DNA from: Erythrobacteraceae bacterium
Lineage (GTDB): Bacteria > Pseudomonadota > Alphaproteobacteria > Sphingomonadales > Sphingomonadaceae
DNA: 64,000 nt
Assembly: GCA_027486035.1 (NCBI GenBank)
Contig: JAIXPX010000033.1
Span: 124,001-188,000 of the forward strand
Direction: 5' to 3'
A model generated the notes under the pieces. That model worked only from the letters and a program-made list of their open reading frames with translations, was not told the DNA's origin and ran no database searches. Position numbers and translations under genes: made by a program. How positions within the stretch are numbered: the first letter of the stretch is position 1; the number at the start of each line of letters is the position of its first letter. This document shows positions 1 to 64,000 of the stretch, piece by piece.

Positions 1-273
1 ATAGGCCTCGGCGGCATTGTCGAACTGGCGGGCCTGGAAATAGGCGAAGGCGAGATCGCTCCACGGGCCGGCATCCGAGACCGAGGCCTCGGCGGCGGCC
101 CGCAGCGCCTCGATCGAACCGGCGCCTTCGGCGGCCGCCTCGGGCGCGGCGGCTTCGGAGCGCTCGTAGATGTTGAAGCCGATCGAGCCTGCCGCGAGCA
201 GCAAGGCGCCTCCCAGCAGAATCCAGCCAGCTTTCGATGTTCCGCCCCCCGGCGGCGTGTCCCGTCTTGTCAT
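1..273 (-). CDS. TPR-repeat membrane protein, N-terminal part
   Basis: The first 91 codons of a gene that runs off the left edge, read by eye from an ATG complementary to 271-273. A polar, proline- and glycine-rich start is followed by one hydrophobic segment (about residues 16-34, WILLGGALLLAAGSIGF). After an Ala/Glu-rich linker comes the beginning of a tetratricopeptide repeat (WSDLAFAYFQARQFDNAAEAY region, residues 71-91). It is therefore probably a single-pass membrane protein with a periplasmic TPR domain. It is divergent from the cytochrome operon at 386, so a role in cytochrome assembly such as CcmH/NrfG-like chaperoning is possible. The visible part does not prove that. Confidence 0.7.
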   Translation of the reverse strand, partial: MTRRDTPPGGGTSKAGWILLGGALLLAAGSIGFNIYERSEAAAPEAAAEGAGSIEALRAAAEASVSDAGPWSDLAFAYFQARQFDNAAEAY

Positions 274-371
274 GCCGACATCGCTAGCACCGCACGAAAA
301 GCTGGGCAATTCGCACTGGCATCGCGAAACGTTTTAGCTATGGTGCGGGAAGGGGAGCGGTCTATTCCGTA

Positions 372-381
372 GGGGGGGGGG
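372..381 (+). promoter_or_regulatory. Ten-G homopolymer forming the Shine-Dalgarno of a TTG-start gene
   Basis: An uninterrupted run of ten G residues lies four bases upstream of the TTG start at 386. It is the only plausible ribosome binding site for that gene. Slippage in such a tract would change the spacing of the ribosome binding site, or of any overlapping promoter, without touching the reading frame. A shorter G tract (complement of 15907-15913) sits in the same place in front of the other cytochrome operon. Confidence 0.55.
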
Positions 382-385
382 ATAG

Positions 386-2923
386 TTGGCCGATATATTC
401 AAGGTCGCTATCATTGGATCCGGGCCAGCCGGGCTGAGCGCGGCTGCGCGCGCGGCTGCGCTCGGCATGAGCCACGTGCTGCTCGAGAAGACCGACCATC
501 TCTCCGACACGATCTACAAGTACCAGAAGGGCAAGCATGTCATGGCGACGCCCAGCAATCTGGTGCTGCGCAGCGACATCGATTTCGAGGCGGGCAAGCG
601 CGAGACAATCCTCGGGATCTGGGACGAGCAGATCGAAGGGCACAAGGTCAATGTGAAATACATGGCCGAGGCCAAGGCGATCCGCGGCACCGGCGACCCG
701 ATCCCCGGCTCGGTGCAGCAGATCGTCAGCCGCGCGCGCGACGGCACGAAGAACGTCACGGAGCTCCAGCGTCATGCGCCGCCTTACGCCATCGAGCTGA
801 CCAGCGGCGAGGTGGTGATGGCCGAGAACGTCGTCCTCGCCATCGGCACCCAGGGCAATCCCAACCTGATGCGCTGCCCGGGCGCTGACCTGCCGCACGT
901 GCAGTACCAGCTCGACGACCCCACCGAATATGTCGACGAGCACATCATCATCGTCGGCACGGGCGACGCCGGGATCGAGAACGCGCGCGGCCTTGCCGAG
1001 GATCCGGCGCAGCGCAACACCGTCTCGATCCTCAACCGCGGCACCGAGTTCCCGACCGCCAAGGACGCCAACGTCAAGGCGCTGATGGCCGATCACGAGG
1101 CGGGCAAGCTCACCATCCGCACCGAGAGCGAGACGAAGTCGATCGAGCCGGGCTTCATCACGCTTGCCACCCGCGACGGCGAGCTGCGCATCCCCTGCGA
1201 CCGGATCATCGCCCGCATCGGTTCGGCCCCGCCGCGTGCCTTCGTCGAAGGCTGCGGCATCGAGTTCTCGAGCGAGGACCGCAGCGCCTTCCCCAAGCTT
1301 TCCCCGGTGTTCGAAAGCACCGCGCCCGGCATCTTCGTGATCGGCGCGCTGGCGGGCTATCCGCTGATCAAGCACTGCATGAACCAGGGCCATGACGTCA
1401 TCGAGTTCATCGGCGGCAACACCTCGCTGAAGCCCGCCGACGAGCCGATCATCGCGGCGAAGTTCGCCGGATTGCCGGGCAACCGCTCGACCGAGGAATG
1501 GCTCGAGTTCCTGCGCGCCAACGTCTCGATCCTGAACGGCATGAACCCGCTCCAGATGCGCGAGTTCATGCTCGATTCCGAGGCGCGGTTCTATGGCCCC
1601 GGCGAGGTGATCTTCGAGCGCAACGCGCCCGGCTCCTCGCTGTTCGGGATCGCCAGCGGCTCGGTCGCGGTCGAGGTCAATCCGGCCGATCCCTCGATCA
1701 CCATCCCGATCGAGGCCGGCTCGATCTTCGGCGAGGTCGGCCTCATCTCGGGTCGCCGCCGCGGGGCGACGATCCGCGCTGCCGAGGACACGGTGGTGGT
1801 CGAGATCTCGCGCCTCGCGGCGCTCAAGCTGCAATCGCAGGTGCCCAGCGCCAAGAAGGCCATCGAGCGCATCTCGATCGAGCGGCAATTGCTCCAGATG
1901 TTCGGCTCGGGCCTCAAGCGCGAGGACGTGGCGCCGCTGGTCGAGGCCGCGCAGGTGCAGGAAAAGCGCGCCGGCGAGGTGATCGTGCAGGAAGGCGCCG
2001 ACGACAAGGACGTCTATATCGTCCGGCGCGGCTCGATGATCGTCGAGAAGCAGATAGGCGATCGTCCCGTTTTCCTGTCCTACCTGCCCGCCGGTTCCTA
2101 TTTCGGCGAAATGGCCGCGATCGACGGCTCGGCCCGCACCGCCAGCGTCAAGGCGGCGATCAAGTCCGAGGTGATCCGCCTGCCGGGAGAGGGATTCCTC
2201 GCGCTGCTCGACAGCAATCCGGCGCTGCGCGAGAAGGCCATGCGGGACATGGCCAATCGCCGCGCCACCACCGCCTTCATCGAGAGCCGCAAGGACGAGT
2301 TCGCGGGCGCGGTCGATCTCTATTCGCAGACCGCCCAGTTCCTAGTCGACAACGGCATCGGCGAGGCGACCGACGTGCTGCTGATCGACGAGAAGCTGTG
2401 CATCGGCTGCGACAATTGCGAGAAGGCCTGCGCTGACAGCCATGACGGCCTCTCGCGCCTCGACCGCGAGGCAGGCAAGACCTACGCCCACCTCCATGTG
2501 CCGACCTCGTGCCGGCACTGCGAGCACCCGCATTGCATGGCCGATTGCCCGCCCAACGCGATCAAGCGCGGGCCGGATGGGGAGGTGTTCATCGATGACA
2601 CCTGCATCGGCTGCGGCAACTGCCAGCGCAATTGCCCCTATGGCGTGATCCGGATGGACGCCAAGCCGCCCAAGAAGCCGAGCCTGCTCGAGTGGATGCT
2701 GCTGGGCAAGGGCCCGGGGCCCGGCGAGGCCTCCTACGCCTGGCGCAAGAAGGCGGCCGAGAAGGAAGGCGGGCAGAAGGCCAAGCAGGCGATCAAGTGC
2801 GACATGTGCTCTGGCATCGACGGCGGCCCTGCCTGCGTGCGCGCCTGCCCGACCGGCGCGGCGATCCGTGTCAGCCCGGACAAGTTCCTGACCTTCACCA
2901 AGCTTGCCGAGGAAACGCAGTAG
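386..2923 (+). CDS. Flavin reductase, twin cNMP-binding domain and four-cluster ferredoxin fusion
   Basis: An 845-residue, apparently cytoplasmic redox protein. Residues 1-330 are a thioredoxin-reductase-like FAD/NAD(P) module with GSGPAG near residue 11 and GTGDAG near residue 190. Residues about 385-500 and 515-625 are two cyclic-nucleotide-binding domains. Both keep the phosphate-cassette Glu and Arg (FGEVGLI...RRGAT and FGEMAAI...RTAS). Residues about 665-835 carry four cysteine clusters of the HybA/DmsB type (CIGCDNCEKAC, CRHCEHPHCMADC, CIGCGNCQRNC and a CDMC...CVRAC group), enough for four [4Fe-4S] centres. The start must be TTG386: an in-frame TAG ends at 385 and the next ATG would remove the FAD motif. 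It is the first gene of a four-gene operon. Inferred role: moving electrons between NAD(P)H and a membrane partner under cNMP control. Confidence 0.85.
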   Translation: MADIFKVAIIGSGPAGLSAAARAAALGMSHVLLEKTDHLSDTIYKYQKGKHVMATPSNLVLRSDIDFEAGKRETILGIWDEQIEGHKVNVKYMAEAKAIRGTGDPIPGSVQQIVSRARDGTKNVTELQRHAPPYAIELTSGEVVMAENVVLAIGTQGNPNLMRCPGADLPHVQYQLDDPTEYVDEHIIIVGTGDAGIENARGLAEDPAQRNTVSILNRGTEFPTAKDANVKALMADHEAGKLTIRTESETKSIEPGFITLATRDGELRIPCDRIIARIGSAPPRAFVEGCGIEFSSEDRSAFPKLSPVFESTAPGIFVIGALAGYPLIKHCMNQGHDVIEFIGGNTSLKPADEPIIAAKFAGLPGNRSTEEWLEFLRANVSILNGMNPLQMREFMLDSEARFYGPGEVIFERNAPGSSLFGIASGSVAVEVNPADPSITIPIEAGSIFGEVGLISGRRRGATIRAAEDTVVVEISRLAALKLQSQVPSAKKAIERISIERQLLQMFGSGLKREDVAPLVEAAQVQEKRAGEVIVQEGADDKDVYIVRRGSMIVEKQIGDRPVFLSYLPAGSYFGEMAAIDGSARTASVKAAIKSEVIRLPGEGFLALLDSNPALREKAMRDMANRRATTAFIESRKDEFAGAVDLYSQTAQFLVDNGIGEATDVLLIDEKLCIGCDNCEKACADSHDGLSRLDREAGKTYAHLHVPTSCRHCEHPHCMADCPPNAIKRGPDGEVFIDDTCIGCGNCQRNCPYGVIRMDAKPPKKPSLLEWMLLGKGPGPGEASYAWRKKAAEKEGGQKAKQAIKCDMCSGIDGGPACVRACPTGAAIRVSPDKFLTFTKLAEETQ

Positions 2924-3798
2924 TGGCGGGCAAGGCACAGGCAGGAGGCGCGAAGAGCCGCTTCAAGCAAGACGAGAAACGGCGCGATTCCGATCACGTC
3001 AGCTTTCTGAAGCATCGCGGCTTCCGCTGGCTCTGGATCGCGCTCGGGCTCAGCCTTGCCACCATCGCCGGCTATCTGCTGATCGACCAGCAGCCCCGGC
3101 CCAACGGTGGCACATGGTACGGCTATACGCTCGGTACCATCGGCTTCGGCCTCATCATCTGGCTTTCGCTGCTGGGCGTAAGGAAGCGGCGCATCACGAC
3201 CGGCGCCTGGAGCCTCAAGGCCTGGACCTCGGCCCATGTCTATCTCGGCCTCTCGCTGGTGGTGATCGGCACGCTTCACACCGGTTTCCAGATCGGCTGG
3301 AACGTCCACACCCTCGCCTATGTGCTGATGCTGCTGGTGATCGCGACCGGGATCTACGGCGTGATCGTCTATGCGACCTTGCCCCAGAGCCTCTCGGCCA
3401 ACCGCAAGGCGATGACCCGGGCGCAGATGCTCGATGCGCTCACCGCCATCGACCGCCAGCTCGAAAGCGCGGCCCAGCCGCTCGCGCGGGCGGAAGCCGA
3501 TCTCGTCATTGCCGCGCTTGGCCAGGACGTCTTCGGCGGCGGGGCGCTGGCGCGGCTGACGGGAAGCTATCCCGACTGCGCGACCGCCCGCGCATGCACC
3601 GGCATCAGCCGTGGCAGCGAGGCGGAAACCCGGGTCGTCGCCCTGCTGGAGAAGCGCAGCGAACAGCTTGCCCAGATCCGCGGCGCGCTGCGCATCCGCG
3701 CCGCTCTCGAAGTGTGGCTGTTCGTCCACATCCCCCTCACCATCGCCCTGATCGCCGCGCTCACCGCGCATGTGATCAGCGTGTTCTACTACTGGTGA
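2923..3798 (+). CDS. Multi-His integral membrane protein, cytochrome b-like
   Basis: A 291-residue membrane protein with about five hydrophobic segments (roughly residues 35-53, 65-85, 100-122, 128-150 and 265-290). Histidines lie in or next to the membrane segments (SAHVYLG, GTLHTGF, NVHTLAY, FVHIPL, LTAHVIS), as expected for a di-heme b-type quinone or ferric-reductase-like subunit. Heme binding is inferred from these residues. A soluble loop of about 110 residues lies between the fourth and fifth segments. The GTG start overlaps the previous stop by one base (TAGTG). Longer upstream reading only runs through the ferredoxin gene in another frame. Position and coupling suggest it is the membrane partner of the flavin/ferredoxin protein. 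Confidence 0.75.
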   Translation: MAGKAQAGGAKSRFKQDEKRRDSDHVSFLKHRGFRWLWIALGLSLATIAGYLLIDQQPRPNGGTWYGYTLGTIGFGLIIWLSLLGVRKRRITTGAWSLKAWTSAHVYLGLSLVVIGTLHTGFQIGWNVHTLAYVLMLLVIATGIYGVIVYATLPQSLSANRKAMTRAQMLDALTAIDRQLESAAQPLARAEADLVIAALGQDVFGGGALARLTGSYPDCATARACTGISRGSEAETRVVALLEKRSEQLAQIRGALRIRAALEVWLFVHIPLTIALIAALTAHVISVFYYW

Positions 3799-3808
3799 GG
3801 GGGCAGCG

Positions 3809-5611
3809 ATGGCATTCCTGATCCGCACCATCGATTTCACCGCCGCCGGGCGCGAGATCGTGCGTGACCGCGTGCTCGACCAGGCGAGCCTCGCCATCGG
3901 CCGCGCCGCCGAGAACGACATCCACCTGCCCGATCTTGCGGTCGAGCAGCACCATGCCCGGATCGACGTGCAGGGGGACGGGACGCTCAAGGTCACCTCG
4001 CTCGGAACGCTGGGCTTCGCGCTCGACGGGCGGGCGGTCGCGGACGGGACCATCGATCCGCGCACGGGGGGCGAGATCGCCTTGGGCGCGGCGCGGCTTG
4101 CGGTCGCGCGCGAAAGCGACGGCACGATCGCCATCACCATCCGTCAGGTCGCGCCCGAGGAAGGCAAGGGCGACGCGCTGCGCGGCTTCCAGCTCGCCAG
4201 CGTGTTGCCATCGAAGCGCGCGATGAGCTGGGTCTTCGCCGCCGCGATCCTTGTCATGCTGCTGATGGTCCCCGTCACCAGCCACCTGCTGCGTACCCCC
4301 GCCAAGCCCGATCCGACCGGCAAGACCGAGGGCGCGGTGCTGCTGGACAGCGCATGGTCGGCAGGTGAGCTGTCCCTGAAGCACCACAGCCTCGAGGACA
4401 ATTGCGAGAGCTGCCACGTCGCCGCCTTCGAGAGCGTCAAGGACGAGACCTGCCTCTCCTGCCACAAGGGCATCGGCGAGCACGCTGACCGGCCCCGCCT
4501 CGCCACAGGGATGCCCGCGCTTTCGGCTGGCGATGCGATCCAGTGGAAAATCGCCGAGGGGCTCGGCAAGGAAGGGCCACTCGGATGCGTTTCGTGCCAC
4601 TCCGAGCACGAGGGGCCGGTGCGGCAGAAAGCGGGCGGCGAGGCTTTCTGCTCGGACTGCCACAAGGACCTGCCCGCGCGGCTCAAGGACACCCAGCTCA
4701 CCGGGGCGCACGATTTCGGCAAGGCGCACCCGCAGTTCCGCCCCGCCTATTACGCCAGCTTCGGAGCGGCCAAGCCGGTGCGCGCGGCGGCGGGGGCAAA
4801 GCCGGTCGAGCGGTCGGGCCTCAAGTTCCCGCACGATGTGCACATGAACGCCCGCGGCGGCGCGGCGCGTATGGCGGTGAGCCTCAAGCAATATGGCAAG
4901 CCGCTCGAGTGCAAGGATTGCCACAGCCCTTCGCCCGACAAGGCTGGTTTCAAGCCGGTCCAGATGGAACAGGCCTGCGAGAGCTGCCACAGCCTTGCTG
5001 CGGGCGGGATCGGCAAGCTGCGCCATGGCAGCCTCAAGCATCTGGCTGAAGACCTTGCTCGGATCAGCACGGGTCCGCGCAGCTTCGACTCTGGGCGCGA
5101 GCGTCCGGGGCGGCTCGGCAGCGCTTCGCCCTACCGCGCCGATTTCGGCCGGCCGGTGCGCGCCTATATCGGCATTTCCAACGCGCTTTCGGCGGGCGGC
5201 GTGTGCACCGAATGCCACCTGCCCACCACCGGACCGACCGGTCAGGCCGACCTCATGCCGGTGAACCTGCCCGACCGCTTCCTCACCAGCGGCTATTTCA
5301 ACCACGAGGCGCACAAGAAGGAGGAATGCACCGATTGCCACGCGGCCGACACGTCCAAGGCGGCGAGCGATCTGCTGATCCCCGATCTCAAGAGCTGCCG
5401 CGATTGTCACCTCGGGGCGACAGCGGTGAAGACCAAGAAGATCGTGCCTTCCGACTGCGCGATGTGCCACGCCTACCACGTGCCCGCCGGGCAGTGGTCG
5501 CCCAAGGGGCCGGAGCCGCACTACGTTCCCAAACCCCTCGCGCCGCCTAAGTACAAACCCGAAGCCACCAAAACAGTTGTTGCAGCAATTAGAGGTTCCG
5601 CTAGCAAATAG
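3809..5611 (+). CDS. FHA-domain, membrane-anchored decaheme cytochrome c
   Basis: A 600-residue protein joining cytoplasmic signalling to periplasmic redox. Residues about 20-105 form an FHA fold (LAIGRAAENDIHLPD, EQHHARIDV). One membrane helix follows at about 133-155 (MSWVFAAAILVMLLMVPV). The rest carries ten CXXCH heme sites: CESCH, CLSCH, CVSCH, CSDCH, CKDCH, CESCH, CTECH, CTDCH, CRDCH and CAMCH. With the FHA domain inside, the hemes are exported. In typical FHA domains a serine precedes the RxHA motif and contacts phosphothreonine. Here that position reads Glu (AVEQHHA), so classical phosphopeptide binding may be altered. The start is ATG3809 behind GAGGGGGCAG. It is third in the operon and probably takes electrons from the membrane protein upstream. 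Confidence 0.88.
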   Translation: MAFLIRTIDFTAAGREIVRDRVLDQASLAIGRAAENDIHLPDLAVEQHHARIDVQGDGTLKVTSLGTLGFALDGRAVADGTIDPRTGGEIALGAARLAVARESDGTIAITIRQVAPEEGKGDALRGFQLASVLPSKRAMSWVFAAAILVMLLMVPVTSHLLRTPAKPDPTGKTEGAVLLDSAWSAGELSLKHHSLEDNCESCHVAAFESVKDETCLSCHKGIGEHADRPRLATGMPALSAGDAIQWKIAEGLGKEGPLGCVSCHSEHEGPVRQKAGGEAFCSDCHKDLPARLKDTQLTGAHDFGKAHPQFRPAYYASFGAAKPVRAAAGAKPVERSGLKFPHDVHMNARGGAARMAVSLKQYGKPLECKDCHSPSPDKAGFKPVQMEQACESCHSLAAGGIGKLRHGSLKHLAEDLARISTGPRSFDSGRERPGRLGSASPYRADFGRPVRAYIGISNALSAGGVCTECHLPTTGPTGQADLMPVNLPDRFLTSGYFNHEAHKKEECTDCHAADTSKAASDLLIPDLKSCRDCHLGATAVKTKKIVPSDCAMCHAYHVPAGQWSPKGPEPHYVPKPLAPPKYKPEATKTVVAAIRGSASK

Positions 5612-5613
5612 GA

Positions 5614-6498
5614 ATGGGCTGGGTCGCCGCATCCTCTGGGGCCGTGCTGATCGCACAGATGACCGACATTCACGTCGGCTTTGCCCCTGATGAAAAGCCC
5701 GAAGAGCTCAATCTCACCCGCTTTCGCGCCACCCTCACGCGGCTGATCGATGGCCCGAACCGGCCCGATATGCTGGTGCTTTCGGGCGACATCACCGATC
5801 ACGGCGATGCCGAGAGTTTCGCAAAAACGGCAGCCTTTCTGAAGGATTGCCCGTTTCCGATCATCCCGATGGTGGGCAATCACGATAGCCGCGCAGGCCT
5901 GCTTGGCGCTTTCCCGCAGGTCGCGCCGGCCGAGGGCGGCTTCCTGCACTATGTCGTGGAGGCGCCGCTCGGCCTCAGGATCATCTGCCTCGATACGCTC
6001 GAGGATGGCCGCCACGGCGGCGCCTTCTGCGACGCGCGGGCGCGCTGGCTGGCCGATCGCCTCGCCGAAGCGCCCGACCAGCCGACGTTGATTTTCATGC
6101 ATCACCCGCCGGTGGTGGCCGGGATCGACTGGATGGACCCCGCGCCCGTGGAGGAATGGATCGTCCGCCTGCGCGGTGTGCTGGAGGGGCAGGCCCAGGT
6201 GCTGGCGATCCATTGCGGGCATCTTCATCGCCAGATCAACGCACGCTTCGCAGGCATCCCGCTCGCGGTGACACCCTCGGTCGCACCGCTGGTGGCGATG
6301 GATTTGAACCCGATCGACATGCACAGGCCTGACGACCGCGAGCTCATCACCACCGAGCCGCCGACCTACGCGCTCCACCGCTGGGACGGGCAGAGCCTCG
6401 TCTCGCATTACGAACGGGTCGGCGACTGGCAGGTGCTGGCCCGCTACAACGCGGCGCTCCAGCCGATGATCGAAGGCATGTTCGCCGAGCGGGGGTAG
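5614..6498 (+). CDS. Calcineurin-like phosphoesterase, CpdA-type
   Basis: A 294-residue class III cyclic-nucleotide-phosphodiesterase-like enzyme. The metal-binding motifs appear in order: DIHVG, GDITDHGD, GNHD, HHPP and GHLHRQI. GNHD and GHxH together are typical of CpdA/Rv0805 enzymes that hydrolyse cAMP or related phosphodiesters. There is no signal peptide, so it is cytoplasmic. The ATG lies two bases after the stop of the FHA cytochrome gene, placing it in the same transcription unit as a protein with two cyclic-nucleotide-binding domains. The likely job is to clear the ligand of that protein. Another phosphodiester substrate cannot be excluded. Confidence 0.8.
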   Translation: MGWVAASSGAVLIAQMTDIHVGFAPDEKPEELNLTRFRATLTRLIDGPNRPDMLVLSGDITDHGDAESFAKTAAFLKDCPFPIIPMVGNHDSRAGLLGAFPQVAPAEGGFLHYVVEAPLGLRIICLDTLEDGRHGGAFCDARARWLADRLAEAPDQPTLIFMHHPPVVAGIDWMDPAPVEEWIVRLRGVLEGQAQVLAIHCGHLHRQINARFAGIPLAVTPSVAPLVAMDLNPIDMHRPDDRELITTEPPTYALHRWDGQSLVSHYERVGDWQVLARYNAALQPMIEGMFAERG

Positions 6499-6567
6499 CT
6501 CGCCCGACCCGGGCTCGACCCGAGGCCCCGCTGCCTTACCGATCCATGCGCTCGCAGCGAGAAGCTG

Positions 6568-6590
6568 GGTCCCGGGTCAAGCCCGGGACC
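6568..6590. terminator. Hairpin between convergent cytochrome operons
   Basis: A perfect 9-bp stem GGTCCCGGG / CCCGGGACC with a five-base loop TCAAG, between the stop of the phosphoesterase gene (6498) and the stop of the large decaheme gene (6604). No T-run follows on either strand. It is a candidate bidirectional transcript end or a REP-like element. Confidence 0.5.
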
Positions 6591-6603
6591 AGGGTGAATT
6601 GGA

Positions 6604-9600
6604 CTACCTCAGTCCCACCCAGCGCTTCATGTCGACCTCGTCGCTCACCTTCCACGGCGCGCCCGAGCGGGTCATGAACAGCCGCTCCATCTCGTCGCGC
6701 GTGAAGGGCCGCGAGCCCAAGCGCCCGAACACCGCGATCTGCCCGCCGGTCTCGTCCACCGCCCGGTCGCGGTCGAGCCCCTTTGACAGGGCAATCGCAG
6801 GCGTCGGGGTTTTCGCCCAGGCGATCAGCTCGGGCATCGGAGCCGGCGAGAAGCCGTAGAAGTTGCGCTGGCTTTCCGGGCTGGTGAGTTGCAGCACCTT
6901 CATCCCGTTCCGCCCGTCGGCCACGTAAGCGAAGAGCGAGGCGTTGGTGGTGCCGACGATCACGTCCTCGGCATCGTTCAGTGCCCCGCCAAGCGTCACC
7001 TTCTGGTAAACCTTGGGCGCGCGCGGGTTGGTGACGTTGAGGATGACGAGCCCGTCCTGCTTGGCCGCAACATAGGCATAGGTGCGCGCGATGTAGAGGC
7101 GCCGCGCGTCGGCCAGCGGCACGGTGGCCTCGGGAACGGCGACAGGATTGCGCAAGCTGGTGATGTCGAACAGCTTCACACCCTCCGCATCTGTGACCCA
7201 CAGGTAGCGGAACTGCACTGCAGAGGCACGCGCGTCGCGAAGCTCGCGCACCGCAGCGAGCCTCGGCGTGCCGGGATCGGAGAGATCCACCACCACGAGG
7301 CCGCGATTGGCGGTGATATAGGCGATCTCGCCCGCCAGCACGATATGCCGCGCGCCGTTCAGCACGCCGCCCGGGTTCCAGGCGGTCGAGCCATCGGCAT
7401 AGGCCTTCCGCCGGAGCTGGTTGTTGCGATATTCGCCATCCGCCAGCGTGTCGATGTTGACGAGGATCAGCCCCTCCACCGCGTCGGTGACGGCGGCGTA
7501 GCTGTAGATCGGCTTGAAGGCCTGTTCCTGGTTCATCTCGCGCATCGCCTGGGTATTGCGGGTCGGCGCGATCGGCTGGTTGGTGGCAAGCGCCATGCAG
7601 GTGGCGTTGGCGGTCTTGACGTTGGTATCATGGCCGAGCTTCGAGAACGGCCCCTTGAGGATCTTTTCCGAGGTGCCCTTGTTGGCGATCGAGGCAACGT
7701 CATAGGCGGTGAAGCCGCCCTTGCCGTGAGCGACGAACATGTATTCGCCGCGCAGTTGCAGACAGCCCACGCGGTCCGAGGTGCCTTCGTGGACGTTGAC
7801 GAATTCCTCGAGCGGATGGGTCTCGCCCGACAGCTTCTTGTCGAAGGCCTTGCCTCTCACCCAGTTCTTCAGCTCGCGTCCGTTCTGATCGACATGGAGC
7901 TTCCAGTAATCGGGATAGGCATAGCGCTGGAGATAGGAACCGATAACGGCCTGGGGCTCGTCATATTCGGTCACGCGGGTCGCCTGAAAGCCGCCCTCGA
8001 GACCCGTCCAGGCATTCAGCCCCACGAAGTTGACGTAATTCGTCCCCATCAGCAGAAGCTGCGCCATGATCGCGTTGTTGTCCTCCTTCACCGAGAGATG
8101 GCAATCGGTGCAGGTCTTGGTTTCCGTCAGGCGCACGGTGTGCGGGAAGTGCGGCGCGAAGGCCTGAGAGGAAAAGCCGATCGCGCTGATCGGCGGCTGC
8201 TGCACGTAGATGCGCTCGCGGTTGATGTTGGTGGACGAGAGCACCAGCGCCGAGGACGAGCGCACCGGGGCGACCTGGTTGCCCTTGGTCGTCTGGTGCT
8301 TGCCGAGCTGGAACATCTCGTCGCGCGCGACCTGCGGGTTGTAGGTCGCAAAGTTTCTCGTCTCGCCGCCTTCATAGCGGTGGATCTTGGTCTTCCAGTT
8401 GGCCTCGATCGGCAGGTGGCAGCCGCCGCACGAAGTCGTCCACGAAAGGTGGCAGGTGAAGCACGCCATCTCCGGCTCGCGGTGCGCGCGGTCGCCGGCG
8501 GATATGCCCGTGCCGAACTCGAAATTGCCGGTCTCCGCTCCGTAGCGGCTCATCAACTTGGCGCGGGCGGCCTTGGCGTTGAAGGCAGGGGTGGCGGGAT
8601 CGACCGAGTCCCTGACGAGGCTCATCGTCCATTCGAGGCTCGGGTCGACCAGCGAGCGCTGGACGAGCTTGCGCCTGCCGTCCGGCCCCTCGAGCCATTC
8701 GAAGCGGCGCTTCCCGTCGGGATTGCGCAGGAGGCTGAGGTCATGCCCCTCGGGCGGAGCAGCCGGGCCACTGGTGCGCAAGGTCGGATAGGCATCGGCC
8801 GTGCCGTGGCAGTCCTTGCAGGTGATCTCGATCGCGTTCGCCACCTCGCCGTAGATGAGGCCGTTGCCGTGGCTGTCCTGCTCGAAGTGGCAATCGGCGC
8901 ACTGCATCCCCTTCTCGGCATGGATATCCATCATGTGGACCGCCTTGCCCGGATTGACGCCGGGCGGCACGAACTTGCCCTCGCCCTTCTTGCGCCACTT
9001 CTCCGGATCGTCGGGATCGACGATCTTGCCCTCCGCATCGAGCAGGTTGCCCTCGCGGTCGCGCTTGAAGATCGCGCGGAAGTTCCAGCCGTGGCCGTGG
9101 TAATCGGCGAACTGGGTGTCCTTCAGCGTCGGGTTCAGGTCATAGACGTTGCGCAGGAAGTCGAGGTCCGACCACTTGCCCTTGGGCGCGGCGCCTTCCG
9201 GGTTGCGATCGTTGGCGGCGCGCACCTCGGCGGCGGTCGGATATTTCTGCTCCTTGGGCCACATTGCGGGCGCGTCGGACTCGTAGTCCCACATGGTGTA
9301 GCCGAGGAAGGAGTTCAGGAAGATGTTGGGCTGGTGCATGTGGCAGTTCATGCACTGGCTGGTGGGGATCGCCCGGGTGAAGACATGGCTGAGGGGGTGG
9401 CCCTTCTCCTTCACCTTCCCGTCGGGGGTCTTGAGCGCGCCGTCATCGCTGTGAGCGCCGTGGCTGCCCTCGTCCCTGTGTCCGGGCTGCTTGAGCGCGC
9501 CGTGGTCGCTCGCCTTCCCGCCGTGCTCGCCCCCGCCCGCCGCGTGCTCGAGCTTCGCGGCGATCGTCGGGTCCGAGCTGATCGACTGCCCGTCGCGCCC

Positions 9601-10695
9601 GTATTTGGCATAGATCAGCGAATGGCGCGGCTCGCGGTCGTTGGCATAGACCACGTGGCAGGACGCGCAGCCCGAATGGCGGTAATCGCCCGGCTGGTCA
9701 TTCGTCCCCATGAACCAGGTGAAGGGATCGTTGAGGCGGGTCTTGTGGATGTTGAGCGCCGGGATCGCCACCCGAAGCCCGGTGCCGGGGCCGCGGTTCG
9801 ACTGCTTGAGGTCGGGTCGGCCCGGCTCCTCGAGGCGCTGGATCGCGCCGCTCGGGTTGGGAAGGCCGATCTCGGGGAACTGCGAGTTGATGGTCCGCCC
9901 GCCGCGCTCGAACACGCGAAACACGTCGCCCGGCGGGATCACGTGCCAGGTCGGCAGCGGATACATCTCGGCCAGCACCCCGCGCGCGACCTGATCATCG
10001 GACAGCTTGCCGCCCGGGCCCGCCCCCGGCGTGGTCAGCTTCGCCGCCTGGCCGTTGCGGGTATAGGCCTCGCCGAGGAGGTAGTTCTTGAAGGGCAGGA
10101 TCCCGTTGTTGTAGCTCGCCCCGCCCCACAGCATCGCGCCCGTCGCCATGATCGAGCGTTCCGCCGCCTCGACAGACTGGATGTGACACGCGCCGCAGGC
10201 ATCGCGCGCGACGCGGTAATCTGAGGGGTTGATGAACTTCACGAATTCCGGCGATTCCTGATTGAGCAGCGCATAGGAGCGCTTGGGGTTCGCCGAGGAA
10301 GGGAAGTGCCACGAATTCGGATACTTCGGCAGGACGTGCGCCTTGTCGCGCGCGGCAACGTAGTCGGGGTGATCGTGCGGAAGCTCGGAATTGCCGCGCA
10401 CCCGCGCATTGCCGCCGTGGCAATCGGTGCAGCCCAGCCGCACCGCGGGCGAGACGTGCATGGTCGGCGCGTCGGTCTTGACGTGGCAGGTGTTGCAGCC
10501 CTCGGACTTGGCGTCCATCTCCGCGACCGATTGGCGCTGCGGCGCGGGCGGCGCGATGACGAGGCTGTAGTCGCGCTTGACCGGTTTCTCCTTGTCCGAG
10601 GCGAGCGGCGAATCCGCAAACAGCGTCACGGCAAGCACCATGGCCGCGACAAAAAGCGCGAGGTGGCGGGCGAGGGATAGGCCGATCATAGGCAT
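6604..10695 (-). CDS. Exported decaheme cytochrome c with LVIVD-repeat domain
   Basis: A 1363-residue protein with a signal peptide (hydrophobic stretch about residues 9-28) and no lipobox. Ten CXXCH sites are seen: CNTCH, CTDCH, CGACH, CASCH, CMNCH, CADCH, CKDCH, CFTCH, CGGCH and CTDCH. A His/Gly/Asp-rich linker near residues 385-440 contains two similar SDxGALK blocks. The last third lacks hemes and carries LVIVD-type repeats (RGLVVVDLSDPGTP, EGVKLFDITSLRNP, DGLVILNVTNPRAP, NGMKVLQLTSPES), expected to form a beta-propeller often found on surface proteins. The ATG overlaps the barrel gene's stop (TGATG); a second ATG lies two codons on. It is last in a four-gene operon with an outer-membrane barrel, so it may be the periplasmic or surface-exposed partner of that barrel. 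Confidence 0.87.
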   Translation of the reverse strand: MPMIGLSLARHLALFVAAMVLAVTLFADSPLASDKEKPVKRDYSLVIAPPAPQRQSVAEMDAKSEGCNTCHVKTDAPTMHVSPAVRLGCTDCHGGNARVRGNSELPHDHPDYVAARDKAHVLPKYPNSWHFPSSANPKRSYALLNQESPEFVKFINPSDYRVARDACGACHIQSVEAAERSIMATGAMLWGGASYNNGILPFKNYLLGEAYTRNGQAAKLTTPGAGPGGKLSDDQVARGVLAEMYPLPTWHVIPPGDVFRVFERGGRTINSQFPEIGLPNPSGAIQRLEEPGRPDLKQSNRGPGTGLRVAIPALNIHKTRLNDPFTWFMGTNDQPGDYRHSGCASCHVVYANDREPRHSLIYAKYGRDGQSISSDPTIAAKLEHAAGGGEHGGKASDHGALKQPGHRDEGSHGAHSDDGALKTPDGKVKEKGHPLSHVFTRAIPTSQCMNCHMHQPNIFLNSFLGYTMWDYESDAPAMWPKEQKYPTAAEVRAANDRNPEGAAPKGKWSDLDFLRNVYDLNPTLKDTQFADYHGHGWNFRAIFKRDREGNLLDAEGKIVDPDDPEKWRKKGEGKFVPPGVNPGKAVHMMDIHAEKGMQCADCHFEQDSHGNGLIYGEVANAIEITCKDCHGTADAYPTLRTSGPAAPPEGHDLSLLRNPDGKRRFEWLEGPDGRRKLVQRSLVDPSLEWTMSLVRDSVDPATPAFNAKAARAKLMSRYGAETGNFEFGTGISAGDRAHREPEMACFTCHLSWTTSCGGCHLPIEANWKTKIHRYEGGETRNFATYNPQVARDEMFQLGKHQTTKGNQVAPVRSSSALVLSSTNINRERIYVQQPPISAIGFSSQAFAPHFPHTVRLTETKTCTDCHLSVKEDNNAIMAQLLLMGTNYVNFVGLNAWTGLEGGFQATRVTEYDEPQAVIGSYLQRYAYPDYWKLHVDQNGRELKNWVRGKAFDKKLSGETHPLEEFVNVHEGTSDRVGCLQLRGEYMFVAHGKGGFTAYDVASIANKGTSEKILKGPFSKLGHDTNVKTANATCMALATNQPIAPTRNTQAMREMNQEQAFKPIYSYAAVTDAVEGLILVNIDTLADGEYRNNQLRRKAYADGSTAWNPGGVLNGARHIVLAGEIAYITANRGLVVVDLSDPGTPRLAAVRELRDARASAVQFRYLWVTDAEGVKLFDITSLRNPVAVPEATVPLADARRLYIARTYAYVAAKQDGLVILNVTNPRAPKVYQKVTLGGALNDAEDVIVGTTNASLFAYVADGRNGMKVLQLTSPESQRNFYGFSPAPMPELIAWAKTPTPAIALSKGLDRDRAVDETGGQIAVFGRLGSRPFTRDEMERLFMTRSGAPWKVSDEVDMKRWVGLR

Positions 10696-12545
10696 CAGTA
10701 GGTCAGCACCACGTTGGCAAGCACCGAAACGAATTCCCTGCCGCCGCCGCGCGCGGTGAACAGGTCACGAAAACCGTCGCCCGCAAGCAGGGTTGCAGCA
10801 GAAAGGCGGAAGACGAGGTTCTGGTTGGCATTGGGTCGCCAGATCGCCGAGGCCGACAGGTCGTAGCCGATCTCTTTGGGGATCGAGCCCTCGTTCCTGA
10901 GCACCTGCAGGGTCGCGGTATCCTCGAACGACAGGTGGTTGGCATTGGCCGAGAGGCGGAATTCGGGAGTCAGGTCGAAATCACCGCCCACCCCGAACAG
11001 GATCAGGCCCGGATTGTTGAAGTTCGACTGCCCCTGCTCCTTGGAGGAGCGCAAGGAATTGAGGATGCCGTTCCTGCCGTTGACGCTGACCGCGCGCCCG
11101 CCGCCGGCGAAGGGGATCGTCTGGCGAATCCAGTAGGAGGTGTCGGCACCGGCAAAGACTGGGTTCTCGAAGATCGCGTCGAAGCCGGTCTCGCGGTTGT
11201 CGTAGGGGTTGCTGTCGCCGCTGGCATAGGCCGCCGAGAGCCGGAAGCGCATCCAGTCGCGATCATAGCTCGCCTCGAGCGCGGCGAACTGCGCGCTGAT
11301 GTCTGCCGGGCGATCGGTGAAGAAGGAGTTTCGGTCCTCGCCCAGCGCCCAGTAGAAGCTCCCTGTGAGATTCACCCGCCCCACGCGCCCGTCGAGGTTG
11401 TAGCCCAGATAGAGGACATCGTAGTCGCGGCCTCTCAAGCTCCCGACCAAGGCAGGGCGCACCGGGAAGCCGTTGTCATCGATCTCGATGTCATTGCCCT
11501 CGCGGTTGCGGTTGTAGACCGCAGTGATCTGGCTGGTGAGCGCCGGGATCAGGAAATCCTGACGGTAGGCATTGGCGACAAAGACGAGGTCGTCGCGCGG
11601 GGCCTGCACCACGGAATTGAGCCCCGAATTGGTATCCTTCTCGAGCCGCCAGAACGCCCCAAGGTTGAACTGGAAGCGGTTGTTGTCGCGCGACCCGAAC
11701 AGGCGCAGGCCAAGCTGCTGGTCATTGAACAGGAAACCGCGGAAGTCCGACTGGAACGGCTGGATGCCCGCGCGCACCGAGATGAAGTCGAACCGGTCGT
11801 TGTCGAACTGGCCGAGGTGGTAATCGACGAAAGCTTCCTGGACCCCGAGGAAGTGATCGAGCCGCTCGTTGCCCCGCGAGGGCTCCACGAACAGCACCCG
11901 CCGCTCGGGCACGGTGACGTAGTTGACGTTGTAGGCCAGCGTTACGCGATATTCGATCGAAGGCGGCTTGAAGGTGGTCGAGCCCTTGAGCAGCGCGAAG
12001 CCGGCGATGAAGGTCTGGCTGAAGACCTGGCTGAAATCGTTGCCGAACACGTCGTTGCGGTCCGGGTCCTGGGTGGTCTGGACACCGACGGGGATCGGGA
12101 AAGTGCGCGGTTCATAGACAGAATCGCTGATCAGGTTGGCGACGAAGAACCAGTCGTCCTCCTTGATCGGCAGCCACGGCACCTTGGCGCGGTCGATCGG
12201 GCGGTCGCCCTTCAGCGTGTTCTGGTGATAGGGATCAAAGAGGTTCTCCTTCACCAGCCCGAGGCTCTGGATCAGCCGCCAGCGGTCGGGGATCGGGACC
12301 TGTTCGGTGGCAAAGGCCTCTGGCGGCGGCGCCCGCACCGCGCCCTGGTTCCTCTGCTCGATTTTCTCGGGCAGGGGGGCGGTGTATCCGGGACGCTCGC
12401 GGCCCTCGAGGAGCTGCGGATCGACCGGCGGCGCGTCCTGCTCCCACCCTGACGGCTTTGCCTCGCCGGGGGGCGTGATGGGGGGCTGCGTTTCGGCGGG
12501 CGGGCTCGCCTGGAGCAGCAGCAGGGCGGGGAGGAGCAGTCCCAT
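10695..12545 (-). CDS. Outer-membrane beta-barrel protein of the cytochrome operon
   Basis: A 616-residue protein with a short signal sequence (MGLLLPALLLLQAS) and a Pro-rich linker (to about residue 80). The remainder is dominated by alternating amphipathic strands rich in Asn, Asp, Phe and Tyr, and ends in ...VLANVVLTY. A terminal aromatic residue is the usual assembly signal for outer-membrane barrels. The length would allow a large barrel of 20 or more strands, in the size range of alginate-export-type and MtrB-type barrels. No specific family is recognised with confidence. The ATG directly follows the previous stop (TAGATG) and the stop overlaps the next ATG. Lying between cytochrome genes, it is a candidate sheath of a porin-cytochrome conduit. 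Confidence 0.75.
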   Translation of the reverse strand: MGLLLPALLLLQASPPAETQPPITPPGEAKPSGWEQDAPPVDPQLLEGRERPGYTAPLPEKIEQRNQGAVRAPPPEAFATEQVPIPDRWRLIQSLGLVKENLFDPYHQNTLKGDRPIDRAKVPWLPIKEDDWFFVANLISDSVYEPRTFPIPVGVQTTQDPDRNDVFGNDFSQVFSQTFIAGFALLKGSTTFKPPSIEYRVTLAYNVNYVTVPERRVLFVEPSRGNERLDHFLGVQEAFVDYHLGQFDNDRFDFISVRAGIQPFQSDFRGFLFNDQQLGLRLFGSRDNNRFQFNLGAFWRLEKDTNSGLNSVVQAPRDDLVFVANAYRQDFLIPALTSQITAVYNRNREGNDIEIDDNGFPVRPALVGSLRGRDYDVLYLGYNLDGRVGRVNLTGSFYWALGEDRNSFFTDRPADISAQFAALEASYDRDWMRFRLSAAYASGDSNPYDNRETGFDAIFENPVFAGADTSYWIRQTIPFAGGGRAVSVNGRNGILNSLRSSKEQGQSNFNNPGLILFGVGGDFDLTPEFRLSANANHLSFEDTATLQVLRNEGSIPKEIGYDLSASAIWRPNANQNLVFRLSAATLLAGDGFRDLFTARGGGREFVSVLANVVLTY

Positions 12546-14501
12546 CTACAGCCCCTCGCACACGTTCTGCGCGGTGGTGTCGAGGAACGGCGCGAAGGGG
12601 CACCCGACATAGCGCAGCCGCACCTGACGGCTGCCGACCTGCACCAGAATGCGGTCGGCCCGCATGTCTCTGGGCGCATTGCCCAGCCCGCCTCCGGTGC
12701 GCGCCGCGCCGTTGTTGAGGCCGAGGAAGCTGATCATGTCATCCTGGTCGATCCCGTCACCCGAGACGCCGATCGCGCCGACCAGCGTGGTGCCGCGGTA
12801 GATCGGCACGGAACCGGGGAAGATCTGGATGCCGTTGGCGAGCCGCGGATTGCCGCCCGCCACCTGCGGCAGGCTGGTGCAGGCGCGCGGTGTGTCCGCC
12901 GCGCTGGCGCCGGTGACGAAGCCGAGGTGCTGCGCCAGGTTGCCGATCACCAGCGCCGACTGGAGCCCGGTCGAGAAGGGGCTGAACTGCTGGATCGGCC
13001 GCGATAGCGGGCCATTGGGCTGACCCACCTCACCATCGGGGAAATAGGGCCGGGCGAGGTTGCCAACGGAACGATTGGCGATCCCGAACGCGCCCCCCAA
13101 CGCGCCGGGATCGCCGAGGAAGGTGCGCGTCCGAGTGACGAACTGCGGCACCTCCCCGTTGGCTGCATTGAGGTCGGCAGCGGCGAAGCGTCCGGAGAAG
13201 AAGTTGGCGGTCCGCGCCTTCTGCAAGCTCACGTCGATGCCGAAGATCGGCGCATCGGGAGAGCGCACAATGCCGAGCACTTGTCCGCGCGTGTCGACGA
13301 GGCTGATCGTCACCTGCGCACGGCTGTCGAGAGGCTGGCGGATCTGCGCCCGCGCGCGGCTCATGACAGTGAAGGCTTCCTCGAGGATGGCGCGCGCCTC
13401 GGCAGCGGTGAGCGGCGTCGCGACGTCGCCCGCGTCGGTCGCGGCGCGCACCGGATAGCGGTTCACCCCGGCACCATTGGTGAGCACGAAGGCATCGCGG
13501 TTGGCAAACTCGGCCGAGGTCGAGGCGCGCACGCCCGAAGCCTCGGTGCCGTAGGCTGCGCCCGAAAGCAGCGCCGTTCCGGTGTAATAGCCCGCGACCG
13601 GCACCAGCGCGCCTGCGGTGCCCGCGAAGCTCGCGCCGGCGACATTGCCGATCTGCGTGTATTCGACATCGGTGTAGCGCAGCGCCGTACCATCGGCGCT
13701 GATGCGATTGGCGCGAATGGTCTCGGGGGCGGCAAAGCCGACCGTGCCGGCCAGCGCGATCGCTTCGTCGAGGTCGTTGTCCCGGTCGAGCACGTTGGGA
13801 TCGAAGCTGTAGGCCCCGTCGGCAATCACCCCGATGCCGCCCACCACGACGCCGTTCTTGTAGAGCGGAAAGCCGCCCGGATCAGCGGCAAGGCCGAGCG
13901 GCGAGCGCTTGGGGCCGATGAAGCCATCGGTCGCGCGCGCGGCGAGGTCGGAACAGGGCAGCTGGCTGAACTGGACCCCGAACAGCGGCCCGCTCTCCAG
14001 CCCCGCCGTGCTGGGTGCGGGAGGAAAATGCTCCTGCACGATGAAGCTCGCGGTGCGGCTCGAAAAGGCGTTGCCGCCGCTCGAGAGATAGGCGCCGGTG
14101 ATCGCCTTGGCGATGGCTGCGCCTGCACTCGGGATGGTGAGCCCCTGAGCATCTCGGCTGGTGCCGTCAGGGGCTGCGGGAATGCGCGCGGTTGCCGCGG
14201 CACCAGGCATGGCGAAGACGGCCAGCACATTGCCGACGCGGTCGGTAACGGCAATCGTCGCCGACGCCCCCCGCGCCCGGGCCTCGGCGGCGGCCTGGGC
14301 GATGATCGTGCCCACCTCAGTGCCCGAAAGGCTCTCGGCTGCAGGCACGGAAAAGACTTGCCCTGCGGGCGTCGGCGCGGGCGTGGCGGTGGGAGCAGGC
14401 GTCCCGCCGCTCGTGCCCGAGCTGCTGCCCCCGCCCCCGCAGGAGGCAAGCACCAGCGCGCTCGCAGCAATCCAGCCGGTCCTGATCCCCCCGAACCGCA
14501 T
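12546..14501 (-). CDS. Lipoprotein with two GlcG/HbpS-like domains
   Basis: A 651-residue lipoprotein. The signal peptide ends in a lipobox (ALVLASC, Cys about residue 20), followed by a Gly/Ser- and Thr/Pro-rich linker. The first GlcG/HbpS (DUF336-like) domain starts near residue 55 with IIAQAAAEARARGASATIAVTDRVGNVLAVF. A second, larger copy starts near residue 370 with ARAILEEAFTVMSRARAQI and continues through VTISLVDTRGQVLGIVRSPDAP to LVGAIGVSGDGIDQDD. HbpS-type proteins bind heme or act as extracellular redox sensors. This protein could therefore handle heme or a small organic ligand at the cell surface. It starts two bases after the pentaheme cytochrome stop and is followed at once by the barrel gene. 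Membrane side (inner or outer) is not evident. Confidence 0.75.
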   Translation of the reverse strand: MRFGGIRTGWIAASALVLASCGGGGSSSGTSGGTPAPTATPAPTPAGQVFSVPAAESLSGTEVGTIIAQAAAEARARGASATIAVTDRVGNVLAVFAMPGAAATARIPAAPDGTSRDAQGLTIPSAGAAIAKAITGAYLSSGGNAFSSRTASFIVQEHFPPAPSTAGLESGPLFGVQFSQLPCSDLAARATDGFIGPKRSPLGLAADPGGFPLYKNGVVVGGIGVIADGAYSFDPNVLDRDNDLDEAIALAGTVGFAAPETIRANRISADGTALRYTDVEYTQIGNVAGASFAGTAGALVPVAGYYTGTALLSGAAYGTEASGVRASTSAEFANRDAFVLTNGAGVNRYPVRAATDAGDVATPLTAAEARAILEEAFTVMSRARAQIRQPLDSRAQVTISLVDTRGQVLGIVRSPDAPIFGIDVSLQKARTANFFSGRFAAADLNAANGEVPQFVTRTRTFLGDPGALGGAFGIANRSVGNLARPYFPDGEVGQPNGPLSRPIQQFSPFSTGLQSALVIGNLAQHLGFVTGASAADTPRACTSLPQVAGGNPRLANGIQIFPGSVPIYRGTTLVGAIGVSGDGIDQDDMISFLGLNNGAARTGGGLGNAPRDMRADRILVQVGSRQVRLRYVGCPFAPFLDTTAQNVCEGL

Positions 14502-14503
14502 CG

Positions 14504-15901
14504 CTACTGCAGCCTGCCGATCGCGGTGCTGGCGGACTTCAAAGCCGCGCGGAAGTCGGCCGGACGGAAGACGTTGGGCTCCTCGACCGCCTTGTAGGCC
14601 CGGGCGATGTCGCCGCGGATGCCGGTCGCCGCGCCCCGCGTCACGCGGCCCTCACGGACCAGCGCATTGAGCAGCGTGTCGACCGCCATCACCGCCTGCA
14701 CCGATCCGGCGTAGTCGGTGAAGCGCGGACTTGTCGCCTCCCCGGAGATGATCGCGATCACCTTGAACGCGTCGGCATCTGCATAGGCACGACCCGACAA
14801 CGAATCCGCAAGCACCCCTGCACGAACCGACAAGGCCTGCGCAGCAGCGCGGGTCTCGGCCGCGCCCTGCCCCATCGCCTTGTGGAAGTCGCGTGCGGCA
14901 GCCTGAAAAGCGCTTGCCTCGCCCGGCACCAGCGCGGCCGCGACCGCCTGGAGCATGATGATGTTCTCGTCGTTGAAGGGCGGGTTACCGAAAGGGATGG
15001 GCCGTGCAGGATTGGTCTCGAAGGTCAGCTTCCTTTGCGGGCCGTCGGTGATCGGGCGGTGGCAGGAGTGGCAATCGAGGAAATAGAACTGCGGGAAGGC
15101 GCCTTCGTAGGCGAATTTCGGCTGAGCAAAGAGGCTCGTCGAGCGCCGCACTGCCTCGGCCTGGCCCACTGCCCACACCCGCACCGAGTTATCAGTGCCC
15201 TTGCGCGCAGCATAGTCCGCGTCGGCATTGTGGTGCTGCTGGAGTGCGCTGAACAGATCGAGCTCGAAGGCAATGCGCGGATGCCCCGCTGCCATCATCG
15301 CATGGGTGACGAACTGTCCGGGCTTGCTCGACCCGTAATGGCAATCGAGGCACACGCCGGCGCGCGACTTGGGGTTGTCGAGCGGGGTGAGCCCCGCCGC
15401 GACATTCGAGGCATGGGTGGCGGGGAGCGCATAATGCTCCGCGAGCCAGGTGCCGCCGGACGCGCCGTGGCAGCTCTCGCAGCCGACGCCGTCGGTGAGC
15501 GTGAACTTCGCCCCGCGCTGGCCGGCGGGGGCGTTGGTGGCATGACAGCCCAGGCACGCCGGCGCGCTCTGCGCATTGCCGAGCCCGAGGCTCGCGGCGA
15601 TCTGCTGCCCGCGCCGACTGCCGAGCACGGCATAGGCCCGGCTATGCGCGCCCGATGATGAGGAAGGTTCCTGCCAGGTCGCGATCTCGTCCTGGCGTAC
15701 TACCGCGCCATTGCCCTCGGCACGGCCGTGGCAGGTCGATCCCGCGCAGCTCGCCACGCCTTCGAAGGTGCCGCCGCCGATCGCGCCCGATGCCGGGTAG
15801 AGTGCGGCCAGCGCAAGCACAGCAAGCACGCGCAAGCCAAGGCTGCCCAGCACCCGCTTCGCGATAACGCCAGAGATGACATCCGCCCAAACTAGCCTCA
15901 T
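14504..15901 (-). CDS. Exported multiheme cytochrome c, c554-like
   Basis: A 465-residue protein from the ATG complementary to 15899-15901. This start was preferred over an in-frame upstream one at 15961 because it lies just behind a G-rich ribosome binding site (complement of 15907-15913) and gives a better signal region (hydrophobic LGLRVLAVLALAALYPASGA near residues 19-38). Four CXXCH sites (CLGCH, CESCH, CLDCH, CHSCH) are joined by one CX4CH site (CAGSTCH), making five hemes. The spacing and the HYALPATHAS, AGHPRIAFE and HAMMAAGHP stretches resemble cytochrome c554-type electron carriers. It is the first gene of the minus-strand operon and probably a soluble or anchored periplasmic shuttle feeding the barrel-associated decaheme protein. 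Confidence 0.83.
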   Translation of the reverse strand: MRLVWADVISGVIAKRVLGSLGLRVLAVLALAALYPASGAIGGGTFEGVASCAGSTCHGRAEGNGAVVRQDEIATWQEPSSSSGAHSRAYAVLGSRRGQQIAASLGLGNAQSAPACLGCHATNAPAGQRGAKFTLTDGVGCESCHGASGGTWLAEHYALPATHASNVAAGLTPLDNPKSRAGVCLDCHYGSSKPGQFVTHAMMAAGHPRIAFELDLFSALQQHHNADADYAARKGTDNSVRVWAVGQAEAVRRSTSLFAQPKFAYEGAFPQFYFLDCHSCHRPITDGPQRKLTFETNPARPIPFGNPPFNDENIIMLQAVAAALVPGEASAFQAAARDFHKAMGQGAAETRAAAQALSVRAGVLADSLSGRAYADADAFKVIAIISGEATSPRFTDYAGSVQAVMAVDTLLNALVREGRVTRGAATGIRGDIARAYKAVEEPNVFRPADFRAALKSASTAIGRLQ

Positions 15902-16228
15902 CCCATCCCCCCCAAGAGATGCTTGCACTACAAACTCATACGAACTGCACAAGGACCTCACCTTGCTGCGGCTCCGTCTTTACAGCAATTAGCAAGACGC
16001 GCCGTATGCTTGGCCATTCCCCCCGTCGGGCGCGAACCGGATCCTTTCTTCCCAAGCTTAGAGCTGCGATGCAAGAGCCAATCGGTGAGTTGCCCCCAAA
16101 CACACCCCCCCGCGAGAACTGGGTACTGCCCCAGCCAATGCTTCAAGACCTGATGCGAGCGAACCTGAAGGCGCAAAAAGACACGAAATCGTCATAGGTT
16201 GATATGCAAAGTAATACCCAGATTAGCG
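15902..16228. other. Intergenic region with one doubtful small ORF
   Basis: This stretch separates the divergently oriented 5' end of the cytochrome operon from the 3' end of the TpsA gene. It should hold the cytochrome operon promoter, but no convincing -35/-10 pair or palindromic operator was found. A plus-strand frame ending at 16197 could encode 42 residues from ATG16069 (MQEPIGELPPNTPPRENWVL...). It has no clear ribosome binding site and no recognised relatives, so it is not called as a gene. Confidence 0.4.
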
Positions 16229-20983
<4,755 letters not shown>

Positions 20984-21027
20984 GGTCGCTCTTTCAAATG
21001 TGGGCGCCAAAAAATTGGTTCGGGCCA

Positions 21028-22725
21028 TCAGAAAACCGATACCAGGCTTATGTTTACCCGTGCCGGACGGCTTTCAGCGCCAGCGATTGCTCGGCCCTCA
21101 GCCGCAAATTGGAGATCAAGGAAAAGGCGGTCAGCGAGAAGAGCCTTCAACCCAACGCCGTAGGACACGGTACTCTGCGTCGCGGCCGGCAGGCCATCCC
21201 CAGGAAGCAATTTAGCCCTTGCTGAATCGACAAAACCATACCCCTGGACATTGCCAATCAAGCCCGGCACCTGAGCTGACGGAAAATCCAAACGCAGCTC
21301 TCCAAGTATACCTACACCCAAATCACCTGTTAGAACCGAAGGGGCGTAACCGCGCCCCAAAAGCTGCCCCCCAAACGCCACCTGCTCACCTGCCAGCAGC
21401 CGATCATCAGTCCACTGGCCAACCACACGCGTGAGAAAGGATGCGTTGGTATCAAGCGGAAACTCATGGTCGATTTGCCAGCTTACCTTGATGAAATCAG
21501 GTTCAAATCCTGAAACGGACGGGATGGGGTTGTATTCATCTAGCGCACCGAAAACTCGTAACCCCGAGTTTACAAATACTTGTGCCGTTGTTAGCCCTAA
21601 AGAGGACTGGTGGCGTCCGCGCAGACCAATCTGACTGCTGGCAATCTTATCCCGGGTGATTTCAGTCTCGAGCGCAGTCACTTTGGTGCGCGCAAAGAGC
21701 AGGGCTGTTTCAAGGTACAGCGCGCTCGAACGGGACCGGTGAAGCGGCGTACGCAATCTGGCTTCGAGCGAGTAAGATGAACTGGAAACATCAAGCGCAG
21801 CGGCTTCGCCTCCTGGACTTGCCTGTGCCGCAAGCCCGCCAAGATAAAGGATGGCGCCTTTGGAACCGATCGGCATTGCATAGCGCGCACTCACCGCCTG
21901 TAATTCTTCAAACCTTCGTCCTGCAACGCTAACTGAAAGGTCGATTGCGCCGGGCCGCTTGAGTGGTGAATTGATCGTATAGCCCAGCGAATACAGAGCG
22001 GGACCAATCGCGTCCGAACCCGTGTTGCTCGCGCTAGCGAAGCCCATGTTTGGCATCCGGGCTGTCGAAACGACCATATTGGCAGCGCCAAGGGCATTGC
22101 CCGGCCTCAAAAGCGTTTTGATCGCAACGCCGGGCGTATCATTCAAGATCAGCAATCTACTATCGAGTTCGCGTATATCCAGCGGACGCTGATCGCGCAG
22201 ATCGGCAAGCGCAGTCTGGGCCAAATCGGCGACCGCGCTGGTTTCATCTTCCATCACGATATCGTCGATATAGCCTTCGACGACTTCGATCGTGACAACC
22301 CCGTCTTCAATCTTTTGCGGTGGAATGATGACGCGGGTCAGCAAAAAGCCCTGATCGGCATAAAGCGCCTGCAGCCGGTCAGCCTGCTCTCGCAGCGTTT
22401 CCAGGCGGATTCTCTGGCCCTCCAGAGGCGCGAAAAGCGAGCGCACCTGTTCCTTGGAGAAAAAGGTCACGCCATTGACCTGAACCCGCAAAACCAGAAA
22501 ATCGAGGGCCGATACGTCCTTCGGCACGACCGATTTTTCTGGATTGCGGATCGTCAGATCCAGATCTTCCTGCGGCGGCAATTCGGGTGGGCTCAATCGC
22601 AATCTGGAGATGTCGGCCTCAGGTGTCAGCACTACTGATTGTGCCAAAGCTTGTCCGTTCGCGAGCCAGCACAATGGCGCAAGCAACAGAAATTGCTTAT
22701 TCTTCAGGGCAAAGATCTGCATCAT
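21028..22725 (-). CDS. TpsB outer-membrane transporter (ShlB/FhaC family)
   Basis: A 565-residue partner that exports the TpsA protein encoded just downstream. A signal peptide (QFLLLAPLCWLANGQALA) is followed by a linker and POTRA domains between about residues 75 and 230 (VLRVQVNGVTFFSKEQVRSL, GFLLTRVIIPPQKIEDGVVTIEVVEGYIDDI). A 16-strand-type barrel then ends in ...RVNISLVSVF with the aromatic terminus. LGRGYAPSV near residue 450 corresponds to the conserved VRGY motif of the inward loop L6. The start (ATGATG) overlaps the cyclase stop by four bases and the stop touches an ATG of the next frame. Within the family the length is normal. Confidence 0.92.
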   Translation of the reverse strand: MMQIFALKNKQFLLLAPLCWLANGQALAQSVVLTPEADISRLRLSPPELPPQEDLDLTIRNPEKSVVPKDVSALDFLVLRVQVNGVTFFSKEQVRSLFAPLEGQRIRLETLREQADRLQALYADQGFLLTRVIIPPQKIEDGVVTIEVVEGYIDDIVMEDETSAVADLAQTALADLRDQRPLDIRELDSRLLILNDTPGVAIKTLLRPGNALGAANMVVSTARMPNMGFASASNTGSDAIGPALYSLGYTINSPLKRPGAIDLSVSVAGRRFEELQAVSARYAMPIGSKGAILYLGGLAAQASPGGEAAALDVSSSSYSLEARLRTPLHRSRSSALYLETALLFARTKVTALETEITRDKIASSQIGLRGRHQSSLGLTTAQVFVNSGLRVFGALDEYNPIPSVSGFEPDFIKVSWQIDHEFPLDTNASFLTRVVGQWTDDRLLAGEQVAFGGQLLGRGYAPSVLTGDLGVGILGELRLDFPSAQVPGLIGNVQGYGFVDSARAKLLPGDGLPAATQSTVSYGVGLKALLADRLFLDLQFAAEGRAIAGAESRPARVNISLVSVF

Positions 22726-24719
22726 TTCGAACCCATTTTGATGAATGCCGAAACCTCACCTGCTTGCAGTCTTTGAAGATGATAAATAATCAGAGGATCG
22801 TCGGGGTGTTTCCGGCTAAGATCAGCAAAGCGTTCAGTTGCCTTGATGTCATTCTGTTCGAGAAGGACAAATGCTGCGTGGTATTCTTTTTCGGCATCGA
22901 CATCATAATCTACTGGAAGGGGAGTGTGCAAAGTCGTGAATTCAGCTTTCCCTTTCAGAGCGAAATGGCCGATAGTGCGAAAGGAGCGATCTTTCGCCTG
23001 ATCCACGACCGACTGGGTGCAGCATATCCGGGTTCCGAAGTACTTGTTGATGCCTTCGGTGCGCGCCGCGGTGTTGACAGTGTCACCCAATGCAGTGAAA
23101 TCCATGCGCTGCGAGGAACCAAAATTGCCGATAACGGCGGGACCGGCGTGGATACCAATACGGGTGACACCGAACGGAATGCCCTTGGCGTTGCATTCTT
23201 GGCGATATCGCTCGGCGTAGGCGTCCAGTTCCAATGCGGTTCGGATAGCAGCCGCGGCATGATCCGGCTGCTCGATCGGAGCGTTGAAGATGGCCATGAT
23301 CGCATCACCGATGAACTTATCGATCATGCCCCCTTCGCGAAGAATGATTTCGCACGCCCCATCAAGGTACCGGTTGAGTACGTCGGAAAGCTCTTCGGCG
23401 GAAAGCAGTTCGGACATGGTAGTGAAGTCGGCCACGTCCGTGAACAGGAACGTGGCCTCGCGCTTTTCGCCGCTGATGGCTGCGGCACTTGGGTCTGCGG
23501 CAATGCGCTCAACCACGGCAGGCGAGACATAGCGCGAAAACGTGGATTGAATGAACTGCCGCTGCAACCGCTCTGCGCGGCCAATGATCAAGTCCATCAT
23601 CCACACGGAGAGCAACAGCGCAAAGGTTGGAGACAGAATAGGAAGCATTCCAATGCCATAGCCATAGCCGACAATGGCAATGCCCCAGTAGCCCGCAAGC
23701 GCGAAGAGAGACAACGTAACGTTGAAAAACAACCCTTTGCGAAGCTGGCTAATAATCACGCCCAAAGCTGTGAAGAGGGCGACCATCAGCATCGTCTGCT
23801 GCGCAGGAGAAACGGGTTCAGGCGCTCTGGACGCAAGGCTGTCTATGGCGTGAGCCTGGATAAGCACCCCCGGCATCAGCCCGCGGTCAGCATCATCGAT
23901 GATCGATAGTGGGGTAGGATGCCTATCTGTAATTGAAAGGACCGCGCCGATCAGTACAATCTTGCCGGCAAAGATTTCGGGCGGCAGGACCGGCACATAA
24001 TTGGCTGAAATGACCGGAAACGGGTCTTCACCGTCTGCGGACAAAGGCCGCCATGCGATTTCCCGTGGTGCACGAAGCTGGGGAGCATCAAGATAGCCCG
24101 CCATGACCGCTGCAAAGCTGGGCGGGTGATCATCATCATAGATGATGTGGTCGCCTGAAACGATGCCGCCGGGATTAACCCGCCGGACCAGGCCATCAAA
24201 CGGGTCCGACAGCAGTCGGCTTTCCATGCGCTTTTCCGGCGGCACGAATGACCGCATGTATTCAAGCTGCGGCTCGGTCACAAAGGCGCGATCAGACGTA
24301 AAGCTGAAATGCAGCGGGGTTTTGACTGCGCGCACAACAGAATAAAGCCGTTCATCCTTGGCCAGATCACTAGCTTGATCGATCAGAACGTCCACCCCGA
24401 TGGCCTTTGCCCCGGCGCTATCGATACGTTCAATTAGGCTGGCGATAAACGCGCGGTCGATCGGTGAACGATAGGAGAATTGCGATAGCGTATCCTCATC
24501 GAGAGCGACTACGATGATTTGATCAGAGGGAGGCTTTGGCACTGACAGAGCCGCCACGCGAACATCGGCAAGCTTCTTTTCCAGATTGTTGATGGGAGCC
24601 AAAAACTGTACCGCGAGAACGGCAATCATTGCCGAGAAGACAGCAACGACCGTGATCCAAAGGGCCGAGCGGCCTGGCTGTTTCAGCCAAACCTTGGAAA
24701 TAGCGGTTCTCACTTTCAT
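22722..24719 (-). CDS. CHASE2-domain class III nucleotide cyclase
   Basis: A 665-residue membrane sensor enzyme. One N-terminal helix (about residues 20-40) leads into an extracytoplasmic CHASE2 domain (about 45-330, including IIVVALDEDTLSQFSYRSPIDR and FAGKIVLIGAVLSITDRHPTPL). Three helices near 335-400 follow, and then a cytoplasmic class III cyclase domain (about 425-620). The catalytic landmarks are intact: FLFTDVADF for metal, FIGDAIMAIFN, and FTALGDTVNTAAR with the transition-state Asn and Arg. The product is most likely cAMP, although GTP use cannot be ruled out by eye. It overlaps both neighbours by four bases in the CHAT-TPS operon. The cyclic nucleotide could act on the twin-domain flavoprotein encoded at 386. 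Confidence 0.9.
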   Translation of the reverse strand: MKVRTAISKVWLKQPGRSALWITVVAVFSAMIAVLAVQFLAPINNLEKKLADVRVAALSVPKPPSDQIIVVALDEDTLSQFSYRSPIDRAFIASLIERIDSAGAKAIGVDVLIDQASDLAKDERLYSVVRAVKTPLHFSFTSDRAFVTEPQLEYMRSFVPPEKRMESRLLSDPFDGLVRRVNPGGIVSGDHIIYDDDHPPSFAAVMAGYLDAPQLRAPREIAWRPLSADGEDPFPVISANYVPVLPPEIFAGKIVLIGAVLSITDRHPTPLSIIDDADRGLMPGVLIQAHAIDSLASRAPEPVSPAQQTMLMVALFTALGVIISQLRKGLFFNVTLSLFALAGYWGIAIVGYGYGIGMLPILSPTFALLLSVWMMDLIIGRAERLQRQFIQSTFSRYVSPAVVERIAADPSAAAISGEKREATFLFTDVADFTTMSELLSAEELSDVLNRYLDGACEIILREGGMIDKFIGDAIMAIFNAPIEQPDHAAAAIRTALELDAYAERYRQECNAKGIPFGVTRIGIHAGPAVIGNFGSSQRMDFTALGDTVNTAARTEGINKYFGTRICCTQSVVDQAKDRSFRTIGHFALKGKAEFTTLHTPLPVDYDVDAEKEYHAAFVLLEQNDIKATERFADLSRKHPDDPLIIYHLQRLQAGEVSAFIKMGSK

Positions 24720-25441
24720 TGGCTATTCTCAGCATTCTGGCCAAGAATAAGCGCGGCAATCAGAGCATCGGTCTGCTGGAAACAGCCCTTTTCAATCATC
24801 CATCCGGCCAAAACTGACGGCTCTGTTGTTATAGCCTTAGGGATGAGGTGCACGCGAATGCTGTATTCGCGCTCCTCATGCTTGATGATGAATGGTTTTG
24901 CCACCTCGATATCGCTGACCCTGGTGACTGCCACAGTTTCTTGTCCGACTTGGAATTGGAGCTGCGCGTTCCATGACCGATCGAGCGGGAGAAGTGTGAA
25001 GTCTTGGGCCGTCTCGCTCAAGGGGCGCCACCACCCAATGGCCGCATCCTCAACAAGGCATCGTTCCCCAGGACGGGAAATGTCGATCAGCCACGGCGAT
25101 GGCAACAGCGCGGCATTTGACCCCGACCGTACAGCCCCGACCCGATTGGCTCGGTCCTTGCGATTGGCCACAAGAGCTGCGAGCGCACGACCAGCCCCTT
25201 GATTGGGAGGGACTTTTGACTTCAACGGCCCGCTATGCGGTCCACGCAAGCTGATGACGGTACCATCGGTACGCACCACCACCAGCTTGCCGCCCGCAGG
25301 CAACTTGACCTGTTGAGCTTCATCAAGCCGCGCCCCGACTTTGAAATCGACCCCGCGCACCTCGACAACCACCAGCGATTGGGCCGCCGCCGGAACAGCG
25401 ACCCAAAGTGCGACGAATGCGAGGAGAGCGGCGCGGATCAC
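24716..25441 (-). CDS. Exported FecR-like protein of the CHAT-TPS operon
   Basis: A 241-residue protein with a signal peptide (MIRAALLAFVALWVAVPAAAQS). The following segment (GVDFKVGARLDEAQQVKLPAGGKLVVVRTDGTVISLRG region, split here as GARLDEAQQVKLPAGG and VVRTDGTVISLRGPH) resembles a FecR-type beta domain, in which a glycine-rich strand precedes a DGT/S turn. The remainder has no recognised motif except two cysteines (GERCLVED and EKGCFQQ) that could pair in the periplasm. It starts at GTG25441, overlapping the CHAT stop by four bases, and ends in a four-base overlap with the cyclase. Position suggests a periplasmic partner of the CHASE2 sensor. Function is otherwise unknown. Confidence 0.7.
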   Translation of the reverse strand: MIRAALLAFVALWVAVPAAAQSLVVVEVRGVDFKVGARLDEAQQVKLPAGGKLVVVRTDGTVISLRGPHSGPLKSKVPPNQGAGRALAALVANRKDRANRVGAVRSGSNAALLPSPWLIDISRPGERCLVEDAAIGWWRPLSETAQDFTLLPLDRSWNAQLQFQVGQETVAVTRVSDIEVAKPFIIKHEEREYSIRVHLIPKAITTEPSVLAGWMIEKGCFQQTDALIAALILGQNAENSQ

Positions 25442-28380
25442 GAACTCGATGCTTCAAAATAAGCCGTTTCTTTTCCGCTGCCGACGAACGAAAAAGCGCC
25501 CCAGAAAAAGGGATGCGCAGTGTTGTCATTACTGATAGCCAACAATTGCGCACGCTGTAGTGCCGTATCAGTGGGAAGCGCCCGGTCTCTCCCAATTGCA
25601 CTGAACATATCGCGCATGAGCGATGCCGTCGCAGCGGACGGCACTTGCCAATGGGTGACGAGCAAGCTGCGAGCTCCGGCGATGAAAAAGCTCTCCGCAA
25701 GGCCTGAAAGCGAATCGCCCTTCTGGACAGTTGCATTGCCACCCGTGGCGGTGTTGCAAGCGGAAAGCACCACGAGATTCGCCGAAATTTGCAGGGCGGC
25801 CACCTCGCTAGCATCAAGAAATCCGTCACTGTCTCTCGATGTCGCGTTTTCAGAGGGCCGCGCCAAAGCAATCCCAGGTTCGCGTTGACATGCAGTCTCG
25901 CCGGGCATCACAGCATGGGTAGCGATGTAAATAACGTTGTAATCATTAAGTGATTGGCTGCGGAATACTTTTTCTTTGGCCTCTTCATCGGTGAAGAGAT
26001 CAGCATCTTTGACTCCAAGCGAGATGGTGACCGAACGGACCTCGTCACCAGTGTCGGGCAATTGTTCGAGAGAAGCGAAACGGCTCGGCAGCGCGATGCC
26101 TTCAGGATTGCAGGTTTGCGCGCCTGCAATTGGTGGAACCAGGGCTGTTCCTGCGAACTTTGGGTTGGCGATGCCAAGAAACGGTTTGGGCCGAGCTTTT
26201 GCCGGCTTGGTCGACCGAAGATTGAAGAAGCTGACTACCGATGGCGCGTGCGTAATCGCCATCCGCTTCACCAGCCACGGAGCCTTGCCGTAGTCTCCGC
26301 TCGTAGGAGCATCGGTGACCAATGTTCCGAAGGGAAGGCTGCTTAAGGGGCCATTCGGAACCACAATCAGGCGCTTCACCCTTGTCAGCGGCTCGCTGAC
26401 ACCGCTGAATAGCGTCTGGTAAAGGAAATGGGAATCTTCGAGGTTGAATTCGTTGACCGAGCCCCCTTCAATTTCCAGTCCCTTGCGCAAACCGCGCACC
26501 ATTCTGGCCAACTCCTCGCCTCCTGCTGCAATAGGCGTAATGTAAATCCGCTCACGCGTAACAAGCTGCAGGAAGGTAACGTCCCGTCCGATCAGGAAAC
26601 TGGCCAAAGCTTCATCGTGCTCCAGCATTCCACGAAGAATATTCAAATCAGGCGTGCGATTTTCGTGAAGCCGCTGAAATTCGGGATGATCTTTCAACAA
26701 AGAGCTGCGCAGGTTGGTCGCTTGGATAACCTGTTGCTGGAGCTTTGCTTTCAAACTCTCTGTAAGAATATCATCACGTTCCTCAGCCGGCCTTGCGCGC
26801 TCTATTGCCAGCTTTCCGTTGAGTTCCGCCTGCACGAAAACGCTTTGCTTCAAACTGCTGACAAGCTTGGCCAGTGCAGGATTTGCATCAGTGATCTGGA
26901 TAGAGGCCAAATCAATCGCTTCGTCCCGGCCGGGGACAAAGGCCAGCTGGAATGCATCGTATAGCTCGGTCATCAAGCCGAGCTTTTCGTCTTCAGTCGC
27001 CGACGCATCAGCTTCAGCCACAACAGCTTGCGCAAACGGGATCAGATCGTCGACCCGCACCGCAACTGATCCCCGCGGCATTACCTTGGCGATCTGAATG
27101 GCGCGACGATAGGCAATAATCGCGTTCACATTCATTGCTTCGCGTTGATACATGCGGCCTTGCGCGAGGAGCAGACGCACCATGCCCGGGCCATCGCCGT
27201 GCAGCGATCGGCGGATTGTGATCGCCTTCTCAAAAAACGTTTCCGCAGCCGATAACCGGCCAAGAGCGGACGATGCCTCACCTAGCACCGCAAGGATTTC
27301 CGCCCGCCAGATGGGCGCCTTTTGCTTTGCGGAGGTCAGAGTAAAGAGCGCTTCACTAGCCTTTGCGTAAGCAGAAACGGGATCGTCCAACTTCAGAAGT
27401 ATGGCCGCCTCTCTCGCCAACGAGAGGGCCAATTCCGGTTGCACATTGATCGTGTCATTTTCGTTCGACTGAAAAAGCGAAACAACGGCCTGACTATCAT
27501 CGCTGCCCACAATATTCCGCCATTGCAAGGTAGCGTCAGCGGCATACCTTCCGGCGGAGTCGAAATTGCCCTGAAGCGCTGCAATACTAGCCTGATAGCC
27601 AGCAAGCCGGGCGCGGTCGCTCGGACGCGGCGACGCATCAATGATCACTCCGGCGCGGCGGATGATAGCTTGGGCCGCTTCAAAGTCTTCCCGATAAGCC
27701 GAAATCATAGCCAGATCGAGCAGCAGCGCAGCAGTGGTGAAATCGGTTTCACCATACAATCGAACTTGCGTTTCAAGCGCGGAATCCAAATGCACTAGTG
27801 CTGTGTCGAAATCCAGCTTAGCACTTGCTTCGCGCGCAGCAGACCATAGACTATTTATACTAGTTTCGTCAGCAGCGCGCTGCCCTGAGATCTCAGCCGT
27901 ATCGGCGACACCCGCACGCAGAACCAATGCGCCAGCTTTTACAAGGCCGCCGCAAAATTTCGATACATGAGTGCGGGGCGGGTCTATAGTACAAGAAATC
28001 AGTTGAACTTGCCCGTCCTGCAAAATTTTGGCGTCACGTTGGTCCTGAGGCTCAAGCGTTTGAAGAGTGACCTTTGAATCCAGCAGACTGGCTCGACTTT
28101 CTTCGGCTGTGACCAGTAGCGTCAAAAAACTAATGGCGAAACATGTCTTTATACAAACACATGTAGAAAAAAGGCAGCCGCTTTCACGCCGATTGATTCG
28201 TAAAGTCGACGCTGCACCTTTCCGCCGCCAAATGTCAAAACCATTAAAAACCAACGTAGTACCCCCCGGGGGAGAAAACTCCACAAGTTGCCCAGTGCTT
28301 GTCGAGGAAGCAATAACACCGTGTTCGGTAAAGACAAGTACGCTAACCCATTGACCATCGTTTCGGCACCCTTTCGGCAA
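25438..28380 (-). CDS. TPR-CHAT caspase-like protein
   Basis: An open frame of up to 980 codons. About residues 150-560 form TPR-like helical repeats. The C-terminal 350 residues are a CHAT domain (caspase HetF-associated) with candidate catalytic His822 (IATHAVMPGE) and Cys875 (LSACNTATGG), numbered from the 28380 ATG. CHAT domains are separase/caspase-like proteases. The N-terminus is doubtful. The first 65 residues look non-native, and a hydrophobic export-like segment (CFAISFLTLLVTA) starts only near residue 79 with no in-frame ATG. A better beginning (GTG at 28187, reading MKAAAFF) lies in the next frame, separated by a run of six T. The gene may therefore start by an unusual codon or carry a frameshift. 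It heads the five-gene operon. Confidence 0.8.
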   Translation of the reverse strand: MPKGCRNDGQWVSVLVFTEHGVIASSTSTGQLVEFSPPGGTTLVFNGFDIWRRKGAASTLRINRRESGCLFSTCVCIKTCFAISFLTLLVTAEESRASLLDSKVTLQTLEPQDQRDAKILQDGQVQLISCTIDPPRTHVSKFCGGLVKAGALVLRAGVADTAEISGQRAADETSINSLWSAAREASAKLDFDTALVHLDSALETQVRLYGETDFTTAALLLDLAMISAYREDFEAAQAIIRRAGVIIDASPRPSDRARLAGYQASIAALQGNFDSAGRYAADATLQWRNIVGSDDSQAVVSLFQSNENDTINVQPELALSLAREAAILLKLDDPVSAYAKASEALFTLTSAKQKAPIWRAEILAVLGEASSALGRLSAAETFFEKAITIRRSLHGDGPGMVRLLLAQGRMYQREAMNVNAIIAYRRAIQIAKVMPRGSVAVRVDDLIPFAQAVVAEADASATEDEKLGLMTELYDAFQLAFVPGRDEAIDLASIQITDANPALAKLVSSLKQSVFVQAELNGKLAIERARPAEERDDILTESLKAKLQQQVIQATNLRSSLLKDHPEFQRLHENRTPDLNILRGMLEHDEALASFLIGRDVTFLQLVTRERIYITPIAAGGEELARMVRGLRKGLEIEGGSVNEFNLEDSHFLYQTLFSGVSEPLTRVKRLIVVPNGPLSSLPFGTLVTDAPTSGDYGKAPWLVKRMAITHAPSVVSFFNLRSTKPAKARPKPFLGIANPKFAGTALVPPIAGAQTCNPEGIALPSRFASLEQLPDTGDEVRSVTISLGVKDADLFTDEEAKEKVFRSQSLNDYNVIYIATHAVMPGETACQREPGIALARPSENATSRDSDGFLDASEVAALQISANLVVLSACNTATGGNATVQKGDSLSGLAESFFIAGARSLLVTHWQVPSAATASLMRDMFSAIGRDRALPTDTALQRAQLLAISNDNTAHPFFWGAFSFVGSGKETAYFEASSS

Positions 28381-28509
28381 ATTATTCCATTCTGGACATG
28401 CCGCGATGGATCACAAATGCCCCGCCCTAACCCTATCATTACTTTGGAAGAAGTGAATCTTTGAGATTGGCTTCGCCGCACTTCGTTCTCATGAGCCGTT
28501 CATCGTGAC
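28381..28509. other. Short non-coding stretch upstream of the CHAT operon
   Basis: This segment lies between the open CHAT frame and the first insertion-sequence remnant. It probably contains the operon promoter and an insertion boundary. No convincing promoter or terminal inverted repeat was recognised. Confidence 0.3.
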
Positions 28510-28614
28510 ACAACGTCGTCAGCTTGTGGACGCCGGCGATGGTAGAACCGTGGCGGGTTGATTTGACAGAGCGGCTTGGGCCCTTTGTGGAGTTACTGGG
28601 CATCCGGCGAAGGA
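28510..28614 (+). mobile_element. Transposase N-terminal remnant, IS701-like
   Basis: The plus-strand frame reads WTPAMVEPWRVDLTERLGPF then VELLGIRRRTR, which resembles the N-terminal region of IS701-family transposases (WR..L...L.PFL..LG.KRRR). Homology stops abruptly near 28614, where an IS3 fragment on the other strand begins. Only about 35 codons remain, so the element is dead. Family assignment rests on recall of the motif and is moderate. Confidence 0.45.
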
Positions 28615-29082
28615 CACGGATATTCCGGCTGCAGTCGGATGCACGATCCGTCATGAGCCAGAGGCGACAGCGTTTGGGCTGCCTTTGCGGCACGTTAAGG
28701 CCTTCACGGCGCCAGATGCGCTCCACGCTCTTGAAGCTCACATGCCAGCCTGCCTCGCGCAGCAAAGCCATCATACAGCGATAGCCATAGCGACCGTATT
28801 GTCTGGCCAGCGCGATGATGTCCTTTGTCAGTGCAGCCTCGTCATCTGCACGACGCGGCGTCTATCGCAGTGTCGATCGATGTTGCCAAAGCAGGCGGCA
28901 GACCCACCGCTCGAACACCGGCGTTGTATTCCATTTATGATCGATACAGCGCCGTGGGCGTACGGGGCTTAGAAGGTTTCCTTGGCCGCCCCCTGTAGGA
29001 TAGCATCAGATCGGACACCGCCCTACGCAGCCGTGTATCTTCCTTCTCTAGATCCTTCATCCGCCTAGCTAGGTCCATCTTT
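28613..29082 (-). mobile_element. Decayed IS3-family element (OrfA end and OrfB start)
   Basis: On the minus strand, from 29082 downwards, the sequence reads as the end of an IS3/IS407-type OrfA (ARRMKDLEKEDTRLRRAVSDL then, in another frame, DAILQGAAKETF-stop). OrfB follows (LLSPVRPRRCIDH, VCRLLWQHRSTLR-stop-TP, DIIALARQYGRYGYRCMMAL, HVSFKSVERIWRREGLNVPQ, RQPKRCRLWL, DGSCIRLQPEYP). It contains at least one in-frame stop, several frameshifts and an internal deletion. The DDE core is absent. The element is a remnant inserted in a tpsB gene and truncated by another element. Confidence 0.8.
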
Positions 29083-29252
29083 AGACCGGCAAACTCGGGC
29101 CGGTCGAGCGCGCAGGGCGCACCCTCGAAATCGCCCTCTATCGTCAGCGTCGGACGTTGCTCTTCGCGGCGCAATTCGGGCGGTGCAAGGTCGGTGCGGT
29201 TAGGCGGCGTTATCGGCGCCTGTGCCGATGCGGCGCTGACCGGCACCAACAT
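29080..29252 (-). pseudogene. 5' fragment of a second tpsB (ShlB/FhaC-like) gene
   Basis: About 58 codons read MLVPVSAASAQAPITPPNRT, then APPELRREEQRPTLTIEGDF and EGAPCALDRPEFAGLK. This is the signal-peptide end and first linker/POTRA entry of a sphingomonad ShlB/FhaC/HecB-type secretion porin. Translation then runs straight into IS3 OrfA at the shared GLK residues. Coding may begin slightly upstream of 29252, since hydrophobic residues continue (WRAAASALGLGA), but an in-frame TAA lies near 29300. The rest of the gene is missing. It differs from the intact tpsB at 21028, so a second two-partner secretion locus once stood here. Confidence 0.65.
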
Positions 29253-29661
29253 CGCGCCAAGTCCAAGTGCCGAAGCCGCTGCGCGCCACGTCAGCGCAAT
29301 GGCGGACCTTTACGGAGAGATACGGCCCGATCCGCACGAATCAGGTTGCACATAACCTTGCCGTTCTTGGCTTGTGACCGACAAGTTTTCCTCCAGGCCG
29401 TTCACCCCGCAAGTGGGCCCGAAGGGACCACCTGCTACAAAGCATTTATGTTTTCGTACCGGAACCGCTGACGCTTTTGCGTCTTGCGATCGCCCGGCCG
29501 GAACGACCCTCGTAGTTATAAACAAACTTGCAGCGACAGCCAGTAAACACACGCTCGCTTACGACAAAGACGTGGTCGCCCATCGCCTTTGTCGCATTTT
29601 GACAAGTCCGCGTGCAGCACGCGGGCCGAAAGGGTGGCAAAAGGGTTGGCGGCGCACCCGA
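29253..29661. other. Intergenic stretch of lower GC, no supported gene
   Basis: The sequence between the tpsB fragment and the lipoprotein gene contains only short frames on both strands (the best is an 80-codon minus frame 29310-29552 without a ribosome binding site or recognisable motif). It is more AT-rich than the flanks and probably marks the edge of the inserted region. No terminator hairpin with a T-run was found. Confidence 0.5.
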
Positions 29662-30522
29662 TCAGGTGCCGGCGGCGAGCATCACCTTTGCCGAAGCGGC
29701 CGAAAGGGCGCCGGCTTCGACCGGGAGCGTGGCGGGGCGTGCCGCACCCGGATAGGCTTTGGCGAGCAGACCGAGCGCCTCGGAGATGCGCGCATGAGCG
29801 CCGGGGTTTTCCGCCTTTATGCCTGCGCCCGAACTCGAAAACGTGCTCGCGGCGACGCGGGCGAAGCCGTATCCGTCGAGGTAGGGTTCATAGCTCGCAT
29901 CCTTGGCGAGCTTGCGATACATCGCGCTCGCGCGTTCGATCATGTCGGCGATCACTCCGGCCGATACCTTGGCGGGGCTGGCACCAGCCGGCGCCTTCGT
30001 TGCCGCGGCCCGCAGCGCGGCGATGATCTTGTCATGGGCCTTGTTGACCTCGGCGGTGCTCTTGCCGGCCAGGGCGGCATCCGCAGCCGCAGTGAAGAGC
30101 GGCTTGAAGTCCGCAACCCCGAGCGTGGTGAAGACCGGGTCCATGTCGAGCAGCACTTCGCTAACCGGGTGAGCGAACATCTCGGCGGCCGCCTGCTTGT
30201 TGCCAGCCGCATAGGCATCGCGCGCGGCCACAACATGCGCCTCCGCAACCGCTAGCGCGATGCCATAGGCGACCGGGTCCTTCGCCGCATCGGCGACGGC
30301 CACGCCGCCTTCACCTTCGCCGCCCGCCGCAGCCTGCTCGCCCTCGCCGCTGCCGCCCTCGCCCTCGCCCTCGCCGGCACTCGCGGCGGCCGCTGGCGCG
30401 GTCTGGGCACCCTCACCCCCTGACTCGCCGCCCGCCTCGCCGCCGCTGCACGCCGCTAGCAGGCCACCGGCGAGCGCCGTGCCGAGGCCAAGCTGGGACC
30501 AAAGTTTGAGGGTGCTGTTCAT
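29662..30522 (-). CDS. Lipoprotein with Gly/Glu-rich linker, unknown function
   Basis: A 286-residue protein with a clear lipobox (GGLLAACSGG; Cys about residue 25). An unusually long low-complexity Gly/Glu/Ala segment follows (to about residue 75, GEGEGEGGSGEGEQAAAGGE). The helical, Ala-rich remainder has AYGIALAVAEAHVVAARDAY near 83-102, AEMFAHPVSEVLLDMDPVF, and AHDKIIAALRAAATKAPAG. The helical part with a conserved-looking His resembles periplasmic metal-uptake lipoproteins in general style, but no family was recognised. It is divergent from the DUF1826 gene, and the two share a short promoter region. GC is back to the chromosomal level, so it lies outside the inserted block. Confidence 0.75.
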   Translation of the reverse strand: MNSTLKLWSQLGLGTALAGGLLAACSGGEAGGESGGEGAQTAPAAAASAGEGEGEGGSGEGEQAAAGGEGEGGVAVADAAKDPVAYGIALAVAEAHVVAARDAYAAGNKQAAAEMFAHPVSEVLLDMDPVFTTLGVADFKPLFTAAADAALAGKSTAEVNKAHDKIIAALRAAATKAPAGASPAKVSAGVIADMIERASAMYRKLAKDASYEPYLDGYGFARVAASTFSSSGAGIKAENPGAHARISEALGLLAKAYPGAARPATLPVEAGALSAASAKVMLAAGT

Positions 30523-30546
30523 GGCGCAAGCAATCCTTTTTTCGAA

Positions 30547-30592
30547 ATGAGGGTAATGCGCCTCATGGCGTAGGTGATAATCACTCGCAAGA
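30547..30592. promoter_or_regulatory. Shared divergent promoter/operator of the lipoprotein and DUF1826 genes
   Basis: The short gap contains an inverted repeat ATGAGG (30547-30552) / CCTCAT (30561-30566), and directly after it GATAATCACT, which is similar to half of a Fur-type metal box. Either could bind a regulator of both divergent genes. Neither is a full match to a known consensus. Confidence 0.35.
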
Positions 30593-30606
30593 GCTATTCA
30601 CCCGAC

Positions 30607-31332
30607 ATGCCTTGCGGACCTGCGAAAGCGCCCTTAAAAGACATGATACAACATTACAAGCTGGCAGGTCTTCCCACTATGGAATGTCTAAGTCATTCGG
30701 CTCGATCCTCGTCCGACCCGGCCGTTCTGCGCGCGATCCGGATGGAAGATTGCAATCTGGCCATCTGGCACCGCGCGGCCTTTGCAGACTTCGCCCCGCT
30801 CGTCGGTGGCGAACCACAGGATCTGCGGTTCGTCGGCACGCCCCGCGGGCTTGCAGACCGGCTCTTGCGCGAACTCGCAAGCGCGGGCTTCGGCGGCGAC
30901 CCCCAGCTTCACAGCGCGCTCGCCGAAGACGCCGCCCAGCTTGCCCGGCTGTTCTGCGCGGCGATGGACATTGCCACCTTCGAGCTGCGGCTCGAAGTCG
31001 TACGCACCGATTCGTGCCGCAGGTTCCACGCCGATTATGTCAGTGCGCGCCTCATCACGACCTATGTGGGGGAAGGCACGGACTGGCTCAACGATGCCGA
31101 TGCAGAGCGCGTCGGCGCCGGAACCGAGCCGCACCGCATCAACCGCCTCGCAGCCTTTGATGTCGCGCTGTTCAAGGGCAAGCTTGCCACCGATCGGCCC
31201 GCCATCCACCGTTCGCCGCCGATCGCCGGAACCGCGGGCGGCGCACGTCTGCTGCTGGTGCTCAACCCCGCCAGTCGTTCCTTCGTCGATGCCTCGCAAT
31301 CGGCTCTTCCGCCATCCCGCCATCTCGCCTAA
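30607..31332 (+). CDS. DUF1826-family protein
   Basis: Up to 241 residues from ATG30607; ATG30643 or ATG30679 are equally possible and the last has the better ribosome binding site (GGCAGGTC). A GTG at 30574 is unlikely because it lies in the presumed operator. The DUF1826 signature is visible: DCNLAIWHRA near the start, CRRFHADYVSARLITTYVGE in the middle with possible metal-binding Cys and His, then HRSPPIAGTAGGARLLLVLN near the end. The protein has no signal peptide and is cytoplasmic. The family has no established reaction. The gene stands alone on its strand before an S46 peptidase gene 88 bases on, and is divergent from a lipoprotein gene, which could reflect a shared metal-responsive regulator. 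Confidence 0.78.
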   Translation: MPCGPAKAPLKDMIQHYKLAGLPTMECLSHSARSSSDPAVLRAIRMEDCNLAIWHRAAFADFAPLVGGEPQDLRFVGTPRGLADRLLRELASAGFGGDPQLHSALAEDAAQLARLFCAAMDIATFELRLEVVRTDSCRRFHADYVSARLITTYVGEGTDWLNDADAERVGAGTEPHRINRLAAFDVALFKGKLATDRPAIHRSPPIAGTAGGARLLLVLNPASRSFVDASQSALPPSRHLA

Positions 31333-31420
31333 CAGCGCGGCTGAGCCCGCGCGCGGGCCACGTCAGTCTGCCAGTCCGCCCACACGGCGGCGCGGCTTGA
31401 ACACCAAGGGGATCCAAGCA

Positions 31421-33556
31421 ATGAAGAACTTCCTGCTGGCCGGGGCCTCCGCCCTGATCGCCGCCCTGCCCGCTGCCGCGATGGCCGACGAGGGCATGTG
31501 GCTACCGAGCCAGACCGGCGCGATTGCCGACCAGATGAAGGCCGCCGGCCTCGAGCTCGACGCCAAGACCCTCGGCGATCTCCAGCGCCCGCCACTGACC
31601 GCGATCGCCTCGCTCGGCGGCTGCTCCGCAGCCTTCCTCTCGCCTGATGGTCTGGTCGCCACCAACCACCACTGCGTTGCCGGATCGCTCCAGTACAATT
31701 CCTCGCCCCAGAACGACTACCTCACCAACGGCTTCCTCGCGAAGACCCTGGGCGACGAGCTCCCCGCCGCGCCCGGAAGCCGGATCTATGTGATCGAGGA
31801 CCTGCGTGATGTCTCCAAGGACATGCTCAAGGGCACCGAGAAGCTCGACGGCCGCGCCCGCTACGATCGCCTCCAGGCGAACCGCGCCGCGCTGATCGAG
31901 GCGTGCGAGAAGCAGGCCAACCGCCGCTGCGACGTGCGTGCCTATTTCGGCGGCCAGCAATACTGGCTCCAGCAGCAGCTCGAGATCAAGGACGTGCGTC
32001 TCGTCTATGCGCCTGCGGGCGGCGTGGGCAATTTCGGGGGCGAGAAGGACAACTGGATGTGGCCGCGCCACACCGGCGATTTCTCCTTCTACCGCGCCTA
32101 TGTCGCGCCCGACGGCTCGTCGGCGGCCTTCAGCAAGGACAACGTGCCCTTCAAGCCCAAGGCCTTCCTGCCGATCGCCAAGCAGGGCGTGAAGGAAGGC
32201 GACTTCGTGATGGTCGCGGGCTTCCCCGGCACCACCGAACGCCTGCGCACGGCGGCTGAAGCAAAGTTCTACTATGGAGAGCTCTACCCCTATCAGCAGC
32301 GGATGCTCGCCGAATACGGCGACCGCATCGACGAGCTGACCGCTGGCAATCAGGCCGCGGTGATCGCCTACGCGGCGACGCTCCAGGGCACGGAGAACTA
32401 CGAGAAGAAGATCGCCGGCCAGCTCGCCGGGGCGGATTCGATCTCGCTGGTTGCCAAGAAGCAGGCCGAAGAAGCTGCGTTCCGGGCGTGGATCAAGGCC
32501 GATCCCAAGCGCGAGGCCCAGTACGGTGCCGCACTCGCCGAGCTCGACAGGCTGGTCGACGAGAGCAACGCCTCCGCCCTCGCCGACGTGCGCAAGGGAA
32601 TGCTCGGCCGCGGCCAGCTCTACGGGGCGGCGCGCACGCTCTACCGCTGGGCGAACGAGCAGGCCAAGCCCGACAAGGATCGCGAGCCCGGCTTCCAGGA
32701 CCGCGACCGCGCCTTCATGACCCAGCGTCTCCAGATCATCGAGCGCCGCTACGTCCAGGCGATCGACCAGGCGCTGTGGGCCGACGGGATCGCCGAATAC
32801 CGCCAGCTCCCCGCCGAGCAGCGGATCAAGAGCTTCGACGCCTTCATGGAAGGCCGCGACCTCGCCGCGCTCTACAGCGCCAGCGAACTCGGCAACGCCG
32901 CAAAGCGCATGGAGTGGTTGGGCAAGCCGGTGGCCGACTTCAAGGCGTCAAGCGATCCTTTCATCCAGCTTGCGGTTGCGACCTATGACGAGGCGATGGC
33001 TTCCGAAGCTGCCGACAAGGAGCGTTCGGGCAAGGTCCAAAAGGCCCGCTCGAAAGTGATGGAAGCGCGCCTCGCCTATGCGGCCTCGCAGGGCAAGACC
33101 ATGTATCCCGACGCCAACGGCTCGCTGCGCTTCACCTATGGCAAGGTGACCGGCAAGGCAGTCGACGGCCAGATCTGGACGCCCTTCACCACCGCCGAGG
33201 GCATTGTCGCCAAGCACACCGGACGCGGCGAGTTCGACGCGCCCGACAAGATGATCGAGCTGATCAAGGCCAAGGATTATGGCCGCTACGCCGCGCCCGA
33301 GCTCGGCACGCTGCCGGTCGACTTCATGTCGACGGTCGACATCACCAACGGCAACTCGGGCTCCTCGACGCTCAATGCGCGCGGCGAGTTCGTCGGCCTT
33401 GCCTTCGACGGGACGATCGAGGGCGTGGTCAGCGACTGGATGTACGATCCGGCGATCAACCGCACGATCCACGTCGACAGCCGCTTCATGCTGTGGACCA
33501 TGGAGAAGGTCGACGGTGCGGATCGCCTGCTCAGGGAAATGGGCGTCACCCGGTAA
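31421..33556 (+). CDS. S46-family dipeptidyl-peptidase, DPP7-like
   Basis: A 711-residue exported serine peptidase. Signal peptide MKNFLLAGASALIAALPAAA is followed by the mature start DEGMWLP, typical of S46 enzymes. The catalytic His is in TNHHC (83-84) and the nucleophile is Ser646 in TNGNSGSS. Eighteen residues after this Ser the protein has Gly (GLAFDG). In characterised S46 enzymes a Gly at this position marks DPP7-type preference for hydrophobic P1 residues, while Arg marks the acidic-residue-specific DPP11. Alignment is by eye. The enzyme removes dipeptides from peptide N-termini in the periplasm. The length is usual for the family. The ATG was chosen because it begins the signal peptide; the longer upstream frame has no support. 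Confidence 0.9.
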   Translation: MKNFLLAGASALIAALPAAAMADEGMWLPSQTGAIADQMKAAGLELDAKTLGDLQRPPLTAIASLGGCSAAFLSPDGLVATNHHCVAGSLQYNSSPQNDYLTNGFLAKTLGDELPAAPGSRIYVIEDLRDVSKDMLKGTEKLDGRARYDRLQANRAALIEACEKQANRRCDVRAYFGGQQYWLQQQLEIKDVRLVYAPAGGVGNFGGEKDNWMWPRHTGDFSFYRAYVAPDGSSAAFSKDNVPFKPKAFLPIAKQGVKEGDFVMVAGFPGTTERLRTAAEAKFYYGELYPYQQRMLAEYGDRIDELTAGNQAAVIAYAATLQGTENYEKKIAGQLAGADSISLVAKKQAEEAAFRAWIKADPKREAQYGAALAELDRLVDESNASALADVRKGMLGRGQLYGAARTLYRWANEQAKPDKDREPGFQDRDRAFMTQRLQIIERRYVQAIDQALWADGIAEYRQLPAEQRIKSFDAFMEGRDLAALYSASELGNAAKRMEWLGKPVADFKASSDPFIQLAVATYDEAMASEAADKERSGKVQKARSKVMEARLAYAASQGKTMYPDANGSLRFTYGKVTGKAVDGQIWTPFTTAEGIVAKHTGRGEFDAPDKMIELIKAKDYGRYAAPELGTLPVDFMSTVDITNGNSGSSTLNARGEFVGLAFDGTIEGVVSDWMYDPAINRTIHVDSRFMLWTMEKVDGADRLLREMGVTR

Positions 33557-33571
33557 GGCGCGCGCCCCAAG

Positions 33572-33586
33572 TTGAATAAGTATGCG
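33572..33586 (+). promoter_or_regulatory. 15-bp motif shared by glk and zwf upstream regions
   Basis: TTGAATAAGTATGCG stands 84 bases before the glk ATG. The identical 15 bases stand 77 bases before the zwf ATG at 40086-40100. A chance match of this length at equivalent positions before two functionally linked genes is unlikely. It may be an activator or repressor site, or a shared core promoter. Confidence 0.6.
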
Positions 33587-33622
33587 GCGCGTGGGATTCC
33601 CGCGCGCCGCCTGCTAGTGTAG

Positions 33623-33646
33623 CCCCTCGGACGGACTTACGAGGGG
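33623..33646 (+). promoter_or_regulatory. Hairpin enclosing the glk ribosome binding site
   Basis: CCCCTCG (33623-33629) pairs with CGAGGGG (33640-33646), extendable by a G-T and an A-T pair. The right arm contains the GAGGGG ribosome binding site nine bases before ATG33656. A GC-rich inverted repeat (GCGGCGCG 33584-33591 / CGCGCCGC 33603-33610) just upstream may end the S46 peptidase transcript. Confidence 0.45.
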
Positions 33647-33655
33647 TTAAAAGGC

Positions 33656-34654
33656 ATGGCGCGCGATCTGGTCGTGGTCGATATCGGCGGCACCCACGCC
33701 CGCTTCGCGATCGCCAGCATCGGGGCGGACGGGGCGATCACCCTCGACGAGCCCGAAACGCTCCACACCGCCGACCACGCCAGCTTCCAGACCGCATGGG
33801 AGGCCTTCCGCACCCGCAAGGGCGGTAGCCTGCCCCCGGCGGTCAGCATGGCGATTGCCGGCCCGGTCGGCGCACCCGGCAACCTCGCGCCGGTGATCCG
33901 CTTCACCAACAACCCCTGGATCATCCGTCCGGGGCTGATCCCCGAGAAGCTGGGGGTGACCGACTTTACCCTCGTCAATGATTTCGCCGCCGTGGCCCAC
34001 GCGGTCGCGCGGGCTGACGAGAGCCAGTTCCTCCACCTCGCCGGTCCTGACGCGCCGCTCGGCCGGGAGGGCACGATCAGCGTCATCGGCCCGGGCACCG
34101 GCCTCGGCGTCGCGCATCTCTATCGGTCGGGCGACCACTACCGTGTGCAGGCAACCGAAGGCGGGCATATCGACTTCGCGCCGCTCGACACGATCGAGGA
34201 CGCGATCCTCGCCCGGCTGCGCCGCCGCCACAACCGCGTGTCGGTCGAACGTGTGGTGGCTGGCCCCGGCATTGTCGACATTTATCAGGCCCTCGCCGCG
34301 CTCGAGCACCGCACCGTGCCGGAACGCGACGCGATCGAGATCTGGAACCTCGCCGCCAGCGGAGAGGACAGCCTCGCCGCCGCTGCCGTCGACCGCTTCT
34401 GCCTGGCGCTCGGCTCGGTGGCCGGCGACCTTGCCCTCGCGCAGGGGGGCTTTGCAGGCGTCGTGATCGCCGGCGGGCTCGGCTACCGTATCCGCGAAAC
34501 CCTGCTCACCTCCGGCTTCGCGGCCCGTTTCAGGGCCAAGGGGCGGTTCGAGAGCCTGATGGCCTCGATCCCGGTGAAGCTGATTGCCCATCCGCAACCC
34601 GGTCTGTTCGGCGCAGCCGCTGCCTTCGCCGCCGAGCACGGGGGAGGGGCGTGA
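33656..34654 (+). CDS. glk: Glucokinase
   Basis: A 332-residue ATP-dependent glucokinase of the bacterial Glk family (not ROK) that makes glucose 6-phosphate in the cytoplasm. The N-terminal phosphate motif DIGGTHARFAI, the catalytic Asp in TLVNDFAAVAHAV, GPGTGLGVAHL, EGGHIDFAP and the C-terminal GVVIAGGLGYRI are present in order, at normal spacing. ATG33656 has GAGGGG nine bases upstream. The stop overlaps the GTG of the PEP-carboxylase-like gene (GTGA). It supplies the Entner-Doudoroff enzymes encoded at 40-44 kb. It would also phosphorylate glucose released by the sucrose and predicted sulfoquinovose loci in this window. Confidence 0.93.
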   Translation: MARDLVVVDIGGTHARFAIASIGADGAITLDEPETLHTADHASFQTAWEAFRTRKGGSLPPAVSMAIAGPVGAPGNLAPVIRFTNNPWIIRPGLIPEKLGVTDFTLVNDFAAVAHAVARADESQFLHLAGPDAPLGREGTISVIGPGTGLGVAHLYRSGDHYRVQATEGGHIDFAPLDTIEDAILARLRRRHNRVSVERVVAGPGIVDIYQALAALEHRTVPERDAIEIWNLAASGEDSLAAAAVDRFCLALGSVAGDLALAQGGFAGVVIAGGLGYRIRETLLTSGFAARFRAKGRFESLMASIPVKLIAHPQPGLFGAAAAFAAEHGGGA

Positions 34655-37415
34655 AATCGGTCGCGGCGCTGGAAGCGCGGCTCGGCGAGCTGCACCAGCG
34701 CACCCGCGAAACGCCGCTCTTCAACCCGGTTTTCCAGCTTGCGCTCGACCTCTCCCGCGCGCTCGAAGGCGGGGAGATGAGCCTCGACGACATGGGCGCG
34801 CTGGTCGCGGAACTCGAATGCGATGGCCTCAAGGCGCGCGCGGACAAGCTGCGCGGCTTGCTCGCAGCGCCCCCCGCTCCCCCGCCTCTGGCGCAGGAGG
34901 ACGACTTCGAGACATTCCGGGCACGCTGGGAGCGCCCTCAGCTCCACGCCGTCTTCACCGCGCACCCGACCTTCCTCCTCGCCCCGGCGCAGGCCGAAGC
35001 CGTTGCGCGTGCCGCCTCGTCGCCTGGGGAGGTGGACGAGGCGGTGCGTGCCGGCCCGCCGGTGCGCGGTGCGGTGACGCTCGATCACGAGCACAAGGCC
35101 GCGATGGCGGCAATGGCCCGCGCGCAGGACGCCCGCGATGTGATCGTCGCCCGGCTGTTCGAGGAAGCACAGCGTTGCTGGCCGCAGGACTGGCGCTCCC
35201 TGCGCCCCCTACCGTTCCGTTTCGCCAGCTGGGTCGGCTACGACATGGACGGGCGGACCGACATCGGCTGGCACACCTCGATCGCCTTCCGCCTCGAGGA
35301 AAAGGCCGAACGGCTGGCACGCTACACCGCCTCGCTTGAAGGCCTCGATCCGGCGCATCCGCTGCTTGCGACCCTTCGCCCTGCCACCGCTTTCGCCAGA
35401 GCGCGGGCCGAGGACTTCGCGGGCGACCTGTCGAGCGCCGAGGCCCTGGCTGACGCCGCCAACCGGCTCACCGCCCATCATGGCGGCGAGAACCTGCTCT
35501 CGCTTACCCCGCTGATCGGCGCGCTCGAGACCGAGGCCGAAACCGCCCCGCAGGCCCGCGCCGCCCGGCTCCTCACCCTCGCTGCGGCGATGCGCGCCGA
35601 CGGGCTCGGCATGGGCTGGATCCACTTCCGGGTGAACGCCAAGCAGCTCCACAACGCGGTGCGCCGCCGGCTGGGCGATCAAGCGGGCCTAGACCTCGCC
35701 AGCAAGGGCGCGATCGCCGCCCTGCGCAAGCTGGTCGAGGAGGCGAAGCCCTTGCGCACCAATTTCGCCGCGCTCGCGACCGAAAGCTCGACCGCGATCC
35801 GCAGTTCCTCGCCATGGCGCAGATCCTGAAGCACATCGATGCCGATGCGCCGATCCGGATGCTGGTCGCCGAGTGCGAACAGCCCGCCACGGTGCTCGCC
35901 GCGCTCTATTTCGCCAAGCTCTTCGGGGTGGAGGGCAAGGTCGACGTCTCGCCCTTGTTCGAGACCGAGACGGCGCTGGAGCACGGCGGGCGCTTCCTCG
36001 ACGCGCTGCTCGCCGAGCCGGCTTACCGCACCTATGCCCGCCAGCGCGGCCGCGTGGCGGTGCAGACCGGCTTTTCCGATGCCGGACGCTTTGTCGGGCA
36101 GGTTCCCGCCGCCCTCGCGATCGAGCGGCTCCAGGGGCGCCTCGCGGAAGCAATGGCGGCCAACGGCCTCGGCGATATCGCGGCGCTGGTGTTCAACACC
36201 CACGGCGAGAGCATGGGACGCGGCGCCCATCCCGCCAGCTTCGCCGACCGCATTGAATGGCCGCTATCCCCTTGGGCACGAAGGCGTTTTGCCCGCGCAG
36301 GCATCAGGCTGGAGCCGGAAGTCAGCTTTCAGGGCGGAGATGGTTACCTGTTCTTCGCCACCCCCGAACTGGCGCTCGCCACCCTCACCCGTATCGCCGA
36401 ACTGCGCCCCGCAGAGGCCGACCTCGCCGCAGCGGCGGACCCCTTCTACCACCGCACCGATCTCAGCCTCGATTTCTACCGGGCGGTGAAGGAGCATCAG
36501 GGCGAGCATCTTGCCAGCCGCACCTATGCGCGGGCGGTGACCGCCTTTGGTCTCGGATTGCTCAACCCTACAGGGAGCCGCGTCTCGCGCCGCCAATCGG
36601 ACATCAGTGCCGACCGCGAAATGAGCCTGCGACAGATCCGCGCGATCCCGCACAACGCGATCCTCCAGCAGCTCGGATACCCGGTCAACGTCATCGCCGG
36701 GATCGGCAGCGCGGCTGATGCAAACCGCGAGGAAATGGCTCAATTGCTTGGAGATTCTCCGCGCGGACGGCAGATACTCAGGCTGGTCAGGGCCGCCAAT
36801 GCGCTCGCCAGCATCAAGACCGTCGCGGCCTTCGGAGAGCTGTTCAATTCGGCCTATTGGGCCAGCCGCACCTATCGCGGGACCGAGGACCATCTGGCAG
36901 GCCCCTGTGCGGCCCTGGCGGAGTATCTTGTAGGGGACGACCGCACCGGGGTGTTCCGCCGCCTTGCCTCGCGCCTCAGGATCGATGCCCTGAAGTTCCA
37001 CCGCCTGATCGCGCTCCTGCCCGAAGAGGCCGCCGACACCGAGACGCGCGAGCATGTGCGGCGGCGGATCGGCGTGCTTCAGGCGCTGCGCCTCGCGCTG
37101 CTGCAGCACATGTTCCTCAAGGTCGTGGCGGTCCCCGCCTTCAGCCGCGCCAACGATATCAGCCGCCGCGATGTCATTGAAATGGTGATGACTTTGCGCA
37201 TAGACGAGGCCCTTGTCCAGCTCCGCCGCGCCTTCCCCGTGCGCATCCCCGGCCCGCGCGACTTCCCGCTGGACGAGCCGTCCGACTACCCCGATAGCGG
37301 CGAGGAGGGCTACGGGGCCTACGAGCGCGATTTCATGACGCCGATCGCAAGGGCGCAGGAACTCTCCCTCCGGATCTCGACCGCGATTGCCAATGAATTC
37401 GGGGCGCACGGCTGA
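34651..37415 (+). pseudogene. Divergent PEP carboxylase-like gene, broken by a frameshift
   Basis: Two frames make one protein. Frame 1 (34651-35829) holds the N-terminal part with FTAHPTF and GYDMDGRTDIGW. Frame 3, from about 35800 to 37415, continues with QILKHIDADAPIRMLVAECE to the end. Without one missing base near 35799-35803 the join would read AIRQFLAMAQILKH. Total length would be about 920 residues, as for PEPC, which makes oxaloacetate from PEP and bicarbonate. Several PEPC catalytic motifs are altered: GYSDSxKDxG reads GFSDAGRFVG and FHGRGGxxGRGG reads FNTHGESMGRG. The family member may thus be catalytically different even when intact. The GTG start overlaps the glk stop. The frameshift may be real or a sequence error. 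Confidence 0.75.
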
Positions 37416-37432
37416 TCGCCGCCCGATGGCGG

Positions 37433-37448
37433 TGTTTCACGTGAAACA
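37433..37448. other. parS: parS centromere site
   Basis: TGTTTCACGTGAAACA is a perfect 16-bp palindrome identical to the widely conserved chromosomal parS consensus bound by ParB. It lies in the gap between the PEP-carboxylase-like gene and a LacI gene. parS sites normally cluster near the replication origin. Confidence 0.9.
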
Positions 37449-37471
37449 CCCCAAGAAAGCCGCGCCAGAAC

Positions 37472-37491
37472 GGGTCTGGAAGGGGTCTGGA
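37472..37491 (+). repeat. parS-linked GGTCTGG direct repeat, copy 1
   Basis: GGGTCTGGAAGGGGTCTGGA begins 24 bases after parS. A copy with 19 of 20 bases identical begins 23 bases after the parS at 55101. Each copy contains two direct GGTCTGGA units. Confidence 0.65.
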
Positions 37492-37577
37492 GGGGTGCAA
37501 AACCGATCTGGAAGCGCCCTGAACACGCATGGAGCCCACTTGCGCCCCCTCGGGAACGCTCCCTCGGGAAAGCCCCC

Positions 37578-38603
37578 TCAGCCCCGCAACGTGCTGCCCC
37601 GCGCGATGAGCTTCACCGGCACCCGCCGCCGCGCCATGTCGCCTTCGCCGTCCAGCACCGCCTCGACCAGCGCCGCACCGGCCTCGGCCGGATCGGGCGC
37701 GATGGTGGTGAGGGGCGGGCGGCTGAAGCGGCCTGCGACCAGATCGTCGAAGCCCATCACCCCGACCTCGCCCGGCACCGCCATGTCGGCGGCGGCGAAG
37801 GCCTCGAGCGCGCCCAGCGCCATCGCGTCGCAGGCGGCGAAGACGGCATCGACGCCCTCCCCACGCTCGATCAGACGACTTGCCGCGCGGCGGCCTTCCT
37901 CCTCGCGGGTGGCGGCGTTGACCGTGGGGGCAAGGCACGGCTCGAGCCCCGCAGCGCGCAGGGCTTCGGCATAGCCTTCGTAGCGTTCGGTGAACTGCAC
38001 CTGCGGCGTGTTCAGCGCGCCAAGGAAGCAGGGGCGCCTGTAGCCCTGCGCCAGCAGGTGCTCGACCGCGAGCCGCCCGGCCGCGCGGTTGTCCGAGCGC
38101 ACCCAGTCGAGCTCGTCGAAGGGCGATCCCCAATAGGCGACCCTGCGGCCTTCGGCATCGAGCCCGCGGAAATGCTCCCAGGCGGCGGCATTGGTCGTGG
38201 TACCGATCACGACAAGGCCATCGGCCCGGCCCTGTTCCTGGTAATGCCCGAAAAACTCGCCCTCGCGCGCCTGGAAGCTGACCAGCGTCTCGAAGCCGCG
38301 CTCGGACGCCGCGACGCAGACCGAGCCGAGCAAGGCATAGGCAAAAGGATTGATGCTCGACGCGCTGTCGCCCTCGCGGCAGATCACCACCACCGCGAGC
38401 GTGCCGGTGGAGCCCCGCCGCAGCCGCGCCGCGCGCTCGTCGACGAAATAGCCCAGCGCCTCGGCCGCCTCGATCACCTTGCGGCGGGTGGCTTCGGCAA
38501 TCGCGGGAGACCCCGAAAGGGCGCGGCTGACGGTCGGCTGGCTGACACCCGCCCGCTCCGCCACATCGAAGGATGTGGGCCGTCTTTTCGGTCCCGCGCT
38601 CAT
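37578..38603 (-). CDS. LacI-family regulator next to glucose transporter
   Basis: A 341-residue repressor-type regulator. The N-terminal helix-turn-helix is TSFDVAERAGVSQPTVSRAL with the expected hinge helix region after SPAIAEATRRKVIEAAEALGY, followed by a periplasmic-binding-protein-like effector domain (VVVICREGDSASS, SFQAREGEFFGHYQ, VMGFDDLVAGRFSRPPLTTI). The start is the ATG at 38603, just before MSAGPKRRPTSFDV; a longer frame to 38819 only adds unrelated residues across the promoter. It is divergent from the GluP-type transporter. A 16-bp near-palindrome in that promoter is the obvious target. It probably responds to a hexose or hexose phosphate. Confidence 0.88.
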   Translation of the reverse strand: MSAGPKRRPTSFDVAERAGVSQPTVSRALSGSPAIAEATRRKVIEAAEALGYFVDERAARLRRGSTGTLAVVVICREGDSASSINPFAYALLGSVCVAASERGFETLVSFQAREGEFFGHYQEQGRADGLVVIGTTTNAAAWEHFRGLDAEGRRVAYWGSPFDELDWVRSDNRAAGRLAVEHLLAQGYRRPCFLGALNTPQVQFTERYEGYAEALRAAGLEPCLAPTVNAATREEEGRRAASRLIERGEGVDAVFAACDAMALGALEAFAAADMAVPGEVGVMGFDDLVAGRFSRPPLTTIAPDPAEAGAALVEAVLDGEGDMARRRVPVKLIARGSTLRG

Positions 38604-38692
38604 GGGTTTTTCTCTAGGGCCTGATCTTATCCCCGCGCAAGGCCGGGATGCATTCCTATTCGCACTGGAATTATGGCGCGGGCTCTTGCAGG

Positions 38693-38726
38693 TTGACACG
38701 GTTGCGCGGATTGTGAACGTTCGCAA
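38693..38726 (+). promoter_or_regulatory. Promoter and LacI-type operator before the glucose transporter
   Basis: A -35-like TTGACA (38693-38698) is followed by TTGTGAACGTTCGCAA (38711-38726). The latter is a 16-bp near-perfect palindrome around AACGTT with one mismatched pair. Its centre would overlap the -10 region. This geometry and the neighbouring gene indicate repression by the LacI protein encoded at 37578-38603. Confidence 0.6.
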
Positions 38727-38770
38727 GAGAAGGCGTGCGGGCCAACCGCGCGCGGGGAGAGGGATCAGCG

Positions 38771-40057
38771 ATGGCATTAGCGCCGGGCGCAAGCAGCGCA
38801 GGGGATTACGGGCAGGCATCTGACGCGCCGCAGGTCGATGCGCCCGGTCTCAACTACTTCGTCTTCGCGCTGTTCTTCATCTTCGGCGGGATCACCTCGC
38901 TCAACGACGTGATCATCCCCAAGCTCAAGGAGCTGTTCACGCTCAACTTCTTCGAGGCGAGCCTCGTCCAGTTCTGGTTCTTCATCGCCTATGCGATTGT
39001 CGGCATCCCGGGGGCGCGGCTGGTCAAGAAGCTGGGCTACATGCGCGGCGCGGTCGCGGGCCTCGTCACGATGATGGCAGGCTGCCTGCTGTTCATTCCG
39101 GCAAGCCAGACCGCGCTCTTCCCGATGTTCCTGTTTGCCTATTTCATCCTCGCAACCGGCGTGGTGCTGGTGCAGATCGTCGCCAACCCGCTGATCAGCC
39201 TGCTGGGGCCAGAGCGCACGACGCACAGCCGCCTGACCTTCGCGCAGGCCTTCAATTCGCTGGGAACGACGATCTTCCCTTACGTGGGCGCGATCCTGAT
39301 CCTCGGCAGTCTCGCCACCGTCACCGCGGCCGAGCTGTCGGGTGCCGAGCTTGCCGCCTATCGCACGGCCGAGAGCCAGGCGATCGTCACCGGCTATCTC
39401 GGCCTTGCGGCCGCGCTTGCGGTGGTGGCGGGCGCGGTGTGGCTGTTCCGCAATCGCCTGAAGGGCGAACGCCACGAACAGACCAGCCTTGCCGAAGGCC
39501 TCGCGCTGCTGAAGCGCCCCCGTTTCGGCTACGGCGCGGCCTCGATCTTCCTCTATGTCGGCGCGGAAGTCGCGATCGGCAGCTTCATCGTCAACTACCT
39601 GATGCAGGCCGAGGTGCCGAACCTCGCCGAACAGGACGCGGGCAAGCTCATCTCGCTCTACTGGGGCGGCGCGCTGGTGGGGCGCTTCATCGGCTCGGGC
39701 CTGCTGCGCATGGTCAGCCCCGGCCTGCTACTGGCGACGGTGGCGACGGGAGCGATCACGCTGATCGCGATCTCGGCCAACACCACCGGCACGGTCGCCG
39801 GCTATTCGCTGCTGGCGGTGGGCCTGATGAACGCGATCATGTTCCCGACGATTTTCTCCCTCGCCTGCGAGAAACTGGGGCCGAGGGCAGCGGACGGATC
39901 GGGGATCATCAATGTCGCCATCGCGGGCGGCGCGATCATCCCGCCGCTCTACGGCGCGCTGGCCGACGCCACCAGCCTCGCCACGGCGCTGGCGCTACCG
40001 GCGGCGTGCTACGCGATCATCGCCGGCTTCGGGGTGTTCGCGCGCCGGCCTGCTTGA
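38771..40057 (+). CDS. gluP: FucP/GluP-type MFS glucose (galactose) symporter
   Basis: A 428-residue inner-membrane transporter of the fucose-galactose-glucose:H+ symporter family, with 12 predicted hydrophobic segments. Typical landmarks are NYFVFALFFIFGGITSLNDV in the first helix, VQIVANPLISLLGPE, FAQAFNSLGTTIFPYVGA, and NYLMQAEVP before the seventh helix. ATG38771, behind GGGGAGAGGG, gives a normal N-terminus; the open frame extends 12 codons further upstream without support. It is followed by zwf and regulated by the divergent LacI. It brings glucose in for Glk and the Entner-Doudoroff pathway. Confidence 0.85.
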   Translation: MALAPGASSAGDYGQASDAPQVDAPGLNYFVFALFFIFGGITSLNDVIIPKLKELFTLNFFEASLVQFWFFIAYAIVGIPGARLVKKLGYMRGAVAGLVTMMAGCLLFIPASQTALFPMFLFAYFILATGVVLVQIVANPLISLLGPERTTHSRLTFAQAFNSLGTTIFPYVGAILILGSLATVTAAELSGAELAAYRTAESQAIVTGYLGLAAALAVVAGAVWLFRNRLKGERHEQTSLAEGLALLKRPRFGYGAASIFLYVGAEVAIGSFIVNYLMQAEVPNLAEQDAGKLISLYWGGALVGRFIGSGLLRMVSPGLLLATVATGAITLIAISANTTGTVAGYSLLAVGLMNAIMFPTIFSLACEKLGPRAADGSGIINVAIAGGAIIPPLYGALADATSLATALALPAACYAIIAGFGVFARRPA

Positions 40058-40085
40058 TTTTTGCGGCCACCTTCGGGGGCCGAAA

Positions 40086-40100
40086 TTGAATAAGTATGCG
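40086..40100 (+). promoter_or_regulatory. 15-bp motif upstream of zwf, identical to that before glk
   Basis: TTGAATAAGTATGCG lies 77 bases before the zwf start, right after a GC-rich hairpin (GGCC...GGCC, about 40066-40082) that may end the transporter transcript. The same 15 bases occur at 33572-33586. Confidence 0.6.
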
Positions 40101-40162
40101 CCCACTGGCGAATAACTCCCCGCGCGCCTAGTTAGGGCGCACGAGAGAAGGGGCCTTTGCGC

Positions 40163-41602
40163 ATGAGCTTCACCGCTGACCGTCTGCTGCTGTTCGGAGC
40201 CACCGGCGACCTTGCCCAGCGGATGCTGCTGCCGAGCCTCTTCGCGCTCGATGCCGATGGCCTCCTCGCGCCCGACCTGAAGATCATCGGCACGGCGCGC
40301 AGCGCCATGAGCGACAGCGAATACCGCAACTTCGCCCGCGCCGCGCTGGAGAAATATCTCCCGCCCGAACGCCGGGGGCGGATGGCCGAGTTCATGAACC
40401 GCCTCGCCTACCAGACCCTCGATGCGACCACGCTCGAAGGCTATGATGCGCTGGCGACAAAGGTCGGCCATCCGGCGCGGGGGCTCGCCATCTTCCTCTC
40501 GACCGCGCCGAGCCTGTTTGGCCCCACGATCAAGGGGCTGCAATCGGCCGGGCTGACGGGCGAGACGGTGCGGATGTGCCTCGAAAAGCCGCTGGGCACC
40601 GACCTTGCCTCGAGCCGCGAGATCAACGACGCTGTCGCGGGCGCCTTTCCGGAAAGCCGGATTTTCCGCATCGACCACTATCTCGGCAAGGAGACGGTGC
40701 AGAACCTGCTGGCGCTGCGCTTTGCCAACCTGATGTTCGAGCCGCTGTGGAACGCGGCGCATATCGATCACGTGCAGATCACCGTCGCCGAAACCGTCGG
40801 CCTCGAAGGCCGCGTCGCCTTCTACGACGATGCCGGGGCAATCCGCGACATGGTGCAGAACCATATGCTGCAATTGCTGGCGCTGGTGGCGATGGAGCCC
40901 CCCGCGCACTTCGATGCGACAGCGGTGCGTGACGAGAAGGTCAAGGTGCTGCGCGCGCTGCGCAAGGTCGCCTCGGGCGAGACCGTCACCGGGCAGTATC
41001 GCGCGGGCGCCATCGGCGGTTCGGCTGTGCCGGGCTATGACGAGGAGCTGGGCAAGCCGTCCGGCACCGAAACCTTCGTCGCGATCAAGGCCCATGTCGA
41101 CAACTGGCGCTGGAAGGGCGTGCCTTTCTACCTCAGGACCGGCAAGCGGTTGCCCAAGCGCGTCACCGAAATCGTGATCCAGTTCCGCCCGGTGCCGCAC
41201 TCGATCTTTGCCGGAAAGGGCGCGACGATGCAGCCGAACCGCCTCGTGATCGGCATCCAGCCGGAGGAGAACATCACCCTGTCGCTGATGACCAAGGTGC
41301 CGGGCCTCGACCGCGAGGGCATCCGCCTGCGCTCCGTGCCGCTCAACATCGCCATGCCCGACGCCTTTTCGGGCGCGGTGCGGCGGATCGCCTATGAACG
41401 CCTGCTGCTTGATCTGGTTGAAGGCGACCAGACCTTGTTCGTGCGACGTGACGAGGTCGAGGCGCAGTGGGAATGGGTCGATGCGATCCGTGGCCAATGG
41501 GCGGCGGACGGGCTCACCCCCAAGACCTATACCTCGGGAAGCTGGGGGCCGTCTGCGGCGATCGCTCTGGCGGAAAGGGACGGAGTGACGTGGCATGAAT
41601 AG
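40163..41602 (+). CDS. zwf: Glucose-6-phosphate 1-dehydrogenase
   Basis: About 479 residues. It oxidises glucose 6-phosphate to 6-phosphogluconolactone with NAD(P)+, the entry to the Entner-Doudoroff and pentose phosphate routes. The nucleotide-binding start LLLFGATGDLAQRMLLPSLF, the catalytic FRIDHYLGKETVQNLLALRF, and RTGKRLPKRVTEIVIQF are intact and well spaced. ATG40163 is preferred over a TTG two codons earlier because of the AGAAGGGG ribosome binding site. The next gene, edd, starts 33 bases after its stop. 6-Phosphogluconolactonase (pgl) is not found between them, so that step must be encoded elsewhere. Confidence 0.95.
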   Translation: MSFTADRLLLFGATGDLAQRMLLPSLFALDADGLLAPDLKIIGTARSAMSDSEYRNFARAALEKYLPPERRGRMAEFMNRLAYQTLDATTLEGYDALATKVGHPARGLAIFLSTAPSLFGPTIKGLQSAGLTGETVRMCLEKPLGTDLASSREINDAVAGAFPESRIFRIDHYLGKETVQNLLALRFANLMFEPLWNAAHIDHVQITVAETVGLEGRVAFYDDAGAIRDMVQNHMLQLLALVAMEPPAHFDATAVRDEKVKVLRALRKVASGETVTGQYRAGAIGGSAVPGYDEELGKPSGTETFVAIKAHVDNWRWKGVPFYLRTGKRLPKRVTEIVIQFRPVPHSIFAGKGATMQPNRLVIGIQPEENITLSLMTKVPGLDREGIRLRSVPLNIAMPDAFSGAVRRIAYERLLLDLVEGDQTLFVRRDEVEAQWEWVDAIRGQWAADGLTPKTYTSGSWGPSAAIALAERDGVTWHE

Positions 41603-41609
41603 AGCACAA

Positions 41610-41632
41610 ATCCTCCCCTTGCAGGGGAGGAT
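41610..41632 (+). promoter_or_regulatory. Perfect hairpin burying the edd ribosome binding site
   Basis: ATCCTCCCC (41610-41618) and GGGGAGGAT (41624-41632) form a perfect 9-bp stem with a five-base loop TTGCA. The GGGGAGG of the right arm is the ribosome binding site of edd (ATG41636). It may regulate edd translation relative to zwf, or be a short palindromic repeat that landed there. Confidence 0.6.
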
Positions 41633-41635
41633 GGC

Positions 41636-43438
41636 ATGAACGACACCCTCCACCGGGTGACGCAGCGCGTGATCGCCAATTCGCGGGCGAGCCGGCAGGC
41701 CTATCTCGATCTCATCGCGCGCGAGGCCGATAATCTCGGCAAGCGCCCGGCGGTATCGTGTTCGAACCTCGCCCACGCCTATGCGGGGACCGCCGAGGAC
41801 CGCGAGGCGCTGGTGGCGGGGCGCGGCCCCAATATCGGGATCGTCACCGCCTATAACGACATGCTTTCGGCCCACGCGCCCTATTACCGCTATCCCGAGC
41901 GGCTGAAGATCTACGCCCGCGAGGTCGGCGCGACGGCGCAGGTCGCGGGCGGGGTTCCGGCGATGTGCGACGGGGTGACGCAGGGCGAGACGGGGATGGA
42001 GCTGTCGCTCTTCAGCCGCGACGTGATCGCGCTCTCGACCGCCGTGGCGCTCTCCCACGCGATGTATGAAGGCGCGCTGATGCTCGGCATCTGCGACAAG
42101 ATCGTGCCGGGGCTGCTGATGGGGGCGCTCCGCTTCGGGCACCTGCCGGCGATCTTCGTGCCGGGCGGCCCGATGCCCTCGGGCATTCCCAACAAGGAAA
42201 AGCAGCGCGTCCGCCAGCTCTATGCCGAAGGCAAGGCGACCCGTGCCGAGCTCCTCGCCAGCGAGATGGCGAGCTATCACTCGGCCGGCACCTGCACCTT
42301 CTTCGGCACGGCGAACTCCAACCAGATGATGATGGAGATGATGGGGCTGCACGTCCCCAATGCCGCCTTCATCAATCCCGGCACGAAGCTGCGCCAGGCC
42401 TTGGACCGCGCGGCGGTGCACCGCCTTGCCGAGATCGGACCGGGGGGCGAGGATTATCGCCCGCTGGGGCGGTGCGTCGACGAGAAGGCGGTGGTCAATG
42501 CGGCCGTGGGCCTGCTGGCGACGGGCGGATCAACCAACCACGCGATCCACCTGCCCGCCATGGCGCGCGCGGCGGGGGTGATCTTCGACTGGAACGACCT
42601 CAGCGAGCTTTCCAGCGCCGTCCCGCTGATCGCGCAGGTCTATCCCAACGGCGCGGGCGACGTGAACCACTTCCACAACGCGGGCGGCATGGGCTTCGTG
42701 ATCGGGGAACTGCTCGAGGCGGGCCTCGCCCACGGCGACATCCTGACGGTCGGGCGCGGCGGCTTTGCCGATTACGCCAAGGAGCCGGGTCTGGACGGCG
42801 AGGAACTGGTGTGGCGCGAGGTCGGCCCCTCGGGGGACGACACGATGCTCCGCCCGGTCGGCAATCCCTTCAAGCCCGACGGCGGGATGCGCCTGCTCGA
42901 GGGCAATCTGGGGCGCGCCTGCTTCAAGACCTCGGCGGTGGACGAGGCACGCTGGACGGTAGAGGCCCCGGCCCGCGTCTTCGACGATCAGGCCGCGGTC
43001 GCCGCCGCCTTCAAGGCGGGCGAGCTTGACCGCGATGTCGTGGTCGTCGTCCGCTTCCAGGGCCCGCGCGCCAACGGGATGCCCGAACTCCACAAGCTCA
43101 CCCCGCCTCTGGGCGTGCTGCAGGATCGCGGCCACAAGGTGGCGCTAGTGACGGACGGCCGCATGTCGGGCGCGAGCGGCAAGGTGCCCGCCGCGATCCA
43201 CTGCACCCCCGAGGCGCTCGGGGGCGGCCCGCTGGCGCGCCTGCGCGACGGTGATATCGTGAAAGTCTGCGCCGTCACCGGCGAACTCAGCACCACCGCC
43301 GACCTCGCCAGCCGCGAACCCGCGCCCGATCCGCAGGCCGAGATCGGCACCGGCCGCGAGCTGTTCGGCATGATGCGCCGCTTCGCCGACGGCGCGGAGC
43401 AAGGCGCGAGCGCGATGCTGGCCACCGGAGGCATGTGA
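41636..43438 (+). CDS. edd: Phosphogluconate dehydratase
   Basis: A 600-residue Edd of the IlvD/Edd family. It dehydrates 6-phosphogluconate to 2-keto-3-deoxy-6-phosphogluconate. The iron-sulfur cysteines are in [37 protein letters not shown], and [45 protein letters not shown] and [18 protein letters not shown] also match the family. Length is typical. ATG41636 follows a strong GGGGAGG. The stop overlaps the eda ATG (TGATG), so the two Entner-Doudoroff-specific enzymes are translationally coupled. Confidence 0.95.
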
Positions 43439-44046
43439 TGAATATCGACGCCATCATGCGCACCGCGCCCGTCATCCCGGTGATCGTCATCGAGGACGAA
43501 GCCCACGCCGTCCCGCTGGCCGAGGCGCTGGTCGCGGGCGGGCTCAGGGTGCTCGAAGTCACCCTGCGCACCCCCGCCGCGCTCGGCGCGATCCGGGCGA
43601 TGAAAGAGGTCGAGGGCGCGATCGTCGGGGCGGGCACGGTCACCAATCCGCGCGATCTCGATGCGGCGCTCGAGGCGGGGAGCGAGTTCATCGTCTCCCC
43701 CGGCCTCACCGAGCCGCTGGGCAAGGCCGCCATCGCGGCGGGCGTGCCCTTCCTCCCCGGCATCGCCAATGCGGGCGACATCATGCGCGGGCTGGACTTG
43801 GGGCTCGATCGCTTCAAGTTCTTCCCGGCGATGGCGGCGGGAGGACTGCCCGCGCTGAAAGCGCTCGCCGCGCCCTTCGGCAATGTCCGCTTCTGCCCGA
43901 CCGGCGGGATCAGCCTCGCAAATGCGCCCGAATGGCTGGCCTTCGATCCGGTGCTCTGCGTCGGCGGCTCGTGGGTCTCGCCCAAGGGCGCACCGGACAA
44001 GGCGGTGATCGAGAAGCTGGCTAAAGAGGCTTTCGCGCTGCGCTAG
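43438..44046 (+). CDS. eda: KDPG aldolase
   Basis: A 202-residue 2-dehydro-3-deoxyphosphogluconate aldolase, which cleaves KDPG to pyruvate and glyceraldehyde 3-phosphate. [12 protein letters not shown] carries the catalytic Glu, [19 protein letters not shown], the Schiff-base Lys is in [13 protein letters not shown], and the phosphate loop is [15 protein letters not shown]. Start ATG43438 overlaps the edd stop; a GTG one codon earlier is also possible. Its stop overlaps by four bases the stop of the convergent esterase gene. Confidence 0.95.
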
Positions 44047-44951
44047 TCCTTCGCCAACAGCCACCCGAAGATCTCGGGCAGGCGCGCCGCCCAGGCGTTC
44101 TCCTCGTGCTCGGCGCCCTCGTAGACCTTGCTCTCCCAGTCGCGGCCCTTCTCCCAGCCTTCCGCCGCGAACCGCGCGTCCACGACCTGCTGGTAGGGCG
44201 CGTAGAAGGCATCGAGCGTCGCCGTGCCGTGGTCCAGCCACACCCGCCGCCCCTCGGGCTTGCCGAGGCGCGCCGCGAACCAGCCGTCCCACAGCGCCTT
44301 GAGCTGATCGGCGTCGACGGCGCGCGGATCGACCGCGGGCCAGTGCGAGGAGACGCAGCCCGCCCGCCCGAACACCTGCGGCTTCTCGAGGAAGGCATAG
44401 CAGCTCATCAGCCCGCCCATGCTCGAGCCGATGATCGCGGTGTCGTCGCGGCCAGGGCGGGTGCGGAAGCTTGCGTCGACCCATGATTTGAGCGGGCCGG
44501 CGATCCACGCCAGATAGGCTTGCGAGATCACGCCGCCCGCCGTCATGCCGTCCATCTGCGCACGCAGATTGCCCGAGGTCATGTCATAGAGGCTGCGCGG
44601 CAGATATTGCCGGTGCCGGTCGCGCCCGGGCGCCCAGATGCCGACGATGATATGCGGCTCGACCTTGCCGCTCGCCACCGCCGCCAGCATCGCTGTGTCG
44701 GCGGCCCAGATCTTCTTGAAGTTCGATTTCTCGATGTCGAACAGGTTGTGCCCGTCGTGCATGTAGAGCACCGGATAGCGGCGATCACTCGCGTCGTAGG
44801 CGGGGGGCAGCCAGATCGTCAGGCGTTGGTCGGGGAGGTCTGCGGCGGGGACGCGCTCGTATTCGATCAGGCGCCCCGCGTCCTGCGCCGCCAGCGGCGC
44901 GGCAAGGCCCAGCAGCGCAAGCAGCGCAGCAAGCATTCGGAACATCGGCAA
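44043..44951 (-). CDS. Exported alpha/beta-hydrolase, esterase-D/Fes-like
   Basis: A 302-residue secreted hydrolase with signal peptide ([20 protein letters not shown]). The fold belongs to the putative esterase family: [15 protein letters not shown] oxyanion region, nucleophile Ser in [16 protein letters not shown], and a candidate catalytic His near the end ([13 protein letters not shown]). Relatives cleave carboxylic ester bonds, including feruloyl, acetyl-sugar and siderophore esters, so the substrate cannot be named from sequence. The start is ATG44951 or ATG44945. It lies between the Entner-Doudoroff genes and the sucrose locus, facing eda tail to tail with overlapping stops, so it is transcribed independently of both. 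Confidence 0.82.
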
Positions 44952-44996
44952 ACCTCCCTGTGTTTGCCCCCTTCTATGGCGGGGACAGGGCGGCGC

Positions 44997-45854
44997 TCAA
45001 GCCCCTGCGGCAGCGGTCTCGGCCAGCATCATCGCGCCGACAATCCCCGAATCCCCGCCGAGGCGCGGGGCGATGACGCGGTGGGGCGCGCCGCCGGGGA
45101 GATAGCCCCCATCGAGCGCACGGGCCCGCTCGGCAACCCGCTCGATGAGGCCGGGGGTGTTCGCCACCCCGCCGCCGATCGCGACCTCCCCCACAGCGAG
45201 GCTGGCGAACAGGGCATGGCAGGCCTGCGCGATGTAATCGGCGATGATGGCGTGGCCGGGGTGGTCGGCGGGCAGCTCGGACAGCGAGGCGCCCCAGCGC
45301 GCGATGATCGCCGGGCCGGAAGCAAGGCCTTCCAGACAGTCGCCATGATGCGGGCAAATGCCTGCAAAGCCCGCATCATCGGGATGGCGGCGCGGGTAGA
45401 TATGGCCGATCTCGGGGTGGGCGATGCCATGGACGGGCTTGCCCTCCAGCACCAGCCCGCCGCCGATCCCGGTGCCGATGGTGAGGTAGGCGAGGCTGCC
45501 GCCGCCCGCCGCGCGGTGCTCGGCGAGGGCGGCGGCGTTCACGTCGGTGTCGAAGCCGACCGGCACGCCCAGCGCGCGGGCGAAGTGGCCTGCGATGTCG
45601 CACGCGGCCCAGCCCGCTTTCGGGGTGTTGGTGATGAAGCCCCAGCGCGCGCTGGCGCGGTCAAGCTCGACCGGGCCGAAGCTGCCGATGCCGAGCGCGC
45701 GGATGCCGCCTTGCTGCATGAACCAGTCCGCCGCCTCCGCCAGCGTGGTGGCGGGATCGCGGGTGGCGATCGCGCGGCGCGCGGTGATCCGGTCAGGCGA
45801 CGGGCCGACGGCGAGCACGAACTTCGTGCCGCCCGCCTCGATCGCGCCGAGCAT
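44997..45854 (-). CDS. ROK-family fructokinase
   Basis: A 285-residue sugar kinase. LGAIEAGGTKFVLAVG is the phosphate-1 motif, ALGIGSFGPVEL and DTDVNAAALAEH contain the catalytic Asp, and YLTIGTGIGGGLVL follows. HPEIGHIYPRRHPDD and ICPHHGDCLEGLASGPA form the zinc-site pattern with an HH instead of HG, usual for Mak/YdhR-type fructokinases. It phosphorylates fructose freed by the GH68 enzyme whose stop overlaps this ATG (TGATG). The open frame reaches back to 45977, but residues before MLGAIEAGG are antisense noise from the GH68 gene. Confidence 0.9.
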   Translation of the reverse strand: MLGAIEAGGTKFVLAVGPSPDRITARRAIATRDPATTLAEAADWFMQQGGIRALGIGSFGPVELDRASARWGFITNTPKAGWAACDIAGHFARALGVPVGFDTDVNAAALAEHRAAGGGSLAYLTIGTGIGGGLVLEGKPVHGIAHPEIGHIYPRRHPDDAGFAGICPHHGDCLEGLASGPAIIARWGASLSELPADHPGHAIIADYIAQACHALFASLAVGEVAIGGGVANTPGLIERVAERARALDGGYLPGGAPHRVIAPRLGGDSGIVGAMMLAETAAAGA

Positions 45855-46942
45855 CACACCGCCTCTTGCGTTGCCGGAGCCCGCAAGGCGGCGCGCGTGC
45901 CGTCGAGCTCCAGCTGCATCAGCGGCGCGGGCACACCGCCGAAGCGGCCGTCCGGCAGGGCATCGACGAAGCTGCACACGGTGAGGCTCGCATCGACATA
46001 CCAGCTATAGGTCTGCTGGGGACGATCGGCAGGGTTGGCGAGCACCAGACCGGTGCCGTTGAGCGGTCGCCAGGGGCCTGCCATGCTGTCCGCCACCATT
46101 CCGTAAAGCCCCCCCGGCGCGTGGCGCAGGCCGTCCGCGAAAGTCGCGGTCTGCGTCGACCAGAAGGCGTAGTAATGTTTCGCGTGAAACACCAGATGAG
46201 CGCGCTCCAGCTCGTTGTTGACGCCGTCTGCATGGATGCAAGGAGGGGTCAGGAGCCAGCCTGAAGCGGTTTTGCGGGCAAGGCCGAAGGCCCCGTTAAA
46301 GGCGCTGTCCGATCCGGCGAGCGAGGCGGTGAAGGCGATATACTCATGGCCATCGGCAGGATCGCGGAACCATGCAGGGTCGCGGAAGGCCTTGATCATG
46401 CCCGGCGCACCGTCATGGGCATTGGCGGGCATGTAGTGGGGCGCGTAGCCGGTGACGAGCGGTGCCGGGTCCGACCAGTCGCACGGCCAGCCATCTTCGC
46501 CCAGCGCGCTGCTCGCCGCCCACAATTCCTGCTGGTAGCCTCCCGCACGGGCCGCAGTCCCTGCGGCGGTGAAGAACAGCGTCACCCGGCCTTCATGGAA
46601 CAGGGCCGAACCGGCCCATTCGCGCTCATAGGGCACGGGCCTGTCCGGCAGCACCGGACCGCGATCATGCCACGCGCCTGCCACCCGTTCGAGCCAGTGG
46701 ATCTTCGCCTCGAAATGCCTGAGGCCCGGGTCGCCCCGGTCGGGCGCGGTCAGTGCCATCCACAGCTCGCGTCCGGCGATACTGGCGCAGTGTCCGGCCG
46801 CGTCCTGCACCGGCCACATATCCCAGTAGAGGCGCGCCGGATCGAGGGCCGAGCGGTCGGGCGAAAGCACCGGCGGGATCAGCCCTGCCGCCGGCGGGGA
46901 GCCGATCCGGCGGGCATGTTCGGCTGTCCAGGCGCTCGTCAT
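45854..46942 (-). CDS. GH68 sucrose hydrolase, no signal peptide
   Basis: A 362-residue GH68 (levansucrase/invertase clan) enzyme. The nucleophile lies in LYWDMWPVQD, the transition-state Asp in KAFRDPAWF, and the acid/base Glu in NNELERAHLVFH. GH68 enzymes cleave sucrose and release glucose; they hydrolyse or transfer the fructosyl group. Levansucrases are normally exported, but this one has no signal sequence. With a fructokinase coupled behind it and a transporter nearby, it is probably an intracellular invertase. ATG46942 begins MTSAWTAEHARRI and is preferred over a GTG at 46972. A near-perfect parS lies inside the gene (46176-46191). Confidence 0.88.
   Translation of the reverse strand: MTSAWTAEHARRIGSPPAAGLIPPVLSPDRSALDPARLYWDMWPVQDAAGHCASIAGRELWMALTAPDRGDPGLRHFEAKIHWLERVAGAWHDRGPVLPDRPVPYEREWAGSALFHEGRVTLFFTAAGTAARAGGYQQELWAASSALGEDGWPCDWSDPAPLVTGYAPHYMPANAHDGAPGMIKAFRDPAWFRDPADGHEYIAFTASLAGSDSAFNGAFGLARKTASGWLLTPPCIHADGVNNELERAHLVFHAKHYYAFWSTQTATFADGLRHAPGGLYGMVADSMAGPWRPLNGTGLVLANPADRPQQTYSWYVDASLTVCSFVDALPDGRFGGVPAPLMQLELDGTRAALRAPATQEAV
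46176..46191. other. parS: parS-like site inside the GH68 gene
   Basis: TGTTTCGCGTGAAACA differs from the perfect parS palindrome at one base (CACGTG to CGCGTG). It is coding sequence for LVFHAKHY in the GH68 gene. It lies about 8.7 kb from the left and 8.9 kb from the right perfect parS. Confidence 0.6.
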
Positions 46943-46982
46943 CGCTTCACACTCGTCCCATGGGCGGGTCACACAGGAGGCA

Positions 46983-47017
46983 GGGCTGGCCGCTTCGGGG
47001 AGAATAGCGGCCAGCCC
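46983..47017 (-). terminator. Hairpin after the sucrose-locus TonB receptor
   Basis: A perfect 12-bp stem GGGCTGGCCGCT / AGCGGCCAGCCC with an 11-base loop, between the receptor stop (47038) and the GH68 start. No T-run follows, so it may be a processing or attenuation structure as much as a terminator; it could lower expression of the two downstream cytoplasmic enzymes. Confidence 0.5.
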
Positions 47018-47037
47018 CGGAACCCCGTTCCGGCTCG

Positions 47038-49503
47038 TCAGAAGTCGAACCGCACCGAGGCAAGCACCGTGCGTCCGGCAATCGAGCGCGCGCGCACGAT
47101 CGCGTTGCCGGGGATCGCGCCTTCCTCCGCCTCGGTGAAACCGGTGGCGTTAAACAGGTTCGCGGCGTTGAGGCCGACTTCGACCCGGTCAATCGGGCGG
47201 AAGGCGGCGAAGGCATTCACCTGGGTGAAGCCAGGCAGCTTGAGCTGGTTCGAATCCTGCGTGTAGCTGTCGGTGGTGCCGACCACGTTCGCGCCCAGGG
47301 TGAACTGCTTGCTGTCGTACTGCGCGGTCGCCTGATAGACGAGATCGGCCTGACGACGCGGGGTGTTGCCGATGGTGGTGCGGTCGAGCGCGTCCTTGAT
47401 CTCGGCGTCGGTCCAGGTCGCACCTGCCGAGAGCGAGAACGGTCCGGTGCGGTACGAACCTTCAAGCTCGATACCGATCGCCTCGAACTCCGTGTCGAAC
47501 AGCCGCAGCGGGGCGATGTCGACGTTGGTTTCCGAAGTCCGGGCGAAGAAGCCGGTGGCATAAAGCGCGAGGCCGCCGGACTGATACTTCACCCCGGTTT
47601 CGAGCTGGTTGACCCGCGCGATCACACCGTCGTCACCGCCCGGCAGGCTGCCGTCGAGGGTGCTGACGGCCGGCGAGAACAGCGACCGGTCGGCGGTGTG
47701 ACGCCCACCCTGGCTGTAGCGCGCGAAGGCGGCGAGATCGTCGGTCAGCAGGTAGTTCGCACCCAGCGAGAAGCTGAAGTAGTCGAAGTCGTAATTGACC
47801 GGGCGCGCGCTGCCGAGCGGCAGGATGCTGGTCTGGCTCTCGGCGGTGCTGATCGTGCCGTTACGGTCGAAGTCGAAGCTGCCGACACCCACCCCGAAGC
47901 CGCTGTCGGCGCCCGCGATCGTGCCGCTGGCATCGCCGAAGTCGTAACGGACCGAGGCGTCGAGCGTCAGGCGGCCGGTCTCGACCGAAAGCGAGGCGAA
48001 GGGCGCGTAGGTCGAATAGTCGACGTCGTAGGAGCGGCGGCAGCAATTGCCGAAGAAGTTGGCACCGAAGCCGACGGTGCCGTTCTGCGTGACCGTCTGG
48101 CCGCCCGCATTGCGGATGTTGACCAGCGCCGCCTGCCCGTTGCCCTGGACCGTCTGCACGTGGCTGGTCCACAGCCAGTCGGTGTCGATAGTCTGGCGCG
48201 AGAAGTAGAAGCCGCTGGTGAAGTTGGCCGTGCCGCCGCCGATGTCGAACTGCTTGTTGACGCGGAAATCGTTGGTGACGTTGTCGAGGCTGTTGAGGCG
48301 GGTGTTGAAGACCACCACGTTGGTCAGCAGGCCATTGCCGCCGATGGTGGCGGGGTTGGCGACCTGACCGGCGCTGGGACCGGTGGCAAAGACGATGCTC
48401 GAACCCGCGCCGCCGATGCCGTTGGCGATGCCCTGCGCCGCGCCCGCCCCGGCCGGGAAGGGCGACATGAACCCGCCCGAATTGTCGGCGAAGCGGAAGC
48501 GGTTGGTCAGCGTCCAGCCGCTGCCGACATCGACCTCGCTCTCGATCCCGAAGGCAAGGCTCTTGACCGAGAGGCCATCGCGGAAATCGTAGCTGGCCGG
48601 ATTGTTGTTGCCGTCGAGCGAGACGGCCGGGGTGAGGTAGGGGCTGTAGAGCGCGTCGGTGCGCGGATCGAAGCCGGGAATCGCCTCGTAGTTGGGGCTC
48701 GCGTTGCTGCCCGTGACCCGCACCGGTTGCGGCAGGATCGTCGGGGTGGTGTCGTCGAGATACTTGGCGCTGAAGCGGATGTAGCCGCCGTCGAATTCCT
48801 TGGTGATGTTGGCCTTGATCTGGCCGCCGTCATAGCCGTTGTAGCCGATGTCGCGCGGGCCTTCGCCGGTGCGGTAGAAGCCGCCGACGTGGAAGTAGAG
48901 ATCCTCCGCCAGCGGAGCGCCGTAGTCGAAATCGAGGCGGTAGCTCTCGAAGTCGAGGCCAACGCTTGCCTGGATCGCGCCGCCTTCCTGCTCGCCGGTC
49001 TTGGAGATGAAGTTGATCACCGCGCCCGGCGCGTTCGAGGCGAAGGTCGAGGCCGAACCGCCGCGCACCGCCTCGACCCGGGCGACCGAGCGGTCGGCGC
49101 GCAGGAAGTTGTCGGCGTTGCCGAAGATGATGTCGCCGAATTCGAGGATCGGCAGGCCGTCTTCCTGCAGCTGGATGTAGCGCGCACCGCCGGTCGAGAC
49201 GGGGATGCCGCGCACTGCGATATTGGCGTTGCCCTCGCCGCCCGAGGCTTCCGAGCGGATGCCCGGGATCTGGCGGATGAGGTCGGCCGAGGAGGGCGCG
49301 GCGAGATTGGCGATGGCCTGGGCACCGATGGCGCTGACCGAGACCGAGCTTTCCAGCCGGTTCTGGCCGCGGGCGACAGCGGTGACGATGATCTCCTCAC
49401 CCTCGGCGCCGGTCTCGTCGGCATTGTCCTGGGCAAAGGCGGGAACGGCGGCAAGCAGGCCCGACAGGGCTGCACTGGCGCAAAACGCGTGACGCAATTT
49501 CAT
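47038..49503 (-). CDS. TonB-dependent receptor of the sucrose locus
   Basis: An 821-residue outer-membrane receptor. Signal peptide MKLRHAFCASAALSGLLAAV is followed by a plug domain (EEIIVTAVARGQNRLESSVS, LIRQIPGIRSEASGGEGNAN, VEAVRGGSASTFASNAPGAV) and a 22-strand-type barrel that ends in ...GRTVLASVRFDF with terminal Phe. The ATG at 49503 is preceded by GAGGAGAA; an extension to 49560 is unsupported. The receptor is divergent from the MFS transporter and LacI regulator, with two palindromic operators between. Genes around it point to sucrose or a related fructoside as ligand, imported at the expense of the proton motive force through TonB. Confidence 0.9.
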   Translation of the reverse strand: MKLRHAFCASAALSGLLAAVPAFAQDNADETGAEGEEIIVTAVARGQNRLESSVSVSAIGAQAIANLAAPSSADLIRQIPGIRSEASGGEGNANIAVRGIPVSTGGARYIQLQEDGLPILEFGDIIFGNADNFLRADRSVARVEAVRGGSASTFASNAPGAVINFISKTGEQEGGAIQASVGLDFESYRLDFDYGAPLAEDLYFHVGGFYRTGEGPRDIGYNGYDGGQIKANITKEFDGGYIRFSAKYLDDTTPTILPQPVRVTGSNASPNYEAIPGFDPRTDALYSPYLTPAVSLDGNNNPASYDFRDGLSVKSLAFGIESEVDVGSGWTLTNRFRFADNSGGFMSPFPAGAGAAQGIANGIGGAGSSIVFATGPSAGQVANPATIGGNGLLTNVVVFNTRLNSLDNVTNDFRVNKQFDIGGGTANFTSGFYFSRQTIDTDWLWTSHVQTVQGNGQAALVNIRNAGGQTVTQNGTVGFGANFFGNCCRRSYDVDYSTYAPFASLSVETGRLTLDASVRYDFGDASGTIAGADSGFGVGVGSFDFDRNGTISTAESQTSILPLGSARPVNYDFDYFSFSLGANYLLTDDLAAFARYSQGGRHTADRSLFSPAVSTLDGSLPGGDDGVIARVNQLETGVKYQSGGLALYATGFFARTSETNVDIAPLRLFDTEFEAIGIELEGSYRTGPFSLSAGATWTDAEIKDALDRTTIGNTPRRQADLVYQATAQYDSKQFTLGANVVGTTDSYTQDSNQLKLPGFTQVNAFAAFRPIDRVEVGLNAANLFNATGFTEAEEGAIPGNAIVRARSIAGRTVLASVRFDF

Positions 49504-49562
49504 GGCATTCTCCTCTCGGTTTCGCGCTTCTTGAGGCGCAGGCGAACATCGACTACGCATCC

Positions 49563-49578
49563 TGCAAACGATTGCAAC
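49563..49578. promoter_or_regulatory. LacI-type operator 1 of the sucrose locus
   Basis: CTGCAAACGATTGCAA is a near-perfect palindrome of the form TTGCAA-N4-TTGCAA. It is the reverse complement of operator 2 apart from one base. It lies 60 bases upstream of the TonB receptor start, on the promoter shared with the MFS gene. Confidence 0.7.
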
Positions 49579-49586
49579 AGGAATCT

Positions 49587-49602
49587 TGCAATCGTTTGCA
49601 AT
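49587..49602. promoter_or_regulatory. LacI-type operator 2 of the sucrose locus
   Basis: TTGCAATCGTTTGCAA is made of two self-complementary TTGCAA half sites around a four-base centre. Its centre is 24 bp, a little over two helical turns, from that of operator 1, so two dimers could bind on one face. Confidence 0.75.
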
Positions 49603-49677
49603 CGACTCGGAATTCTGTCACCTCTCTGCCACAGCGTCGGCTATAAGGCGCGCCAAAGATTTGGGATGAGGTGCCAT

Positions 49678-51006
49678 ATGCCGGAAAAGGCGCGGCTTTC
49701 GCTGCTCAGGATCGTCGAGATGAACATCGGCTTCCTCGGCCTGCAATTCTCCTTCGGGCTGCAGCAGGCCAATATGGGCCCGATCTACGGCTTTCTCGGT
49801 GCGGACGAGGCGGCGATGCCGCTTTTGTGGCTGGCCGGGCCGATGACCGGCATGATCGTTCAGCCGATCGTCGGCGCGATGAGCGACCGGACCGCCTCGC
49901 GCTTCGGGCGGCGCACGCCCTACTTCCTGATCGGCGCGGTGATCTGCACGCTCGCCCTTCTCGCCATGCCCCATTCGACCAGCCTGTGGATGGCCGCCAG
50001 CCTCTTGTGGATCCTCGATGCCGGCAACAACATCACGATGGAGCCCTACCGCGCCTATGTCGCCGACCGGCTTGCCCCTGACCAACGTTCGGCCGGCTTC
50101 CTGACCCAGAGCGCCTTCACCGGCCTGGCCCAGACCCTGTCATACCTCGCGCCAAGCCTGCTCACCGCTTTCGTCGCCAGGGACGTGCTCGATGCCAACG
50201 GGATCCCGGTGATCGTGCGCATCGCCTTCGTGATCGGCGCGGTGCTCTCGATCTCGACCATCGTGTGGTCGGTTTGGCGGGTGCCCGAGCTGCCGCTGAC
50301 CCCGGCCCAGCGGGCCGAGATGGCGCAAGAGCCGCTCACCGTCCGCGCCACGCTGGCCGAAATCGGCGACGCGCTGCGCGCCATGCCGCGCCCGATGCGC
50401 CAGCTTGCCGGGGCGATGCTGTGCCAATGGTATGCGATGTTCGCTTACTGGCAATACATCACCTTCGCGGTGGGCCGCAGCCTCTATGGCACCAGCGATC
50501 CCACCAGCGCTGCCTTCCGCGAGGCGACGCTCACGACCCAGCAGGCGGGCGCGCTCTACAACTTCGTTGCCTTTGCCGGGGCGCTCGCGCTGATCCCCGT
50601 GGTCCGGCGCCTGGGCGCCCGGCACACCCACGCGGTGTGCCTCGCGGCCTCGGGTGCGGCGATGCTGATGATCCCGGGCGCTTCGAGCGTGCCGGGACTG
50701 TTCGTGCTGATGATCGGCATCGGCATCGGCTGGGCGGGGATGATGGGTAACACCTACGTGATGCTCGCCGACTGCATTCCGCCCGCGCGCACCGGCATCT
50801 ACATGGGCATCTTCAACCTTTTCATCGTCATCCCGATGCTCATCCAGACGCTCACGATGCCGCAGGTCTACCGCCCGCTGCTGGGCGGCGACCCGCGCAA
50901 TGTGATCATGCTCGCAGGAGTCTTGATGCTGGCGGGCGCGCTGGCTACGCTGCTGGTGGATGCCGGACATCGGCAGCCCCGCGACCAGGGGCTTGTGACC
51001 GGCTGA
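49678..51006 (+). CDS. SLC45-like MFS transporter, probable sucrose importer
   Basis: A 442-residue inner-membrane protein with about 12 hydrophobic segments. MNIGFLGLQFSFGLQQANMG and QPIVGAMSDRTASRFGRRTP in the first loop match the glycoside/SLC45-like sugar transporters that include bacterial and plant sucrose carriers (SuxB type). ATG49678 follows GGGATGAGG; an alternative ATG lies four codons upstream. The LacI regulator starts eight bases after its stop, so they form one transcript. With the divergent TonB receptor and the GH68 and fructokinase genes it forms a complete uptake route. Confidence 0.85.
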   Translation: MPEKARLSLLRIVEMNIGFLGLQFSFGLQQANMGPIYGFLGADEAAMPLLWLAGPMTGMIVQPIVGAMSDRTASRFGRRTPYFLIGAVICTLALLAMPHSTSLWMAASLLWILDAGNNITMEPYRAYVADRLAPDQRSAGFLTQSAFTGLAQTLSYLAPSLLTAFVARDVLDANGIPVIVRIAFVIGAVLSISTIVWSVWRVPELPLTPAQRAEMAQEPLTVRATLAEIGDALRAMPRPMRQLAGAMLCQWYAMFAYWQYITFAVGRSLYGTSDPTSAAFREATLTTQQAGALYNFVAFAGALALIPVVRRLGARHTHAVCLAASGAAMLMIPGASSVPGLFVLMIGIGIGWAGMMGNTYVMLADCIPPARTGIYMGIFNLFIVIPMLIQTLTMPQVYRPLLGGDPRNVIMLAGVLMLAGALATLLVDAGHRQPRDQGLVTG

Positions 51007-51014
51007 GGAAACCG

Positions 51015-52061
51015 ATGGCCGGTAGCGACAAGAACGACAGCAAGGACATGATCGCCCGCACCGTCGTGCGCAACATCACCGATCTGGCGCGGCTCGCGGG
51101 GGTCTCGCCCGGCACGGTGTCGCGCGCGCTGGCGGGCAAGACCCTCGTCAATGCGCGGACCCGGGAGAAGATCGAGGCACTGGCGCGCGAGCACGGCTTC
51201 CGCCCCAACCAGATGGCCAGCGGGCTCAGACGCCAGAAGACCGGCGTGATCGGGGTCGTCATTCCACTGGGCCACGATACCCGCCAGCAGATCTCGGACA
51301 GCTTCTTCATGACCCTGCTCGGCCATCTCGCCGACGAGCTTACCCTGCATGGCTATGACCTGATGCTGCGCCGCGTGGTGCCGGACGAGGATGCCGACTG
51401 GCTCGACCGCTTCATCGGCTCGGGCATGATCGACGGGGTCATCGTAATCGGCCAGTCCGACCAGTTCGAGCGGATCGAGGATGTCGCCGAGGGCTACCGG
51501 GCGATGGTCGTCTGGGGCAACCACCAGGAAGGCCAGCGACACTGCGTCGTCGGCACCGACAACCGGCTGGGTGGGCGGCTCGCCGCCGAGCGCCTGATCG
51601 CGGCCGGCGCGACGCGCCTCGCCTTCCTTGGCGATACCGGCCCGATCGAGTTCGCCGCACGCTTTGCCGGAGCGCAGGATGTGGCCGCGCGGATGGGCCT
51701 TGCGCCGGTCCTGCCGCTTGTCACCCACCTCTCGCCCGACCGCGCGAGCGAGGAAATCGCCGGCCATTTCGAACGGCACGGCCGCGGGATCGACGGGATC
51801 TTCGCCGCGACCGACACGCTTGCCGCACTGTGCCTGACCGAACTGCGGGCCTGTGGCCTGCGCGTTCCCGAGGATGTGCGGATCATCGGGTTCGACGATC
51901 TGCCGGTCGCCCGCCACACCGTTCCGCCGTTGACGACCGTGCGGCAAGACATCGCCGCCGGTGCGCATAGCCTGGTCGATCTGCTGCTGCGGCGTCTCGC
52001 GGGAGAACAGACCGAGAGCCTGGTGATGCCGCCCGAGCTGGTGACGCGCCAGACGGCGTGA
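51015..52061 (+). CDS. LacI-family regulator of the sucrose locus
   Basis: A 348-residue regulator. Helix-turn-helix NITDLARLAGVSPGTVSRAL begins near residue 20, hinge LVNARTREKIEALAREHGFR follows, and the effector domain includes GVIGVVIPLGHDTRQQIS, GMIDGVIVIGQSDQ and IIGFDDLPVARHTVPPLTTV. It is co-transcribed with the MFS gene. The paired TTGCAA-N4-TTGCAA palindromes at 49563-49602 are the expected target, so it would control both the receptor and its own operon. Sucrose or fructose is the likely effector (inference). Confidence 0.88.
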   Translation: MAGSDKNDSKDMIARTVVRNITDLARLAGVSPGTVSRALAGKTLVNARTREKIEALAREHGFRPNQMASGLRRQKTGVIGVVIPLGHDTRQQISDSFFMTLLGHLADELTLHGYDLMLRRVVPDEDADWLDRFIGSGMIDGVIVIGQSDQFERIEDVAEGYRAMVVWGNHQEGQRHCVVGTDNRLGGRLAAERLIAAGATRLAFLGDTGPIEFAARFAGAQDVAARMGLAPVLPLVTHLSPDRASEEIAGHFERHGRGIDGIFAATDTLAALCLTELRACGLRVPEDVRIIGFDDLPVARHTVPPLTTVRQDIAAGAHSLVDLLLRRLAGEQTESLVMPPELVTRQTA

Positions 52062-52149
52062 GGCCGCTTCGCAAGACCCGCCCGTGGGACCCGCAAGCGG
52101 CGTCGCGGGGCATTTGCCCTGCCCGCGCTGACCTATCTCGCAAAACCCG

Positions 52150-52580
52150 CATGAATTCGCTTGCCTCTCCTCCTCTCCGCCGCCCTCCGCCCGCTCGCTG
52201 CCCCCGTTCATGCCGAGGACACCGCGCCTGCGCCTGCAATCGCGCACGCATTTTGCCCGGCGCTTCGAGGGCGGCGATCCGCGCAACGACTTCGACGGCT
52301 GCCACCTGCTCGACGGATCGGTCTCGTCCTGTGGTGGCCGACGCGCCGCACCTTCCGCCTCAAGGCCCTGCCAGCCCGCCTCACCCGCCCCGGCCGCGCC
52401 CCTCGCGATAAGAGCGCAGAAGGCGCTCTATCCGCTCCATTCGGCGCGCATGGCGGGGAGCCCTCTGGCGCTGTCCTTGCGGATGGTGATGACACTGGCA
52501 GGGCTCGGCCTTGCCCTGCTGGGGAGCCTTGCGATGCTGACCTTCTGGCGCGCGCGGTGGCCACGAAAAAACCCCGCCCG
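52150..52580 (+). pseudogene. Decayed PepSY-associated membrane protein gene
   Basis: No frame is open through this gap. One frame holds GLVLWWPTRRTFRLKALPAR, close to the GLxLWWPRR motif after a membrane helix in PepSY-TM proteins. Another frame later holds ALYPLHSARMAGSPLALSLR then MVMTLAGLGLALLGSLAML followed by WRARWPR, which looks like the C-terminal PLHSGR-plus-helix end of the same family. The pieces are in family order but in different frames, with most of the protein deleted. PepSY-TM genes often accompany TonB receptors for siderophores. Recognition is from motifs only. Confidence 0.45.
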
Positions 52581-52614
52581 GCCCGCGTCATCACGGGGGC
52601 CGAAGCGGGGCTTT
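52564..52614 (-). terminator. Rho-independent terminator of the acyl-CoA dehydrogenase pair
   Basis: On the minus strand GCCCCGC, a structured GC-rich loop, and GCGGGG are followed by a run of T (complement of AAAAAA at 52566-52571). It begins about 22 bases after the stop of the small dehydrogenase gene at 52636. Confidence 0.75.
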
Positions 52615-52635
52615 CCTGAGCCTCCAGTCGGCGCG

Positions 52636-53766
52636 TCAGCTCAGCGCGACGTGGCGCTTGAGGTGATGATCGACATTGCCGAATTCGCTGTCGAAAATCG
52701 TCAGCCGCTTGAAATAGTGGCCGATGGCATATTCGTCGGTCACGCCGTTGCCGCCGTGGATCTGGATCGCTTCCTGCCCGATCAGCCGCGCCGCCTGGCC
52801 GACGCCGACCTTGGCCGCGCTGACCGCCTTCTTGCGCTCCCCCTCGTCCGCGCCGAGGCGCAGCGTGGCGAGATAGGTCAGCGACACCGCCTGCTCGTAG
52901 GAGGTGTACATATCGACCATGCGGTGCTGTAGGACCTGGAACGACCCGATCGGCACGCCGAATTGCTTGCGCTGGCGCGAATATTCCACCGTCATCGCAT
53001 GGGCGACCTTCATCGCCCCGCAGGCCTCGGCACACAGGGCGGCGATGGCCTCGTCGGTGACGGTCTCGATCAGCGCCAGCCCCTCGCCCTCGGCCCCGAT
53101 CAGCGCGTCAGCACCGAGGGCGACGTTTTCGAAATAGACTTCCGCGGCGCGGCGGCCATCGACCGTCACATAGTCGCGGGTGGTGACGCCCGGGGTGTCC
53201 TTGGCGAGGACGAAGACCGAGACGCCCGAGCGATCCCGCCGGTCGCCGCCGGTGCGGGCGGTGACGACAAGGTGGCTCGCCCAGGGCGCGCCGATCACCA
53301 CCGCCTTGTGGCCGTTCAGGACATAGCCCGAACCGTCCTTCTTGGCGGTGGTTTCAAGGTCGGCATAGTCATAGCGGCCCTTGGGCTCGGCATAGGCGAA
53401 GGCAAAGACCCGCTCGCCCGACACGATGGCGCCGATATGCTCTTCCTTCTGCGCCGCGGTGCCCGCGTGCTTGAGGAAGCCGCCCGCGCAGACCACGGTG
53501 GGGAGGAAGGGCTCGACCACCAGGCCCTTGCCGAACTCCTCCATGATGATCATCGCATCGACCGCGCCGCCGCCGAAACCGCCGTCGGCTTCGGAGAAGG
53601 GCATCCCGAGAATGCCGAGCTCGGCCAGTTGCGCCCAGATCTCGGGCCGCCATCCGGCGCCGCTGGCAATCGCCTTGCGCCGCGTCTCCCAGTCATATTG
53701 CTCGCGCACCAGCCGCGACAGGCCGTCGCGCACCATGCCCTGTTCTTCGGTGAAGTTGAAATCCAC
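52636..53766 (-). CDS. Acyl-CoA dehydrogenase, PimD-like small subunit
   Basis: A 376-residue flavoprotein of the acyl-CoA dehydrogenase family. MDFNFTEEQGMVRDGLSRLV starts the helical domain, VFAFAYAEPKGRYDYADLET is the flavin/substrate loop, and the C-terminal QIHGGNGVTDEYAIGHYFKR is the FAD contact segment. In the pairwise PimC/PimD arrangement the second protein is shorter and its catalytic base region differs from the classical Glu enzymes. It starts 23 bases after the stop of the larger partner. The two may form a heteromeric enzyme acting on dicarboxyl- or sterol-side-chain-CoA. The substrate cannot be named. Confidence 0.87.
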   Translation of the reverse strand: MDFNFTEEQGMVRDGLSRLVREQYDWETRRKAIASGAGWRPEIWAQLAELGILGMPFSEADGGFGGGAVDAMIIMEEFGKGLVVEPFLPTVVCAGGFLKHAGTAAQKEEHIGAIVSGERVFAFAYAEPKGRYDYADLETTAKKDGSGYVLNGHKAVVIGAPWASHLVVTARTGGDRRDRSGVSVFVLAKDTPGVTTRDYVTVDGRRAAEVYFENVALGADALIGAEGEGLALIETVTDEAIAALCAEACGAMKVAHAMTVEYSRQRKQFGVPIGSFQVLQHRMVDMYTSYEQAVSLTYLATLRLGADEGERKKAVSAAKVGVGQAARLIGQEAIQIHGGNGVTDEYAIGHYFKRLTIFDSEFGNVDHHLKRHVALS

Positions 53767-53789
53767 GAATTCTCTCCCGTCTCAGGCGC

Positions 53790-54983
53790 TTACAGGCCGA
53801 GGATCATCTTGGTGATGATATTGCGCTGGATCTCGTTCGATCCGCCGTAGATGCTGGTCTTGCGCATGTTGAAATAGGTCGCCGCGGCATATTGGGCATA
53901 GTCCGGCCCGACCGGGTGCTCGTTCGAATTGTCGTTCGAAACCCCGCCGTGATAGGGCGCGGAATAGGTGCCGACCGCCTCCAGCGTCAGCTCGGTGAGG
54001 CGCTGCTGGATTTCGGTCCCCTTGATCTTGAGGATCGAGCTTTCCGGCCCCGGGCCCTTGCCCGCCTGCTCGCCCGCGAGGGTGCGCAGCTCGGTGATTT
54101 CCAGCGCGGCGAGGTCGATCTCGAGCTGGCTCACCTTCTTGGCGAAGTCGAAGTCCTTGATGAGCGGCGCGCCATCGAGCGTCTCGTTCGCGGCGATCTC
54201 GCGCAGCTTCTCGATCCCGCGCTTCGAACGCGCCACGCCCGCGATGCCGGAACGTTCGTGGGCGAGCAGGAACTTGGCATAGGTCCAGCCCTTGTTCTCG
54301 ACACCGACGAGGTTCTCGACCGGCACGCGCACGTCGGTGAGCCAGGTCTCGTTGACCTCGTAGCCGCCGTCGAGAAGCTTGATCGGCTTCACTTCCACGC
54401 CCGGGGTCTTCATGTCGACGAGGATGAAGCTGATGCCTTCCTGCGCCTTGGCGGTGGGATCGGTGCGGCACAGGAAGAAGCCCCAGTCGGCGTGCTGGGC
54501 AAGCGTCGTCCAGGTCTTCTGGCCGTTGATGACGTAGTGGTCGCCGTCACGCACCGCGGTGGTCTTGAGGTTCGCAAGGTCCGAACCCGCGCCCGGTTCC
54601 GAATAGCCCTGGCACCACCACACATCGCCCGAGACGATGCCGGGGAGGTGACGGGCCTTCTGCTCGGCATTGCCGAAGGTGTAGATCACGGGGCCGACCA
54701 TCGAGACGCCGAAGGGCAGCGGCATGACGGTGCTGGCGCGGGCGTTTTCTTCCGACCAGATGTAGCGCTGGGTTGGGGTCCAGCCGGTGCCGCCATATTC
54801 GACCGGCCATGCCGGGACCGACCAGCCCTTCTTGCCCAGAATCTTGTGCCAGGCGAGGAAGTCCTCGCGGCTCATGTCCTCGCGCATGCCGAAATCGGCG
54901 AGGTGCTTGGGATAGTTTTCGGCGATGAAGGCGCGCACTTCCTCGCGGAAGGCCTGCTCTTCGGGGGTGAACTCGAGGTTCAT
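53790..54983 (-). CDS. Acyl-CoA dehydrogenase, PimC-like large subunit
   Basis: A 397-residue acyl-CoA dehydrogenase. MNLEFTPEEQAFREEVRAFI starts the family fold, WWCQGYSEPGAGSDLANLKT is the FAD-binding signature, KTWTTLAQHADWGFFLCRTD the middle beta-domain, and the C-terminus RKTSIYGGSNEIQRNIITKM the second signature. It resembles the large pimeloyl-CoA dehydrogenase type. The ATG is preceded by GAGAGGAGAG. It is the first gene of a two-gene unit closed by a terminator. Upstream lie parS and a palindromic repeat, which separate it from the sulfoquinovose-type operon, so it probably serves fatty-acid or related CoA-ester metabolism. Confidence 0.9.
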   Translation of the reverse strand: MNLEFTPEEQAFREEVRAFIAENYPKHLADFGMREDMSREDFLAWHKILGKKGWSVPAWPVEYGGTGWTPTQRYIWSEENARASTVMPLPFGVSMVGPVIYTFGNAEQKARHLPGIVSGDVWWCQGYSEPGAGSDLANLKTTAVRDGDHYVINGQKTWTTLAQHADWGFFLCRTDPTAKAQEGISFILVDMKTPGVEVKPIKLLDGGYEVNETWLTDVRVPVENLVGVENKGWTYAKFLLAHERSGIAGVARSKRGIEKLREIAANETLDGAPLIKDFDFAKKVSQLEIDLAALEITELRTLAGEQAGKGPGPESSILKIKGTEIQQRLTELTLEAVGTYSAPYHGGVSNDNSNEHPVGPDYAQYAAATYFNMRKTSIYGGSNEIQRNIITKMILGL

Positions 54984-55100
54984 GGGGGTGCTCTCCTCTC
55001 AAGCGGTTTCGTATTTGCCATACGTCTTGTCACCGCTGAGGGACGCTTGAAAAGAGGAAATTATCGTTCCCGCGCCGAGGGCAAAGGAGCCGTAGGGGAA

Positions 55101-55116
55101 TGTTTCACGTGAAACA
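55101..55116. other. parS: parS centromere site
   Basis: TGTTTCACGTGAAACA is a second perfect chromosomal parS palindrome, 17.7 kb from the first. It lies in the 366-base gap between the acyl-CoA dehydrogenase pair and the monooxygenase operon, which holds no gene. Confidence 0.9.
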
Positions 55117-55138
55117 CCGCGAAAGCCCCCCGCAAGCC

Positions 55139-55158
55139 GGGTCTGGAGGGGGTCTGGA
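55139..55158 (+). repeat. parS-linked GGTCTGG direct repeat, copy 2
   Basis: GGGTCTGGAGGGGGTCTGGA begins 23 bases after parS and differs from copy 1 (37472-37491) at one of 20 bases. Both copies are followed within 30 bases by CCGATCT. Confidence 0.65.
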
Positions 55159-55256
55159 CCGATCTCGACCTGCGCAGATTCGCGCAAGGGGCGCGCGAGA
55201 CGCGGCCTACATTTGCGGGGCGGCGGGGTGTTGGACTTACCTTCCCCCCTTCCTTC

Positions 55257-55336
55257 GTCATCCCAGCGAAAGCTGGGACCCAGGGCGGCAAACGCTGCTC
55301 TACGAGGCCCTGGGTCCCAGCTTTCGCTGGGATGAC
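55257..55336. repeat. Palindromic repeat element with 30-bp perfect arms
   Basis: The 30 bases at 55257-55286 are the exact reverse complement of 55307-55336, separated by 20 bases. Each arm contains its own small hairpin (CCCAGCGAAAGCTGGG). This is the form of the dispersed palindromic elements common in sphingomonad genomes. It may also end the monooxygenase operon transcript, whose last stop is at 55350. Confidence 0.85.
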
Positions 55337-55349
55337 AAGAAGGGACAAT

Positions 55350-56450
55350 TCACATCTCCAGCGGGCCGTGCTGGATGTGCGGGAGCACGTGGCGGGCAAA
55401 CAGGTCGGCTTCCCGCATATGCGGGTAGCCCGAGAGGATGAAGGCCTCGATCCCCTCGGCCTGATAGGCCCTGAGCTTGGCGAGCACCTGATCGGGCGTG
55501 CCGACGATCGCCGCCCCGCAGCCCGAGCGCGCGCGGCCGATGCCGGTCCACAGGTTCTCCTCGACGAAGCCGTCGCCATCGGCGGCGCCGCGCAGCTCCT
55601 GCTGGCGCTGGACGCCGTAGTTCTTGGCATCGAGGCTCTTCTCGCGGATCGCGCGCCCCGCCTCGTCGTCGAGCTTCGAGAGCAGGCGATCGGCATAGGC
55701 CCGCGCCTCGTCCTCGGTCTCGCGCACGATCACGTGCACACGGTAGCCGAACTTTAGCGTCCGGCCGTAATTGGCCGCGCGCGCCTTGAGGTCGGCGATA
55801 TTCTCGCGGACCTTGTCCATCGTGTCGGGCCACATCAGGTAGACATCCGCCGCCTCGGCCGCGCACTCGCGCGCTTCGTGGCTGAGGCCGCCGAAGTAAA
55901 AGGGCGGGCACTTGCCGGAAAGCGTGGTGATGCGCGGCGGATCGAGCTTGAGCTTGTAGAACTCGCCGTCGAAATCGAGATGCTCGCCGTTGAGCAGCGT
56001 CTTCACGATCTTCATGATCTCGGTGCCGCGGCGGTAGCGCGGGCCGCTCTCGATCTTTTCGCCCGGCATATCCGAGGAGATGATGTTGACGTTGAGGCGG
56101 CCTCCCGTGCCGGCGGCGTTGGGCCCGAGGATGCGGTCCAATGTCGCGATGCGGCGGGCGAGCTGCGGCGGCCAGTCCTCGCCCATGCGGGTCGCCCAGA
56201 GGAGCTTGATCCGCTTGACCTGCGTGGCGACGGCGGCGGCGAAGATCGTGGTATCGACCCCCAGCTGGTAGCCCGAAGGCAGGAGGATGTTGTCGAACCC
56301 GCCTTCCTCGGCGCGGGTGACGATGTTGCGGCAATGCTCCCAGCTCGACTGGAGATAGGGATCGGGGACGCCGAGGAACTCGTAATCATCGTCACACAGC
56401 GCGGAGAACCACGCGATTTCGCATTGTTGTTCTTGGGGTTGGGTCATCAC
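55350..56450 (-). CDS. SsuD-like flavin-dependent monooxygenase, probable sulfoquinovose monooxygenase
   Basis: A 366-residue bacterial-luciferase-like (LLM) monooxygenase of the alkanesulfonate branch. GTGGRLNVNIISSD (about 114-127), Arg237-Val-His239 (GYRVHVIV) and SGYPHMREAD (340-349) match SsuD positions for sulfonate and flavin contact (Arg226, His228 and the Tyr of SGYP). The SsuD Cys54 position reads Leu. Enzymes of this type use FMNH2 and O2 to release sulfite. In the sulfoquinovose monooxygenase pathway the product is 6-oxo-glucose. It is the last gene of a four-gene operon that starts with a YihQ-like sulfoquinovosidase and includes an aldo-keto reductase, which is why this substrate is proposed. 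No flavin reductase gene is visible. Confidence 0.8.
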   Translation of the reverse strand: MMTQPQEQQCEIAWFSALCDDDYEFLGVPDPYLQSSWEHCRNIVTRAEEGGFDNILLPSGYQLGVDTTIFAAAVATQVKRIKLLWATRMGEDWPPQLARRIATLDRILGPNAAGTGGRLNVNIISSDMPGEKIESGPRYRRGTEIMKIVKTLLNGEHLDFDGEFYKLKLDPPRITTLSGKCPPFYFGGLSHEARECAAEAADVYLMWPDTMDKVRENIADLKARAANYGRTLKFGYRVHVIVRETEDEARAYADRLLSKLDDEAGRAIREKSLDAKNYGVQRQQELRGAADGDGFVEENLWTGIGRARSGCGAAIVGTPDQVLAKLRAYQAEGIEAFILSGYPHMREADLFARHVLPHIQHGPLEM

Positions 56451-57367
56451 GGAAGCCTCTCACCACGCGCGGCGACCAGCACCGCGTACCAATCCGTCCG
56501 GGTCCAGCGGACCTTCAGTGCCTCGGCCCCTTCGGCAATCCGCTCGGCATTCTGCGAGCCGATGATCGGGATGATCCCCGCCGGGTGCGCCATCAGCCAG
56601 CTATAGGCCGCGACGCTGCGCGAGACGCCCTGCGCCGCGGCGACGGCATCGAGCGCGGCGGCCACCGCCTTGTCGCGGGGCGCTTCGGGTGCGGCGAGAC
56701 GCCCGCCGCCGAGCGGCGACCAGGCCAGCGGGGTGAGGCCCAGCATCATCGCCTGATCGAGTTCGCCGTTCGCAAAGCAGTCGATCCTGAGCGGACTGAT
56801 CTCCGGCTGGGTCGCCACCAGCTTGTGCCCGAGGAAATGCTGGAGCGCGGCGATCTGTCCTATCGTGAAGTTGGAGACGCCGAGGGTCTTCACCTTGCCG
56901 CTCGCCACCGCATCGTCGAGCACGCGGGCCACCTCTTGAGGGTGCGCCAGAATATCGGGCCGGTGGATCTGCCACAGATCGACAGAGTCCACCTTGAGGC
57001 GGCGCAGCGAATCGTCGATCGCTTTGCGCAGATAATCCGCGCTCTGGTCGTAAGGCAGCGGCGGGAGGATGCCGCCCTTGGTCGCAAGGACCATGCGGCT
57101 CCGCAGCGCAGGCTCGGCCGCCAGCACCGCGCCCAGCAGCGCCTCGGCATCGCCGAAGCCGCCGCTGCCGTTGAAGCCGTAGATATCGGCGGTGTCGAGG
57201 AAGGCGATCCCGGCATCGAGCGCCGCGTGCACCAGCCGGGTCGCGTCCGCCGCCGTGCGGCCGTTCTCGGCCAGGCGCCACATCCCCCAGGCGATGGGGG
57301 AGACTTCAATCCCGCTGTTCCCTAGGATCCGGGTGGCAGGAGGCAGGGGCAGTTCACTCATGGTCAT
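56447..57367 (-). CDS. Aldo-keto reductase, probable 6-oxo-glucose reductase
   Basis: A 306-residue YdhF-like aldo-keto reductase. The catalytic tetrad can be placed: Asp in FLDTADIYG, Tyr of DIYG, Lys in MVLATKGGI, and His in LWQIHRPD. GVSNFTIGQIAAL and IIPIIGSQNAERI are the family's substrate and NADPH-binding segments. It starts at an ATG overlapping the LacI stop by four bases, with a second ATG two codons later, and its stop overlaps the monooxygenase start. In the known sulfoquinovose monooxygenase route an aldo-keto reductase reduces 6-oxo-glucose to glucose with NADPH; that role is inferred from context. Confidence 0.82.
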   Translation of the reverse strand: MTMSELPLPPATRILGNSGIEVSPIAWGMWRLAENGRTAADATRLVHAALDAGIAFLDTADIYGFNGSGGFGDAEALLGAVLAAEPALRSRMVLATKGGILPPLPYDQSADYLRKAIDDSLRRLKVDSVDLWQIHRPDILAHPQEVARVLDDAVASGKVKTLGVSNFTIGQIAALQHFLGHKLVATQPEISPLRIDCFANGELDQAMMLGLTPLAWSPLGGGRLAAPEAPRDKAVAAALDAVAAAQGVSRSVAAYSWLMAHPAGIIPIIGSQNAERIAEGAEALKVRWTRTDWYAVLVAARGERLP

Positions 57368-58368
57368 TTCCTCTTGGGCGGCGCGACCGAGGCGCGCTCG
57401 ACGAGTTCGTGGGGCAGGCGCTTGTGGGTGATGTCCCCGCCCGCGATCAGGATCTGGGTCGCCGTGCGGGCGAGGTCGGCCATCGGCTGGCGGATGGTGG
57501 TGAGCGGCGGCCAGACGGTGCGCGCGAGCGTCGTGTCGTCGAAGCCCGCGACCGACAATTCGGCGGGCACATTGATTCCCCGGTCATGCGCCACCGCGAG
57601 CACGCCTGCGGCCATGTCGTCGTTCGAGGCAAAGATCGCGGTCGGCCGGTCCGGCTGGTCCAGCAGCACCCGCGCGCCTGCGACGCCGGAGTCGAAATCG
57701 AACTCGCCATCGACCACGAGGCTGGGCTCGAAGGGAATGCCCACGCGGTCGAGCGCGCGGCGGTAACCGAACAGGCGATCATCCGAGGCCATGTGGTTGG
57801 TGTGGCCCTTGATGAAGCCGATCCGGCGATGCCCTGCGTTGATCAGATGCGTGGTCATGTCGTCGGCAGCCTGCGCGTCGTCCATGAACACCGACGACGT
57901 GAGCGCGTGGTTGGTCCCCGGCGAGATGCGCACGAAGGGCACGTCCATCGTCTCCAGCGCGCGCAGCACCGGATCGCAATCCGTCACCGGCGAGGAGAGG
58001 ATGATGCCGTCCACGTGGGTCTCGCTGACGAGGCCGCGCACCTGCTCGCCCACGCGCGGGTCGGCAACGTCGACCGGCTGGGCGAGCAGGCGGATGCCCT
58101 TTTCGTGGCACACCTCCCAGCAGCCGGTCTGGATCTGGAACATGTAATAGGGACTGTGATTGTCGTAGATCAGCGCGACCTGCCCCGACTTCGCGCCCGA
58201 AAGGATGCGCGCTGCGACCGAAGGCCGGTAATCAAGCTCGGCCATCGCCGCCTCGACCCGCGCCTTCAACTCGGCGCTGACATAGGGGTGGCCGTTCATC
58301 ACCCGGCTCACCGTCTTGACCGCCACGCCCGCACGGGCGGCGACATCCCTGATATTGGCGCGGCTCAT
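57364..58368 (-). CDS. LacI-family regulator of the GH31/monooxygenase operon
   Basis: A 334-residue regulator with helix-turn-helix ANIRDVAARAGVAVKTVSRV at the very N-terminus and hinge MNGHPYVSAELKARVEAAM. The effector domain includes SGQVALIYDNHSPYYMFQIQ, VDGIILSSPVTDCDP and VAGFDDTTLARTVWPPLTTI. It lies inside the operon, overlapping the GH31 stop and the aldo-keto reductase start by four bases each. It would repress the divergent GH31 operon and TonB receptor through the imperfect palindrome at 60389-60407. A sulfosugar or its glycoside would be the natural effector. Confidence 0.88.
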   Translation of the reverse strand: MSRANIRDVAARAGVAVKTVSRVMNGHPYVSAELKARVEAAMAELDYRPSVAARILSGAKSGQVALIYDNHSPYYMFQIQTGCWEVCHEKGIRLLAQPVDVADPRVGEQVRGLVSETHVDGIILSSPVTDCDPVLRALETMDVPFVRISPGTNHALTSSVFMDDAQAADDMTTHLINAGHRRIGFIKGHTNHMASDDRLFGYRRALDRVGIPFEPSLVVDGEFDFDSGVAGARVLLDQPDRPTAIFASNDDMAAGVLAVAHDRGINVPAELSVAGFDDTTLARTVWPPLTTIRQPMADLARTATQILIAGGDITHKRLPHELVERASVAPPKRK

Positions 58369-60350
58369 CGGCCGATCTCCGCGAACAGGTCAGCAAAGGC
58401 GCTCTCGGGGCGGTAGAAGACCGGCGGCTGGCCGAGGGGCGCGGGCACATCGTGCCAGCCGGGCGCATAAGGCTTCCCGCTCCACAGGTGCCGCCATTCG
58501 CCTTGCGGCAGATAGACTCTTCTCATCACCGCCCCCGCCTCGATCACCGGTGCCACCATGACGTCCGCGCCATAGAGGAACTGGTCCTGGATGGTGAAGG
58601 TCTCCCGATCCCCGGGATGGTGGAGGAACAGCGCGCGCTGGGCCGGAAGCCCGCTGGCTTGCGCCTCGGCGACGAGGTGGCGGACATAGGGCGCAAGGGC
58701 CGCGTGGACCCGGCTCCAGCGCACGAAGCCTTCGATTAGCGCCGGCGTGCTGTCGATCTGGAGATTGTCGTCCGGCCGGTTGCCCTCGTGGGTGCGGAAG
58801 ACCGGGCTGAAGGCGCCCAGTTCATACCACCTGAGGATCAGCTCCTCGCTGCGGACATTGCCGAAGAGGCTGGTGTAGCCGCCGACGTCGGAATGGCTGA
58901 AGGCATTGCCGACGAGGCCCGAAGACAGCGCAGCGGTGATCACCGTGCCGATCCCGTCATGGCGGCTGAAATCGACCGACTGGTCGCCCGCCCAGAGCAA
59001 GGGGCAATGGGCCTGCACGCCCGTGTGCCCGGCGCGCATGAACCACAGCACCGCGCCGGTCTTGCCCCTTGAGGCGACCGCGCGGGCATTGACCTCGGCC
59101 CAGCGGACCGGCCAGCGGTTGTGCTCGGCCATGGGATCGCCATCGAAGAGGCGCAGGTCGGTGGGGAGATATTCCCCGAAGTCGGCCATCCAGCCGTCGA
59201 GCCCGAAATCGAGCATCCGCTTAGCCATAACCTCCTCGGCGAACCAGTCGCAGGCGGCCGGATTGGTGAAGTCCACCACGCCCGCCTCGAACTCGCCGAA
59301 ATCGACGAGGTAGGGCGCATCCGAATCCAGCCGCCGCGCGAAATAGCCCCGCGCCGCCGCCTCCGGGAACAGCGCGCCGTCAACCGCGAGGTAGGGGTTC
59401 ACATAGCCGAGGAAGCGGATGCCCCGCGCCTTCAGGGCGGCGATGCGCGCGGGCAAATCGGGATAGCGGGCCGCGTTCCACTGCCAGTCCCAGAACAGCC
59501 GCCGTCCGAAGCTGGTCTCGCGGACGCCGACCCAGTCCTCGCACCACAGGCCCGAGACCGCCGCACCAGCCGCGATCAGGGCTTCGAGCCGTTCGAAGGA
59601 GGCCTCGCCCTGCTTGAGGCCAACCACCGCGCCGCCCAGCGCCCAATCGGGGAGCGCGTGACGCGGGCCGAAACGGGCACCGAGCTGGCGGACGAGATCG
59701 GCAGGCGCGCCCTCGAACAGGTCGATCACAACCGCGCCCGACCAGACGTGGATGCGCAAGGTTCCGGGCGCGCGCGCGTCGAACTCGGCATATTCGGTGT
59801 TGGCGAGGGAGAGTGCCCAGCCGCCCGAGCACAGCACCGTGGGCTCGGGGTAATTGGTCGTCCAGTAATCGCCCCCGGCAAAGCTGCCGTCGGCGCTGGC
59901 CTGATCGGTCAGCGGCGTGCCGGGTTCGCGCCCGACGCCGGGCTCGCTGGTCCATAGCGGGAAGGTGCGGCCATCGAGAACAAGGTGGCTCATCTGCTCG
60001 CCCCCGCCCCACAGCACATCGCCCTCGGCCAGCGCGAAGTCGATGGTGAGGCGGTCGTGCGGGGTCTTGGCGGCAAGGATAAGCCGCGCCCCAGCGAGCG
60101 TGACCGCGACTCCGGCGCTGCCGTCGGCGCTGGCGAGGGCGATCGCGCCGCTGCCATCGCGATTGCTGCGGGTGAGTGGCTCTGCCGCAACAGCATCATC
60201 CGCAAGGCGGAAATTGCCGCGCACCATGCTTACCCGCGGCGCGCCCGAAGCCGTTGAAATAGCAGGCGCTTCGGGGCGATGGCACAGGATCGTCCGGCCT
60301 GCCAGCAGCAGGTCGAAACCCTCCTCTTTGCACTCCAGCCGTGCTGCCAC
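58365..60350 (-). CDS. GH31 glycosidase of the YihQ (sulfoquinovosidase) type
   Basis: A 661-residue GH31 enzyme, cytoplasmic, from GTG60350 (GGAGAGAG upstream; the frame before it to 60425 overlaps the operator). The nucleophile Asp390 is in WMADFGEYLP and acid/base Asp456 in AGDQSVDFS, aligning with E. coli YihQ Asp405 and Asp472. The YihQ sulfonate pocket is Gln288, Arg301 and Trp304. Here the same segment (CEDWVGVRETSFGRRLFW) has Glu271, Arg284 and Trp287. Long stretches (DWQWNAARYPDL, GYVNPYLAVDG, FMRAGHTG, HSDVGGYTSLF, FRTHEGNRP) are YihQ-like. It should release sulfoquinovose from its glycosides. The Gln-to-Glu change might shift specificity. It is the first gene of the operon. Confidence 0.87.
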   Translation of the reverse strand: MAARLECKEEGFDLLLAGRTILCHRPEAPAISTASGAPRVSMVRGNFRLADDAVAAEPLTRSNRDGSGAIALASADGSAGVAVTLAGARLILAAKTPHDRLTIDFALAEGDVLWGGGEQMSHLVLDGRTFPLWTSEPGVGREPGTPLTDQASADGSFAGGDYWTTNYPEPTVLCSGGWALSLANTEYAEFDARAPGTLRIHVWSGAVVIDLFEGAPADLVRQLGARFGPRHALPDWALGGAVVGLKQGEASFERLEALIAAGAAVSGLWCEDWVGVRETSFGRRLFWDWQWNAARYPDLPARIAALKARGIRFLGYVNPYLAVDGALFPEAAARGYFARRLDSDAPYLVDFGEFEAGVVDFTNPAACDWFAEEVMAKRMLDFGLDGWMADFGEYLPTDLRLFDGDPMAEHNRWPVRWAEVNARAVASRGKTGAVLWFMRAGHTGVQAHCPLLWAGDQSVDFSRHDGIGTVITAALSSGLVGNAFSHSDVGGYTSLFGNVRSEELILRWYELGAFSPVFRTHEGNRPDDNLQIDSTPALIEGFVRWSRVHAALAPYVRHLVAEAQASGLPAQRALFLHHPGDRETFTIQDQFLYGADVMVAPVIEAGAVMRRVYLPQGEWRHLWSGKPYAPGWHDVPAPLGQPPVFYRPESAFADLFAEIGR

Positions 60351-60388
60351 GTCGCCTGCTCTCTCCCCCGGACTGTCCCTTGGTCCGG

Positions 60389-60407
60389 TCTGACACCGCT
60401 TGACAGA
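60389..60407. promoter_or_regulatory. Probable LacI-type operator of the sulfosugar locus
   Basis: TCTGACACCGCTTGACAGA is an imperfect palindrome (arms TCTGACA / TGACAGA, six of seven pairs). It lies 39 bases upstream of the GH31 GTG and 105 bases upstream of the TonB receptor ATG, so one site could control both divergent units. Confidence 0.55.
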
Positions 60408-60511
60408 ATGGGACAGAAAGCGCAACCCGAGCGCCGAAAGATCGACCGCACGGGCGATGATCTTCGCTGTCGCCCGGACGAAGACCGATCATGCAAGGGG
60501 AGAGAACACCG

Positions 60512-62827
60512 ATGTCCGCCACCACCCGAATAGCGCTCAAGTCGCTTGCCCTCTCGGCCAGCGCGCTCGCTCTGACCTACACCGCGCCGGCCATGGCGCA
60601 GGTCGAGGAAATCGTCGTAACCGCACAGAAGGTCGAGGAAAACGTCCAGGACGTGCCGATCGCGATCACCGCGGTTTCGGGCGACCGGCTCGACCAGGCG
60701 GTGGTCTTCAGCCTCGAGAACATCTCGAACGTCATCCCCTCCGTGACCTTCCGCAAGGGCACCACCAGCGCCAACAGCGCGATCGTGATGCGCGGTGTGG
60801 GCACGATCAGCTTCTCGGTCGCGGCCGAGCCGTCTGTGTCCACCGTTGTCGACGGCGTGGTGCTGTCGCGTTCGGGCCAGGCCTTCATGGACCTCGTCGA
60901 CATCCAGCGCCTCGAAGTGCTGCGCGGCCCGCAGGGCACGCTATTCGGTCGCAACGCCTCGGCCGGCCTCGTCAACATCGTCTCCGAAGGCGGCACCGAC
61001 AGCTTCCAGGCCGAAGCCAATGCCGACCTGTTCGAAGGCAACGAATACCGCCTGCGTGCGGCGGTCTCCGGGCCGCTCGCCGAGAACCTGACCGCGCGCC
61101 TGACCGGCTTTTACGGCAGCTTCGATGGCAACATCACCAACATCAACGGCGGCACCAACCGCAAGGTCAACGGCTACGAGCGTTACGGCCTGCGCGGGAT
61201 CATGGATTATGATGACGGCGGCAAGAAGGTCCGCCTGATCGCCGATTACTACAAGGCCGATGACGATTGCTGCGCCGACGTGACCGGCGCCAGCCGCGGT
61301 GCGGCGCAGGATGCCGAGCTCAACCTGCCCGGCGGCGTGGCGATCGGCGAGAAGCAGCGCTTCATCAACCACAACCTTGTCACCTCGACCGAGGACGAGC
61401 AGTGGAGCCTCACCGGCACGGGCGATTTCGACATCAGCGACAGCCACACGCTGAGCGTGGTGCTGGGCTATCGCAACTGGTTCAACCGCGAGCTGCGCGA
61501 AGGCGACTTCCTGCCGCGCGCGCTTGTCGGCGTGGGCGAGCTGCACGATGACGGGGTGGTCAAGACCGAGCAGCTCTCGGCCGAAATCCGCATTGCTTCG
61601 GACCAGACCAAGCCGTTCTTCTACCAGGCGGGCGCCTTTGCCTGGCGGTCGGACAACAGCCAGGACTTCACCCGTCGCAACGTCACCTGCGCCAGCTCGA
61701 CCCTGCCGGTCGATGCCCGCAGCGGCCTGCGTCCGTGCAACCTCACCGATACGGCCAACACCCTGTTCCCCAGCGCCACCTCGCGCAGCGACGTGCGTTC
61801 GGTGAACTACGCGCTCTTCACCCAGGCGACCTACCGCCTGACCGAGAAGCTCTCGCTGACCGGCGGGCTGCGCTACACTTGGGATGACCTCGAATTCACC
61901 CACACCCGCGCGCCGGCCGTGAACCTTGTCACCGGCCTTCCGGCCACCGGCCCCGGCACCAATGGCAACCCGGCGGGCGGCCTCGTCGCCAACGGCGGCA
62001 ACGGCACCAACACCAGCCGCGGCGCGACCGACAACGGCAACCTGTCGGGCCGCGCGGCGATCCAGTTCGAGCCGAGCGACGACGTGATGCTCTACGGTTC
62101 GTACACCCGCGGCTACAAGGGTCCGGCGTTCAACGTGTTCTTCAACCACACCGCGCCCAACAATGCCCGCCCGATCAGCGAGGAGCTGTCCGACAGCTTC
62201 GAAATCGGCGTCAAGTCGCGCTTCCTCGACAATCGCGTGCAGCTCAATGTGGCGGCCTTCACGGTCGAGTATGACGGCTTCCAGGCCAACAATTTCGTGC
62301 TGATCAACGGCGCGACGGTCTCGAACCTCACCAACGCCGGGACGGTCAAGAGCGAGGGCTTCGAGGCCGACCTCGTGATCAACCCGGCCGACGGGCTGAA
62401 CCTGCGCGCCAGCGCGGCCTATGCCGACGCCCGCGTGAAGCGCTTCAACCCCAACCCGCTGACCAACGCACCGAGCGCGATCAACGGCACCCGCCTGCCG
62501 CTTGCGCCCGAGTTCGTCTACACCATCGGCGGCGATTACACCCGCGACCTCGGCGATGCGGCGGTGCTCTATCTCAACACCGATTACCGCCACACCAGCA
62601 GCCAGTTCTCGGACCTCGGCAATGTCGGCCCGATCGACGAATACGGCATGTGGAACGCCTCGGTCGGCTTCTCGGACCCCGAGGACAAGTACCGCGTCAC
62701 CTTCCACGCCCGCAACATCGCGGACGAGGGCTATGTGCTGCTCAACATCGAGAACGGCCGCCGGCTCCAGATCCCGCGCGATGCGGACCGCTACTTCGGC
62801 GTGAGCCTGCGCGTGCGGACCCGCTGA
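60512..62827 (+). CDS. TonB-dependent receptor of the sulfosugar locus
   Basis: A 771-residue outer-membrane receptor. Signal peptide (RIALKSLALSASALALTYTAPAMAQ, residues about 6-30) is followed at once by the plug (EEIVVTAQKVEENVQDVPIA, VLRGPQGTLFGRNASAGLVN) and barrel, ending ...DADRYFGVSLRVRTR. The pattern is the sphingomonad FhuA/OMR-like type. ATG60512 has AGGGGAG upstream; an ATG at 60491 precedes that ribosome binding site and is less likely. It is divergent from the GH31 operon. It should import a sulfoquinovosyl glycoside (for example from the plant and algal sulfolipid), judged only by its neighbours. Confidence 0.88.
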   Translation: MSATTRIALKSLALSASALALTYTAPAMAQVEEIVVTAQKVEENVQDVPIAITAVSGDRLDQAVVFSLENISNVIPSVTFRKGTTSANSAIVMRGVGTISFSVAAEPSVSTVVDGVVLSRSGQAFMDLVDIQRLEVLRGPQGTLFGRNASAGLVNIVSEGGTDSFQAEANADLFEGNEYRLRAAVSGPLAENLTARLTGFYGSFDGNITNINGGTNRKVNGYERYGLRGIMDYDDGGKKVRLIADYYKADDDCCADVTGASRGAAQDAELNLPGGVAIGEKQRFINHNLVTSTEDEQWSLTGTGDFDISDSHTLSVVLGYRNWFNRELREGDFLPRALVGVGELHDDGVVKTEQLSAEIRIASDQTKPFFYQAGAFAWRSDNSQDFTRRNVTCASSTLPVDARSGLRPCNLTDTANTLFPSATSRSDVRSVNYALFTQATYRLTEKLSLTGGLRYTWDDLEFTHTRAPAVNLVTGLPATGPGTNGNPAGGLVANGGNGTNTSRGATDNGNLSGRAAIQFEPSDDVMLYGSYTRGYKGPAFNVFFNHTAPNNARPISEELSDSFEIGVKSRFLDNRVQLNVAAFTVEYDGFQANNFVLINGATVSNLTNAGTVKSEGFEADLVINPADGLNLRASAAYADARVKRFNPNPLTNAPSAINGTRLPLAPEFVYTIGGDYTRDLGDAAVLYLNTDYRHTSSQFSDLGNVGPIDEYGMWNASVGFSDPEDKYRVTFHARNIADEGYVLLNIENGRRLQIPRDADRYFGVSLRVRTR

Positions 62828-62853
62828 TCCGCCCGCAGCCATGACAGGCAAGG

Positions 62854-62882
62854 GGGCCGTCGGAGCGATCCGGCGGCCCTTT
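62854..62882 (+). terminator. Hairpin after the TonB receptor gene
   Basis: GGGCCGTCGG (62854-62863) pairs with CCGGCGGCCC (62870-62879) with one mismatch, and TTT follows. It is a weak intrinsic terminator that may let some transcription continue into the MFS gene 35 bases on. Confidence 0.6.
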
Positions 62883-62916
62883 GCGTCTCCGCCAACGCGT
62901 TCTAGGAAGCTTCCTG

Positions 62917-64000
62917 ATGGCTCCCGCAAATTCCCCCGCCCTTTCCCCGCGCCTGCGCTGGTCGCTGTTCACGGTGCTGTGCATCGCGGGGGTGTTCAAC
63001 GCGATGGACCGGCCGATCATCGCCATCCTCAAGCCCGACATGATGGCCGATTTCGGCTGGAGCGACAGCGACTTCGGCGATCTGGCCGCAGTGACCCAGT
63101 TCTCGGCCGCCTTTGCCTTCCTGTTCACCGGCTGGCTGGTCGACCGGCTCGGGGTCAACCGCGCGATGCAGGTCGGTGCTTCCGCGTGGAGCCTTGCCGC
63201 CATGGCACATGGCTGGGCGCTCAGCACGTGGCAGGTGGTGGCCGCGCGGGTCGGGCTCGGGGTGACCGAGGCGGTGCAGACCCCGCTCACGATCAAGACC
63301 GTCGCCACCCTCTTCCCTCCGGACAAGCGCAGCCTCGCCTTCGGCTTTGCCACGCTGCTGGCCGGGGCCGGCACCATCGCCATGCCCTTCATCATCCCCG
63401 GCCTTGCCCTGGCGGTGGGCTGGCGCGGCGCGCTGGTGGCGGGCGGGGTCGGCGGGCTGGTGTCGCTGCTGGCATGGATGGGGCTGGCCCGCGGGATCGC
63501 CGCCCTGAACGAGCGCCACGTGCCCTCCGCCGCCGAGGCCGCGGGCGAGGCAGCCTTCGGCGCGATCCTCGCCAGCCGCGCCGTCTGGGGCATCGTCGTC
63601 GCCAAGGCCCTGTCGGACATGACCTGGTGGTTCATCAATTTCTGGCTGGCCGACTACTACCGCCGCGAATTCGGCCTCTCGACGCTCGAGCTCGCAGTCC
63701 CGCTCGCCATCGCCTTCGCCGGATCGGGGCTCGGGGCTTTCGGCGCAGGCTGGATCTCGACCCGGCTGCTCGAGCGCGGGGCAAGCCCCAATGCCGTGCG
63801 CAAGGGCGTGATGCTCGCCGCCGCATTGACAGTGGCGCCGCTGCCGCTGGTGCTCGGCCTCAAGGCCTTCTGGCCGGTGGCGGTGATGATCGGGGTGGTG
63901 ATGGCCGGGCACCAGGCCTTCTCGCTCTCGCTGTTCTCGACCATCACCGATGTCGTGCCGGGCGCCAAGGTCGGCCGGGTCACCGCCTTCGGGGCTTTCA
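62917..64000 (+). CDS. MFS transporter, anion:cation symporter-like, cut by window end
   Basis: The first 361 codons of a major facilitator protein. LRWSLFTVLCIAGVFNAMDR opens the first helix, LKPDMMADFGWSDSDFGDLA and FTGWLVDRLGVNRAMQVGAS match the ACS (ExuT/GudP-like) subfamily that carries sugar acids and other organic anions. ATG62917 follows GGAAGC. An anion-type sugar carrier fits an anionic sulfosugar as cargo. It is on the same strand as the TonB receptor and probably partly co-transcribed. The right end lies outside the window. Confidence 0.8.
   Translation, partial: MAPANSPALSPRLRWSLFTVLCIAGVFNAMDRPIIAILKPDMMADFGWSDSDFGDLAAVTQFSAAFAFLFTGWLVDRLGVNRAMQVGASAWSLAAMAHGWALSTWQVVAARVGLGVTEAVQTPLTIKTVATLFPPDKRSLAFGFATLLAGAGTIAMPFIIPGLALAVGWRGALVAGGVGGLVSLLAWMGLARGIAALNERHVPSAAEAAGEAAFGAILASRAVWGIVVAKALSDMTWWFINFWLADYYRREFGLSTLELAVPLAIAFAGSGLGAFGAGWISTRLLERGASPNAVRKGVMLAAALTVAPLPLVLGLKAFWPVAVMIGVVMAGHQAFSLSLFSTITDVVPGAKVGRVTAFGAF

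Follow-up and report, generated by a model that had tools for sequence, protein, structure and literature searches.

The window analysed here is a 64,000-nt stretch of an Erythrobacteraceae bacterium genome (GCA_027486035.1, contig JAIXPX010000033.1, positions 124,001 to 188,000 of the forward strand). Open reading frames and Pfam matches place eight genes at 386..15901 in two convergent operons, A-B-C-D on the plus strand and H-G-F-E on the minus strand. The initial annotation had credited these operons with parts for every cell compartment, and inspection of reading frames, Pfam domains and motifs indeed recovered all the parts it named. Beside A lies X (1..273, minus strand, truncated at the window edge), encoding an apocytochrome-chaperone-like TPR protein of the CcmH/CycH/NrfG type; its full-length relative at L167:17774-18709 matches PF23914 (TPR_CcmH_CycH; 55.7 bits, cut-off 42), and a member of this gene cluster adjoins A in 57/57 loci where A is complete and lies on the minus strand. 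Directly upstream of H is a gene for a TPS exoprotein with YDG/MBG domains (16229..21028, minus strand; PF05860), a neighbour rather than a core component. In 17 other loci the position upstream of H is taken by a large gene cluster, for which a TPS nature is only presumed because the representative, L050, whose N-terminus is cut, gave no Pfam match. On plasmid pMSHV the same position holds a 6.3-kb gene together with a ShlB gene.

Gene A (386..2923, plus strand) is predicted to encode an 845-residue cytoplasmic protein combining a YpdA-like FAD/NAD(P) oxidoreductase, tandem cNMP-binding domains and a HydN/AegA-like part whose 16 cysteines would bind four [4Fe-4S] clusters; Pfam reports Pyr_redox_2/3, two cNMP_binding and 4Fe-4S domains. 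All 16 cysteines are conserved among relatives, and the Fe-S part matches Fer4_11 (PF13247) with 39.4 bits (cut-off 26.2), A being directly upstream of B. Both phosphate-binding cassettes retain their Glu and Arg (E450, R459, E575 and R584) in 83/83 long-A sequences, and the tandem domains align with PKA regulatory subunits, so that the prediction of a cyclic-nucleotide-binding part in A is solid. Judged by domain type, A would draw its electrons from NAD(P)H or from a ferredoxin-like carrier. Gene D (5614..6498, plus strand; 294 residues, PF00149) encodes a metallophosphoesterase resembling class III cyclic-nucleotide phosphodiesterases; it is nearest to the SpdA type, yet falls under the cut-offs (126.7 of 400 bits; 76.6 of 225). 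D is complete in 65/80 sphingomonad loci and was not recognised in 26 loci of other families (L141-L166), and we therefore regard it as accessory. A further neighbour (22722..24719, minus strand; PF05226, PF00211) encodes a CHASE2 adenylate/guanylate cyclase, which might supply the cyclic nucleotide locally. The cluster with this type of representative lies upstream of H in 33/67 loci with a complete H, once on the opposite strand; the cyclase is a lineage-specific neighbour and was weighed as such only.

The product of B (2923..3798, plus strand; 291 residues) is predicted to be an inner-membrane di-haem b-type cytochrome with two W-x3-H-x13-H motifs (W101/H105/H119 and W265/H269/H283). Five histidines, among them residues 105, 119, 269 and 283, are invariant in 76/76 aligned sequences, and an SGXXG equivalent reads TGIYG in the window and SGIFG in the consensus. 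A crude hydropathy scan finds four helices; a fifth, bearing two of the histidines, probably spans residues 101-121 or thereabouts. Protein C (3809..5611, plus strand; 600 residues) consists of an FHA-like N-terminus, one TM helix and a periplasmic decahaem cytochrome with 10 CxxCH motifs, in which the 10 haem-motif histidines and exactly 10 further histidines are invariant in 81/81 sequences. Its FHA domain (26.4 bits, cut-off 20.7) keeps G31, R32 and G74 in 80/81 sequences and H49 in 70/81. Phosphothreonine-binding FHA domains use a serine of the binding loop, and since columns 46-50 hold no conserved Ser in the 81 aligned sequences, sensing by this domain is doubtful; phosphothreonine sensing by C was rejected although the GR pair is kept. 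Thus, of the two sensory components seen in the initial annotation, the cNMP domains stand up, and a sensory role of the FHA domain is doubtful. H (14504..15901, minus strand; PF13435) is a periplasmic c554-type cytochrome with four CxxCH motifs and one CX4CH, and its former description as a pentahaem protein holds only if the latter is counted.

E (6604..10695, minus strand) is the largest component, with 1363 residues: a signal-like N-terminal helix, a decahaem cytochrome domain at about residues 40-965 (boundary set by eye) with 10 CxxCH motifs, and a C-terminal propeller of LVIVD repeats. A lipobox pattern is absent in 77/78 orthologues. Across 35 sequences, the cytochrome part has twelve invariant histidines outside the motifs, so all ten haems may be bis-His, and an active-site haem is accordingly not favoured. 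Over loci of other orders, mean identity is highest for E (58.5%, 16 loci), followed by F (52.1%, 13), G (49.8%, 12), A (47.6%, 15), B (42.7%, 9), H (36.9%, 8) and C (29.1%, 12). Such conservation of E points to a protein with a specific activity and away from a passive wire. Folding of residues 32-980 without haem gave a poor model (pLDDT 59.5) from which no inference was drawn, and Foldseek with this model returned 0 matches at E 0.001 or below; sequence profiles found no relatives of E or F with solved structures. The nearest non-orthologues of E are ExtM-like cytochromes of ~800 residues that match its haem part only (9/14 rows of the underlying search were dropped before counting). ExtM itself, a cytochrome of a selenite/tellurite operon, was rejected as an identity for E, the likeness to its family NF040943 being limited to a two-haem stretch at residues 589-640 (56.2 bits, cut-off 800).

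The stop codon of F (10695..12545, minus strand; 616 residues) overlaps the start of E. F contains no Cys and has no Pfam match at E up to 0.1, and it is modelled as a barrel of 18 long strands, a prediction that we preferred to a crude strand count of 28 peaks. By structure comparison, the modelled fold resembles the alginate exporter AlgE and the OprD/Occ channels; among 53 sequences, five match PF13372 (Alginate_exp) at E up to 1, the best with 25.3 bits (cut-off 25.2), and no alginate genes lie beside F among the families scanned. A Pro-rich N-terminal segment (49-131, 83 residues) and a very conserved loop (442-513, 72 residues) are more conserved than the strands and largely of low model confidence. 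The MtrB/PioB barrel family PF11854 has no match in F, in its 53 scanned relatives or in its own genome, in agreement with the earlier view that the barrel is not of the Mtr type. An MtrB-type identity was rejected on this ground and on the 18 modelled strands in place of 28; MtrB is not among the matches listed for F in the structure comparison, which by itself excludes nothing. As a putative AlgE-type channel rather than an MtrB-type sheath, F weakens the reading of a wire through the barrel. G (12546..14501, minus strand; 651 residues) has a lipobox pattern in 66/70 orthologues and HbpS-like haem-binding domains (PF03928, 1.7e-21, three stretches) that had gone unnamed when it was first described simply as a lipoprotein. 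It is probably a surface or periplasmic lipoprotein of haem-binding type. As candidates for the outer surface, G is a lipoprotein without CxxCH and E lacks a lipobox.

Are the two operons inherited together? In an order-wide sample of 196 genomes, strong E and strong C matches occur in exactly the same 39 (after 1/40 and 4/43 rows were dropped), and the co-occurrence implied by the initial annotation thus held up. E and C are separated in 16 of these genomes, by at least 0.4 Mb in six and on different contigs in 10. Some of the latter may reflect contig breaks, C being located at the end of a contig in G719. Among 289 Alphaproteobacteria, 20 genomes bear E, all with a full-length A (five of 25 matching genomes were dropped as weak partial matches). 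Of 20 E loci without A nearby, 10 were tested, and all 10 genomes carry A elsewhere. The 267 rows of the A search comprised 26 full-length A proteins and 18 short-A homologues, the rest being single-domain matches. Haem counts are likewise stable across orthologues, at 10 in 61/61 for C, 4+1 in 67/67 for H and 10 in 77/78 for E; together with co-inheritance, this led us to reject chance or artefact. Many related bacteria inherit the eight genes together, and the joint presence of both operons in every strong case of the sample indicates that the set probably earns its keep.

We compared the locus with PCC4, a porin-cytochrome conduit predicted by He et al. (2017; PMC5566968). That paper describes 10-haem, 4-haem and pentahaem cytochromes, a porin, an Fe-S gene (PF13247) upstream of the membrane protein, an inner-membrane protein bearing SGXXG and two copies of WX3HX13H, and the quinone pool as proposed electron source. 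Locus L148 fits this description, with proteins of 4, 5 and 10 haems, a membrane protein, an Fe-S gene and another redox gene, as does L149 apart from a tetrahaem gene, which is missing from its available stretch; both were assigned by description rather than through the authors' sequences, and the L148 "porin" is a putative barrel. By hhalign, B matches the PCC4-like membrane protein B' (probability 98.1), C the decahaem (99.6 over 202 columns) and H, with its extra CX4CH, the tetrahaem (98.8), while the C-terminal half of A is homologous to A', the Fe-S protein of L148. By contrast, hhalign with shallow profiles found no homology beyond 21 columns between E and the PCC4-type pentahaem and none between F and a five-sequence PCC4-type porin profile, and the pentahaem has no match in the window's own genome (89.9% complete). 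The E-F-G head and the PCC4-type pentahaem head alternate repeatedly on the same core, as placed on a quick tree on which the E label covers 24 rows; the pentahaem label scatters on it like shuffled labels (129/500 as low), with no clustering (8/31 rows of the pentahaem search were dropped before counting). The initial claim that no described system has this combination can therefore not be kept, since the parts described for PCC4 include counterparts of B, C and H and of the Fe-S half of A. A search of open-licence papers brought up no recognisable description of this particular gene set.

The products of the locus seem to form a regulated route for electrons that leads from inside the cell towards the outer membrane. 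With a probability of about one half, we propose that the eight genes form an electron-export chain that is linked to NAD(P)H, switched by cyclic nucleotides and delivers electrons to a terminal redox protein of high conservation. The FAD of A would be reduced by NAD(P)H or by a ferredoxin-like carrier; electrons would then pass through its four [4Fe-4S] clusters to the b haem pair of B, across the inner membrane, and on to E by way of C, with its ten bis-His haems, and of the haems of H. E, either periplasmic or docked onto F, would act on a specific substrate. F itself, a channel of the AlgE type in the outer membrane that goes with E, would pass this substrate or its product. The tandem cNMP domains of A would switch the flow on or off, with the adjacent cyclase and the phosphodiesterase-like D as the probable on/off enzymes in this lineage. 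We infer flow direction, partner order, gating, and the localisation and substrate of E; the make-up of an electron path across the inner membrane and the cyclic-nucleotide-binding domains, both noted from the outset, are supported.

A periplasmic reductase with its own porin and a surface conduit are nearly equally plausible roles for E. Barrel geometry speaks against the latter, as 18 strands look too narrow to hold a decahaem protein. He et al. give MtrB 28 transmembrane regions (PMC5566968), E lacks a lipobox, the predicted fold of F is of the AlgE/OprD type, and in six loci examined for ExtM-like relatives of E no neighbouring gene resembles F or the PCC4-type porin. The doubt voiced earlier, that the barrel might be an ordinary substrate porin, is thus borne out by half: the fold fits, and F may nonetheless serve a conduit, since 18 strands are predicted as well for ExtB, the barrel in a Geobacter cluster examined with deletion mutants (PMC6148476). 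A true porin-cytochrome conduit, in which F and G hold E at or beyond the outer membrane for transfer to minerals, humics or partner cells, is consistent too with the head swaps on a shared core, the overlap of F and E, the conserved segment and loop of F, as a docking surface might show, and the conduit role proposed for PCC4 itself, the nearest described system (PMC5566968). We rate it a serious possibility, though clearly below even odds.

We think it improbable that the chain runs inward, with electrons drawn by oxidation from Fe(II), Mn(II) or some other external donor and fed through E-H-C-B: reduction of NAD(P)+ by Fe(II) or Mn(II) is uphill in redox potential, A is fused to an NAD(P)H-type flavoprotein where L148 has an FNR/NqrF-like one, and the named hosts are mostly known as heterotrophs. 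Set against these points, He et al. model PCC3 and PCC4 for inward flow and list an Mn(II)-oxidising Erythrobacter as a PCC3 host (PMC5566968). An assimilatory iron or haem reductase, with B like a ferric-reductase membrane domain and E, G and F handling external iron or haem, would account for the HbpS-like domains of G and for the W-x3-H-x13-H helices, which resemble those of ferric reductases (PMC5566968). Assimilation would hardly seem to call for decahaem proteins at two stations, and no TonB receptor or siderophore family occurs among the 17 Pfam-scanned proteins (386-33556 only), making this a decidedly remote prospect. We retain the export chain as the preferred reading.

Multihaem conduits have been studied mostly in anaerobic metal respirers, while the order sampled here consists mostly of aerobic bacteria; about a fifth of the genomes in the sample (39/196) carry a related machine. 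More broadly, and tentatively, oxygen-respiring alphaproteobacteria, many of them sphingomonads, may carry an undescribed cyclic-nucleotide-gated machine for extracellular electron transfer, its A-B-C engine repeatedly fitted with one of two non-homologous heads, E-F-G or the PCC4 pentahaem-porin pair. If so, electron flow across the membrane would be under the direct control of a second messenger acting on the enzyme itself, offering a testable case of cyclic nucleotides controlling an electron-export chain, and one inner-membrane module with two unrelated heads would provide a natural experiment for conduit evolution and engineering.

Several known systems share features with this locus. MtrCAB, PioAB and MtoAB follow the same general plan of inner-membrane entry, periplasmic multihaem protein and barrel; none of the eight proteins scores as a DmsE/MtrA-type decahaem over the cut-off, and their PF11854 barrel is absent here, F having 18 modelled strands against 28 (PMC5566968). 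The Geobacter Omb-Oma-Omc and Ext conduits likewise combine a barrel, a periplasmic multihaem protein and a lipoprotein; their lipoprotein is a c-type cytochrome, unlike the HbpS-like G, and ExtHIJKL also includes a non-cytochrome lipoprotein (PMC6148476). AlgE (PDB 3rbh, 5d5d) shares the modelled 18-strand fold of F at 14% identity and lacks its long extra conserved segments. Closest is PCC4, which, as described, has in common with the window the repeated WX3HX13H and SGXXG-type motifs, the decahaem and tetrahaem, the PF13247 gene upstream, and the presence of a barrel. It differs in that E (10 haems and a propeller), F (AlgE type) and G replace the pentahaem and PCC4-type porin, that C bears an FHA-like N-terminus, and that A carries a fused YpdA-like NAD(P)H domain where L148 has a separate FNR/NqrF-like protein. 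By sequence, then, the system in the window is a sister of the predicted PCC4 with a different head, and not wholly new.

The eight genes lie in two convergent operons, and their positions and reading were given correctly in the initial annotation. On the forward strand, gene A (386-2923) encodes a YpdA-like FAD/NAD(P) domain, two cyclic-nucleotide (cNMP)-binding domains and a HydN/AegA-like ferredoxin domain; the last of these contains 16 cluster cysteines. It shares an operon with B (2923-3798), a di-haem membrane protein, C (3809-5611), with ten CxxCH motifs behind one membrane anchor, and the last gene, D (5614-6498), which resembles cyclic-nucleotide phosphodiesterases. The reverse-strand operon H-G-F-E converges on it: H (14504-15901) has four CxxCH motifs and one CX4CH, G, at first labelled only as a lipoprotein, carries HbpS-like haem-binding domains, F is modelled as an AlgE-type 18-strand barrel, and E (6604-10695) combines ten CxxCH motifs with LVIVD repeats. 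A ninth conserved gene, X, encodes a CcmH/NrfG-like TPR protein; it adjoins A in each of the 57 loci where a complete A lies on the minus strand. In another family, a ccmI-type cytochrome c maturation gene was seen upstream of A at two loci, L155 and L156; the L156 gene is over the TIGR03142 cut-off and the L155 gene was judged by eye.

A scan of GTDB species genomes yielded 474 relatives of E, 80 of which (68-90% identity) were kept; those bearing a genus name are sphingomonads. These 80 loci gave complete frames for E (78), F (73), G (70), H (67), D (65), B (61), C (61) and A (58), with haem-motif counts of ten in C (61/61), four plus one in H (67/67) and ten in E (77/78). A is present, at least partly, in 60 of the 80. 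Among the 20 loci without it, 10 stop too early or have B-D only in part; for the remaining 10, two of them also with less than 3 kb behind E, a whole-genome search located A elsewhere every time (10 of 10), at 64-79% identity over the matched stretches. The earlier view of the parts as one unit proved right: of 196 genomes sampled evenly across the order, one and the same 39 carry both a strong E and a strong C match, and no others carry either. The chance of a random 39-with-39 match is 5e-42, or 3e-15 with 16 of 63 genera as units, neither value fully allowing for kinship. E and C lie at most 15 kb apart in 21 of these genomes, 18-32 kb apart in two, on the same contig but 0.4-1.6 Mb apart in six, and on different contigs in 10, at least one of which (G719) may be a contig break.

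In a class sample of 289 genomes, E was found in 20 (one a fragment), all within the 26 that have full-length A (long A), and the five strong E matches in a phylum sample of 299 genomes all fall inside the class, although one database relative bears the name Granulosicoccaceae, which we take to be gammaproteobacterial. Mobility may explain this patchy spread. Most of E is present in thirteen plasmid records. L188 and L189 are conjugative megaplasmid loci from Sphingobium and Sphingopyxis: pMSHV of Sphingobium herbicidovorans carries the complete set, whereas the 32 kb read from pMC4 of Sphingopyxis indica contains E-F-G-H but not A-D.

In B, His105, His119, His129, His269 and His283 are kept in 76 of 76 aligned sequences, and the pairs 105/119 and 269/283 each have a spacing of 14, which He et al. 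(2017, PMC5566968) liken to that of ferric reductases and bc1 cytochrome b. In C, the ten haem-motif histidines and exactly ten others are kept in 81 of 81 sequences, together enough for ten bis-His haems. Given these conserved histidines, there is good sequence-level support for a predicted path that leads from the flavo-iron-sulphur protein in the cytoplasm, through the inner membrane, to the multihaem cytochrome.

The tandem cNMP domains of A align with PKA regulatory subunits, and in each of the two domains all 83 aligned long-A sequences keep the Glu and the Arg of the phosphate-binding cassette. Some 7 kb upstream of H, the window has a CHASE2-cyclase in the same orientation; among the 67 loci with a complete H, 33 have a CHASE2-cyclase-type gene cluster upstream of it, whose cyclases mostly show 27-30% identity to that of the window. 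Every long A examined thus retains the predicted nucleotide site, whereas the neighbouring cyclase is not conserved in this way. In C, the FHA-like domain no longer has the Ser that would be expected. The window's cyclase belongs to a block (CHAT, p241, CHASE2-cyclase, ShlB and TPS-exoprotein, 16229-30000) with a G+C content of 0.52-0.59 against ~0.67 around it, suggesting that it was acquired separately; in 17 other loci, H is likewise preceded by a large gene cluster, apparently of TPS nature.

Besides a porin and cytochromes with four, five and ten haems, PCC4, a system predicted by He et al. (2017, PMC5566968), has a PF13247 Fe-S gene, further redox genes and, in the inner membrane, a protein bearing two WX3HX13H motifs. 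The same authors list a PCC3 cluster from Erythrobacter. We refer to the E-F-G set, and to a PCC4-type pentahaem cytochrome with its porin, as heads. E is present in 20 of the 26 class-sample genomes with long A, and five of the other six (G060, G105, G258, G052 and G120) have a PCC4-type pentahaem with at least 58% identity to a query taken from G060; in the sixth, G025, G lies at the contig end, which may have cut off E. Both heads, E-F-G plus a PCC4-type pentahaem on another contig, occur in a single genome, G160 (locus L152), a possible intermediate of the swap. Among 18 genomes with an A-type homologue (short A), 17 have the pentahaem (35-60% identity) and in G124 none was found. On a quick tree of A, the rows linked to the pentahaem are dispersed among those linked to E, requiring four changes, all forced by well-supported branches; shuffled labels scatter to the same extent, so that nothing points to a single origin. 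At L144 and L145, long A, C and H lie near a pentahaem and a putative porin. From the alternation of heads by genome, the scatter on the A tree and these two loci, we therefore conclude that either of two non-homologous heads was repeatedly joined to one inner-membrane unit.

The initial annotation was overconfident in likening the cytochrome-flanked barrel to porin-cytochrome conduits. E could be a surface conduit or a terminal protein, periplasmic or docked, and we lean slightly towards the latter on account of its conservation, the absence of a lipobox and the neighbourhoods of its relatives. Averaged over 16 loci from other orders, E is the best conserved part, at 58.5% identity (29-52% for A, B, C, F, G and H), and passive extracellular wires tend to drift; the pentahaem of the PCC4-like branch is likewise well conserved (57-68% among strong matches, query left out). 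The nearest non-orthologous relatives of E are cytochromes resembling ExtM (ExtM itself being NF040943); at six such loci no neighbour resembles F or a PCC4-type porin, and at two of them another multihaem gene adjoins. Counting against a terminal enzyme, E could hold ten bis-His haems; its predicted structure is too poor for use. Proteins of ~760-860 residues with 10 or 12 CxxCH motifs were seen at L103, L171, L172 and L182-L186, where no neighbour is similar to F or a PCC4-type porin; the three that were scanned score 169-238 bits against ExtM, whose cut-off is 800, and at L186 a five-haem gene adjoins. L187 (G646), from another family of the same order, has adjacent multihaem proteins with 11 and 10 CxxCH motifs, both partly E-like.

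The view that nothing comparable had been described was wrong. Two loci were matched to the description of PCC4: L148 fits it, a putative porin included, and L149, also with a putative porin, fits except for the lack of a tetrahaem in the available stretch. Comparison of shallow profiles showed no homology between E and the pentahaem or between F and the putative porin of these PCC4-like loci, no counterpart of G was seen in them, and the main text of He et al. (2017, PMC5566968) does not mention cyclic nucleotides. A literature search covering open-licence papers found no description of the present variant. Like the window, the PCC4-like loci encode a membrane protein related to B (hhalign probability 98.1), a decahaem related to C (99.6) and a tetrahaem related to H (98.8), and the C-terminal half of A has a homologue in their cNMP/Fe-S protein (30-33% identity). 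We conclude that the gene set is a real, conserved variant of the predicted system.
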